Shown here piece after piece: positions 1 through 64,000 of a stretch of DNA of 64,000 bases; within the stretch, counting starts at the first letter, position 1, and every line of letters begins with the position of its first letter. The notes under the pieces were generated by a model that made no database searches, was not told the origin of the DNA, and was given only the letters and a program-made list of their open reading frames with translations. Source of the stretch: Styela clava (Eukaryota; Chordata; Ascidiacea; Stolidobranchia; Styelidae). Both the position numbers and the translations under genes were made by a program. The stretch is from NCBI RefSeq assembly GCF_964204865.1, contig NC_135252.1, positions 14,839,383 to 14,903,382 of the forward strand. Reading direction: 5' to 3'.

Positions 1-1761
1 GTCGAATCAGAGATGCTTGATCAAAGTTTGATATTAAATTGTACACGATGCAAATCTATAGATTTAGGGCAGTATCAAGTATGAACATACACGTCAAGTT
101 ATATCGCATAGGCGCGTGATATTCTCAGGCCACGTTCGGTGTGGTATAATTTTTAAATTGGCGAATCAATGATAAAATAGCTAGATTGTAATTTATATCG
201 TGGCTACAAGATTTACATCAAACTAAATAAATATACATGACCTTGCGAGTTATTAAATTAAAAACAAACATGATGCGGGATGTTCAACATGTATGATTAT
301 TTATTTATTTTTTGCGAAGATGTGAGGCGTTGTCAATTTTCCACGTCGAATTTTTTATTTTGAAATTTGAAGTAGAAATATTTTTTTGAATGAATTTAAA
401 TTACGAAATAATGAATGAACTGGAAAAAGTTCAATCTTGTCTCATTCAAAATAAATTCTGCTTTTAAAAGATAACAACCAGCATCGTGACCAGGTAATGA
501 GAGTCTTGATTTGACACTCGGCATCATACTCTCTTTTGTGGTTAAAAATTGCTTTCTAAGAACTTGCGAAATATATAAAAATTTCATCCAACAAATTTCC
601 CTGTGCCCTTCGGTAGCCGGGGTCGTTCAGCATGTCACGATTAACACATTGGCTAAAAATAGTTCAAATCGTGACAATTGAACCAAATATATCGGACTGA
701 TGTAAATTTGTTCTTCTATTGTTCGCTTTTTTATTTTTTATTTTATCTGTCGCGTTTTTCAAATAAATGTTTCATGTATCAAAATATTATGTAATACAGA
801 TTATATATATAATGCTTGTTTTTTCCTTTTTAGAAAGCCTATTGTTTACAGTCAAAATGAGAGAAGACCTGTAAATTGTACTAGAATTCTGTAGTACTGT
901 AAATTTTATGCTTCTAACAATCCCTTTCTTCGATAAAAAGAATTACCCCCCCCCCCCCCCTAAGAACCTCACCCTGGCAACAAATCATGTTCTTGATATA
1001 TTTAAACTTTTTAATCTAAGTTAACAATGAACAAGTTATATTAATAATTTATCATTTTAAACGTGCCGCAATGACAGCATTGTGATTTTAAAAAAACATC
1101 CTATTGACAAAATTATGCCGAATTCTGGTTTCAGTATTAACAACAAGCGTTGCCTACATACAATAAAACAACTTTGCATTTACGTTCAAGATATATTTGT
1201 GACAAGAAATAAAGAAGAAATGCAATGTGCAAAAAAAATTACCTTATATGAATTAACATAAAATATCATGACGTATTATATTATTCACCTTTTACATGGT
1301 ACAGAAAGGTAGAAATCAGTGTTTCACGAAGCAATCATTTCCGTTAGGCAAAAATTATGACATCATAAGCGCTCACTCAAAGATAACGAAACTAAATCAA
1401 GGCAAAGTCTATGAAGAAATAATGAAATATAAAGAAATTACCAACTATTATTAGGCGATGGTATCAAACGCGTCAGCGAATGTCTTTGGGAGACTTGAGC
1501 AATTTATTTATGTTTAAATTAAATTGAATAAAATACCTGATGCCTGATTCAACTATTTTAAAACTGAAACTGCAACATCTGTCGATATGATATTATAAAA
1601 TATATAATTTTTGTAATTTATTAGTCAAGATAAGGTCGGGAAATTTTCTGATTTATTCTATAAATATCGCTTCAAGTTTTATAAAAACAAATATAAATGA
1701 TAAAAATCGAAACTCATATCACGTATTTTGAACTGTATAAATTTTCTAGAAAAAAATCAAA
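1..1761. other. Intergenic sequence, no gene seen
   Basis: AT-rich sequence left of the first cytokine gene. I see no exon with family similarity. The only conspicuous element is a run of 15 cytosines at 946-960. The short open frame at 396-587 has no recognisable content. Confidence 0.5.
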
Positions 1762-2676
1762 TCAAAATCTAGGTAAATAGCAATGACATGCCACATCAAC
1801 TTGTATCAGTTTTTCGTAGCACCCATAATTGGTACACTTGTCGAACGAAGGAATATACGATTTTCTGTAGATGACTGAAACGACAACAGGAATTGGCTTT
1901 GACACGCCATTCCACGTATGTAGTCCAGTGTTTAGATCGATGCATCCTTTGCAAAGACAAGAAGCTTCAGTTATCACTTGCGGAAATCTAAAACAGAAAA
2001 ATACACATATATTGGGAGGTAATCTTTGAACTTGAAAAAATGTACTCATTAATTTGATTCCCAATGAATTTTCTTAATTTGACCCCAGAAGTTGAAAATT
2101 CCTAAACTTATTTCGATCTGGCCTTTAACATATATGCCAACACAGATGATGTGTGATCATAGTATTTGTTCTGATTTATTGTTGATTGATCACTTTGTCC
2201 ATTCTTTGAACACGTTATACCAACCTTGTTTCGTCGTAATGAGAACAATAATCCCACGGTGAGATACTCCTAAGATTTTCCTTCTTGACCCATTTCGGAA
2301 GATTTTCTCTGCAACTGGATCTCGGTCTGCATCCGAGTGAACTTCCTACTTGATTATCCATTGTAATCAGTCTAGCCTGGAACACCTCAAACGGTTTAGC
2401 ATAGGATGGTGCATCAGAATATTTCTTGTAATATTTAATTCGTGGTCTCACTTTACCGTTCATCCTTATATTTGTTGGATTGTGAGCTACGCGTTGGCAA
2501 ATACTTTTCAAATTTTGTGTCCTGAACATGTTACATTGCGACAGTATTGATGAATGAACTGGGACTTTACCCTTCGTGTATCTCTCAGTATAAACAATAT
2601 TTCCTTGCATAAAACATGAAAACCCGAGGACTAAATGAATGAATTGATTCATTATATTTACGTTATTCTGAAACAT
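1762..2676 (-). CDS. IL17: IL-17-family cytokine, copy 1
   Basis: Secreted cystine-knot cytokine of the interleukin-17 family. Two exons on the minus strand: 2676-2225 and 1987-1762, joined across a 237-base intron (donor GTTGGT, acceptor TTTTAG) that splits an Arg codon in phase 2. The joined frame closes at 225 aa. The first exon has a hydrophobic leader; Met9 (MNQFIHLVLGFSC) may be the real start. Then come the C-x11-C motif (CNMFRTQNLKSIC), a second Cys pair (CRPRSSC) and the IL-17 signature SISPWDYCSHYDETR. The second exon has RFPQVITEASCLCKGCID, KCTNYGC and VACHC. The tryptophan of the usual PQW is Val here and the terminal GCHC is ACHC, so this copy is slightly diverged, but no stop or frameshift is present. 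Members act as secreted dimers on IL-17 receptors; the receptor here is unknown. Family call is firm, orthology to a vertebrate IL-17 is not assignable. Confidence 0.88.
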
Positions 2677-4079
2677 GAAAAAGTATTTAAGTCTGAAAAT
2701 ATTTTACAAAAAGTTGATAATATGATAAAACAACAAGAATAATACTCCTCCCAAAAATAAAAATCGAATAGGCCTTCATGAAAAAGGGATCACTAGGGAT
2801 AACTTACAACAACTATTTGAGAACATATATATTCACAAATTGCACATTTATCAATCAGTAATCTGCGATTAAAAACGTATCGAAAAGTCACAATATCTGA
2901 AGCTGTAGTAATAAATATACTCTCAACAAAACTTTTAGTTTATGGAACAATTTTCGTCACCTATTGCTACAAACTCTCTGCATCATCTTCGCTTGGATTT
3001 TATATACGGATCAAGGAGTGCAAACAAAGTCGATCAAAAGATGGGTGGTTCGGCAAATGAGACCGCAAAATTTCGTCGATAACCTTGTAGTATAAGACTT
3101 GTTTTAATACAAACTAGGAAACTCTTCTCGGTGAACAGCACTGAATTTTATTGACAGTTCGACAAACTGACAATAATCGAATAAAAGCTAATAACTAGCA
3201 TTAATTTTTTTTACCACAAAATGTTATTCAAGACAAATCCAGTTGATTTAGTCTACCTTTAATCTCCGTCCAGTATGGTAAAACAATGAAGATTTGTTCT
3301 TATAGCAATAAAACTCGTGGGTGTATTATAACTTCTATCTATAATTTTAATGTTAACTAAGTATAGGACTGATAGCCTAATTACATATTTCCAGAATTTA
3401 TATAATTATTATTTAATCTGCATATTAACTAATGAACGGATAAATTAGCGCTACCGCAACAAAGAACTTCAAAATAAAGTACGTAATAAGGAACAAATTA
3501 AGATTGTGATTGCAGCAACAGAAATGTTAATGACATGGCAGATTTTGAACAAAGTGGGATTCAATGATGGTTGTCTCCAAATTTAAACTTTGAATAATTT
3601 TCTCTTGTCTTCGCACGCGACGGTAATTGGTATATATATTAAGTAATTATTTTGTGAGTTTTTAGGAATAAAGCAAGGAGCTCAAATACATAATTATATG
3701 TATCAAACAAGTTTATTTTTATGTACTGATTACTTTGTAAATCTATTGAAACCCAGTACAAACACATGCAGATACTCACATATATATATTAAACAACTTT
3801 CCATGAGAAGATAATAAGAAATTTGCAATAAATAGGAGTAAATCAAGTTAAAGATACTGTACTAAAATACCAGTGTTTTTATTCACCACAAACTAATCAT
3901 TTAAATGTTCTGAGTGAATGAACGCGACTTTTGAGGAAAATGCAGCCAGTCCGAAGCTGCTTTATCTCTCCATGCACCAACGAGTAAAACAATGCTTTCG
4001 CACAAAATCTCCAACAAAATATCAATGTTGGAATTCCGCGCTGGATAAACATGGGCATAATGTCAACTTAATTTGTAAT
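2677..4079. other. Intergenic sequence between divergent IL-17 copies 1 and 2 (left part)
   Basis: Upstream region of copy 1, AT-rich. I see no exon-like reading frame with family similarity. It should contain the promoter of copy 1, but I could not identify a convincing core element. Confidence 0.4.
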
Positions 4080-4500
4080 ACTTATTGGACACGAAGTGGA
4101 CATAACGATCGTTCCAACATTATGTTGGTCTTGTTGTTGTTGTTGTTGTTCTTTGACACTTTTTGGACATCTAGTGGAAAATATAAAAAAAACGCTTTTC
4201 TCTTTCATTACTGGACCGATTGCTTCGAAATTTTTACAGGTTAAAGATGAAGTTTTTCTCCAGAAAGCTATTACTTTTATTTAGTTCAAATATTTCTGTT
4301 AGCTCTGTGAGATTTTTTTTGTTTGCTATGACGTCATTAAACGTTCTGCGGACATCGGACGCCATTTTGTGTTCTACTGTACTGCTTCGCTTGGTGTGAA
4401 TATATTTGTAGACTGTGATCTGACGGTACGGTTAACCGTACTGTACTGCGAACAGACGTGTCCATATATTTGGGCGTAGCTCTCTTGTCCTAATTTCATA
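4080..4500 (+). repeat. Dispersed repeat, copy 1
   Basis: Shares ordered blocks with the copies near 22.0 kb and 42.9-43.4 kb: GTGGACATAACGATCGTT, a TTGTTG run, a block around GACCGATTGCTTCGAAATTTT, CCAGAAAGCTATTACTTTTA, a CRE-like palindrome TGACGTCA at 4329-4336, and ACGTGTCCATATATTTG near its end. The small open frames here (3918-4284) are repeat sequence, not genes. Element class is unknown; I see no transposase or terminal repeats. A short inverted stretch (CGGTACGGTTAACCGTACTG) lies near 4430. Confidence 0.7.
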
Positions 4501-5736
4501 TGTGAGAAGTCTATTATGGATGTTACCACGAACTTAGGCGGTATACCTACAGGTTAGTATACATCAGCATCCTTTGAGTTACTTTGAAGAGGCAATTTAA
4601 AAATAATTACTATAATTTGCCAGAAAAATATACTAATTAGTAAACCCGTTGCGACATTATGCTTTTCATCATCGAGAGATAATTTGAATGGCACATTATT
4701 GAGTTATAAGGCAAGGCAGAGCACTGGTTTGTCACAAAATCCTGAAACAGAAATTTAACGATGATTTTCTACAAAATATTCAAGCATGTTGTACAATCAG
4801 TATACAATTTGGAAGCCAAACAAACGATTCACTTCAAAAAGTCAGTCACCATGATGTAACTTACAACGCAAATGGTCAACAACTCCAGCACACGAACGGA
4901 TGAATGTTTACAACATTGGAAATTATAGATGACAAGTTTTATTGAATATAAATTGAAATTTGCTTGAAAATACAAAAACGTGATAATATTCCCCAGATTA
5001 AATGAACAAGGTAATGATTTAACAAGAAGATAATCCCTCTTATAATTGATCTTGTAACGCCATCCAACAGAATTAGCCGCGCGTAATAATGAAATAGTGT
5101 AAAAATTGGAGCGTATCAGAACATAAATGCAGAGGGCGATGCTGGTTCAGCTTTATACAAAACTTTCAACTGACTGCCTGATAAACGATATTGCGGTTGT
5201 GACTTGTGAAAACCGATAATGTTTAGGTAGACATAGTCTTGTTTAGTTTATTGAAATCGAACAAAGTTGGATCGGAGCAGATTCTAATCCAAGATGACCA
5301 ATAAGATGCAACAATACTGCAATAAACACGGGACCATGTAAAATGAAATTGATACTGGACTAAAAGTTCCGTTAGACTACGCGCATGTCGTCTCTGACTA
5401 TTCACATGGACAAGAAAAGTTTACAACTTGGGCATTGAATATCCTAGTATTTGGGTTGATATAGAGATGTCCATGCAAATAAATTCTGGTCGAGAGCACT
5501 AGATTCTTAATTCTACACGGCTAATATGGGCAGACTACCTCAATAAACAATTGACTATCGTACAATAGAATTTATCGCGAATAAAAAAGTAAAATTAAAA
5601 CGTGCCGAAAGGGAAAGCATATTCACCGTGGTCAGTCCATCTGTAATTTCATCGGGGAACTGTTTCAGGTAAAATACTGTATCTAACTAAGTTAAATATA
5701 TTTGTACTTTTTGTTTTCTAACGTTAAGTATCCATA
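4501..5736. other. Upstream region of IL-17 copy 2, no gene seen
   Basis: Non-coding between the dispersed repeat and the start codon of copy 2. A short minus-strand open frame (5223-5405) has no recognisable motif. The promoter and any 5' UTR exon of copy 2 should lie here but cannot be placed from sequence alone. Confidence 0.4.
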
Positions 5737-6766
5737 ATGTACGCCCCAGATTATCTTCTCATTATATCCCTCTGTTGGTCAAGTTCGTTTGGAAAATTGT
5801 TACTACCAAAATTTAATGAGCGCATGTGTGAACAGTTCAAGACCGAAAAACTCAGAAATGCTTGTCAGCGAACTTACGGGAGTACCCATCATGCTCAGTT
5901 ACAAAGTCATGCATACATGAAATCAATGAAGGATCTATTTAAAGAGTATGAGGTTGGAAAATTCATGCTATCTGATCTTTCTACAAAACTTACGTCACAC
6001 CGTCACCAACTCAGTATACAACGAAATGATGCAGACAACGGGGTAGGCGTTTCTCTGAGGTGTCGAACAAATACTCCGTGTCCCATACCTCCAAACATTC
6101 CCCAAAATAAAGAAAACCTACGTAGCAGTGCTCCCTGGGACTACTGTTTACACTTTAAAGCTACACGGTAAGTGACTTAAAATTATTTCAGACTAGATAT
6201 TCTGAATTCGAATTTTCCATATCTACAGACATAATCATTTTAAGTTTTTAAGTCTAGTTTAAATCAAATGAAACCTACTACTTTGACTCGGATTTTCACA
6301 TAGAATAAGAAATTGTTTTGTTAATCATGAGCTGCTGGCCTCATCTACTAACGCCTTGTCCGGAGCGTAATAGGTAAGGTAGGCAATACCTGAACATGAA
6401 AATTCCCCTCTTTTCTAATTCAAAAGTGGCCCCAGAAGATAATTAAGATAAGCTAGTCACCAAAATTTGATTTATTTGCATCCAGCTGCCACGTCATTCC
6501 ATATCTTTCAGATTTTATTCTCTTTTTTAAGATTTCCGCAGTGGCTCAATGAAGCAGCATGTCTGTGTAAAGGATGCATTGATTTCAATACCGGACAACA
6601 TGACAGAAACGTTGTATCTAAACCTGTTACAGTCATGATAACTGTTATCATGCGTTCACGTGCCATAAGCTCGTTTGCGGAGTGTACAAATCTTACTTGC
6701 TGGGAAAAGCAAATTAGTGTAGATGTTGGATGCCATTGTCATATACCAACATGGCCGGAACACTAA
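5737..6766 (+). CDS. IL17: IL-17-family cytokine, copy 2
   Basis: Secreted IL-17-family cytokine in two exons, 5737-6167 and 6532-6766, with a 364-base GT-AG intron (GTAAGT donor) splitting an Arg codon CG|A in phase 2. The frame closes at 221 aa with TAA at 6764-6766. The leader (LLIISLCWSSSFG) is hydrophobic. The N-terminal motif CEQFKTEKLRNAC keeps the C-x11-C spacing, but the usual NP...M...VR stretch after it is replaced by a His/Gln-rich segment. Then follow CRTNTPC and SSAPWDYCLHFKATR; the signature has A-P-W instead of S-P-W. Exon 2 gives RFPQWLNEAACLCKGCID, ECTNLTC and VGCHC. AATAAA at 6863-6868 is a likely polyadenylation signal. First of five same-strand copies; a large hAT-like element follows about 300 bases downstream. 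Confidence 0.88.
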
Positions 6767-7079
6767 ATAAATGGAACCTGACATGGCAAAATTTATTTTG
6801 AACTCTGCTGTCTCATCTATTTGATATTCTTGGTAATCGTCATGGTATTTCAAATGTATATTAATAAACACTAATTGAAAATTTGTTGTACAAGTGCTTT
6901 TTTATTAGATGTCGAGGCCTGACATGTGCATCATTATTATCATTACAATCGCACGGCATAAACAAATTAACGGTACTTGCTCTGATTCGTTTAAAAAGAA
7001 AAAATTGTATGAGAACCGTACATATCACTTTATCTATAAAACATTTCATTCGTAGAATGAGGAAGTATAACGTCTGAAT

Positions 7080-8967
7080 CAGTGCTCGTTAACCGGGTGT
7101 ATAGTGGGCTACACCCCAGGGTGTACCAGAAAGTTCAGGGGGCGTACCACTTCAATAGGGTTTACCGTTTCGAATGTTGTAAGCTACACACTCAACACAT
7201 GATATGCTAATTAAATACGCTAAAATTGGCAATGGTATGTGATATCTATCTAACTAACCTACACGTGTCAATTTATACATAATCTATGTCTGGTATTTTC
7301 TGATATCTGCTTATCATGATTTTAAAGTCACGATATCCTTTCGTAACAGTTCGATAATTTCTTAGCGGTACTTCTGTGAGACTGGGACTGACACTGGAGT
7401 TCATCCAGGTTGGCACTGGAAGAAGTAGTCTAATAAGCTGAGAATGTGATTATGGCGTGATTGTTTCGGCCATCTACATCAACATTTCGTTTTTTTTTAT
7501 CACGCATGTATAAAGTCTTGCGCTCAGGCGGACATCGCTGTTTGTTTAAGTTTTTTTTTTCGCGGAACTGCGCGTTCTGTTCGACAAACTCGAAAGCTAC
7601 TGTGCGATCATCGGCGAAGAGACGCTGAGGAAAGTTATAGGAACTATTTTGCAGCCCAAATTTCCAAATTAGCTTCATTTTGATTATTATCTCGTATCGT
7701 CTTTGAATTTTGATCGTCCTTATCGCCAACGTAAAATAAAAAGTGAACAATATCTTTGCCACTAGTTTCGGGGTTCGTTGTATTATTCTGTCGTGCCTAC
7801 GTTATTTTCCGTTAAAAAAACACATAACGCATTATAAACGCAAAACACATTATAACGCAAATATAACACTCAATTTTAACGTCTTTGTCTGGTAGCGAAA
7901 AGTGTGTGCAGTGTGTGTTTGTCAGAAATACGCAAGTGCTTTCTACTGTCCGAGCGTTTAATTCAGCAACGCGCCATGTTCAGGTCACGTGTTACCAGAC
8001 ATTAGAACAGTAAACTGCAAATATAACGCTCAATTTTGAGGTCTTTGTCTGTTAGCGAAAGATGTGTGTGCAGATTCTCGTGTGTTCTTCAGAAATCCGC
8101 AAATGCGTTTTGCTGTCGATACGATATTCGAATATTTTGTCCAGCTCTATCCTAAACTTGATTTTATGTATTTTGTAAATTCTAACGTGAATCGGAACTT
8201 GGCTGGTGTTCAAGTTTTGTAAAAACGTTTGCGGCCGCAATGAATTTCCCCATCTGAAAGTGACCCGCGATATCTTGATACATCATACGGCTGATACTAT
8301 TGCTATCTGTTATATGTATTGGCGGATAGGCATAATCTTAAGTTTTATGGCTCATTTATCAGTAAGTTTTCGAATAAATATTTAAGCATGTCGGAGCGAA
8401 AGTATACCTTCTAATTCTAATAGATTCGCCCGGTGTTTGCGACAATGCAGTGGCGGCAATAATTAAAGCCTTTCAGCTCTGACGGTAGACGCAAATTCTC
8501 TCGCGATTTTGCATGCAATTAATACGTTGTTAGTGCTCATAATTAATATGTTAAAACTTTGCATGGCAGTCTAAAAATGGATATAGTAGCATAAAGGACT
8601 TCCATACCGCGTTTTTTTGTGGCATTGTTCTCCGCCCCAAAGAACGGGATTTTGTTGGTGGTACGCGGCTGGAGTAAAATACACAAAATGGTTTGTTGTC
8701 AGTAAAAGGTTGAAACCACTGCTCTAATGAAAGGGGCACTGGAAACAAGAGTATTACTTCGCTTTGCACAAATGCCCGACGGAATCCAAGAGCAACGTTC
8801 ACATTATCTAAATATCGAACTATTGCGTCGACATAAACATATATATATAACATCTGAACAATTAATGAGTTGTTTTACGTATTAAAAATGTAGGATGGGC
8901 GGGATGTACCAGACTTTGAGAAAGGGTTGAAAGGGTGTACTATTAAAAAAAAAGTTGACGAGCACTG
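7080..8967. mobile_element. hAT-like DNA transposon or nested hAT composite, no recognisable transposase
   Basis: Bounded by inverted termini CAGTGCTCGTTAAC (7080-7093) and GTTGACGAGCACTG (8954-8967), which match at 13 of 14 positions. Subterminal sequence on both sides has GTGTACC-type blocks. The flanking 8-mers (GTCTGAAT and GCTAATGC) do not match, so a clean target duplication is missing. Another hAT-like end (GGTTGAAACCACTGC, about 8708-8722) inside suggests nesting. The largest open frame inside (7430-7762, minus) does not resemble a transposase, so the element looks non-autonomous or degenerate. Confidence 0.6.
7859..8118. repeat. Imperfect tandem duplication inside the hAT composite
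   Basis: Two adjacent diverged copies of about 100 bases begin near 7859 and 8019. They share AATATAAC[AG]CTCAATTTT, GTCTTTGTCTG[GT]TAGCGAAA and CAGAAAT[AC]CGCAA[GA]TGC, offset by about 160 bases. Non-coding. Confidence 0.6.
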
Positions 8968-10000
8968 GCTAATGCATTGTCTCAGCTAAGAGTGAGAAAA
9001 ATAAAAGTTTTTTTTTAAAGACGCCAACACATTTATTTTTCGTTTTTTTTTGTGATACCGCTAAGTTATAAAAGGCTTTCACAATATGAGATGATGTAGT
9101 TTGTCTGCTGAAGAATCGTGTGATATTGTTAGATGTCTGGACGGTTGTTTTGTAGGTTATGGGTATATAATATAGCATTTTGTGCCAGAGAAATGAAAAC
9201 ATTGAAAATGAATAGAATGACAGTGAAGGAATCAGGAGTCGGCAAACGTAATTTACATTCCGAGCAAGTTAATCGATTGACTTCTACGTAGACTCGTGAG
9301 GTACAATACCGATGTACTAATCGATGAATATTCATACCTTATACGATCTTTCTTCGAATACCGGTTTTTTTGCTCGCAGCAGTTTGATATCATTCTACGA
9401 GATCTTTTTTCAATTTAACCAATAACATAAACAACCAAATTATCACTTGACGTATCTTGCTAATTAAAAAATTGTAAATATAAACAGAATAACAAAATCA
9501 AACATTTTTTGAATTTACAAACCTGATTAATATCTGTTATTTATAATATTGTAAGGTGTGTTCATCAACAAATAAAATAGTTTGAATGTGTTCAATACAA
9601 AAAATTGTATTTAGGCACCGACCGAACAGCGGCTTTTTAGTTCTATTGCAAGATATTGTTAAGTTGGCTGGCCTCAACAGCATAAAGCTTACATTTACTT
9701 AATGCTATACAAGTACTCAAAGCCGACTTTGAGACATCTAACTATTATTACTAATTGTTTTTATCAAGTAAATCGAGCTACCGTGAAATGTTAATTTGTA
9801 GATATAAACCGAGATGGTAATCGTCGATTGAACGTGTGAAATTTGTAACACGGATGTACTGCGGAGGTTTTGTCATACACAAGTAGACAGGGCCGTCTGT
9901 ATGTCGTAAACAAGCTATCAATTGCAGTTTTATTTTTAATTAAATTTGAATCGTTTCATTTGCGATTCGTATACCATAAAGTATATACCATAGTTAAAAT

Positions 10001-10138
10001 TTATACTTGTACATAGAGAAGTGTAAAGTTTACAAGGCATGTTTTAAAAAACATTATCCAGAATTGTGTATGGAAGAAAGAAAGGTACAAGAGCACCAGA
10101 GTACGAAACCCATCACCAACGACATTGTCAAAAAGCAG
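10001..10138 (+). other. Possible orphan coding exon, Cys-rich
   Basis: An open stretch follows a TACATAG acceptor-like site and ends in CAG|GTAAAA, a plausible donor. It encodes KCKVYKACFKKHYPELC followed by a charged tail ending in VKKQ. It begins like the N-terminal motif of the cytokine copies (KCK...C), but the cysteine spacing differs (C-x5-C-x8-C) and no SPW block follows. I could not join it to other exons. It may be a diverged or dead cytokine exon, an unrelated small gene, or chance. Confidence 0.2.
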
Positions 10139-10478
10139 GTAAAATATTTCTTTTCGTTTTGTAATATTTATGACGTCGGATATGTCAAATCTGACCACCG
10201 CTCTAAAATGAATATCACATGGAAAAGTCTAACATAACTTGTCAAAAACGTGCGAATGACCTCTTTGTGAACTCGACGTGGCTATCACCTGGCAACTCGG
10301 GAATTGATTTATAAGAAGTATTGAATAGGGAAATTACATTTTCATGGCAAATGCAAATGTCAGAAGAGGTATGTCTGATTGCGCCAACCATTTTCTATTT
10401 TAAGAAACATATCATAATTGTACTTTGTATGCAAGAACCGTGTAACGCTCCCCAAATCGTGACCATATTGTTCTGAAC

Positions 10479-10666
10479 TATGTCATTGCACCCACGTTAC
10501 TTCCTTTAAATACATAAATAACAGGAGTAGTTTGAACGATATCGTTTGGCAATTCTACATAACCTTTAATGAGGCATTCAAGACAATTCCCGTCTAGACA
10601 AAGTATACAAGTCAACATGCAATACTTCCATTCTTCATAATAAAATAAGGTACATTTCATTGGCAT
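10479..10666 (-). pseudogene. Possible decayed IL-17 second exon
   Basis: The minus strand reads YYEEWKYCMLTCILCLDG, then NCLECLIKGYVELPND, then IVQTTPVIYVFK before a stop. The order Trp, clustered Cys, short linker and an alternating hydrophobic strand loosely mirrors the start of the second exon of the cytokine copies, with its W...CxCxxC and I.V.I.VL[KR] elements. Cys spacing is wrong, and the later C....C and GCxC blocks are not found beyond the stop. Weak resemblance; chance is quite possible. Confidence 0.15.
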
Positions 10667-13600
10667 GTCCGGCGATTTGGTTAGTGATTAATTGGTATTT
10701 AGTTTGAATAGTACCACAAGCAGTTAGTATTTTCACAGTGAGAATGCCTTAAATTACTTAATTTGGATATTGCTACCGTATTTTATGTGCATTTTAAACC
10801 AATTACTTATGTTTTACGTTAACGTGGTCGTGAAATCGAGAATGTTCTATCGCATTTATTACGTCAATAATAGTAAAAACTGTCTGGTCCGAAAAAACAT
10901 CACAGACAATGATGACGAAAATAGATACATCGTTAACTTTGACCCCAGAAAAAGGTGGCGCCTCTAGACGTTTGTCTACTCATAATCCAAGTTCGATAGT
11001 TGTATTAAATCAAGAGAATGCTTTTCAATTTAGTACTTTTTAATTACCATCGAGGGTGTAATATAATCATAGATCATAAAATAAATACGAATAGTTGTGT
11101 GTTTGCGTGTGGAAGAAATATTATTGCTCATAGATAGACAGTGTTCATCAATGAAGAGCGTCGGGTAAACCATCGATATGAATATGAATTACGATCAAGC
11201 AATTTGTAAACACTAATATTTTTTTAAACTGCATCTCATTATGACTGACTAAAAATTACTACAACTCAAATCAGAAATCATAACAAGTGGAAGTGATGTT
11301 GTCTACAACTGCACTTATTATTCGAAAACTTTTTGAATTCTAGTTTATTGTGATGCCTCCATGAGTGCTATTTTTATGCGTTTATCATTTTTTATGTCAC
11401 GACAATTTCTCAATCGTGCCGTTGAAGCAGATTCTACACCATTTCCTTGGTATGTTTTAATTTTTTGTGATTAAAAAAATAGTATAGTTAGTATAATTTT
11501 CGTACGGTCATCACAAATACTTTTGGATGTCAATGAGCATTGGTGGTCATTGCGAATCATTTCAGGTAATTTCTGTTCATGATATCATGAGAAAATATTT
11601 AAAGTTGAAAGTAGGTTTCAATCATCGAAATTAGGTGGAATTGTACTAGTTACATAAGCCATCGACAAAAAGTGAAATGGGAACTAAATTAGACAAAACT
11701 GGTTAGCATATTAAGATGACAGAATTAAGAATTAATCGCTTGATACACCAGAATTTCATCAATTACGTCAAAAACGGAAGTAAATAGAGAAAGTACAATT
11801 GGTGTCGTACCGGAAAAGAATAAAACGACAAGATTTGATTGTCGAAGATACAAATGCCGTGAAACTCCGCCAGGGAATGGCTTCAGCATCTGTAATGAGA
11901 AAACAGAATAGAAAAACGTCGATGTTCTCTGGAAGGCTACACTTATGCTGTGATCATTGCTCAGATGGCAAGTTGATATAAATGGAATGAAGAACTCTGG
12001 GTAATTCGAAAATGTAAATATTCATGATTGTAGCCTGTGTACGATATCCATATTAAAAATTCATGGAAGATTTTCTTGTCTATTTACATTCCTTTCTGCA
12101 TAAACGTTTGTATGTCTCAGACGTCGGGACTACGCCGAAGAGGAACCATATTTTTTTTAATTATTCGGATTATACCGCGTTAAAGGCTAAAATTTATCGA
12201 ATTAAGCCATGTTAATAACATAGTTAGACACTTATTGTCAAGTAAGATTTTTTTCTCGCACAGTTTAAACATGTAGACTGATTTCACGACCATTGGATTT
12301 CCGCAGGAATTACTTGATAATGAATTTAAGCCACTCGAGATATTTCTTTGCGCTGTCACGAATACTCGAAAAATACCGACGTTTTGGAATCCGAGGTAAT
12401 TAATCAACGTATAATAAATTAGTATGACGTGTGGCAAACGTACGTATATTTCAATTAAATCAAATATGATTTCTGGAAAAGCAATTACTATCTTGTACAT
12501 TTTTGGCGCTTAAATACTTAGTTGTGGTTAGTTAGTGGATTCAATTAAATTCTGAACTTACTCTTTACTCACATTTGCAAGACAATACATTTTCTTACAA
12601 AAAATTGCATATGTATGGTTTGTATATAGGTAACAATATCTAGATAAAAAACAATTTCTAGATCTAGAAATTTTCGTTTCCAAAGTGGGCTCATAAAAAT
12701 ATCTGGCTCAAATATAATTAGTATATAATACGTTTAGGTACGTCAACACGGAAAGTAAAAACTGTGAGTTTCACTTATTAAAAAATTGTTTGTCGTATAA
12801 TTGAGGTCGAACAAAGAAAAAGTGATAATTTCACCACATGACTAAACAATCCGTGATGTTTGGTATTGTTTTACCCCAGGTTCCTGCTTCGTTGTTTACG
12901 CAATGTATTTTCTGATCGTGTTGCGGTTGCGTACAATCATCAAATGAAGTTAATTATTCGTATCCGAAACATGAGCAAATAAATTCTCACGAAAACTGGT
13001 GGACATTGCAATAGTGAGGTTTACCAGGTCGGTTGAAGGTGAATTGTTTATATTATCTTGGCTTGAGGAATATCTGACGACAAGTACAAACGAGAAAACG
13101 CTAATAATATTTATGGAGTAATGCTAACAAAATAGAGCGAAGTCAGAAACGTGCGACTCAAAGTATTAAAATACACTATAAATGTGTCTTAAATAATGAT
13201 TTTAATCGTTATATATAGATAGAACATAATCAAAATCGTTGCACTTGGCCAAATACAGCTTTGCGCAATTTTCAGATGAGTTTGCGTGCAAATGCTAACC
13301 CGCTTATAGATTTTTTATCATCCAGAACTCGAATCGACGGATAATAATTAGAAGAGTTTGCACACTTAGCGTAGAGTAATTTTTACGCAGAATACACAAT
13401 ACACCCCATTGATCAGAATTAGTATTTACGAGAACGAAAGAGTTGAAATTTATTAGATTTTTTTATAAAATATTTGTAAACCCCAACTATATCGAATTTT
13501 TTTTTGCTGCGAAAAAAATATTGATCAATTTTACTAATTTTTAAAGTTTGAGGTTCAACAACTTAACCAATAATTGAGTGTTTTTGTAAAAAAAAAAACT

Positions 13601-13692
13601 CATGCAAAATGACCTTTATAAGCAAAAATTATATTATCTTCCAGCGAAAGTTTCGGGATAGTTCGACGTGCTTCTGCTGTTATTGCACCAAG

Positions 13693-15156
13693 ATGATTCA
13701 ATTAAAATACGTCGGCATCTTATTGGTAACAATATTAGTTCTCGCAAGATCAGAAGGCGATAGAATTCGAAGATCCTATGCACCGAATTGGAACATGTGG
13801 CGCGGAATTATCAACCAACCTTACATGTACCCATTGAACTACCAGTATGCCTACCCAATAATACAACGTGTGCACCCTACAATTTCTACGAAAAGGGTAA
13901 CAACGGAGCAGATCACGAGTCAGCCAACGACACCCACCATAGCCAATACCATAAGCACTACTACAACAATAGAACCTACTACAACAGCAGAACCTACCAC
14001 AACGAATACAACGACAACTGTTACAAATGACTCCCAGAATGAATTTGAACGCAGTTTTACTTTAACGCCAACTGCCAACAACAGTAATATTTTGCAAAAG
14101 TGTAAAAACGTTCGATTCAAGTCTCTCAGAGATTCTTGCATAAGAGTAGCACAAAATCCAATTCTTAAAGGTATGGACGACGTAAAGGGATATATAGGAG
14201 AAGAAGAAAACAATCAACCGACTCTGCTTATAACGAGAGGATTCTCATTTCTCAAGCCAACGCTTGGGACACAAACAATATGCAATGAACCAGAAACCTG
14301 CCCCGATTATACAGTGGACGACAGACCAACTCGGAAAAATCTATTAAGTTTATCGCCGTGGGTCATGTGTCGCGAATATGACCCGAATAGGTAAGAATGG
14401 TGGAGTCTGAACTTTTTGTTGTAGTATTTATTTTATTAGCGTTAAAACTATTAAAATACTACTTATTGGTGGATGAATATCATTAATATGATATGAACTG
14501 GTAGCGGTTTTTAAATCATGTATCAGTCAAATTATAACAGTAACATAATATAAAAATAGCTAGTCGCCGTCAATTGATTCGTGAAATATGTAAGTAATAA
14601 TGAAATACTGTGGTCAAATTTATTGAATTAATTTGTTTGACGTAAAATGTGCACAGAAATCTTTTTGGCCAAACGTGACTTAACGATGAAGCCACAGGGT
14701 GCCATGTACATAGTTACCTATAAATATTCTACGCGTGCTCAGTAGTTCCTTGTTTTCCTGGGGGTTCGTTATTTGGTTTCCGTAAAGTGCGTGGATTTCA
14801 TAAGCTGGACTTGATCTCTTATTACGTACATTGAATGAATAGTTTTCGCTGTGGGGATATTGTAGAATATACTTATCGAAACAATGTAATTATAATGAAA
14901 TTGTGATTTTTGTTATAGATTCCCGCAATGGATTAACGTGGCAAAATGTCTTTGTGGAGGTTGCATTAACTACCGGACTGGACAAGAAGAAGTCGGTGAC
15001 GTGGTGTCCCAAGAATTGAGAGTGGACATTAATGTTCTCAAAAAAGACATTTTGACCCGAACATTTGGTCAATGCACACGTAAAACTTGCCGAGAGGAGG
15101 TACAAAGTGTAGCGATAGGATGTCATTGCGCATTAGCTGATTTACGTGTAAAGTGA
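13693..15156 (+). CDS. IL17: IL-17-family cytokine with Thr-rich linker, copy 3
   Basis: Two exons, 13693-14390 and 14919-15156, phase-2 GT-AG intron of 528 bases; closes at 311 aa. The frame opens upstream at 13609, but the signal peptide begins at the Met at 13693 (MIQLKYVGILLVTILVLARS), so I take that start. A furin-like RIRR follows the leader at residues 24-27. Residues 64-111 are very Thr-rich (TTTTIEPTTTAEPTTT), a mucin-like stretch likely to be O-glycosylated and unlike the other copies. The conserved part then begins: CKNVRFKSLRDSC, CNEPETC, SLSPWVMCREYDPNR. Exon 2 has RFPQWINVAKCLCGGCIN, QCTRKTC and IGCHC. The mature chain has 12 cysteines. Longest linker of the plus-strand copies; no disruption seen. 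Confidence 0.9.
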
Positions 15157-16093
15157 ATATTCGACATAAGAAATTAAGAATCAAGTTCTTCCCACTTACG
15201 TGATATTTTTATTTTATTATTGATATGTTTTTTGTATTACTTTTCGTAATATTTAAATTTTCCTAATGCTAAAATTCTATTGTCCATTGTTTCCATGTAT
15301 TTATGATCTCTGCTGACTAAAGAATTCAAGCGATATTCGAGTGAGAGTTTAATCTCTAGTGTTTCTATTTGGTGCTATAACAAAATTGTTTTTTTAGATC
15401 AAATTTATCATTAATCACAACTTAAGATACAAAGTGTAAAAAATTATTATTAATATTATTCGAGACACCTAATTTACCACGCACAATAAACCTTGGTCCC
15501 CCACCGTTTATTCGTGACCTAATATGTCCCATTATAAAACAATTAATCCCAGATTGAATTAATGCATTAGATTTGTGTAATCGTGGATTTTCTTCGATTT
15601 TAAATAAATTTATCATTTTACGCAGGTGTAACTCAAACGAGTCGAGACAGCCTGGCCTCTGTTTTGCGAATTCCAAAACGGGACATTTGATTGATTATTT
15701 CATTTTACTGAAATAGCTTTCGTGACTCGAAGTTACACAATGCTAAAATAAGACAACACAAAAGCATAAAACGATCCACTTAGCAGCATTTACTATTTGA
15801 TGCCATTTAGTGTCGATTGTTCGTATCATTATTATGCGAGGACTAGCATTTTAGGATAAGGACACTTTTGGCGTTCATAACATGCATCAGTATAATACTT
15901 GAATAATATAATTTAATACCTGAATTATAAACTGTAATTAAATGGTTATATAATATATGACATGTTTATTATACTACAGAAAAAGTTACTACAAAATTCT
16001 TATCGTATTGCATTGTGTCTAAATTGTTTTGTTTTGCTTTTTGTAGATAATTAATAATATAATATAATAAATACAAACTAAACGACGAATACT

Positions 16094-17549
16094 ATGAAAT
16101 GTATTCTAATATTAAATCTGATGCTCTATTGGCTAATCACCATTGTTACGGGAAAATGTATTTCTACACCGGAGGGAACGAAATGCACGCCGGATACAAC
16201 AATATACAATCCACTGAATGGACCGCCCGGTGGTCTTTTTGACAAAAGAGAGCAGCAACCAATGAAGGCAACTCCTCACCATGAACAGCTATATAAGCAG
16301 TGCCTTGATATTCGGAACCGGGATATGCGTAGTGCCTGTATAAGAATATCTAAGAATCCCATTCTAAAAAATATGGGAAACGGCACAAAAGGTGTTATAG
16401 ACGACAGAGAATTGACTTTTCCATTTATTATCGGTCGAGGATTACACTTCCAATTTATTTCGGAACACGTGGTTCAAAACGTTTGTGATCAAAAAATGAA
16501 TTGCCCAGATGGAGAAGAGTTGAAGAGAACTGATGATAATATGTCTAGTTTGTCTCCGTGGAAATATTGTATGCAGTACGATTCTTTAAGGTATGTACGC
16601 GTTTCATTATAACAACAATTTTCTGGACTGAACCGTGTAATACCGGACATGTGGTATTTGTCGTCGAATGAATTGAAAATGATACGATACAATTGTACAT
16701 CATAGGAATGGCGGGTTTACTGCATTAGATCAGTAAAAAATAATAAAAAAAAACAGCACTCCACATCATGTTATACTCTAATAGCCACACCCTTAATTGA
16801 TATGGCGTTGGGTTACCCGAAGTATGAATTATACCTTGAATATTCTAAAGTTTAGTTCAAAAATTCACATCGAAAAAAAAGGTTAAATAAAGAGTAAATA
16901 TTTTATTTTACCGACTTCAATTTGATGAGGTAGATAAATACATATGCAAAGTTTGAAGCGATGTGCGTTTAATGTTGTTTAATTGGCTGCGTTAGGAACG
17001 CCCACATATTAATTATTTATAACAAATATGCTATCTGCTCCTCATTGTCTATTTTTCGGTAAAATACGGAATCCGCGAAAACTTTGATTTTCTTATTATA
17101 ACCTAGTACAGAAATAAATCCCCCGACACTCTTAAATTAGTAATAAGTAAGTAACTGAAAGTAATAATACGCGGATCTTTTTGACTGCTGATATTTATCT
17201 CTGGTAATACCTTGTACATATATTATGAATACACGGTATTCATCACACGGTATCGTGTGTGAAGTATTTCTTACATTCATAAAATAATTTTACTATCTTT
17301 TGCTATTTCAGGTATCCCCAGTGGATAAATGTCGCTCAGTGCTTATGTAGCGGATGCTTACATCCATTCACTGGAGCTGAAATTCATGGCAACGTTCTAT
17401 CCAAGGAAATTCACGTTGAGATAAATGTTCTTCGAAAATTCTCGTTAAAGCATCCATTCAGCAAGTGTAATCGAAAAATCTGCGAAGAAACGACTCAAAA
17501 AATACCAATCGGATGTCATTGCCAAATTGCCAATGTTCAGAATGTATAA
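16094..17549 (+). CDS. IL17: IL-17-family cytokine, copy 4
   Basis: Two exons, 16094-16590 (donor GTATGT) and 17312-17549 (acceptor ATTTCAG), with a 721-base phase-2 intron; closes at 244 aa with TAA at 17547-17549. The second exon has no ATG and is easily missed by an open-frame scan; its translation begins RYPQWINVAQCLCSGCLH. The leader is MKCILILNLMLYWLITIVTG. An extra Cys pair just after it (KCISTPEGTKC) is specific to this copy. The core is CLDIRNRDMRSAC, CDQKMNC and SLSPWKYCMQYDSLR, then KCNRKIC and IGCHC. The stretch CIRISKNPILKNM is close to copy 3 (CIRVAQNPILKGM), so the two neighbours are probably a recent tandem pair. Confidence 0.9.
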
Positions 17550-20213
17550 AGTAGATGAAAAAAATTCGATTGTAGTAGAAGACGAAAGATAGTTGGTTGA
17601 CGAACGACATCTAAACGTCAATGGTGAAATTATCTGAGATCCCTCCGATTATGCGTCACTGAATAGGATGTTGACGAGTTCAAGGAGAAATAATCAAACT
17701 CCAATAGCCCAAAATATTTTGTTTCAAGACCAGAATTTTACCTGATAAAATAATTTATTTCACGTAATCATTGATGAACCGAGACCGTTTTTAAATATAA
17801 TCGTTTCAAAGTAAATTAGCAGATGCTGAGAAATTTATGGTATCTCATTTTGTTACGACGTAACAACATGAAAGTCCTAATGAATTAGACAGTGTGGGCA
17901 GCATCAATACATCTTAAAGCTTCAATAATATTTTTTTTGTGAAAATTAAATGAAAAATCAAGACAACTACCTATTATGTGTTCTGAAATATCCTAAAAAG
18001 AGATCTATTATACCAAAAGTGCAAAGTTGCATCGGTGCTTGCGAAGTTGGAAGACTATCCCATCGATGTCTGTTTATCTTCGAGTCACAACACACAAAAC
18101 GTCAAACTATCCGATTCTAACGATTTTTTACTTTTATACTATTTCCATGTTAACTTGTTAAGGATATATTATTTGCTTGAAACGTTGTTTCAACTTTATA
18201 TACTTATATTTATTATCGTGTTATTATATTTTGGTGAACTTTTATTTTATACCAAATATCTAAGGCAAGATATTATAATTTTATGTCCAATAGAATCTAT
18301 TTATTTGATCAACACTGCCGATATATTAAAATATCTTTAAACAGAAGCTACATTTGATTTGTCAAATTCTCGTGAGTTGTGCCAGTTCAGTCGACTATAT
18401 ATCAATGCAGAACTACATGACTTTGAATAAAAAAATTCTTCTACTTCGAAGCAGTGTTTCGCTTGCTTCCTAGCTATCGTATCGTAGTTAGCTGTAAATG
18501 AGTGAGAATTATTGCGACTCTGAGCCAAGTTTGGTTATCTGGGGAAGTGAACATTGCTTAGCTGAAAGTAACTGACGCAATCTTGTCATCCGTCATATTG
18601 TTAGCCACATACTCAATGATCGACGAAATAATGGTGGCAGAATTGAATTATATTAACGTATATAACCACATCGTAACTCACATTAAGAAAAAAAATTTGG
18701 TCAATCCATTCACCGTCATAGAACTCGTGAAGTACTTTTTCACATTAATCAGAATCCTACGACGAACACATTGATTCTAAAATTATTGTATTATTTACCC
18801 TATATGCAAGTTGCTTGATCATGATACAAAAAAATTTCACCTCATTGTCGCATAATTGACTCTGTGCGTCGGTCATAGACTCATAGGTCTAATTTGTAGA
18901 AGGCGAAAACTTACATCTCGACGTTTCAGATCATTTCATGTAACACCTGAAACGTTCTATAGCCGCACAACAGTAAGAAAAGTGTGGGCGAGTCTCATGG
19001 AACATATTTAGAGAAATGGGAATTATTATAACTACTGCACATTGTGTGATACCTACAATAAGAGCAATGAATACGGAAAATACTGTCAGATTGCATTCTT
19101 GGCGTCCCCGTGTGAATGGAACGATACTATTGAAATAAACCACATTTCATCCTCATCGCAACAGCGCCTTCCAGTGTTAAAAGTTTTGTCAAAATGACTT
19201 TCACACATGCACACAATGGCATGATTGTTTACATATTTCAGATATGTTTTTCACTCTCTTAATCATAATTATAGATACCGCGTGAATGCGTAACCCAATG
19301 AATTGTATATATTTATAATAATATTAATACCAAATTTTCAATCTAGCAGTTCCGAAATAGAAAAAAGAAAATTTAAACTAAAATGAAGGGTAAAAACAAC
19401 ATTAGTACATGAATGGCATATGTTTTGACTCAAAAATTTTTATTTTGTTCATACTATGAATTTGAAATAAAACAGATTCTCAATATATTCCTCTGAAAAT
19501 ATGTTCATTTGTACCTCAGTCCTTACGACTTCGCCTGACCACCAGAGAACGACGAACGAGGACGCGGAACCGCCACAGGGTGCGCAACTTATAATTTTGT
19601 AGACGTCATCGCACACAAAAAACGTGAAGCCCACAGAAATATTGTAAATGAAAAAAAGAAGGAGCCTCCCGTCTTTTTATGAACACTAAAAATTTCAATA
19701 AAATGGTCCATTAGTTGATGGGGAAGGCAATTCTTTCACAACAAGAAGAAGAAATGAAATTCTTACAAAAATAACAACAACATAATCATAATAATACCAA
19801 AGCGATTCACTTTTCATGGTTAATAATTTAACATATATACACTTACTATGTAGTCTCTTATATTATATTAATATATATCAGTGTATATATTATGCATATC
19901 GTGCAAACTGTCTCAAGCACACACTTCATCTAAATTATACTGACCCTGCAACAACGAACCAGACGTACTATGTAACCGCGTTTGATCTCTATAACCAACG
20001 TGCCTGAGGGTAGCTTCGCGGAAATTTTTGAATCATTTCACTTTGTATTCGTTCGATCTGAAATTTAGAATAAGTTTTCGAAATACCAGGATGTATACGG
20101 CTGTGTATTAGTGTATTGATAGTGTATATTATTCTGAGTTTTGTATTTCAACAAACAAATTACTTTCTTATTTTCGTACGTAGATTATATTATTTAAAAC
20201 AAATCTAATAAGG
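17550..20213. other. Intergenic sequence between IL-17 copies 4 and 5
   Basis: AT-rich and non-coding as far as I can see. The open frame at 18035-18340 is a low-complexity hydrophobic artefact of AT-rich sequence. No transposon ends or SINE blocks recognised. Confidence 0.4.
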
Positions 20214-21460
20214 ATGACATTCGCGAGTTTGTGGTTGGTAGTTATACTTCTAATTAATGTGATTAGTGTCGGGGCTGCCCAAGAAAAGAAAGGATCCACC
20301 AGCAAACTACGAACGATTCCAAAACGAATGCATTTCCAAGTCAGATCTCAATGTAAACTATTCAAAACTTGGAAAATGAAACAGCTTTGTAATCAAGTTG
20401 CATCTGATCCCAATATCGTGAAAATGGGCCGTAAAGTACGAGCATTTGTTAAAAATAACGATGAGAAAAGGTTCAGCAAAAGGATGCGTAAATTATCATC
20501 AAACGCTAGAGCTCTTACTATTCCCACTCCTCCAGTAGATGGATTTACTATGCCTTCTATTTCTCGGACGTTATCATCAAATACTGGATTTCAATGTACG
20601 AAATCCTGTCCAAGTTATAGTTCACTTTTGTCGGGAAAAACTCCAATTCAAAGAAGCTTTTCACCTTGGGAGTCATGCGCCCACTACGATCCTCTAAGGT
20701 AAGTTTCCTTTTAGAGAATGATTTTGAACACAAAATTCTACGTTGAGGGAAAGAATTGATATTGCCACTTACAACATAATAGTATTAGATCCTGTTTAAA
20801 ATAATTCACTACATTTGCTCAATTACTTTTATAGAGTAACTCACCATTTACAATTGTACTGAGTAATTTGTACCCAAAAAACAAACCCATGCCATTTCGA
20901 ACACATTCTAGAGAGTCAAAAATTTGGGGAGAGCGTCTTAGATTCCTAAAACTTTTGGATCATACACAAATAGAAGTTCAAGATTACAAGTGTTAAATAA
21001 ATTTTCTTCATTTTCATGAAGGAAATTAACATATTTATGACTTCTGTTTTTAGGTCACCCTGGAATATAAATGATTTTACATGATGAATAAACTATACAT
21101 GATTTTTATGATTGAAAGGAATATTTATCGATAAACCCGTAAACAAAACCTATATCGGTTGTTCCGCAGTATCGGTGTATCTGACAAATAGATTTCTATC
21201 TACCTCATTTCTTAATTTTACTCTGCAGATTTCCTCAATGGCTGAAGCTTGGGTTTTGCTCTTGTAAAGGATGCATAAATCCAGAAACTAAAAATGAAGA
21301 TATGTCATTCGTGTCGGAACCAATCACCGTAAACATCACCGTGTTGAAACGAAAGCCAGGCGTTTCATTTAGTGAATGTAAGAATCCGAATGTGGGATGT
21401 GAAAAAGCATTACTAGAAGTTACTCTAGGTTGCACATGTGTATTACCAAAAGGAACATAA
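20214..21460 (+). CDS. IL17: IL-17-family cytokine, copy 5
   Basis: Two exons, 20214-20698 and 21229-21460, phase-2 intron of 530 bases with strong sites (AAG|GTAAGT, CTGCAG). Closes at 238 aa. Leader MTFASLWLVVILLINVISVGA is followed by a basic segment, then CKLFKTWKMKQLC in the C-x11-C position and VASDPNIVKMGRKVRA. The linker is basic (KRFSKRMRK) and could be cleaved. Then CTKSC, a shorter version of the second Cys pair, and SFSPWESCAHYDPLR. Exon 2 gives RFPQWLKLGFCSCKGCIN, ECKNPNVGC and LGCTC; the last matches the vertebrate-style GCTC. AATAAA at 21575-21580 is a probable polyadenylation signal. Twelve cysteines in the mature chain. Confidence 0.9.
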
Positions 21461-21959
21461 AGACATTTAATTCTTTAATGAACAATGCATTAATCACGTG
21501 GAATATGTTATCAACAAGTGTCCATTATGCTCCTAATTTTTAGTCTAACCTGTAAGTCTCGCTTTCTAAAATATAATAAACTAAATTGGCTTGCAAAAAA
21601 TATGTTATTCATTGAAATAAATAAAAGTACCGAAGTGGCAATGTGAATTTTGCTATTTAAAGAAAAAATAACGATATATTTGTAGCAAAAATAAATCTGT
21701 CAATAATGCAGTGGCTGGAAATCTTGGCTATTCTGTAACAGAAGTTGCCGTGAACTTTGAGATCATGGGGAATAGATAGGCTTTATTATTTGTCAGGCAG
21801 TAGCTGCTTCACATGTTGAAGCATGATTTAGGAAAGGCTAACAACTCGAACTTTCTAGAATATCTAAAGTATATAGAATATCTATTACGATTTAAAAATA
21901 AAACGCATTCAACAGCCTACTGTATCCAAAACTTCTAGTTAGACACGGAGTGTAAATAT
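21461..21959. other. 3' flank of IL-17 copy 5
   Basis: Contains the presumed 3' UTR and polyadenylation signals of copy 5. No gene or repeat block recognised up to the dispersed repeat that follows. Confidence 0.4.
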
Positions 21960-22260
21960 GGACCGTTTTGTTTAATATTATTATTTTGTTGTTTTAGGTC
22001 AAATTCTTTTTCGTGTTGTTTTTATGAAAATAATCGTTACGAGGCCAATTGCTTTGAAATTTTCAGTGGCTAAAGATTGTGTTTTTGTTAGAAAGCTATT
22101 ACTTTTATTTATACCAAAAGTTTTTTTTAGTCTCCATGACATTCGTTTTGTGTGTGCGATGACGTCATCACTGTGGCGGTTCCCGTCAGGTGAAGTCGTG
22201 AAAACCGCATACTACTTCGTTGTGGCTTTCGTGTCCATATATTTGAGCATCGTTTACTTG
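21960..22260 (+). repeat. Dispersed repeat, copy 2
   Basis: Same ordered blocks as the 4.1 kb and 43 kb copies: a TTATTTTGTTGTTTT stretch, CCAATTGCTTTGAAATTTTC, GAAAGCTATTACTTTTATTT, the palindrome TGACGTCA at 22160-22167, and GTGTCCATATATTTGAGCA near 22230. Overall identity is moderate, so it is an old copy. The open frame at 22024-22323 is this repeat. Confidence 0.7.
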
Positions 22261-22479
22261 TTTAACAGAATATCGAAAACGCAACAGTTACTGTTTTTCC
22301 TTTCTCCTACAATTTGTCAGTGAGATGATGATTGAATAAACATTACTATTTCACTTTTCAATTGGTTCAGAAAATTTACGATGACCGAACTTATTTGCAA
22401 TCGGGAATTCCTTTCGAGAATAAGTATCGATGCGTCAATGGATATTTCATCGTCTTCTTCCGTTTGATCTAAGCGCCAA

Positions 22480-22749
22480 GTGATTCATTGCGAACACGAG
22501 CGCTCGAATATAGAAACATTGATAGAAAATGAGAAATATAACACGCTAAATATAGAAATCGAAAAAAATAAATTTTCACAATGCCTTTGTGACGCAACTC
22601 GGCTGGTACATCATGTTAACTCTCAAGACAATATTAACCATCAACTCATTTGTACACTGGCGGAGCTCACCATATATAAACGCGATTTACGTAAGATTTT
22701 TAACAAGAATTATAAATCCGTACTGGAAGAGCAAGAAATGACATTTTAA
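22480..22749 (+). other. Unrecognised open frame, possible exon or relic
   Basis: An 89-aa frame with a more protein-like composition than the surrounding AT-rich DNA: charged N-terminal part, then FSQCLCDATRLVHHVN and a Leu/Lys-rich C-terminal part ending before TAA. A CTAAG acceptor-like site lies just upstream at about 22470. No domain recognised. It sits between the dispersed repeat and a hAT element, so it could be transposon-derived debris. Function unknown. Confidence 0.2.
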
Positions 22750-23160
22750 GGGACATCAAACAACTTATTGTACTAGATTGCCGAAGATAAAAACCACAGG
22801 TATCCACCAAAGAAGCGTATAGCAGACAAAACCATACTGTTCACAGCCCGAGGGAACATGTGCTTTAATTCAAGTTTTTGTCTATATCCAGCTGCACTAT
22901 AAATACCGCTAAGTTGTCGCAAACATTCGACGATGCGAAAGAACAACATATAATTAAAAATATGTTACCAAAATACTGGAGGAGGAAAAGTAATGTATAG
23001 CAAATCGGTTTTACCAGTTTACCAGATTGACAAGAAAAGCAGCAGAATTTGCTACAGGATATTATTAGTTTAACAAGAGTATGGGTTACATGGCGTTGCT
23101 AATCCGAGCAAAAATCGAGCTGGTTGCAGTGACACATTGAGAACAGGACTAACTCTACAG

Positions 23161-23836
23161 CAGGGGTCTCCAACTCAAAACATGTCGCGGGCCACTTTTT
23201 GAAATTGATTGGCCACGCGGGCCGCAAATCAAGAAATTAAGTACAAAAATGAGTATCAAAATGTATTGTGTTGAAATTACACTTGAATCTTACAGCAAAC
23301 GAGACATGAAACATATTCATGTACTTGTGTTGGATATTTGGTTCCGATGTTTGGCCTTTATTTTAGTTTGCTAGTCTTAATTAAGACAGCATGCAAATGC
23401 TCGTCCGTTAGTCGTGTGCGGAGGGCTAACTTTCATAGTTAAAATAAAAATTATCGCAAATGTAAGAACTGCCAAACATCGCAGCAGGTATGCAACGTGA
23501 ATGTGCAATTAGCTTCGCAAACTATTCTTCGGGCATAATGAACTGACCGAAACTCGTTTATTTCGTCACAAGGAACATGCGAAATGAAATTATTGTATTC
23601 ATTATTGAAATGTAACAATAGAATAAAACATGAACGTGGTAAAGTGGAATAACAATGGAAAATTCTTGCTCCACTTATTACAGTTTGTCGGACCGGATTC
23701 TTGATGATAAATGACACGATAAAAGTTTACATCGTACTATTTTAGTTTATGTGGGAAAATCCCAATCATGACGCGGGCCGCAAAAAATGCCTGGCGAACC
23801 GCATGCGGCCCGCGGGCCGCGTGTTGGAGACCCCCG
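23161..23836. mobile_element. Non-autonomous hAT element with 8-bp target duplication
   Basis: Left terminus CAGGGGTCTCCAAC (23161-23174) and right terminus GTTGGAGACCCCCG (23823-23836) are inverted repeats matching at 13 of 14 positions. The 8-mer CTCTACAG flanks both sides perfectly (23153-23160 and 23837-23844), as hAT transposases produce. Subterminal CGCGGGCC / GGCCCGCGGGCC blocks are typical of this element type and recur as fragments near 41.4, 55.4 and 60.4 kb. At 676 bases, with only a short unrecognised minus-strand frame (23451-23717), it cannot encode a transposase. Confidence 0.88.
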
Positions 23837-23844
23837 CTCTACAG

Positions 23845-25177
23845 TCTCAATATCGAGTCAAGCACAATCCAGGTTACGTTATTTTCGAAAGTCGAAATGT
23901 GTATGATGGCATTCATATTCCATTCCGTTTAATAATTGTATATAAACTCTATATATGATAAAATACTTGAAAATTTCATGTTATTGGGTTTATATTTTCA
24001 ATCTGGATTTAAGTTAAAACAATAGATGAAAAAGACAAAAAGACGAGGACCAATGTTATCATTCGGGTCGGGATTTAGAGTGAAGAATGTTGCATAAAAA
24101 TGCATTTCAAGTGAGATGAATTTTGTTGAGAATCGAGAAATATGCGATGTCACACGTCCTCAAGGATTATCAGCGCCATGATTTGAATCCAACATTAGAT
24201 GCAATTTGTAAGTTTCTAAAAATAAAAATTATTTGTATCTTTGAAAATACAGATACTGAAAATAGTTACGTAGAAGGGAATATGGCCTGAACTATTTACC
24301 TATTCAATGATATATATATATATTATATATATATAATATAATATTATTAATAGAGGACAAAATTCAGTCGTCAAAAATTTCATAAAACAGAAGATTTCGG
24401 TTAAAAACTTACTACGTATACAACAAAAAATACACAAACGTTGTCAGGGACAGAAAGATATAAAATAAAAATAAGCAGTTTTGTAAACTCAGAGGCAGTA
24501 TTAATTAGAATTATTCATGGCTTTTGCGATTGTTGACTGAAGCATAATGTACATTAATCACAGGAGAAATGCACGATGAATCATATAATCACCAAGTGCT
24601 TTTCAAATTTGGAACGTTCGGAGCAATATTAGATCAAATATTACGAATAAAGCCTGCAGCGGAATATATGTCGTTATACTGTCATCATTCTGTTATTGGA
24701 ACAACAAAATAAATGATGTATAGTGCAAATTTCTATGTGATTCATGAACTAGAACCAATAACCTGTTCTGCATTGCGTAACGATATGAAATTTACAGTTT
24801 CAAACCACTTTTTCGTGAGTTACAAAAACATAAGTTTAATCATAAGAACGCATTTCATCATATCTGCTAACAATTAACGAGTAATTCGTCACAACGCCTC
24901 GCAAGGTGAATAATAGCCAAACATGACTGTGCTAAAATATTTTAGCAATGTGGTGTCATGACGACAATGTTGATTTTTGAAAAAAAACATTTATAAAAGG
25001 CAGTGACAAAAAATCTCTTACAAACTGGCTAAGTTTACTTTACAACAGGGCAAAAACCCGAGTTATACAATTTAAAATTGATTTATTTTTCACGAAAAGG
25101 TTATATTTATATTATATAGAATTGGATATTTTACGTTCCGTACTTGCAACTAGCAGTCAATTAACGGAATCAAAAGC
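23845..25177. other. Intergenic sequence upstream of IL-17 copy 6
   Basis: AT-rich, no gene seen. Holds an AT-dinucleotide run at about 24310-24349. The promoter of copy 6 should be at the right end. Confidence 0.4.
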
Positions 25178-26429
25178 ATGAGCAATTTGATATCACTGTT
25201 ATGTATCTTGCTATTTTCAATTAAAATTGGAACATCACAACCAACACATGAATCGAACCACCAACACAACGACACAACACATGAATCGAATCAAGTCGAT
25301 ACAGAGAACTTCGTGCTTACAGCTACAACAGCAAAGCCAGAAGAGGAGACAACGTTATCTATTTTGGAACAATTTCGCAGAGCTCTTCCAACTGTTCCAA
25401 CTGCCAAGCCTGCTAAGATTCCTCGAATTCCGGCCCACAAAGGAATAATTAAAAAGTGCAAATTGCTCCCAACGTACAGACTTCGAGAATCCTGCAAATC
25501 AATAGCGGAGAATGGGCTTATATACAGTATGGAGAAAAATGTTTTAGCATTTGTAAACAGAACCGAAGAAAAAGAATTTTACAAGAAAGAATCGGTCACT
25601 GGGGAAAGATCATTATCATTTGGCATTGCTCTTCCGGGAGAGCAGAACTGTGATGCGACATGTCCTTCTGGAAAAGAATGGTCGACTGCCACTGAAAAGC
25701 ATGAACGCAGTTTTTCACCATGGGGATATTGTGATAACTACGACCCAGATAGGTAAATACAATTTCATTTACTCAATACATCCAAGTTAATACTATTACT
25801 ATCGGAAATTGATCAATATCCAGGTCAAGAGAGTTGAAATTTATTTGACGGCGATTGGTTTGCGGTTTGTTTTTCAATATAGCGCCGCGTTCTAATACTA
25901 ATTCCAACTCTTAAGCTGCAGACACGGTCAAAAATTTAGACCTCTACGCGAAAGAATTTACCACGGAATAGCATTTGCAACGACAGCGTTTAAATTGTCT
26001 TAATTTTTTGAAACGCAAAATCTAATCTAAAATTATTCGTGCCTGTTTAGAAGTTCTGTTCATTGTTTATCAAAACTGTAAACAAAATTATAAAATAGCC
26101 ATCAAAACAATTGTACCCTATTACGCAAAACATGCAAAATAATAAAAAAATTTGATTCGTGACATATATACCATTTAACTGAATAAATGCATATTTTCAG
26201 ACTTCCACAGTGGATATCTTATGCTAAATGTAAATGCAAAGGATGTATGGATCCCAACACGCTTGAAGAAAATCTCAGCTACAGTTCAATAGAACTAAAG
26301 ACGGCTATTCCGGTTTTAAGAAAAGAGCAAGAAGTGATGGATTTTCAAGACTGTACGAACAAAAAATGCAAAGAAAGTGTCGTTGAAATCGTTATCGGTT
26401 GTTATTGCTTTTTGCCATTTATATCCTAA
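25178..26429 (+). CDS. IL17: IL-17-family cytokine, copy 6
   Basis: Two exons, 25178-25752 and 26201-26429, phase-2 intron of 448 bases; closes at 267 aa. Leader MSNLISLLCILLFSIKIGTS. After it comes a His/Asn/Thr linker containing a short duplicated unit (THESNHQHND / THESNQVD) and a Pro/Lys segment (PTVPTAKPAKIPRIPAHKG). The conserved region is CKLLPTYRLRESC (C-x11-C), CDATC and SFSPWGYCDNYDPDR; exon 2 gives RLPQWISYAKCKCKGCMD, DCTNKKC and IGCYC. NRT is a possible N-glycosylation site in the linker between the two halves. Last of the five plus-strand copies; convergent with copy 7, whose stop is about 1.1 kb away. Confidence 0.9.
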
Positions 26430-27566
26430 CTCAACTTTGTCTGAATTGTTGATAGCTGAGGCTTGTTACTGTAAACACATTCAATTTTTGGTGAAATGAG
26501 AAAAAAAATTATTTATTGTCGCCTGCATGAAAAACTTGCATCTGCATTTTCTCCGCCCTATCGAGAGTTTCATAAACACTACGATAAACTAAGTAAACGC
26601 TCTCGTACAGCATTCCCACTCCAAATTTGTTTGTAAGATTTGACATTTGATTCGTGTTCATTCAAAAAAAAATAGCCGTAATTTTAGGGCTGAAAATACC
26701 AAATCAAGCTTACGCAGAATAGCATGTTGAGTGTAAACAGCCAAATGCAGATTTACTTAACGCAAACTTGATTTCTCAGTCAGTTCCATATTTTAGTCCA
26801 TAGTATCAGAAATACGATAAATCTGTTATACATAAGATATAGATGCTAATGGACATTTTCACAAATTCGTGTATTCAACGGACTGCAAAGTTAATATTTG
26901 TTTGTATATTATGTTGTTTGCTTCTGGTATATCATGACGAATACTATCCAACAAACTTGCATCTTTGTACCAGTGTTGATCATATTTAGATATTCAAATT
27001 ATATATACGATAATAAAAAAACAGAATGCACGATAAGACCTTTCTCAACGAAATGTAGGATGCAGAATACAACAATCTCATTACACCTTTTCATTCTACA
27101 AATGCATCACAGTCATCGTTCAGGTGAATTTTGTCGAGTCTCGGGCCAACCGGTATCCGATGTTTTGGTATCCGCATATTGGTCACAGGGTCATATCCAA
27201 AACCCATTGTGTGACAGTAATTGCTTTCAACTTTTCTACCGGTAATCGAGCCTTGCTTCGAATAATAAAAAAAGTGAATTTGGTTGAATACTTCAATTGA
27301 ATGGGTATCTAGTCTTTAGCAAGTGGAACTGAATCCTAATATTACACAAATCTTATGTAAATTATGCCACAAACATTAAAGCGTGATACTAGTCTTCGGA
27401 CACCTATCCATTTTATAGACTTGAATGCATTTATTATGAGCTTGTCATAGAACAGTTTCGAATTGACTGCTCTAAACTTTGTATAGGAGTTTATTGAAAA
27501 TACAAGACCGTGAAGTAGGCTACTGTTATTCATTAGGCTTTACTGAGATTGTCAAGTCATCGTGGT
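26430..27566. other. Convergent intergenic sequence between IL-17 copies 6 and 7
   Basis: Contains the 3' ends of two genes that face each other. An open frame at 26898-27245 is unrecognised and AT-rich. No repeat identified. Confidence 0.4.
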
Positions 27567-29478
27567 CTATTCGAATGAAAACCTTCTACAATGACACCCG
27601 ATAGGAATCTCAATGACTTTCAGCTCGCAATCTCCTGTCTTAGAATCACAACTCGAGAACGTTATCGATGCAGATTTTCTCATTATCACTGATTCTTCCG
27701 TTGTCAATAGTTCAGATGCTAAGCTAAAATCTTCGTTACCGGTAGCAATATTAATGCATCCTTGGCAGAGACATCGGGCAAACAAAATCTTTTCCGGGAA
27801 TCTAATAAAAATAAATGGAAACTTTTAAGATTTCGTGTTTTTAAAAAAATAATATGCTGTCTAGTTATGATACTTGTGATAATGTAATAATAATAATAAA
27901 ATTTGTGTGATAAATATACCGCTTACAAGCAAAAATGCTAAAATTGAGGTAGTTTATGAAGTATAGCATAGAAACTGAAAGGTTATTACGTATAAACGAT
28001 ATCGACTTACATGTTCCCAAAATTGAGAACAATTTATTCCAAATGTTAACAAACAAGATAATAACCTGAGTGGGTCATAGTCGACGTAGTAATCCCAAGG
28101 AGAAATGCTCATTTGATGTTTCTCTTTTCCCAATAAACTCAGATCACACGTTGGTCTTCCTAAAATTTGAATTTTTGAATGCTTTTATTGATAATCATAA
28201 TAAAAATATTCGAAAACAATTTGAAGATAAAAAAAGACAAAGCTAATCTCAAATGATATATCAATATTTGAACCCAATATTTCGAATAGACAAATGTTGT
28301 TCTTTGGACGTATTATCTTTAAATTATTTTTACTGAAACGTTTATTTTAACTAAGACTGTTTAGGGTGGATTATCACATGTTGAAGCGTTTTGGCATATG
28401 AAAAAAAACGATGAAAACATAAATTTTCAATTTTAAACTCTTTCATCTTTATATTAAAATACTTTAGTAAATATCACTCTAAAACTTTGACCAGAAAACC
28501 AGTTTGAAAGCATTTATTTTTGGTCATTTTTTCAAATAAAACTTCTCTAAATTTCAACATTTGCCTTTTTGTCTGAAAAACCTCGTATTCACATATAATA
28601 GGTTTGAGAATGAGGATGGAAAGATATATGTCAGTTCACCAGACTTTAAATTGGCAGTCATAAACTTTGCAACATATCACCAAATTCAATACAATATGGA
28701 TTTAAATTCGAAATACTACTCATGTAGCATCGTTACTCCGATGTTATTTACCTGCAGGTTTGCCCAATTTCACGGGTATTCCGGGAAAAATCGCTTCTAG
28801 ATTCTCTATTCTAGCAGGAATCTTCTCTATCATCGTGATTGTAGTCGGCGGTGGTGTTTCAGAAACTACCAACATTCCTCGCGAACCGTCGTCCCTACCT
28901 GGTTGAATCGAATTATAATGCCAAGAATTTTCTTCTGGCCTTTCAATGCGTAGATCGTTTCGCCCTTTTCCAGTGATCCTATCATACAAAGGATTTGTTT
29001 GTTCATTCTCATCACTAATATTCGTATTCTCTGACAAAACTTCAGATTCGCGGACGCGAAGATTTTGTATTGCGGGATATTCGATTTCGTATTCGATTTC
29101 CACTATGTCATTTCCATTATAGTCACACGGTCTTTCCACATTCTTTATAGCGGTATCCTCACTTAACACTCCAGTTATGGGGTTGTGAATATTTTGTATT
29201 CCGGGTTTTTCAATTTCATCTTCGCTTTCCACTGGCAATACCGGGTCATGATCATATGACTCAATTAACTCACTCTTGAAATGCGGACTTAATGAAATAT
29301 ATCGACAGGCCTGACGCAGTTTTCTGTCCACGAACATTTTGCACTTTTTCCTTATTTCCGAACTCCCTAATTTCTTATAACCTTTGACAGAAGAAAATCG
29401 ATTTACAGAACACCAACAGACTGAAAATAGCGTCAGTAATAACACCAAACGAACAAAATAAAAATATTTCTTCACCAT
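27567..29478 (-). CDS. IL17: IL-17-family cytokine with acidic insert and extra intron, copy 7
   Basis: Three coding exons on the minus strand: 29478-28752, 28159-28066 and 27801-27567. The first intron is phase 1 (GCAG|GTAAAT ... TTTTAG) and unique to this copy; the second is the shared phase-2 Arg intron. The joined frame closes at 351 aa, the longest of the set. Leader about residues 1-24, CKMFVDRKLRQAC (C-x11-C, Cys46-Cys58), then a roughly 170-residue acidic region containing an internal duplication (residues 86-112 and 129-155, each with EIE.P.IQN and VLSE.T.I). The small middle exon encodes PTCDLS and SISPWDYYVDYDPLR; the usual Cys after SPW is Tyr. Exon 3 has RFPEKILFARCLCQGCIN (no PQW), SCDSKTGDC and IGCHC. 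No stops or frameshifts. Copies 7 and 8 share cysteine losses and are probably sisters. Confidence 0.85.
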
Positions 29479-31706
29479 TTCTGTTTGAGGTTATATCCAA
29501 CTATTTCACAATAGACACGAGATTACCCATTAGAATCAGTTCTGCGTTTCGAAATCGTAAAATCTTGAAGATTATGTTGTTTACGGCATTTGCGTCACGC
29601 TGGCCACCCTTTCCCCCGATCACAGCAAAGCGTGACGGCGAAGCTTCCATGCGTAAATCACTACTTATAAAATGCTTAGTCCTGGTGGCATCATCAAATC
29701 CATCGCCTGTTCCAAAATAAATTTTCTCAATGTCTCGCGTAGTTTCATTAGTATGATATCGAGTTGAACAAGTATAAACCGCTAGATAAAAATATATTTG
29801 GACTGAAATTAACTATAATTTCAACTGAAGGGCGAGAAAGATAAACATTGAGTAAAATTGTATGCAATCAGATCTTCAAATCATTGACAAAATTAGTAAT
29901 CACTGAAAGCTTATTGGCGACACCGAGTGACTAAACTTCGTTGAAGAATGCAAAGGTCAACTATTACGAAATCTTTAAATCCATTTTCTGAACGCTTCGC
30001 AAAGAAGATCGGTACAATCACAAGACTTACATATATCAGATTATTTTTAGACAAAACAAAATCGACGGAAAGTGCACGAACCGCGAATTTGGAATTTGAA
30101 AGCCAAATCTACTTTACGTAAAGATAGTATATAGAAGTAACACGTTTACGCCGTTAACTTGGTAGTCTGCGTAAAAATAAACAAACGAATTATAAGGCCA
30201 TTAATGAACGAAACATTAACGTAAAGTAATTGCAAGATATTTACTGCTGTCACGACTTTCTATCCTTAATAGTATGAGTAATAAAAAAGAGTGATTTTCG
30301 AAACGTTAGATATTTTATTCTTGCTCACAAGATTTATAATTAATCCACGTTTAATTTTAATATGAAGGATTTTTATATGAAATTATCTCAAATCTAAGAA
30401 AAACAATTAGTTTTCATGATATTCAACTTATAAATAATTACTTGTCCAGACATATCATATCACTTCGACTTTTCTAGGCAAACGAGTTGGTATTGAATAT
30501 GCTGGATAATTTTGTTCAGACCAATGTGAAAGTCAAGTAAAAAAAAATCATCGAGTTTGTTTGTCAAACTGGTGATCATTGTGGATTAAATTTGAAGCAC
30601 AGATACTTTGAAAATGTTTCAAGGCGTGGTCGTGAAATTCTAACCAAAATCGTATAGTAATATTACATATGATGTTGTTGCAGTTCAGTTTCATTGCTTC
30701 TCCTCGTCCTTCATGGTATCAATACAGTATTGCATTTTCTCTGTGAAATACCATTATTATATTTCATTTTCGCAATTTATTTTTTTATCGAAATGTCGGA
30801 CTCGGTCAACTGTTTTTCTGAAAACATCTATTTGTTTCTATGTTCGTCATAAGCCTATCAGACACTGATGCATCACACATGTCTCCCAACTATCCTTCTA
30901 GCATAAATACTCGTCGAGTAATGCAACATTCAGTATTCGGATTGGACAAGGAATTGTTTTGGTAAAGCAGTATTACGAACAAATTTTATTATTATTTGTA
31001 CCACCGCGCAGTATCTAAACAATATATATATCTCATCTATGCCTCCAGTACTTCATGTCCAATGCTCTCATGCCACAAAACACGACTTCGACGTAAATCT
31101 AAGTAAGTCAATAAATTTAAAATGCAAACAACGACTTATATTTTTTCATTGTTATTCCTAATCTGCTTTTTTGTACCTAAATTCGCAAAAAAACACGAAC
31201 GAAACAGTTGAAGCACGCTGTGGTATTTTATTTAATTACTGAAATCAACGAACTTGGAAAAATAATAATTTACTGAACTATATAACCAAAGTCAAAAAAT
31301 ATCATAAATATGAAAAAGCAAAAGTAAAAATAAATTATTTTGGACATAACATAAACACAAATGCAGGGCATTCATAAATGCGGAATATTGTGCGCATAAT
31401 CAGAAAATAAATAATAAATATCGGACGTACAGTGGGCTTATGAAAAGTTCATTCGCAAAAATGGTTTGTGCTTTAGAAGGAGTAACTTGTGGCCAGTCGT
31501 GGAAATTGGCCAATCGCTCTTCAGTCTTACAATGGCAATTTTGCCTCTGGGCAAGAACAAGATACGTGATATAGTTACGAGGATACCAATGCCCACCAAA
31601 GAAATTTACGACATTACTTAATTAGATTCTGTTCCTCGCTTTCACTCGTCTTCCACTGAATGAAACAACGATTCTTCGAATATGCTCATTCCAGTTGCAA
31701 GGTCGT
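29479..31706. other. Intergenic sequence between IL-17 copies 7 and 8
   Basis: About 2.2 kb, AT-rich, with the upstream region of copy 7 at its left end and the 3' flank of copy 8 at its right. A GC-richer patch at 29590-29680 has no open frame that I recognise. Confidence 0.4.
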
Positions 31707-34382
31707 TCAGGGACTAAGCTCAACTGGAATTGCACAATGACAACCAACCGCAATATCCTCGTCGGAAGCGTAGCACGTACTATCGGTGCATTGACGAAAT
31801 GATGAATGAGTAGAATTCATGCGAAGAAATCTGACTTTAACTTTAATTTCTTTTGAAACAAAAGCTTTATTTTCTTTTCCTGAGCGTTGGTCTATACACC
31901 CCTTGCACATACATCTTGCGACAGGAATCCACTGGGGATACCTAAATGGTTGGAACAAAAGTAGGGATTAGAATTAAACAATGAAATAGAACGAAGATGG
32001 TGTTTTAGGATACGATATACACTATTAATTGCGTAATATCATCTCACACATTTTCCAAATGGCATAAAATACACATTAATTACCGCATCTCACGTTTTAC
32101 AAAGATTGCGTTAGTGATGCAACTTTTACTCTTTAGAAATTGACCTTCTGACCGAAAAACGATATAAATGACGTCACAATGCCCTTATGTATAAATATAT
32201 TATGACGTGTAGCATTTATATAGAAATATATTCATTGTATATATAAACCAATTATGCAATATGCAAATGGGACACTCTAACACACCAAAATTGCAAATTT
32301 ATATTGAATTGACTATTCATTACTTGAACTTGATGAGTGATTTATAATTTTATTCATGTAAGTAATGAGAAAAGGCCAAATCAATTTTTGAAATAATCGA
32401 CGGATCTGATTCCATAATTTACGTGCAGAAGCTAATGATCAACGCAAAACGAAACCTGATATTTGCTAGTTCAGAAGTCTTATTACATTGAGCCAAGATG
32501 TTTGATTAAACGACCCTTGTATACGAAACTAATATGTTAGGCAAGTTGAATCCATGATTTCGGTGTATTCTCATGCCAAATTTAAATGAAATGATGTAGA
32601 TTTTACGTTAAAATTTCGGGATATTTAGTCATGGTAATGCTATAGAATATATGTATTGTTAATTCGAAATGGGAAAGAGTATTAATGAACAAAACGAAGG
32701 AAATACAATATCGTTTAATGAATTCGTATATAAATGTAATTGTGAAAGGTTAAAAATGCATAATCCGGATGTTGTACATTTGTATATTTTAGTTCGTAAG
32801 TGCGCTATTGATTGACCGTATTAGTTGAACATGTTTCATCCGTGGCCTACGCTTTGTTTAATTTTTGTGTACTCATTCGATAAACTTAGAAAAATCATCA
32901 TTTTATGATGCTTCGGAATTCGACACGTTTGTTTGCATAAAATGTCAACAATTACTTTGATATTTTAATTTTTGTTCCGATATGCAAATTAAAAATTTGA
33001 AATTAGAAATTATATTTCGTGCATATAATAAAAATGAATTAAATTCAAAAGAATATGAAAGCGAGGAATATTTTCGATTATATTATTGGAATTATTTTAG
33101 TCTAAACATATCACGTTTTTCTTTATTAATTTCGATATACGTTGTTTTTTTCTGTGGATTTTAATATTTACGAAATACTTATGGGCGTTTCTGGAGACAG
33201 CGAGGCCGTAATACACCATGCCAACTTCCAAAAGTTTACTTCTTGGAACAAATCTGACGTAAAGTTATAATTTTTCGGGGCAATACATTACGTACATTCA
33301 TCCAATTATCTAGTTTAAGGCTTCCGATATCGCTTACAATGAGCAGATTCAACGACAAAATTGTTGATAAAATGGCTTCGAAGACAGACATTTTATTGTT
33401 AAAGTATCGTAAATAAAATCAGGGATTTTATCAAAATGCTGATTGTTAAAAAAACGTTGTTTAGCTGCGATAGCGTTTTACGGCATATGACGTGATTTTT
33501 TTTATTCAAAAAGTATTTTACCGTTTTCCAATCTCAACTTTGGAGGTGTGGCCCCATATTACCGACACCCATTTTTGTAGGACCATGACTATGCATTGTA
33601 AAATTGTTTGATGATCGGTAATGCTAATCTTAATAGAGATTTAAACTGCCTGTGACATAACCATTGACATTTGTCGTAAATATGCTGCGTACGAGGTACG
33701 TGCATATCTTAAAGAGTAATCACATGTCCCTCCTTGCATTGAAATACAAACTAGTGTCTATAAATAAACGTACTTTCCTAAAAACAGAGTTAGGTACCAT
33801 GGTAAAGATTCAATACAACATTGATATGGTATCACATTGTTGTAAAAATAAAACTGACTTCTAAAAATAATATTAAACGTGTATTTACCTTTGTACGTCA
33901 AAATCTGGCATCATTTTCCAAGGGGATAAACTTCTATCGTGAGGTTGTACGTACGGGGTTTGATGTGAATAATCCGGACATTTTAACCCTTGTTGTCCTT
34001 CCAGAGGTATATCGCTCTTTGTTATCTGAGTCGTCCACGGCAGTTGTTTGAGATGTCCACGAACTTTTTCTTTCATTGACACAATAATAGGATTTTCAGC
34101 AATTCTCTCACACAATTGTCTTAATCTTGGCGTTGGAAAGTATTCACACTGTCTCAATAAACCTTCGTGATTTTTGACATCTGGTCGTGATCTCAACAAA
34201 CTTTCCCTGGTAGTATATTCTGGCATCGTAATAGTTGATTGAGTGTTCTGTATTTGAAAGTGTGATTCTGGGTAGAGAATACTTTTGGCAGAAACTGAAT
34301 TTTTCAGTATGTGCACTAACATCCACAATATACCCAATCTCAATACTCTAATCACGTTCATGACACTTCGCGTTCTAGACAT
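31707..34382 (-). CDS. IL17: IL-17-family cytokine with long intron, copy 8
   Basis: Two exons on the minus strand: 34382-33889 and 31941-31707. They are separated by a 1,947-base phase-2 intron, against 237-721 bases for this intron in the other copies. Joined frame closes at 242 aa. The leader may start at Met1 or Met8 (MNVIRVLRLGILWMLVHI). CEYFPTPRLRQLC gives the C-x11-C motif, followed by IAENPIIVSMKEKVRG, close to the consensus. Only one Cys remains of the second pair (LKCPDYS), and the SPW block is SLSPWKMMPDFDVQR with no Cys. Exon 2 has RYPQWIPVARCMCKGCID, QCTDSTC and VGCHC. The mature chain has 10 cysteines instead of 12. The exon join spans 1.9 kb and is inferred from matching phase and orientation; a missed neighbouring copy is possible but none is visible. 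Confidence 0.82.
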
Positions 34383-35078
34383 CCTGAGGGCAACGAGGTG
34401 AAATAAATGATTTACACAGATGTTCGTATAGTGTTGCCACTTTTTCTCTTTCGCTGCGCCGTGAAGAAACGCAAATAGTTAAAATTTCGTGGACTGGTAA
34501 CGTTTTGTAGCTTTCGGCGCGAGAAAAAGGCGGAAAAAAGAGAAACTGAAAGAACTAAAATTGACCTCAAATAAATTAATGTCGTGAATCTACAGGAAAT
34601 ATTGGCGTGTCTTCGATACCATCACAATCACTCATATAAAATTTTATTATGAAAATATTTTCGGTATTTATCGTGAGCCAATTATGTTTAAATCATACAT
34701 GTTGTCATAATGAAACTATACCCTCAGTAGTTTATATGTTGAAACTATTTTCTATGAGTTTGATATATAAACCTTTGAATCTTTTGGGCAATAAATATTT
34801 CAATATGATCGGTAATTCCCTAACCTCGAAGCGTTATGACATCAAGTTAAATGGTATCTACAACTAGCTATCCTTACAACGCTATTTTAGTCACAATTTA
34901 CAGTACCAACTAGTTAAGATGTTATCGCCTAATCAAGTTTGTTTCGACAATTTCGTTTCTATTTCTGTACTGCATATAATGAAATACTATGTTGGTCGAC
35001 GACAATCTTAGAAAACCATAATTAGGTCGAGAGTTGCTTGTGTTCATATGTATCATTTATTCAGACAGTTTACACATG
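34383..35078. other. Upstream region of IL-17 copy 8
   Basis: Presumed promoter side of copy 8. No gene seen; the frame at 34649-34867 is AT-rich and unrecognised. Confidence 0.35.
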
Positions 35079-35436
35079 CTAAAAGTTTATATTTTGTATA
35101 ATAAGTGATTCTTTTATCCTCTTGGTGCGACGATAAGCTAACGGCGTGATCAAAATTGCAAGTTCCAACGGGTGACAAAATGGGCAAAAATAGAAATAAC
35201 GTTTGAAAGAACAGCGTATACCATGTTATAACCGTATGGTACGGGAGTAATGACAAATAAATGCATCTCGACAATTGTAGATCGTTTAGCAATCATTTCA
35301 TGACGTAATGGCCGAATAAGTCGATATACAGAACCACATATCATAAAAATAGAATCTTTCACCGTGATCTGATTTTGGTGTTTAAACATTACTTCCGATT
35401 CAATTACCCTATCTATCAAATTGCTGCCTCCGTATC
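35079..35436 (-). pseudogene. Possible frameshifted GPCR fragment (TM5-TM7 region)
   Basis: The minus strand reads SIFMICGSVYRLIRPLRHE, then MIAKRSTIVEMHLFVITPVP, resembling the end of TM5, a basic third loop and the start of TM6 in rhodopsin-type receptors. After a hydrophobic stretch the frame stops. The next frame over continues CHPLELAILITPLAYRRTKR with IKESL following, like TM7 and the start of the cytoplasmic tail. A single-base shift near 35175-35190 would explain both. No TM1-TM4 seen. Similarity is by eye only; an unrelated hydrophobic stretch is possible. Confidence 0.3.
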
Positions 35437-38400
35437 TGAACGTAAAATCAACTGATTACGTTAACTTAATTTTCCCCACAAAGACCTACTTTATTAAAGG
35501 CAAGTTCGCCGAAAATTGACGGCGTCCCTCGCCATTGTCTGGAAAATATTACAAATATTACTCAAACATTTTATTACGCAATCCAATAAAAGGAATGTTC
35601 TGCATTTTCGTTCACGATAAGATTTTCAATTAAAAAATTGTCGAATAAAATAATAACAACATTGATATGTTTAATTAGAACAACGAAACTTCATGACGAA
35701 AATGGTGTAAATTTCTTTCGAATATCATCACGTAGCGCGAGGCATACCCGAGAGTGCGATTTATTAAAATTTGAAGTTATAAAATTCCATCATTTCAATA
35801 GATTAAATATGCTATAATTGCGAATTTATTGAATAATATAGGATATTTACCCTGAATAAAATTGCACAATACGAATCTACAATGCCAATTCTTTTACTAT
35901 AAAAATTGATTACAGGACGTTTCGCGACACTTACTCGAAGCGACAATTGAATTTTGAAATGGCTGAAACTATTCATTATTTAATTTGACTCAATATGTGG
36001 TATTTAACTAATTAACGAAGAATACGATTCCCGGAGTATTGGGTCGAACGTCACAACTGCGATAATCAAGGCACGCTTTGCGTCAAGAAATATTCAAATC
36101 CGGTAAGAACATGTTATCTAATCACAACAGCGCATTATTATCAAAATATAAAGAATGGGGAGATAATTTGGTAATTATATTTATATTGTTTTGTATTTCA
36201 CGACAAAAGAAAAAATCATATAGATATACCTTGCATTCAAGAAATTGCGTATTTACAGTTTATAAAAAATGTTGATTTTACCATTACATCAAACTGACTG
36301 TACATTCTCTCCATTTAATCTAAAAATATGCGGTAGAAATACATGTAATTAAAAAAGCGACAAGCATGAAAATGTTTCGGGAATCCAGTTAAGCTTACTA
36401 TTCTGACAATTGACCAAGTCGAATTGTTCGCTGACTCCTGTATATTGAAACACATTTGAAAGTAGATAGTATGGCCTGATTTTCAGTGCAATGGTCCAGC
36501 AGCAACAACTTGGGAGGTCTCGGAATCGATCCGCATGCGCGTATGTCGTCGATTAATCCAAAATACTAGAAAGCATAATATACCTATGAACATAGCGACT
36601 TGCATGTATACTTGAAAATGTACATTAAGGGATATTTTGACATAAGATGCATGTCAAAAAGACGTAGCAGTAAACTATAAAATACCATCGGGAATATGTA
36701 ACACAACAGGTTCAATCAGAAATATTTTCTGTGTACACCGAAAAGTACATATATATATATATATAAATATATACAATGTATACTCATTTCTATGAGTTTT
36801 TGAAGATTACTGGGTGAAAAGAAATATTATATATGGCTGGATAATAATCAAGTTGATGTCAACGTACATTGCTCAGATTTGCGTTCCGTAGTCAGAGTGC
36901 GTAACAAAATTTATCAAACGGAAAATTGTCCTTCACGTGGACGAGGTATGTCACATTTTCTTACATTATAAACATCAATAGGAAGATCATAGCCTTTTAT
37001 TTGGCCGATTTGGCCAATTCGTGTCAGGTATTACTACAAAGTTGTATTCTCCTTTCAAAAAGTCTGAATTAAACTTTATTATATATACTGTAAAGTGAAG
37101 ATTACATTTTACTGGTGGCAGTGACACTTCAAAAAATAGGCAGTTACAAACGAAAATTATAGTTGGTTAGCGCTTTGAAGCATTAAGCACCTGTTGGGTT
37201 CAAAAATAGTTAAGAAATCGATCTCGCACGTGTTACCTACTGGTATGTCACAAAGGTTAGGACAGAGCTGTCACATGGAAATACAAAAACGAAATTGTTC
37301 ACTGTCAACGATGCAAAAATACAATGTTTGTCGTCTATCATCAAAAAAAAAAAAGAATGCATAGATAATCGACAAGTTTTTTTAAAAATCTTGATGTTCT
37401 GACGAAGAACATCATCTAAATCATTAATAATTATAAACATTAATTTTTTCATGAAAATAAACATTCGTTGTATCATATTATTTTACATAAAAGTAATAAT
37501 CAAGCTCTACAAGAAATTCAGAACCACCATTTTGTTTCCAGATATTTCGCCCCCTTCTTGACGTACTTGTGTAAGTACATAATTGGCTGTACTACATAGA
37601 ATTTACATGTATCGAATAAGAGATATAATCATACTAAATGAGCAAAATGGAGGAAATACCAAGCGAAATTTATGCTCTGCACGAAATCTCGATTTAAAAA
37701 TATTTTGATTAGAAATTTTTCTCTGTAGAAGTCATCAAAAAACCTCATCTGAAAGTTCTAATACCAACTTTTAATGAGGCTACAACTCGCTATATTAAAG
37801 CTGTAAGATAATCCGGATTAGGATTCCGATGGGATTGCAGGTATTAAAGAGAAGTATATTTGTATTTTATTGAACTGTTGTGCTTGTATATATGAATAGT
37901 TTTTATCCCACAAGTTGCATTATCAGAATATATAAGACCGCTGAATATGCTCAAACCCTAGACATTTTAATTCAATCTAATTCAAAGTCAGAAGAAAAAC
38001 CACAAAAATGTCCGGAATATCCAAAATTTTCCGAATTGCAATTACCTAACTTCAATACACTTTAATTTCACACAAAAGCAATCGACTATTGATGTAGTTT
38101 GTGATACTTAGTGTGAAGCACTTCCTAAGTTAATCTGTTTGTAATTTGAATATTTCACTTTTGCGTTAACTAACTCATTTACCTTATTAGAGAAGCGACT
38201 AATTGAGCTAAACGTTGTCGAGAGCGTCACTTGTTCATTCATTTTTCAAAGAACCGAGACAAACCGACACTATTGCCTATATATATTGAAAGCAATTGTA
38301 TTAAATTGATACCAACTCGATCACAATTTTTTACCGTGAAAGTCATCCCTAATGTTACAACCGACGTTTTTTTTTCGATTTTCGGATTAAATTTTTCAGA

Positions 38401-39010
38401 TGCGTAATTGAAATAACAATATTCTGTATAGGTATTTATAATACATGAGCGCTATATTCGTCAAATATTCCAATCTATCAAACACTTCAATATGCATACG
38501 GCACTACTTCGTTATGTTAGTTCGGCATTGTTTTCGAGCCGTCCAGGCCAACAACGACTACAAGCGGGTGCGCACAACTCCATAAATTGCTACCAAATAG
38601 TTCGATTACCAGGTCGGCTAGGGCAGCTGACATTCTCACTCACAGAAAGCCGGCCGTATATGTACGTACATATGTCTTAATACCAGATAACGTGAACTGT
38701 TTGTAGTGGTGGTAGAGTGCCCGATTGTGTTCTTAGTTTTGTTGAAAAATTCACTTAGTTCCAACTCAGGTCAAAATGATTTTCAAAGTTCATGCACTGC
38801 GAAGATTTCCTAATCTATTCGCAGAAATAAATCCGCAATGATCAAGCAGTCCAATGAGAATTCATTTGGTATAAGTGCAAATTCCTATGCATGTGGAATT
38901 CTCGAACTCAACACATTAACTAAATCAAATATATATATCACGCTATTGGCATTCAATTCGTAAATAGTGTGAATCCAATTCTATTTCTCCGCAAGTGTGT
39001 TAAATTGTTA
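35437..39010. other. Gene-poor intergenic sequence
   Basis: AT-rich sequence with a short TA microsatellite near 36750-36775. Small frames at 36078-36275, 37237-37476, 37880-38065 and 38492-38680 have no recognisable motif. The 38.5 kb frame is GC-richer than its surroundings but its product is not identifiable. Confidence 0.4.
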
Positions 39011-39247
39011 TTAGGCCTGTAAGTTTAACCGATCGACCATACTGTGAAGTTTCATATCAGACTCGCTGTCTTTCCGTGTTGACTTTAAAATCTTTGCTGC
39101 AAAACTCACATAGGTATGAAATATATTTTTCTGGAGAGCGAGCGAAACCTCTATGAGAGTTTGGATCACAAAATATTTTACGATCTCGTTCCTCGACATA
39201 AAATCACCAAAAATGACTATGATAGAATTCCAGACATGCTTGTTCAC
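39011..39247 (-). other. Unrecognised open frame
   Basis: A 78-aa frame with balanced composition (VWNSIIVIFGDFMSRNEIVK ... LHSMVDRLNLQA). It could be a fragment of a gene or transposon. No family recognised, no clear splice partners, and an overlapping plus-strand frame (39153-39530) is equally unexplained. Reported only as a stretch that looks more coding than its surroundings. Confidence 0.15.
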
Positions 39248-39530
39248 TTCAACAAATTGGTTCTTGGCTTGTTTCTCTCACGTCAGTGATATCTACGGGA
39301 AGTTACAGAAACCTCAGAATATTTTTATTTTCTTTAAAGTTCGTTTGAAAACTGAAATGTGTAGGGTATGGTGGTTAAAACTATTTAAATGCTTGCGTGA
39401 GTCAAAGAAGGCAATACAGCATGTGAGCTGTAGCTGTTTTTATCCCAATTTCCTGCATTTGATCCCGCTTGCTTTACAATATACTGGCTTAATGATGCTC
39501 ACACATTCAATGCCTTCAATATTAAACTAA

Positions 39531-41335
39531 TCACTTATCCCCTATCAGCCATGGATTTGATAATTGAATTGATAATTCTTTCAGTAAAAATAGTTGTTCA
39601 AGGGTGATGCAACTCTTGCTACCTGTATCTAAAGTATAAAATGATTTTCAACGGGGAACTATTTGTGATACTATGATACTTGCTTCTCTCTAACTACTGA
39701 ATTTATTGTGTGGTATAGTAATACAAGTGCTCCGAAAGCATGTGGTGTAACAATTTTTGCTTATGTCCTTCCTGACTCCCACCTGACTATGTCATCCAAA
39801 AAATACATCACTCTTGTTTTTCTTTTAATCGTGTTCACTATACTATATCGAATACTTTATGTAATTTGAGCAATCACAATAAACCTAAACATGTTTTCAT
39901 GTGAGCTTCTATTAATACAAGTCGGTTGACTAATATTAAAAAAATATTCCGGGACATATTTTTTATTTCTGGATTGTCATCGTCACTTCACGTAGCTTAT
40001 CAAAAAATATTCAATAGCCTACTTATTAAATGCATACGAACGAAGCTTTATGAATGACAGTATAGATAGATAAATAGTTTATTTGAATACTCCATAATAT
40101 ACACGAATATAAAATGAAGAATTCTGGAGGGCAAGCAAAACCTTTAAAAAAGTTTAAAACATTAGAGATATCATGTGCCCACCCACCAGCACACAGGTAA
40201 TTGCTGTGGAGCTCGTGCTCAGCGAAAGTTGTTAGGGGTCCGGGGAGACCATGTTACCGGTACTGTATAATATTTGATAATACAGCTGTGTCTCGGATCA
40301 TTCGGTATTTCAATTCACGTTGAGACTTGGACATGAATCATCATCGTCACAGGACATGGAAAAGCTATAGTGCAGTACCGGTACAGATACTGGTAAGTTG
40401 CCGTGCCGTTCCACAGTTTAGGCTTAATTCATGATATGATTTTGGAGGGAGGGGTTTTTCGTATAAAGCGGTACCCAGAATGCAATGTATTCATATACTT
40501 TGAAAACCGAATGAGACCGTCACGTTCTTCCAAATCTCATGGATTGCGACAGTTACAGGTGCAACTCAAGAGCTTTACCTGCTCCGCCTACCATTTCATA
40601 CAATCTGATCTTTTGAGCAAGCAAATACTCATTTTTTTGTTAATAGTTGAATGAATATTGTTATCTTATGCATTTTGCCCCTCAAATTAGTTAGTTACGT
40701 AATCAGTACGTCATTGCCGCTCATCGAACTTGATCACCCGACGCAATATTGCATATTTCACTATGAGTTTGATTATACAATAAACACAAATAAATGATCT
40801 AAAAAAAATGGGCTGAGGAGGATTTGTGAACGAGTAATATTGCTAATATATTTTACAATAAAACGTGATTTTGAAACATAACTAACATACAATCAAAAAA
40901 ATATATATACATAGTTACAGGATAAAATTAATTTCGCACTACTTGACAAAATTCATTTTATTATCTAACATCATTAATATGATGTAATATTTAAAATGTT
41001 TGTCAATACGCAAATCCTAATTTTTGAAAAGTTATAAACGTTCAAAATAATCAATTTTTCGAATTCATTTTTTGTTCTGTCGATAAGGAGGCGCGAACCT
41101 CCAGTATGTAAGAATAACTTTACTCTAAGACGCCAGGGTTCCAATAATTACACCGAATATTTCAATCCAGTATTCCAACATCGCCACTTAAACTACACTT
41201 TTAAGATGATGGTTCTGACATTATAATATCTTTGAGGGCGTAAAGAGGAACGTAATCTGGTACCGTACTTTATTGAAAAACAAAAATAGGCCTTGAATAA
41301 TGCAATAAATAAAATGTAATAAAATCTTTCAGTCA
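39531..41335. other. Intergenic sequence, no gene seen
   Basis: AT-rich with patches containing the short palindromes ACCGGT and GGTACC (for example near 40250-40400 and 40470). A GC-richer patch at 40190-40260 is not obviously coding. Confidence 0.35.
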
Positions 41336-41720
41336 TCTAATGCAGGCGTATCCAACCTTTTTTGTGTCGCGGGCCACTTTCACATGTGGAAACTCATTGC
41401 GGGTCGCAAACTTAAATATATATATCAGTTCTGATTTACGTTAGAATTTGCGCGTCGCTTCACAAAGGCTTGGATTGCACAAGGCTATTGCGAATATTTG
41501 AACACAATATGCACGCGATTTTACGCAGTGACTAAATGTGAGAAATTTTATTTAGCGCAAAAAATCCAGTAGAGAAGATATTGTAGAGTACATTTTTTTT
41601 ATTTTCACGGTGGCGATAAGTATGATCAAAGCCTACACTAGGGGTGGCCAAGCTGCATTCGACCGCGATCAACTAAAATCTTTGAAATGGCTCGCGATCG
41701 ACTGGTCGGTATTGAAGTCA
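41336..41720. mobile_element. hAT-type fragments
   Basis: Two hAT-like termini lie close together: GCAGGCGTATCCAACC followed by TCGCGGGCCACTTTC at about 41344-41385, resembling the end of the complete element at 23161; and CTAGGGGTGGCCAAGCTG with a CGCGATCGACTGG subterminal block from about 41637. Neither has a matching opposite end that I can find, so these are fragments or old insertions. Confidence 0.5.
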
Positions 41721-42627
41721 CACATGCAGATAACTGCACACACGCATACATAAAATTTCACCACTGCCAAGAAGCTTGGTTCTGAGGGCGCACTCTTGAT
41801 GGAATCGTCACAAAAAAATTGTAATTTTTACGTTCCATTTAATTTGATTATGTAATTGTACTCGGAGTAAATGTTTCATCATTTATTTGAGATTTATTCA
41901 AATCATATAGAATTCAGATATGAGGCCCGCCTAATTTTTAGTCGTAAGTGTTGAAAATTCTTCAAAAAACTTTGCCAAGTACACATGTATTATCACACTA
42001 CGGTTGGAGCGAGACAATAACTTCCGCGTACCTCCTTTACCGACGAACGTGTACGCAGTTCCGCATTACTCGGAAGTTATTAAAGGGTCGTCCGTCGGTC
42101 AAGGGCAAAGCACCCTTTGCATTTGTTACGTGTAATATGCTCTATCTCACCGGTTTGCACAGACTCAAATAATTTATGTGTGTATCGTATTTTGCGCATG
42201 TACAGTACTGTATTCTTCCTATAGCAATAAACTTTACAGGCGCTGCATGAAACTAGTTCAAGGCAATTTTGCGGGGTATTATATATTAAATTCACTCAAT
42301 GACTCCGTTTTACGCAGATAAGCCACTAATTACGTAAAATAGTTGACTGTGAATATAATCAAATAATCACCAGCAATTCATAAAACAATGAGGGCGGGAT
42401 GGAAATGCATTCCCGGGAGTTGTCGACCAAAATCCAGGATAAAAGGTCGGGGAAACATCAATCAAATTTCAATTGACATCGGCGAAGACCTCAATGAAAT
42501 GGCGGAATTTTGCTAAGTGTAGTTTTTTGCAGGTGCCAGAATTTAAAACTGTAGTAGTGGGGTTCAACATTGCTAATGGCTAAATGCGGATATCAGGATA
42601 CCGGTACGTTAGCCACTAGTACCACCG

Positions 42628-42649
42628 TATATATATATATATATATATA
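42628..42649. repeat. TA-dinucleotide microsatellite
   Basis: Eleven TA units, flanked by CCG on the left and CTAATACGG on the right, so the run sits in the loop of an imperfect inverted repeat. Confidence 0.85.
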
Positions 42650-42864
42650 CTAATACGGTACCACTAAGCCACTCTAGCAGCAGAACAGTGTTAAGCTTTT
42701 TAACGACTGTACTTAGCTTTCTGCTATGTGATTCTCACTTTGATGTTTTGAGTATCCAAACTTGTATGGCGGACGCTACGGTAATGAAAGGTCCTGGTAT
42801 TTAAAAATTGAGTCTATTCTTCCCAGGGCCGGATCATGACTTTTTACGTTTTTAGAGGCCCTAC

Positions 42865-43365
42865 GAGAGCTGTGCTCAAATATACGGACACGTCACAAGG
42901 TGTCACATAAAAAACGAATCTTTTGAAGTCCACAGAAATTTTTGAAATAAGTAAAAGCCTTCTGGCAGAAAAAATCAATCTTTAACCACTGAAACTTTCA
43001 AAGCAATTGGTCCAGTATTCGAAGAGAAAAGCGATTTCATCATGACGAAAGAGAAGAATACTAACAACAAGAGAGCTATGCTCAAATATATGGACACGTA
43101 GCGCCACCCAATGGCAATAATTTTGATGACGTCATAGCGAAAAAAAAAGTAACAGCCTTCTGGAGAAAAATTTTATCTTCAACCACTGAAAATTTCAAAG
43201 CAATTGGTGCAGTATTCGAAGAGAAAAGCGACTTTTTAAAAACGTGTCAAAGAACAAGAACAACAACATAATATTGAAACGATCGTTATGTCCACTACGT
43301 GTCCAAAAACAACAACATAATATTGAAACGATCGTTATGTACACTGACGTGTCCAATAAATGAGC
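42865..43365 (-). repeat. Dispersed repeat, tandem pair of copies
   Basis: Two consecutive inverted copies of the repeat seen near 4.1 and 22.0 kb. CCACTGAAA[AC]TTTCAAAGC with AATTGGT[CG]CAGTATTCG occurs twice (about 42978-43023 and 43181-43219), and GAG[CA]T[GA]TGCTCAAATATA with GGACACGT occurs twice (about 42868 and 43074). TGACGTCA lies at 43127-43134. At the right end a perfect 32-base unit (ACAACAACATAATATT...) is tandemly repeated at 43260-43291 and 43309-43340; it contains the palindrome AACGATCGTT. Confidence 0.75.
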
Positions 43366-43826
43366 AGTAGTCATTACTGTTTGAAGGCCAAATTATGAAT
43401 AATTCGCATATTTTTTGGAAATCGTTCCCATTCCTACAAACATTTACAGTATGAAAAAATTTATTTTAACCGGGACAATATTGAGGTCTGAGTCGTTAGA
43501 CCAATTCGAATTATTTCATTAAACAATCAGAGGCCATTAAAAATTCGACTATGAAAATTTCTGGGGTGCCTCTTTTTCTTGATGCCCTAAACACGTGCTT
43601 ATTTGGCTTAATAGTTATCTAACCCCGTTAGCCTATTGACATATTCGGAAAGTGGTGACGAAAGATTTAAATTAATATTTCTGGTCGTGTTGAATATCTC
43701 AAGCTCAAAGTAGAAGTTTCACATCGAACACTGAATTTTTGTCACATGCATGACTTTTAATAACGCGATGGGGTTTTACTAAAATACTTCCATTTGTCCG
43801 ATATACGCAGCATTCTTGCAGCAGAG

Positions 43827-44137
43827 CACCGGTTTTCAACCAGTTGGCCATGACCCACTTCTGGGCCATAGAAACACTTTCAGGTTAGCCACAAACCTAT
43901 TAAAGATTGTCAGAATTAACGATAAATTAGTTAAACTTCGATTGTTGTAGCAATGAATGGTGGGTGCTGCTGCTCTTTAGCTGGAAATTCTCTTTTAAAT
44001 AATAATAATAACGTGGAAATGTCTATCTTTGCGAAAAAACTTTTTGTTCATTTTGAAGTATTTCCCTTGAATGGGAAAGTCGGGGGGCCATAGATTTATT
44101 TGTGCAACTGATGAAAGAAAAGAGGTTAAAAACCATT
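43827..44137. mobile_element. Short non-autonomous hAT element
   Basis: Left terminus begins CACCGGTTTTCAACC and the right terminus, inverted, reads AATGGTTTTTAACC; the GGTTTT.AACC core is shared. Flanking 8-mers CAGCAGAG (43819-43826) and CAGTAGAG (44138-44145) match at 7 of 8, consistent with an old target duplication. 311 bases, no coding capacity. A further hAT-like end (GTTGAAAACCACTGG) lies near 45020. Confidence 0.6.
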
Positions 44138-44574
44138 CAGTAGAGCGATCATTAACTATCCTAATCCTTGAGAACTTTGAGCGATACCAGGATAAGATTA
44201 GCGAAATTGCTTCGGAACCATTGTGACATACGAGGCTAAAATTATAGTGTCAAGCATCACGCTGCGGTTAACCGGGTAATTTTACCCGGTTAAAGTGTTT
44301 TACTTTTAAAAAAAAGTAGAAATCGAATGATCACGATTAGATAGCAAAATTAAAGATAAAAAACATTGAAGAATAACTGCGTGTTTTTCTTTTCTCAATC
44401 CCTGAATAAAAGAGAAAACCCGCATCCAACGAAAGAAGCCAAAATATAACATTAAAATGCCATCGTTATTACAAGCTACCCAAAGCCTGTCTCAGACAAT
44501 TCTCGTTTAGTTATTTCAGCTCTTTGTGAACCGATTTTGATAAAGTGTTATTCGTATTAAGCTCTTCGTATCCT

Positions 44575-44885
44575 AATTACTTATCGATCTTAAGATCGGT
44601 AAGTATGTTGATAGGTGTTTGTCTGTTAGATACACGCGATATCTCACGAAAGCGAATCCGCTCCAAATTTTGCATATGCATTCATCACATCTCGGATCAG
44701 AAGCATATTGATTTTGGATGAATTATGCCGTATAATTAGCGAGTTATTAATTAGTGATGGGACACAAGGTGCCACTATGGAGTAAGAGCGCTGTTTTGGG
44801 GATCCCCTAACTTTCGATCGATAAGTGTTCGTCTCTGACCGATATTCTCGTTTTGAATTTATTACGTCTCTTTCCAACTAGAGTC
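44575..44885. repeat. Probable dispersed repeat, class unknown
   Basis: A compositionally distinct block running from a near-palindrome (ATCGATCTTAAGATCGGT) through TGTCTGTTAGATACACGCG and ATCTCACGAAAGCGAATCCG to a second ATCGAT-containing stretch. It resembles a mobile repeat rather than a gene; the minus-strand open frame at 44644-44877 is probably fortuitous. No second copy in this window. Confidence 0.35.
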
Positions 44886-45039
44886 AATAAGCTATCTATC
44901 TTTTTCGATATCTAAGACAAAATGAATGACCGTAATTATTAATTAATCGTCTATTTTCGATGATGATTTATTATGACCTTGTGATACTATGATTTAGTGT
45001 TCCGCGGAATAAAAAAATGTTGAAAACCACTGGTTTAGA

Positions 45040-46044
45040 TTGATTTAAGGTTAAGCGTTAATGAATAAAGAGGATTCCGAAAATAAGCGTCAAAATAAAT
45101 ACTTGATTTATTATTAGGAAATTCTATCCGCAAAGAACCTGCAAGATTCTCGTCGCAACATGTTTCTATTTGTGGACTTCAAGTACTGCATATCTAGTGA
45201 TTGTGTACAACCTATTTCGTTTCACGCGCGTATGCAAAGCGTGGTTATGTGTCTGCATTATATCGGACTAAGTGGCAAATAAGATTTTATGAATGTTAAT
45301 GAAAATTACTACATGATTAAGAATTGCAACCTGTGTAACTCCGGAACTGATGATTTTTAGAAAATTATAGATGTGAGTAATGGCAGGACACTCATTCAAA
45401 GAATCAGAACATTCCTGCAATTTCAAAAGGTGATCAAAGGTGTTAAGTTTCCAGAAGCAAAGACGAAGATTTAGAAAGGTTTGTTAAAACATATACAAAA
45501 TGGGGGAAGTCCTGGGAATAGCCATAAAATATTTGTGGCGATAGCAGAGAAATTTCTCCTCGTTTTTACCCAAACATGCTGCAGAATTCCCAGCGGGGGT
45601 GTAATTTCAGTAACACGGGAGGTATTGAGGGTATATCTACACAGTATATCTTGAATGAAGGCTAACAGGTCCCAATCACCTTTCGTTTAATTGCAGAACT
45701 CGACTGCCACCGATGCGAACTACAGTCCAAAAACTGTTGTGTCATTCCTGCCTGTGGAGTGGCAGTGCTGCCAACTTAATTTCTCAAACACAACAATAAG
45801 CATTTATCTATATTTAATGACCACCATACAAATTTGCTCAAAATCTCTAATTTTGACCAGACGCCTATTGAACTCGCACAAAAACATACTATCAACCAAT
45901 TTATATTGGGCCAATTTATTCATATTAGCCATTAGGGTGCATTAGCATTATTCTCAGGTATCACCTATGATTCCAAACGTTTGTTTCCATTCTCAAGTCA
46001 GTGACCATTGAAAGCAAAAAAGGATTACCATAACAGTAAAGGAA
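45040..46044. other. Intergenic sequence left of NIFK
   Basis: Mostly non-coding. A short Cys-rich stretch after TTGCAG at about 45695-45775 is noted as a weak candidate exon. The region should contain the 3' UTR end of NIFK at its right. Confidence 0.35.
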
Positions 46045-48907
46045 TTACATGGTTTTATTTAAGGAATTAGCACCTGTTTTGATTTTAGGCTTTTTTGCAC
46101 TTCTTGGTAACTTTTTCCTAATCTGGCGTGTTGGTGTCTCAACAGACTTCATGATTTTTTTCCCAGATTTCTCACTTTTTAGAGAGTCATCGCCATCCTC
46201 TTTTGAATTTAAAGCATTTTTCAGTTCTTCAATTTTCAACAATCTTTTCTGCTTTGCAGAAAGTGGCGTGTTATCTACAGATTCCTTCGATGTTTCAATA
46301 ACTGAATTATCTTCATTAGCAAGCTCCGTTCGCTTTCTTTTACTTGTACTAGAAACACCAACAGACTTTAGTTTTATATTTGACTTCGTTGGAGGACTTT
46401 TGAAAGTCACTTCTGGATCTTCCAGGTCAACAACCATAACACCAAATTCCTCATCATCCTAAAGTAAAAATTCATGAGGAAACTAGAATGGTATGTTATC
46501 ATAAATCATACACGAATAAGTAAACATGATTGATTATAATATCAGCCAATGCTTAATGAGCATCATGTAACTTGCAACATCGAGATAATTGGGTCTACAG
46601 TGACTTTCAAGTAACTATTCATTCCCATATCAGACATGGACTGTTGACTAGAGGCTGTAGAATAGACGATGAAGTTGTCCCATTGACCTATGACATACAA
46701 GTCGTATCTTGTTCAACTATAGAATTTCAATTATCATTATCCTCATTTGAAACCTGAAAGCTAAATAAGATATTCAGATATTGAAAAAAGCCAAAACTGA
46801 TAATGTACATATTTATAAATCGATACTTTTTGACCTATGAAACCATGATTCTGCACAATATTAACAACTCAAGTTAATCAGCATACTTTGGTCATTGAAC
46901 TTTTTGTATCAGTAGACTGCACTTTAGGTCCATTCTCCAGTGATGTATCACTAGTTTTATTATCATTTGATTCTTCCTTCTTTTTTATATTAGTTCCCAA
47001 TTTCTTTGTATTTGAGCGTTTGCCATCAAAATCTTCACCATCAGAATACCGATACTCCATTCCAATGGAATCTGAATTTTGGAAAAAAAATCATTTTTAC
47101 TGCAAGTTTCGAAAATATGAAATTGGGATATTAATATTTAGATGAGGAAATATGTTGTTAAATGCCAGTTGACGCTAGCATTGAAGCAGTTTGAGCCGAC
47201 ATGATAAAGAAGCAGCTCTGTAGGTAATGGATGAAGCGTTGAGTTGAGCGTATGCCTTCTCAATTTATACCCTACAAAGCTAGAGTATCCTTGCTTTAAC
47301 TATAATAATAGACAAAACACTCAGCATACAATCATTTTAATATATATGGTACCTGGAATAGGCTCATAAACATCTGCTAATTCTTCAGGAGAAGCACGGG
47401 TTCTTTCAGGGGAAACAAATGAGTCGTTTACTTTAATCTGTAGATAAAATACAAACAAGTTGAAATAATATCTATTGATAATGAAAATAAGACCTTTACC
47501 ATTACATGATCTGATGTAATATAAACCATGTTGAAGAAATCTATAATTTTAAAAAGTTATCCACAATACGGAACTACAATACACAAATACAAGCTGAGTA
47601 AAAGAAATCTGATTGTAGTTTGAGGACAAGGTATTTTAGCAAGTATCATAAAAATGGCATTGTTGTCCTACATTCATAACATCATAGTCTATATCCATCT
47701 CACGAAGCTTTTTGTTTAATAGTCCTCTTCTTTTTCGTAGCCTTTTTAATTTTAACTGGATCTGTAAAAAAAACAGTGAGGAATTACAATGTCAACGAAA
47801 CTAAAAATCAATGTGGACCTGTCAAAGTCCAATTCATTGCAAATCTCGAAGCAGTTTTCTGCAATTTAATACCATGCATTTTATTTTGGCAAAGATGACT
47901 ATTAAGTTTGATCAAACCTTTTCAGGATCAGTTACATCTTGATTGTGTCTCTTGATATCTTTTGTTCTACTTTGAGGTACACGCTTAATAAGCCTCCAGT
48001 TACTGAATGTGTTTGGTTTCACTTCTTCCAAAGGAATAAGTCTGCCTGCAATTTTTACCAAAATATGATTTTCACACAATTTTAAGCATGGTTACCAAAA
48101 TCAGTGAAATAGAGATATACCGGTACTAAAGATAATGCAAAATTGATAATACTATAAAGTATACTTACATTTTAATATTTTTTGGAACATTAAATAGTTA
48201 TTCATTGTTTTAGCTGCAATTTTTGCAACTTCTTCAAATTGAAATTCAATGAAAGCAAACTGTCTTGACTTCCCAGTCTGAAACAAACAGTGATAAAAAA
48301 TAACTTCCTGGAACAGATGAAAATAAATATACAAAATAGTTGACGACCAACCTTTTTGCTCCGAATCAATTTTAACCTTGTAACTCTTCCAAATTGAGAA
48401 AAATATTCATACATTTGTGGTTCATAAAACCCAAGTGGAATATGACTGAGAAGAACAACTCCCCGTTGATTCCCTTTTGCTTCTAATTTTTCCTTCAAAG
48501 AGAAAATTGTTAATGATATTAATATTGTATTAGAGTGTAACAGACCTGAATTTTGATGGAAATATGGTTGTCAACATTGTGAAGATAAGTTGTCAACACA
48601 ATGAGACTCCAATTATTGCTGTGATTTTGATTTGATTGATGAGTTCATTGAGGCAACAATTAAATAGTTAACCACATTATTTTAATTTAATCTAAACATA
48701 TTCATAAGTTTAATCCATGATTTATTTCGAATTGGATGTTCAAAACCCATTTTACATGTATAAATCACCTTCTACACACACAGTCATGATGATCATATTA
48801 TAAGCGTTGTTACTTACTCTTCTTGCCCGAATCTTGTCTTTGAATTCTTCATTTCTCTTTTTTTCAAGTGTGAGTTCTTCTGGCGTTCTTTGAGTTTTCT
48901 TCCCCAT
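46045..48907 (-). CDS. NIFK: NIFK, nucleolar RRM protein interacting with Ki-67 FHA domain
   Basis: Nucleolar RNA-binding protein acting in pre-60S ribosome assembly; in vertebrates it also binds the FHA domain of Ki-67. Eight exons on the minus strand: 48907-48818, 48492-48352, 48277-48169, 48045-47918, 47761-47672, 47437-47353, 47071-46887, 46458-46045. All have GT-AG sites and compatible phases, giving 413 aa. It starts MGKKTQRTPEELTLEKKRNE. One RRM spans exons 2-3, with RNP2-like VVLLSHIP and RNP1-like GKSRQFAFIEF. After the RRM comes the family block KKLREMDIDYDV. The long C-terminus is Lys/Ser-rich, with TP sites (NTPLSAKQ, ETPTRQ) that could be phospho-docking sites like those of human NIFK. 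It is longer than human NIFK (about 290 aa), mainly in this low-complexity tail. The open frame on the opposite strand of the last exon is a shadow. Divergent from CFAP410. Confidence 0.9.
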
Positions 48908-49080
48908 TTTACAGATTACAGGTCTAGCATATAAATTATTGAACTGAAGACATCAAGAAATTCTATGATATTGAATTAGAATAAAATAATGTTTGGTGAA
49001 ATCTTCACATTTATACACACAGCCATGCGTTACTGCATTAAGTCAAAGGTTAGGTTATTAATAACTACGACAGGATTTAA
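48908..49080. promoter_or_regulatory. Presumed promoter side of NIFK
   Basis: Immediately upstream of the NIFK start codon. No core element is clearly visible; inferred only from position. The same 1.7-kb divergent interval also serves CFAP410. Confidence 0.3.
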
Positions 49081-49410
49081 ATATTTATCCTGGGGAGAGG
49101 AAAGCTGATAAGACCACTTAACCACACTGCCATATGGCGAACCACTGCCTCTCATCCGGTTACCATTTCATGTCGGGTATGGAATTAGTTAGTTAATCTA
49201 TTTGTTTTCGAAAGCATGGACTTGATGAAGGAAGCCGTAACCGACCTGCGGTTACATAAACCACTCTACGGCGGCGAGGAATCCAGCAATCCTTTCGCAC
49301 TTAACCATCCCTGCGTGGGATTCGAACCTGCTAACCCACGCAGAAAATTCAGAGGTGCGGTGGCGAGCGTTTTCCTAACGCTCAGCACGGTGGGCTACAC
49401 CACCACACAG
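49081..49410 (-). mobile_element. tRNA-derived SINE, most complete copy
   Basis: Reading the minus strand, the element begins with a tRNA-like part: TAGCCCACCGTGCTGAGCG (A-box region), a Gly/Ser-like arm, and GGTTCGAATCCC (B box, complement of 49317-49328). It continues into a unique body with TGGTTCGCCATATGGC and ends near TCCCCAGGATAAATA. Partial copies occur inside DDX11 introns. The 87-aa plus-strand frame across it is not a gene. It lies in the NIFK-CFAP410 divergent interval. Confidence 0.8.
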
Positions 49411-50649
49411 AAGTACCGGTACCGTAAGATGGTGGGGAAGTTAAAAGAAATTGATTTGAATGAAACTTTAATCTGTTAATTAGTCACATCGCCGACCAGC
49501 GTACGGTACCTTGGTATTTCCTCGTTCAGTCGTTGAATAAGATGACGGTTGCTTACTGACAAAAGTTACGGTACCACTACTCAGACTACTAGAAATGCAG
49601 ACAATCTGAAATTTGAATTTACCACACAGTCTGACAGTAGCCAAATGCAATATCCAGAGTACGGTACCAGAGGTAAGGTACGGTACCAGAGTGAGCTAAA
49701 AAAGGGTTTGGTATGGTAACTAATTACCGACGCCGTACTTGTACGGTCCCATAATTTATATGTCTATGCATACTATGGCAATTACATAAAGCTTAGCTTC
49801 AGGACAACCGTAATGGATCTAATCCAAGCGTTCAAAACTAATTGAAATAGGCTACACGTCTTCAGTGCGCAAGGCGAAGCTCGCTGAACGATGGCAGTTC
49901 CTCTGGACCCACAATAACCACACGCGTACATTTGCTCAATAGTGCCTCCGTGTGGAAATATACCTTCAGGATGCTTTCCGAGTTCCGACCACAGAAAAAT
50001 TGATCCTATATTTGCAAAGTTGTTGGTGCTTATTATAATAGTGTTTTTGGAAGTTGGCGCTTAAAAACTAGCAAAAATTTTAAACCCAGTCCCAACCACT
50101 GTTTGCATAAAAAAAATACAGGGCGCGGTGTCAAAGGTCAAGTCAAACATTGGGGATTTTGTATTTATATTTACCAGTAGCCAGGCAGCCAAGGACCAAG
50201 GTACGCTGGTCGGCGATGTAGCCTTGTATAGTGACCTGTGACTAATTTCAACTATGGAAAATACAATCAATTGACTGTAATGAAATGTTTTGTTATTTAT
50301 GTATACTTGGTCATTGTTATTCATTTATTATTTTATGTTTTTTATTTATTGCATACCGGTACCGGGTACCGTAATCCACATTGTGGAATCATAATTCCCG
50401 GTGAACCCGGTGCCGCTAGTAGCCTATGATCTGGTGGAGTTAACGATACCGGGATTTGGTATAATAAATAGGCAACTTTTTATTGTTTTTTATTCAGTTC
50501 ATTACTAACTTTGATAAATAGGCCTACCGGTATCACCAATATCAGAATATTTTTTTTCCAAAATACCTGAGGAAAATTGGAAGAAATACAATCAATAACA
50601 AGGTTGCTTCACAATCTTTTTAATAAGAAGATTACTTTATGACAAAGAT
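49411..50649. other. NIFK-CFAP410 divergent interval, rich in GGTACC palindromes
   Basis: No gene seen. The palindromic hexamer GGTACC, usually as CGGTACC or CCGGTACC, recurs at about 49420, 49505, 49570, 49664, 49682, 50357 and 50365, often with extra GTAC on the side. The frame at 50061-50324 (minus) is not recognisable. Probably contains the CFAP410 promoter at its right end. Confidence 0.45.
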
Positions 50650-53355
50650 ATGGTAAAACTCACAGAAAAGCTAGTGCTGGCACGAGCAAGATCTAAAAGC
50701 TTGGGTGCTGTAAAGAACCTAAACTGTTGGTAAGAATCTGTATAGGCCCCTAGTCATTCATTAATTTTGTAAACTGGATGCTGAATATACTGGATAGAAT
50801 AGCAATGTTTCAAATTTCTATAGCCTTAGATACTACTGTACCAGTACTAATAAAAACAAGTTTTAACTCATTGCACAAATCAAAAGTGATTTATAGCTAA
50901 ATTGATGTTATCTTTTTCAGGGGCAGTGCTCTTTCAGATGTAAGTATTTTATGATACCTAGTAAGGTGTATAAAATAAATCATTATTATCACTCTCGAAA
51001 TATTTCACATTTATACCAGTGTAAAATAGTCTTGATTAGTTCCATTTGACTTGAATTATCTTCGGAATCTTTTATAGTGAGAGTTACTTAGTGGAATTAT
51101 ACATAAAATTGTTAGATGTTATCGATTCTTGAAGAATTTTGTAGATTTTACTGAACTCGTCTAAACTGACTTTTCCAAGCATGCTTTGCTTTATTTACTT
51201 CTATCCATATGGAACCTTGAGTGTCTTTTTATATTGGAGTTTATAGCTATACTGTCTCATTATTAATGTTTTGTAGATTACAATTGTTCGAAAAATGCAC
51301 AACATTGAAGTGATAAACGCCAGGTTAGTTACATTTCTCGTAAATTTTTGTGCTTATATCGCATACCGGTATTTATTTTTTCTGCAGATATTTTACAATC
51401 CGAAAAATTTCATTGGATTGATTCATTTTGATGGATTCATTGGATCTCATGATTTCCATTTCATTGGAAGTTGGCGCTTATTTTCAAGCATGGTTACAAA
51501 CTTATCTCAATTATTTACTTTTAAAAATTTCCTGTTATTAATGTGTAACAATTTAAGTATCTTATAGTGGATTGAAATTCTTTTTTTTATTTTTAGTGCA
51601 AACAACATTGAAAGCCTTCAAGCTTTATCGCATTGCTGCAATTTGAAAGAACTCTATTTAAGGAAAAATAATTTAAAGAATTTGAATGAAGTTCTCCATT
51701 TGAAAGAGCTAACAGAATTAAGGTATCTTTATTGAATATTAGTTGTATGTAACCTTCTCAATTATACATATACTAATAAATAGGATTATATATGTAATAG
51801 AATATGTTAAAAGAAACAATAATGATAATTGTATGTTTTATTTACTTATTGGGCACAAAGAGGATCCATGTATGAATATATATAGTACTAAGCTTACCTT
51901 AAGTTAGCCTTTTTTTTTAGGATTCTTTGGCTTTCGGACAACCCATTTTGTGATGACATCAGTAATACAAAATACAGACTAACAGTTTTAAAAGTGCTGC
52001 CAATGCTTGCTAAGCTGGACAATGTAGGTGAGGACACATTATTAATTCTTGTCAGAGGTTGATTTTTATATACAGTTAAAAACAACCCCTGTCTGCTTAC
52101 CAGTTCTAGAATTTAAATCCAGTCACTTTTCTTTGCAGTTGTCACTGCTGAAGAGGTAGAAAAAGCAAAAAAGGAAGGTGATGAATTGACGGAACCAGAA
52201 AGCATCCCAGAAGAAACAAATGAATCAAAAGATAAAGCTATTCCTGTAAATTGTTACCTCGTAAATAATATTGACAATCAAGAAAATACAGAATCTGATA
52301 AACAAGGTAAGTTATTGTTATGCAAGAGAATCTAATGTTACAAACAGTTCTCGCCATGACATGTTTTTAGAAAAAGAATCAGAAGAATCTAGACTTTCAC
52401 CATCTGAAAATCAGTATTCCGGCTACAACAAAGAAAATAATCACTGTCCAGTGGATGAAACAAAGTTAGTATAATAAGGAAAACTTAGTCTGCTTTCCAT
52501 ACCAGAGCGTAATAGGAGTATTGTATCAAATAGTAATGCGCTATGATAGTTGAGGTGGAACATAGGATGAGATGCTGGTTGAAGATATTCATGCCTTTTA
52601 CTCTAAACAAGTCCAGTAAAAGCAGTCACTCATAATATACTATGACATTCAATGAGCTACAATTTTTGCATGACCGAAATTTTCCGGTTTGAACCTAGGA
52701 TGCCAACACAATTTAAAGTCCAACCCACCCACAAAAGTTGTAACAAAATTTTGTTTTTGCCGGTTATTAATTAAATTATACGAGATTTAGTTCGTGTGAA
52801 AAATCTTTTTTGGATATTAGAAAGTTGATAAATATTTCCTAGTCGAAAAAACTTGATACACAGCCGATAACATATACTGACTACTTGAATGAACGCTTAA
52901 TTAATGACAGTGAACTGAGAAAACAGTTGGGATTGAGACCATTACCACAACAACAAGAGATTGTTACAAGTAAATCAACAGCTCGAAATACACAAAGAGA
53001 AACATTAGGACAGAGTACAGCTAGTATCAACATTCTCTCTGCCACATTGTCATTGGTAAAAGAACTGGATGAAGAAAGCTTACGAACATTGCAAGATGCT
53101 ATCCAAGACAGATTGCACAGTATTCACAGAGAAGAAAATATGAGTCATGAGGTAATGAAGGCTTTTTTATTGACTATGATAGTCTAGAATTCTGTGCCCT
53201 TGCTGGGCAAAAGAAGTTGAAACAGCTCTCTAATCAACATGATTTTAAAGTAGTTGTATGGGACAACACCAAAAGTCAATTTTTTTGTTCAGGAAAACCA
53301 TGAAGATATGACACAAGGGGTGAATACATCACATGAAACCATGCTTGCAGATTGA
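50650..53355 (+). CDS. CFAP410: CFAP410 (C21orf2/LRRC76), leucine-rich-repeat ciliary protein
   Basis: Cilia- and basal-body-associated protein, in vertebrates a partner of NEK1 kinase. Nine exons: 50650-50729, 50921-50939, 51277-51323, 51597-51722, 51921-52027, 52139-52306, 52371-52468, 52843-53151 and 53293-53355; 338 aa. It starts MVKLTEKLVLARARSK, then VKNLNCWGSALSD, as in the vertebrate protein. LRRs follow (NNIESLQALSHCCNLKELYL, NLNEVLHLKELTELRILWLS) with the LRR cap DNPFCDD...YRLTVLKVLPMLAKLDN. The middle is acidic and unconserved. The C-terminal helix ILSATLSLVKELDEESLRTL plus QDAIQDRL matches the conserved family tail. Exon 2 is a 19-nt microexon. The exon 7 donor is uncertain: TTA|GTATAA keeps the frame, whereas the stronger-looking AAA|GTTAGT does not with the acceptor at 52843. 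Tail to tail with DDX11, 373 bases apart. Confidence 0.92.
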
Positions 53356-53728
53356 AATAATCAATTGCGATCTACGGACATGCTCTATATTGGAAAAACT
53401 GCTTGTTCAGGCAGGCAAGGAGATCATGACAACCTCACTGTAGCTTATAGGTGTATTCATATATATTTTTATATTGTTCCGTCTGTCTCACTGTGCAAAA
53501 ATATTTGCGTTCCTACGATACTTGCTGCTTTCGAAATGCAGTAGTCACTTAATATCTGCTCTGTAAATATAATTGGTGTAGACTGGAACTGTTATTGAAC
53601 ACAACATAGCTATCATGATAAATAAGCATATCTATTTTAAATTGGGGGATGTACTGTTGAATGTTGAAAATGGAATGTAATTTGTGATTACGATACTTTT
53701 TAGCATTCTTATCAATTGCGCTATCATT

Positions 53729-56700
53729 TCATCTGCTTGCAGTCTTCTTGTCCATGAAAAACTGCAAAAGAATAAACACTTTCATCATCACGAGAGACTT
53801 CGATTGATTGTAATAAAAGGGTTGTATGAATGCAGTATACATAAATTGCTGGAAATATACCTTTCGAACAGCACCGAATGCAATTCCAAATCTGTCAGCA
53901 ACTTGTAGTTTGTCAGAAATCCATGATGGTAGTTCGGATTTGATGTTCATTTTTGCATAACGATGATCGGCAAGTACAATGCAGGCATGGTCATTTCTAA
54001 AACAAAAGTTTTCAGTGCTATACTGTCTGCATTAAAGATTCTCTAGGTGTGGATATATTCCTTTTTGTGAAAGAGGAAGCTTTGGCAGAACCCTATATTG
54101 CCTTGTTTTAACGCCTTGTTTCAACATAAGAAGATAAATCTTGATTATAAATTTTATCATGCCAATATAATCATGCACAGTAGTGCTTTGATCCAAATCA
54201 GGGTGACCGCGGCCGGGTATGACTCAAACTGTGTTGAAACGGCCGGACAAATATTTTTGTCAATGCAATACAATAAATTCACAAAAGTTTGGAATTCAAT
54301 TCATCCAACAATAAAATTTATCTTTTTTGAAGACTTGAATATTAAATTCTATCTCTATCGCAGAATATATAAGTATAATAAGTATATTTTGATTTTCCCG
54401 CAAAAAAATCGTACACAAAACATAAACAATGAACACACAGAAGAAACTGGAAAATTCTTTATGAAGGTTTAATAGATCGAGAACATCCTAGTAAAACAAA
54501 TATACAAAATTTCTATATCTATTCAACTATCCTGAGTTTGGCTGTTTGCAAACATTGCTGTCATGAATTAGGAATGTTAAAAAATCCACTTTTTCGGGCC
54601 AAAAATATGTACACATCATGTCTGCTATGTACCGTTACGCCGCGTTGGAATACCGCTCATGTAAACGACCATGGACTGCCTGCGGTACCTTGGAATTCCA
54701 TGAAATTTTAACATAATTTAGATAAAATAAACAACTATTATCTGGTACTTTTATGAAGTTCAGCGTTTATTTGCGACAATAAAATCCTGAAATAGTCTCA
54801 ATAATCCATAGATGTGACGCAGATCAAAAGATTAGAGATTGATATGTGGTCTTTTTCCATATTTATCACAGTTATCATCCAAAAAGTAATACAATCCTTA
54901 TGAAAAAAATTGGCATGTCGGGCAGTACTAAAATTCCAATATCTTCGTTGTTTCTAGACCGTTTTTTATAAACTTGTCTTCTTATTTTCACTCAGATCTA
55001 TCACATCACTGGCGCAGTTTTTATTTAAATCGGATGAACTTCATATTGTTTGTAACATACCCACATAAATATCCGCATTTAGGCAGTACAAAAGTGAGTG
55101 TGACTTGTGAAATTGCAGCATTACGCGATCACAGTACTGTTAGCGCAACATGCACATTCGACGTTCATTTCAAAAACAGTTTCGTCGAAAGCACGCGCCA
55201 CAAGTATACGAGTGCATCATTCGCGGAAAACGTTTCACACCAGTAGATAATTTTAGTCTTTTTGTCACTGCTATTTCTAGACTTATTTTTCATTACTACT
55301 ATTAATACTACAACTCTTAAGGAGGCAAATGATGATTGACTTATTTGATCCATACTTATATTTTCCAAACACAACCCAAAACTAACGAATAGCATTCAAA
55401 ATCGCAAAAACGAAGTACTAGTTACAATCAAGACTGAAAATCTGATCGGGCCCGCTGGCCGTAGTTTGGTGACCCCTAATCCAAATGATACATAAAGAGT
55501 GACTGATACTAAAGTTGTACCTATGGCGAATGGCTCTTCCAATGGATTGATTAACAGCTTTCATACACAAATTCTCATAATACGACTGTCCAGCTGACTT
55601 TGTTCCAACTCTAGGCTGAAATGATAAATATTTGTGAGTTTGAAATAAACACACTAAAGAGCTGCGACTCTAGGTCAATACTATCAAAGAAATAAATTAG
55701 TGGATAGGAATTCAGCAAGTAGTCACCAGAAAGAATGGTAGTAGCTAGTCTGGATGGGCCAAAACCTTATCGAAGATCTCACATATATGCATTGTAACAA
55801 TTCAGACAAGCCAGAGTTCTAAATACAATCATGAAAATTCAGAACGGTTTGTTCAGGTTGACCATGAATAAGAAATCAAATACCTATGCACTTTCATCGA
55901 CGATGAATGCCGTCTAAATAATGATTAAACTAACTAAAATTATATTTACTAGAAGCGTTTTAGCTATGCATATGAGATCCAAACACTAAGCTTTTAGAGA
56001 AAAGAAAATTTTCAAGATATTAAATAACCATATTTGCATCCAAGTATGCCATCTTTTCTTTCAATTCTGCTGAATACAAGTTAGGATATGGTAATCCAAC
56101 CATAACAACACATCTTCCCAGGTCATCAGAAAAATTAATTCCTTCACTCATTTTCCCCCCAACAACACTGAGTAGCAGAGAACCTAGTATCAACACAGAT
56201 TATTGACTCAGAATATAAATCAGGAAGAGGTGCATGTATTCTATCTATGATTAAAAATTAAAAGGTTACCTGTAATCTTATCGTTCCCAGATTTTGTTCT
56301 CATTATACATGTTGAATATTCATTCAATATTTGATCAACTTGACTTGTTTTCTTTGGTTCACGAAATATCTACAATACATGAAGATATTATTAATCTGAT
56401 TCTGTGAATGAATGCTATTTCTAGAAATTGACCAGTGTAACAAGGCACAGATTTCATTGACATGTTGTCACTGGAGCAAATTGCCTAACAAAAACTAATT
56501 TCAGTGCTAGCTACTGTTGATCATGTGGTCAGTCATCTCAAGACAACAGTAATTCAATATTCCTGTGCAATTCACAATATATACAAAATGCTAAACTAAC
56601 ACAGCTTGCTCCCATCGTATTTTCAACTCAGTAGCTCGCAGCACTTCCTCTGGTCACCGGTAACTTCGCTCAGATATCAGTCTCATTTATTTTTCAGTGA

Positions 56701-59700
56701 GTACCTTGTTTCAGTGAGTATAAAGCAAACTTTATATGTATATCCTCAAATACATCTCTTTGTGAATAACAGTAATAAACATATATTGGCATAACAAACA
56801 CCAAACCTTTTTCTTTAAAGAAATTCTTTTTAAGATTTCTGTCTCATTCCATCTAGTATGAACAATCTTTTCATAATCATATGATGGAAAGAAGCAAACA
56901 ATTCCACCCGGTACGACATTACATAGATTACACAGAGTTCTTCCAAGTTCATCAATCTACAGACAAAAATATATTGGAATTCGCCAGACATGGATAGAGG
57001 AAGAGTCAAAATACTTATCTATGTATACTCAGTCAATGTTGTACATCAGGGTGGTCCAAGGTTGTCGGCTCTGCATATTTACACTTTTATTGTGCAATCA
57101 CATAGTTATCAGGCATAGTCATTCTAGGCTAATAGAATCCGCATTCAATTTTTAGTTTTCTATGATGACTATATTGTTAGCATATATATTCCCGACAAAA
57201 AAGTTAGTAAGCCAGATAACAATTTAGACTTCCAAGCACATCATTCAACTTCGCTAGTTTCCCCAGCTAGCCATAACACTATTTAATTCAGTGACATTAG
57301 TGATGACAATATATCAAAAGATTTTTCTGATTAATTTTATGACGAAACAACACAAAATGCGATTTTTTGATTACTCTCCGAATGTGACACGGGCCACATG
57401 TGGCTGTTGTACATCATAGGAAATCTATATTGATCTTGCCTCTAATAGCATTAGTTTGTCGCGACATATTTCTGTCTCATCATTTTTTTTTAGTGACTTC
57501 ATATCGTCGCTCAACTGAAATTTTTTTAAAAGAGATATTCCAATGCCTGTGGAATATGATGGCGAACAAAACAAGAAAAAAAATCAAATATTTTATAATA
57601 TTGAATTGAATTATTACGAGGCAGAGTCATGCTCTGAGTTAATTTCATTCATTCATTTTCAGTTAAAAATTATGATGATTTTATTTGTGCAAATATTTCA
57701 CAAGAGAAAATAGTATTCTAATTTGCAGAATACACAATATTTATCAAAAAATTGCAATCACTATCATACTAAGAGTATCCAGAATTGAACTGAAACGAAA
57801 AAAGTATATCTTAAACTCATCTTACCAGTTTAAAATTCATTCTTTTTTCAAATGTAAATTCAAATTGTGTTCCAGATGTGCCGGAACAAACAACAAGAGG
57901 TAGAAGCTGATCTTTATCAATAACATGTCCACATGAAAACTCAAATATTTTGGTGCTTGGCACACCGAGAGGTGCAAGTAACTGGTTGACAAAACTAGAC
58001 GATGGTTGCATTGTCCCACCGGCAACTATCAAAGAACGGCATTCCTAAAAACATACAGCAGTATACAGAGCTGAGAAAATTACTATTTACGGTAAATGCT
58101 TCTTGTAATTCTATGGCACCCCAACAGATGGCCAATGCATACAATCGTTCTGTTTATAAGCCAAGCAGGTATATGGAGCTTAGAATGGGCCACTAGGGTT
58201 AAAACAGATTTTCTCTTAGTCCCAGGCCAACCCTAAGATAATACAACAATGCTTGCCGTTTTGCACCCAAATTCATTGATATGTAGTAATTAAGTGTGAA
58301 AAAACATTCCAATGCTAAAATTTGCTCAATAATTACAGCATAATATACTTTTTCAACTGAGTAATGAAAACTCTTCAACAGCATGTGAATAACATCTTAA
58401 ATTTAAACTTACATTTACAACATCTTTAAAATGTGCTGCTGGATTGAGTAAAAGGAACTTAATTGAAGCGATTTCCTTAACATCTGATTGGTTTAATGTT
58501 TGGCCATTTTGATGTTTTAATGTCGTTAATGCAATCCTACCATCGGCATTCATAGAAGTAAGAGATGAAAGAAAATTTTCAATATGCATAAGTGGAGATC
58601 TCATCGCTGGTTGCATAGAATCCGAGTTAATATCTGTTGTGTTCTGCTCTGTGCCTGAAAATATACATTCGCTGCTTTCGTTGCTGGTATTAAATTTTCC
58701 TACCCAATATCTAGGGAAATATGATAGATTGAACTAACGTTGAATAAAACTTTGACCTAGTTGTTACTTTTTTGGTACTCTATTTTGAGAGATTTGTGTG
58801 TGAAAACATGGATTCTCATGAATATGAAAACTGGGTGGTATTAATAACGCTACAGTAAATCTTCAAGACCACTCCCACTTTAGAATTTCTACTCGAGTTT
58901 TAGTCGCATTAGCCATCTCCATTTTTATTTCAGATTTATGTAAGCATTAATTTATATAAATTTTGCTTTCCAAGCCACTATTGGTCTATCATTTCTATTT
59001 CCGAATTGGAAATACGAAGTCATTCGAAAGTTCTAAATTTTAGATTATTGTATACGAGGAAAGATGAGATGCAAAGTTTTTTGCAATAATACTCGACTTG
59101 GCAGATCACCGAAAAAAAAAACGTGTCACTTTGTGACTAATGGGCCAGTGGTTCTTCATACACTCTTACTATAATATTGACAACTATGGAGACTTTGATC
59201 TAACGTATGTTTTATGACAGATTGTTGACTACAAATTTACCTTGTACTTTTTTAGCATTTGACAGGAATTTTGTTAAAGAAGAACTTCCTTGTTTCAAAA
59301 CTGATCCAGAATTTTCATATTTTTCAACAAACCCATTCAACTTTCGAGATATCATGCTTCTTTCACAATATCGCAAAACCTGGTAAAATATAATACAAAT
59401 ACTTATACGGCACAGATAGGGAAGATTTTGAGCTAATAATGTGACAGAGTACAAATTTTCTAGTTTTAGTATATATGTTCTAATATAGTTCTGGTATTCA
59501 AATCAGTAAACTAAGAATTTTCATATTTATTCTGAGGGAGAAGAAAACTAATAACCTAATCATATGGCAAACCACGACATCTCATCCAGTTACCAGTTCA
59601 TATCGGGTATGAGAATAGTTAACCAGTCATTAGCTTCAGATATATGAACTTATTCGCAACTGTTTAATTTTGCAAAAAATCTGTTGCATTGCCAGAAGTT

Positions 59701-62700
59701 TCGAATTGAATGGGATAGGGTTTGTATATTTATCCTGGGGGAGAAGAAAGGCTCAATCATATGGCAAACCACAGCCTCTCCGGTTAACAGTCCATGTCGG
59801 GGATGGGATTAGTTAGTAGGAATGGGACGAGTCCGGCATTACAGATATTCGACAAATCCGAGTAATAGATCAAGGACTCGAATCGAATCTGCCGAGTCTG
59901 TGATGTCATAATGGAAAAGTAGAAAAACACGTTTTTTGCCATGCTACAGCCACGTGCGCTCACAAACATACGTTGTAGCTCATTCCACCGTTAATTCTAA
60001 GCAGCTATTTCAAAATTCTTACATGCCAATATGAAAAATAAAAAGGTTTTGACTACAATGCTTCTAAATAATTCCATATACTTCTTACTATGTCGCGTGC
60101 GCAGATGGTAGATGCCACTCATCAATACAATGTTGTACATCTGCTTGCAATTTAGTAGTGCATGTAAAAATTCTAAAATTCTCCATGTTTTACATGGCAC
60201 CCTTTTTAGGGAAAAGATTGCACGTAATAAACTCGATTCAAAAGAGGTATTGATTAATTTCCCCCTGGGTTGATCCAGATCATGTTTCATTTATACAGGA
60301 ATCGATATTGCACTAATACCCACGTGTATTTGGTTTTAGTTTGGTTGTGGCAGCATCAGGCGGGTCAGATTGAATTACCCAACGAGCCGGATTTGGCCCG
60401 CGGGCCGTAGTTTGCCCACCCATGAGTTGGGGTATGTACTGAGATCTAATGAGTAAAAAGTACAAAAATTGGCGTAAATTAGTAAAAGCAGGATTGATTA
60501 TAGACTCGGTAAAAACGACATGGACTCGAAATCGAATCCGAAAAATGGGTGGATTCCACTCGAATCCGAGTCCGGATCCGAATTCTGGCCCATCCCTATT
60601 AGTAAGCCAGTAACTTGTTTTCAGATGCATGGACTTGATGGTGGAGGAAGCCGTAACCTACCAGCGGTTACGTGAACCACCCTAAGCGACGAGGAGTCTA
60701 GCAATCCTTTCTCATAAATAACCCCACATGGGATTCAAATCTGTGGACCCACGCAAGTTAATCAGACATGAGGTTGAGAGCGTTTTTTTAATGATTATCA
60801 TGATGCACAACACCGCCGAAATGAAGCCATACAAATCTCCAAATCAAAATCCACAAGACAGATTGTAAAAGCCACCAATTTTCAATCAGATTCCAATCAG
60901 AGCACTTTTGCTCCAACATACATTATAAAGATTAATATTATCCAAGCTAGCTTTAAACAAAAAATTATGAATTGTCATCAAAGTTGTTTGTATTTGTCCC
61001 TTTCTTTGAATTCCCGAAGATGTATTCTCATTTCCTCTTATGGATTTATGGTCATCCAATATACCTGGGTCAGAAAAAAATTTTGTTCATTTATGTTTAT
61101 GCCTTACTAAAAAACATTAACTCTAAATATAATATTACTCGCCTGTTGCAGACTGTGAAATCCCCATAACAGACATAAGTTTCCTCAGTATAAACAAAAT
61201 TTGTTTAACATACATCAAGTTTTTTGCTTTGAGTCGCTTACTGAACTTTTGTGAATATTGGGTTAGTTGGCTATGAGCACGTAGAACTTGAGCACAAGTT
61301 ACCTGAAATTTGAATACAACTCATTTAGGAGCTTCCAAAATCAGAAATATACATTTCATAAAAAAAATTGAATAAACCCAAGACATTTATAATATGTGAT
61401 CCATATAACAATAACTAAATTGACTTTCCGTGAAGCTTCATTAACGTTTATCTTTTTTTACCTTAGGTATCACTATAAGTTGGAACATACAGCAGTAACC
61501 ATTAAATATTCTGGGTTATTTTGGACATAAGTCTATCCAAACAAATAACCGGCTAACCATTCTCCCACCTGACATGGACTGGTAACCGGACGAGAGGCCG
61601 TGGTTTGCCATATGATTACGCCATCAAATCGACTTCCCTCACCTCCAAAATCAATATGCAAATCCTAATTATTACATATTGTATGAACAGAAACCATATC
61701 TATAAAACTACTTAATGCAACTAAGACCAACCAAATCGAATAACAGTTCATGCTCCATAAAAACACATAAAAACTAAAAAATTTAAATCTTCACAACTCT
61801 AACCTCAATACTATGGATGTTGCTGATTGTATCAACTAAATTGTGTGCTTCATCAACAATAATGACAGAATCCTTCAATTTGATTCCTGATGCTTTCCTT
61901 GTAGATTCATGAAGCAATGTTTGATATGGAACAACAATCAATTGTGCTAAAGGAATAGCCTGTCTAAAAAAACAGTTTGGTAAAAAAGAGATTTAAAATG
62001 AAAGATTTTTGGAAAGTCAGATTAGATATATCTCCAATGGAGTCCAATCTTTTCAATCAAATTTTTATCAGAATTTGTATATCTCAATTGTTAATGAAAG
62101 GTAATCACTGCATGATAATTTTTAAACAGTGTTTACTGTTAAAAAAAACTCTAGTACAATTCTGGATAAACAATTAAAATGATATCCCACAAATTGACAA
62201 TATTAAAAAAATAATAAATAAACCATCTCTATTAATCCAGATAGAAAACTTTTACCAGGGTCTGATATCACTATAAGAAAACAGACAGCTTGTAAACAGA
62301 CGAACATATTATTCAATAACACTACTTTTTACTGAATTGTTTTTATTTTTCCTACCTAGTAGCATAGTATGGACAAGCTGTAATTTCCTTGCCAGATTTT
62401 ACAATCTCCTCAATATCTTGTACTTTCCCAAGAATTTTATCACTGAGATCATTTACATTGGATGTTGTTTTGAATGGACATGTGCTTTTAGATTTCTTCT
62501 TCTTGTTTTCATTTTCTTTGTCTGAATTTTAAAAGGTAATAGAAGCAAAGAATCAAATTGAATATTAGAAAGAACTCAAACAGTACACTCCACAGTGTAA
62601 TCTGAAAAACCCATGTGTTGTTATGTATTTTTCTGCATGTGTACCATTTTGGAGATGCGGAATAAGAAGCATGGATAATGACTGCCTCAAAATTTCAAAA

Positions 62701-64000
62701 AAAAATAGTATAATGCACTATAGTTTTTTCCCTCGAATTAGATTGAGCTTAATTTATTGCATCCTAAATCTAAACAATGAACGAGTTTTCTCACATTTGG
62801 TTTAGTAATTTTTCATGTAATGTGAACCATAAAAGGTTCCCAACTAAATATGGATATATAAAAAAATACATAGATGTAAATTACTAATCAGTTAAGTTGA
62901 AGATAACATGAGTTTGAAAACTACTTTATTTACCCTCATCTTTTTCCTTAGTAACATTTTTCTGCATATCGAGACATCTTTCATTCATTTGTTGTACAGA
63001 AGATAATCTTCGCACAGACTCATTGATACAAAGAGATTGACGAGAAGCAAGAGGAACAACAGTAACAAAGAAGTTGGAATCATCTGATATAAAACCCTTC
63101 TTTGATTAATACCAGGAAACAAGGCATAGGAGAAATGGATAATACACCTCGTACCAAAAGATGTTATGTATGAGTGAGTAGAGATTAAATTGTAATTTTT
63201 TTCGTGAATTCTTCAATCAAATGTTACATTACGAGTGATCGCAAGTCCTAAAAGATACAAATAATAAACTTGCTGGATAAATTAACTATTGAACATATTA
63301 TACATATTCTTACCATTCGACGTCTGACTATAAGGAGATTTCTGTACTTCACGAATAAATTGTGTAAGCTGTGAATGTGTTCTGCTGCAATAATAGATCT
63401 GGAATGACAAAATGAAGTGTATGTGTCAACAGTCTAACAAATTACTATTGTCAATAAGTCAAGATACCCTAATGTGTAACAATGCTAGTAATTTTGACTC
63501 ATTTTGATAGAATGTCATTACTAGTTGCTATTCCACTACGACACGGTATCTCAACCAAAGAAAAATTCCTCCCAATGAAGAAATTTAATAGTTTTAGGGA
63601 AGAATATTATACTTTGTATTTGCATGTAGCAATACTAACATTCTTGACTTATTCAGTAATACATATTTATACACATAATATAAACTATTTAAACTGTAAA
63701 AAAGTCAGATTGCGAGTTGCACATGATCCATTAGATATTGAGAAAACAAAAGAAAAAAAATGAAGAGTTTCAAAATAGGCAAAGAGAAGAATGTAGCAAA
63801 CAGGATTAACAGCTGAGTAGGAGAAGAATCATTTTCAGCAATGCTATTTTATTTTCTGGGTTAAATAACAAACATAAATACTACAATTTGCATCTTATTT
63901 CAATATAGTTGCAGTCAACTAGACACTGATATAAAAATTCAAATCTATTTTTCCCTTAAAATATATTATTTACTTTTTGAACACAACTGTCTTCATCTTC
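53729..64000 (-). CDS. DDX11: DDX11 (ChlR1) Fe-S DNA helicase, partial (N-terminus beyond window)
   Basis: XPD-family superfamily-2 5'-3' DNA helicase acting in sister-chromatid cohesion and fork maintenance. Sixteen exons visible on the minus strand: 64000-63974 (cut), 63398-63314, 63083-62934, 62521-62356, 61963-61804, 61302-61143, 61064-60922, 59379-59241, 58654-58413, 58044-57826, 56956-56807, 56369-56270, 56183-56029, 55615-55521, 53996-53861, 53761-53729. Phases agree throughout, giving 719 aa; the Walker A part is outside. Motifs in order: [15 protein letters not shown]; Fe-S cysteines in SLCINE, NERCLDM, STCPF and TACPYY; motif [84 protein letters not shown] (motif V); [11 protein letters not shown] (motif VI). 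One intron (61142-61065) uses a GC donor, and the last intron is only 99 bases and open in frame. Several introns hold SINE and hAT insertions. Confidence 0.95.
53997..55520. other. DDX11 intron of 1.5 kb with hAT-like end
   Basis: No exon seen between the GRAIRHR and [13 protein letters not shown] exons. A hAT-type right end (CCGTAGTTTGGTGACCCCTAA) lies at about 55459-55479; the other end was not located. Plus-strand frames at 54098-54472 and 54974-55246 have no recognisable content. Confidence 0.4.
57047..57406. mobile_element. Probable short hAT element in a DDX11 intron
   Basis: The 8-mer TTGTACAT occurs at 57039-57046 directly before CAGGGTGGTCCAAGG, a hAT-type start, and again at 57407-57414 directly after a GGGCCACATGTGGCTG end. 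The termini share little beyond CAG/CTG and a GGCC-type subterminal block, so the duplication is the main evidence. 360 bases, non-coding, between the DDX11 exons at 57826-58044 and 56807-56956. Confidence 0.55.
59524..59655 (-). mobile_element. Partial tRNA-SINE copy
   Basis: Matches the body of the 49-kb SINE (CATATGGCAAACCAC, CATCTCATCCAGTTACCAG, TCATATCGGGTATG) but lacks the tRNA-like promoter half. In the DDX11 intron between exons at 60922-61064 and 59241-59379. Confidence 0.65.
59724..60818 (-). mobile_element. tRNA-SINE copy split by a hAT insertion
   Basis: SINE body at 59724-59816 (TATTTATCCTGGGGGAG, CATATGGCAAACCACAG, GGATGGGATTAGTTAG) resumes at 60599-60818 (AGCCAGTAACTTG, CATGGACTTGATGG, GGAAGCCGTAACC, GGGATTCAAATC, the decayed B box). 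Together they cover most of the 49-kb copy. The interruption is the hAT element described separately. Confidence 0.75.
59817..60598. mobile_element. hAT element inserted within a SINE
   Basis: Starts TAGGAATGGGAC and ends GGCCCATCCCTA, inverted termini matching at 9 of the first 10 positions. Flanking 8-mers TTAGTTAG (59809-59816) and TTAGTAAG (60599-60606) match at 7 of 8. Subterminal regions are rich in GACTCG / CGAATCCGAGTC repeats. Inside, near 60390-60425, a GGCCCGCGGGCCGTAGTTTG end of another hAT family suggests nesting. 782 bases, no transposase. Confidence 0.75.
61545..61665 (+). mobile_element. Partial tRNA-SINE copy, inverted
   Basis: Opposite orientation to the other copies: CATGGACTGGTAACCGGACG, then GAGAGGCCGTGGTTTGCC and ATATGATTACGCC, the complement of the SINE body. 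Promoter half absent. In the DDX11 intron between exons at 61804-61963 and 61143-61302. Confidence 0.6.

Follow-up and report, generated by a model that had tools for sequence, protein, structure and literature searches.

A tandem array of eight apparently intact IL-17-family genes in the ascidian Styela clava

The DNA analysed here, called the window, is a stretch of 64,000 nucleotides from Styela clava (RefSeq assembly GCF_964204865.1, contig NC_135252.1, positions 14,839,383 to 14,903,382). Positions 1762-34382 of the window hold eight genes, each with an intact frame for a protein that carries an IL-17 domain and is probably secreted; the array runs from the stop codon of g1 at 1762 to the first methionine codon of g8 at 34382, with the strand order - +++++ --. 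The leftmost gene, g1 (1762..2652, minus strand), encodes 217 aa in exons 2652-2225 and 1987-1762, separated by a phase-2 intron of 237 nt (donor AG/GTTGGT, acceptor TTTTAG). It lies head-to-head with g2 (5737..6766, plus strand; 221 aa; exons 5737-6167 and 6532-6766; phase-2 intron of 364 nt), with which it shares 59.8% core identity. The next pair consists of g3 (13693..15156, plus strand; 311 aa with a Thr-rich linker; exons 13693-14390 and 14919-15156; phase-2 intron of 528 nt) and its sister g4 (16094..17549, plus strand; 244 aa; exons 16094-16590 and 17312-17549; phase-2 intron of 721 nt), which are 51.0% identical in the core and are grouped with support of 97/98. Two further plus-strand genes follow: g5 (20214..21460; 238 aa with a basic linker; exons 20214-20698 and 21229-21460; phase-2 intron of 530 nt) and g6 (25178..26429; 267 aa with a His/Asn/Thr-rich linker; exons 25178-25752 and 26201-26429; phase-2 intron of 448 nt). 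On the minus strand, g7 (27567..29478) encodes 351 aa with a long acidic linker in three coding exons, 29478-28752, 28159-28066 and 27801-27567, with a phase-1 intron of 592 nt followed by a phase-2 intron of 264 nt. The last gene, g8 (31707..34382, minus strand; exons 34382-33889 and 31941-31707; phase-2 intron of 1947 nt), encodes 242 aa, or 235 aa if the second methionine (34361) is used as start. The GC content is 32-37%.

Outside the eight genes there are 118 open reading frames of at least 66 aa, and the clear Pfam matches among them are to helicase and RRM domains, placed to the right of the array by eye. Within the limits of that scan, nothing contradicts the proposal of the sequence-only reading that no other convincing gene lies between the copies. 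Profiles of three modules, which might miss strongly decayed relics, revealed neither a ninth copy nor the remnant of one anywhere in the 64 kb (next-best E 0.18 or worse), and there were no tRNA or Rfam matches in the window. The array may extend past the left window edge, which is 1.76 kb from g1.

All nine modelled introns are GT-AG, and every model reads in frame to one terminal stop with no internal stops; the joins are predictions, because the splice sites were picked by hand to satisfy both GT-AG and the frame. One phase-2 intron is common to all eight genes and interrupts the codon of an Arg that precedes [FYL]P. The number of coding exons is two in every gene but g7, whose third exon reflects an additional phase-1 intron, which places its SPW on a separate exon of 94 nt. 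The earlier proposal that splice phase and exon counts are both conserved thus stands for phase and fails for exon counts. A frameshift had been suspected in g7, since the frame of exon 1 does not join that of the last exon, and was ruled out by the middle exon. Given a stop frequency of 0.061, taken from nearby sequence at 34.6-46 kb, the chance of frames staying open over these lengths is 1.2e-6 to 2.6e-10 per gene, and a chance origin is excluded on this basis. The coordinates and orientations proposed for the array proved exact, and the eight genes appear intact, as proposed.

Assignment to the IL-17 family is supported by several kinds of search. All eight spliced models match the Pfam IL17 family PF06083 (best E 2.5e-19; for g2, E 1.5e-17 over profile positions 1-80 of 81), as do all eight last exons on their own (E 6.2e-12 to 1.5e-14, 46.2-54.6 bits against a cut-off of 24), and no other family exceeds the Pfam cut-off in these genes. 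An alignment profile compared with the PDB retrieved, at E up to 0.1, only IL-17F, IL-17A and IL-25 (25 distinct sequences, E 1.1e-15 to 1.2e-13). A template-free model of g2, the one copy of the eight that was folded, is of low confidence (mean pLDDT 57.4, from an alignment of eight sequences). Its best Foldseek matches are IL-17 chains (E 6.9e-6 and worse, TMt 0.51-0.73 for the best 50 of 306), in alignments with rmsd often above 10 A and TMq of 0.30-0.33. Those best 50 are titled IL-17A, IL-17F, IL-17AF or IL-25, except 5n7w_X and 5n7w_Y, titled as a designed antibody; the PDB profile search identifies 5n7w_X as IL-17A. The knot cysteines of g2 (C154, C159, C211 and C213) are invariant in the eight copies and align with IL-17F cysteines, in the pattern CxxxxC, with the second Cys after Gly, followed by CxC; in g1 Ala replaces the Gly ahead of CxC, and the protein ends in ACHC instead of the GCxC of the other seven. 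No other cystine-knot family was matched in the Pfam, PDB profile or Foldseek searches, and the original assignment to IL-17 is therefore upheld. Relatives of the g2 last exon were sought among viral contigs and none was confirmed. A short DNA pattern for SPW proved useless as a probe, with no copies in the array and one unrelated match at 54669, codon use being too variable.

At the two positions that would form a third disulfide, cysteine occurs in none of the copies: the SPW serine is present in seven (g2 has APW) and the second serine in all eight. Serine in place of cysteine at these positions marks chordate-type IL-17s (PMC4517768, PMC8353272), and invertebrate IL-17s are described as having CPW where chordates have SPW (PMC8353272). 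The array thus has the chordate-type residue, the Ala of g2 being neither state.

Nine cysteines are invariant across the array, seven in the last exon and two, numbered C31 and C43 in g2, in a CX11C segment that precedes the core in every copy. This segment, probably a disulfide-stapled helical hairpin, has no relative that we could find in Pfam or the PDB; the best PDB candidates for the hairpin were designed proteins, at an E of only 0.41. A further two cysteines, one upstream of SPW and the other that of SPWxxC, apparently form a single pair, which is present in g1-g6; g7 and g8 lack the SPWxxC cysteine and its partner alike. It is possible, though we hold the idea only tentatively, that the array represents a distinct IL-17 subclass in which a stapled CX11C hairpin is fixed before the knot in every copy and is accompanied by the coupled Cys pair in g1-g6 but not in g7 and g8. 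If so, the hairpin might be a second functional module that diversifies as the genes duplicate, serving for example as a pro-domain, as an arm that selects receptors or as a peptide released separately. The conserved CX11C is in any case a concrete, testable feature, and one that goes unmentioned in the literature passages compared.

The copies have diverged extensively. Core identity between copies is 32-60% and pre-core identity 14-34%, and the linkers range from Thr-rich (g3) to basic (g1 and g5) and acidic (g7), bearing out the earlier remark that the linkers differ greatly. In all 28 core comparisons pN (0.26-0.49) is below pS (0.56-0.99), and the core is constrained; dS is incalculable in 21 of the 28 pairs, and synonymous divergence is near saturation. 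The copies are old, and since their frames are intact all the same, the array is not an artefact of assembly and its members are not evident pseudogenes. That the copies arose from a single ancestral gene by duplication is supported, because all eight share the same intron position and phase and the N-terminal CX11C. The sequence-only reading had invoked tandem duplication with local inversions and had taken the expansion for a candidate lineage-specific cytokine set, which it may be. The common ancestry survives, and stepwise duplication is seen only for the two close pairs, g1/g2 and g3/g4; array distance has no significant link with similarity (r -0.20, P=0.16; adjacent-pair mean P=0.087), and local inversions may be read from strand alone.

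Very probably, then, the locus holds eight functional IL-17 cytokine genes that form an old tandem family in an invertebrate chordate, descended from one ancestral gene and most likely acting as secreted dimers via SEFIR receptors. The ancestor most likely had two coding exons. Its descendants would encode pre-proteins with, in order, a signal peptide, a variable linker, the CX11C segment, another variable stretch and, at the C-terminus, an IL-17 cystine-knot domain in which Ser (Ala in g2) replaces the third disulfide. A hydrophobic N-terminal stretch is present in all eight (maximum 10-residue mean hydropathy 1.96-3.40, a measure of hydropathy only). The products would be secreted as disulfide-linked dimers and would presumably signal in epithelia and hemocytes by way of SEFIR-type IL-17 receptors, and the linkers may give the copies different expression or receptor preference. 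An immune role is suggested by analogy: recombinant Botryllus IL-17 raises cytotoxicity (PMC8398012), and IL-17s respond early in the gut of the sea urchin (PMC5457136).

These could instead be real IL-17-fold proteins that serve as developmental or neuro-hormonal signals rather than immune cytokines. Such uses have precedents, in that the crustacean female sex hormone has an IL-17 domain (PMC10604874) and Botryllus IL-17 is over-transcribed at generation change (PMC5465252). Nor do the eight upstream regions, taken as 600 nt each, share any immune motif (strict NF-kB in none, loose NF-kB in one, AP-1 in none; ISRE-like sites occur in two and C/EBP-like sites in four, the latter at 0.61 per 600 nt, a density expected by chance). 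We nevertheless think a hormonal role unlikely, since expanded tandem IL-17 sets of marine filter feeders are tied to mucosal immunity (PMC8353272, PMC5457136) and Ciona IL-17 genes respond to LPS (PMC5465252, PMC8537429).

Slightly less likely still is partial decay of the array, with some copies recent pseudogenes or never expressed. The extra intron of g7, the 1.9 kb intron of g8 and the absence of the SPWxxC Cys from both would fit decay, but eight frames and their modelled splice sites have stayed intact despite near-saturated synonymous divergence, and the lack of both members of the apparent Cys pair is what coordinated change would produce. Pseudogenes, like chance, are disfavoured by the frames, the splice sites, pN below pS and the profile scores. 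False tandem copies are frequent in assemblies of highly polymorphic marine genomes, where haplotypes or repeats end up side by side, but we give almost no credence to such an origin for the copy number of eight: divergence strongly disfavours it, with cores just 32-60% identical, and the repeats in 1-36000 amount to one 41-nt direct family (two copies, 83% alike), and no inverted repeats of 40 nt or more were reported there.

The preferred reading, a family of functional cytokine genes, makes the array a further case of a known arrangement, here of the serine (chordate-like) type with CX11C in every copy. Compared with human IL-17A and IL-17F, the array proteins have extra cysteines (CxCxGC, CX4C or CX6C, and those around SPW) and long N-terminal parts; CLCxGC is also found in IL-17B to E. 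Shared with the human proteins (PDB 2vxs, 1jpy; IL-25 7uwj) are the SPW...DPxRxP...GC...GCxC core, as aligned to IL-17A and IL-17F, and the knot serines. Tandem IL-17 arrays have been published for sea urchin, molluscs and a hemichordate. One of these is the SpIL17-1 cluster of S. purpuratus, which likewise has eight tandem genes, in a 59.8 kb region adjoined by SpIL17-10a, and is ascribed to lineage-specific tandem duplication (PMC5457136). The SpIL17 genes are also small, with one to three exons, but exon 1 of SpIL17-1 encodes nothing beyond Met and a single further residue, leaving the domain to exon 2, whereas the Styela intron falls between SPW and the remainder of the domain. They also have Cys where vertebrates and this array have Ser (Ala in g2), and the passages of PMC5457136 compared make no mention of CX11C. 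Mussel, scallop, octopus and Saccoglossus show repeated tandem duplication on one scaffold, and two exons is the commonest structure in mussel, as here, but CPW is given for invertebrates against SPW for chordates (PMC8353272), and this array has SPW in seven copies and APW in g2.

Ciona intestinalis, a chordate with Ser at the third-disulfide positions as in Styela, has four of five listed IL-17 genes on chromosome 1; different papers count three, five or seven members (PMC4517768 with its Table 1, PMC8353272, PMC5465252), fewer than the eight clustered here. Compared by description, the Ciona proteins are 171-199 aa long with two introns in four of five genes; the Styela proteins have 217-351 aa, and their genes have a single intron, or two in the case of g7. 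A literature search, mostly of papers outside subscription, found no published eight-gene tunicate IL-17 array. The tunicate TNF superfamily, a different family and a parallel only, has undergone independent tandem duplications to give up to 14 genes per species (PMC12843592). IL-17 would join it as a cytokine set tandemly enlarged in the sister group of the vertebrates, in a compact locus for asking whether duplicated IL-17s divide tissues, microbes or receptors among them.

A stop-to-stop reading of positions 1-36000 gave eight open exons that end in [GA]CxC, each preceded by an upstream exon whose N-terminal stretch is hydrophobic. The ending is GCxC in seven of the genes (g1 to g8, numbered left to right) and ACHC in g1. 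A Pfam scan placed IL17 (PF06083) in all eight last exons, at 46.2-54.6 bits (cut-off 24), and again in all eight spliced models (best E 2.5e-19), each with a single terminal stop. The array of eight IL-17 genes proposed by the sequence-only reading is thus upheld. The predicted proteins are, in order, 217, 221, 311, 244, 238, 267, 351 and 242 aa long. The exon joins are predictions, being GT-AG sites picked by hand, and all eight models share a phase-2 intron that splits an Arg codon right before [FYL]PQ or FPE. The join of g2 (5737..6766, + strand), the sole member with a fully tabulated IL17 match for the spliced models, is supported because profile coverage grows from 14-80 with the last exon alone to 1-80 upon splicing. 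The accompanying claim of conserved exon counts fails for g7 (27567..29478, - strand), which has more than two exons. Its long first exon is not continuous in frame with the last exon, and an extra 94-nt exon (28159-28066) is needed; SPW, a tripeptide of the C-terminal IL-17 core, sits on this exon, and both joins are then in frame (phase 1, next phase 2).

Both cysteines of the N-terminal CX11C segment and all seven of the last exon are invariant in the eight copies, as are the splice-join Arg and, within SPW, the P and the W. The first knot position (the SPW serine) is Ser in seven copies and Ala in g2, the second is Ser throughout, and no copy has Cys at either. Ser at these positions is the chordate state and Cys that of other invertebrates, according to two papers (PMC4517768, PMC8353272). 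Taken with a GC content of 32-37%, this makes a tunicate a reasonable guess. The roughly 30 residues ahead of SPW contain two cysteines in g1-g6 and one in g7 and g8; g1-g6 also have the SPWxxC cysteine, which g7 and g8 lack. Downstream of the probable signal peptide, whose end is an estimate, the cysteines number 12, 12, 12, 14, 12, 12, 11 and 10 from g1 to g8. Across these eight sequences the pattern is only suggestive of g7 and g8 having lost one disulfide, a reading that does not account for the odd total of g7.

The cores are 32.3 to 59.8% identical, and the pre-core parts are far more variable (14-34%). The reciprocal best pairs are g1/g2 (59.8% core identity) and g3/g4 (51.0%). In a tree of the eight, g3/g4 alone clears both support thresholds (97/98), with g1/g2 at 89/90 and three of the five inner branches open. 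Genes further apart in the array are not significantly less alike (r -0.20, exact P 0.16), nor does the mean of adjacent pairs reach significance (P 0.087). Either the array has been reshuffled, or it is too old for the order to show, or its eight members are too small a sample. pN is below pS in 28/28 core comparisons (pS 0.56-0.99); for 21 of these pairs dS cannot be calculated, and dN/dS is 0.18-0.62 in the remaining seven. Given a stop frequency of 0.061, as measured over 34.6-46 kb of the window, frames of these lengths would remain open by chance with a probability of 1.2e-6 to 2.6e-10 per gene.

Profiles of three modules (the N-terminal CX11C, the SPW stretch and the last exon), built from the eight genes, were searched against 2904 six-frame ORFs of the entire window. 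Each recovered its own eight sources, as expected (E 2.7e-12 to 5.4e-37), and no further IL-17 copy; the next matches had E of at least 0.18. Outside the eight genes, 118 ORFs of 66 aa or longer gave 18 Pfam families at E 0.05, the clear ones being the helicase domains DEAD_2 (4.3e-18, a match that carries no ORF assignment) and Helicase_C_2 (2.2e-7 in three members), and RRM_1 (7.4e-5 in two). In the spaces separating the IL-17 genes, four of the larger ORFs had no Pfam match at E 0.1. Judged by eye from translations, the helicase and RRM pieces are on the minus strand beyond the right end of the array; the former look like a DDX11-type helicase, the latter like a nucleolar RRM protein. The helicase pieces fall at the right end, including about 58353-58733 (ORF 58356-58733 by itself has no Pfam match), and an RRM-containing exon lies at 48205-48570 and nearby (RRM_1 E 0.038 for the ORF, below cut-off). 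A plus-strand ORF at 52843-53184 has a weak, below-cut-off match to the HIND motif (E 0.0014, 18.4 bits vs 25), and a tandem repeat occupies 43255-43356 (49-nt unit, 2.1 copies, 94% matches).

A structural model of g2, built on an alignment of the eight sequences, reached a mean pLDDT of 57.4. Its core is beta, and the region around C31-C43 is predicted to be helical, with ten-residue mean pLDDT of 88 and 80 across residues 31-50. Among the Foldseek matches listed, IL-17A and IL-17F chains rank best (E 6.9e-6 and worse) and IL-25 also occurs; many of these alignments have rmsd >10 A. A PDB search with a 44-residue piece of g8 (31707..34382, - strand) that includes the putative CX11C hairpin gave no meaningful match (best E 0.41), and this region has no credible Pfam domain, the one match being a weak one to Nuf2 (E 0.17) in a single member.

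By family, the products are best read as putative secreted IL-17 cytokines that would act via IL-17 receptors. Among published relatives, IL-17-1 and -3 of Ciona increase within 1-4 h of LPS treatment (PMC8537429), recombinant Botryllus IL-17 increases cytotoxicity (PMC8398012), and the larval gut of sea urchin shows responses of IL-17-1 and -4 (PMC5457136). The eight products may instead have a hormonal or developmental role; no NF-kB or AP-1 site is shared within 600 nt upstream of the eight genes. The 3.1 kb at 2653-5736, between the divergently transcribed sisters g1 (1762..2652, - strand) and g2, could house shared control elements; the only sites seen there within 600 nt of either start were an ISRE-like one for g2 and C/EBP-like and TATA-like ones for g1. 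In g3 (13693-14390, + strand) the linker is 24% Thr and has three N-glycosylation sequons (residues 105, 112 and 129), and an RIRR site lies at residue 24, close to where the probable signal peptide would end; the stretch is mucin-like, and processing is possible.

Tandem IL-17 arrays as such are already established. Published cases are eight SpIL17-1 genes within one 59.8 kb region in sea urchin (PMC5457136) and the sets duplicated in tandem in mussel, scallop, octopus, sea urchin and a hemichordate (PMC8353272). Of five listed Ciona IL-17 genes, four lie on chromosome 1 (PMC4517768). Since such arrays are in print, the eight-gene array is a further case of a known arrangement. What seems unusual in it is how many serine-type copies share one cluster, together with the fixed CX11C segment.
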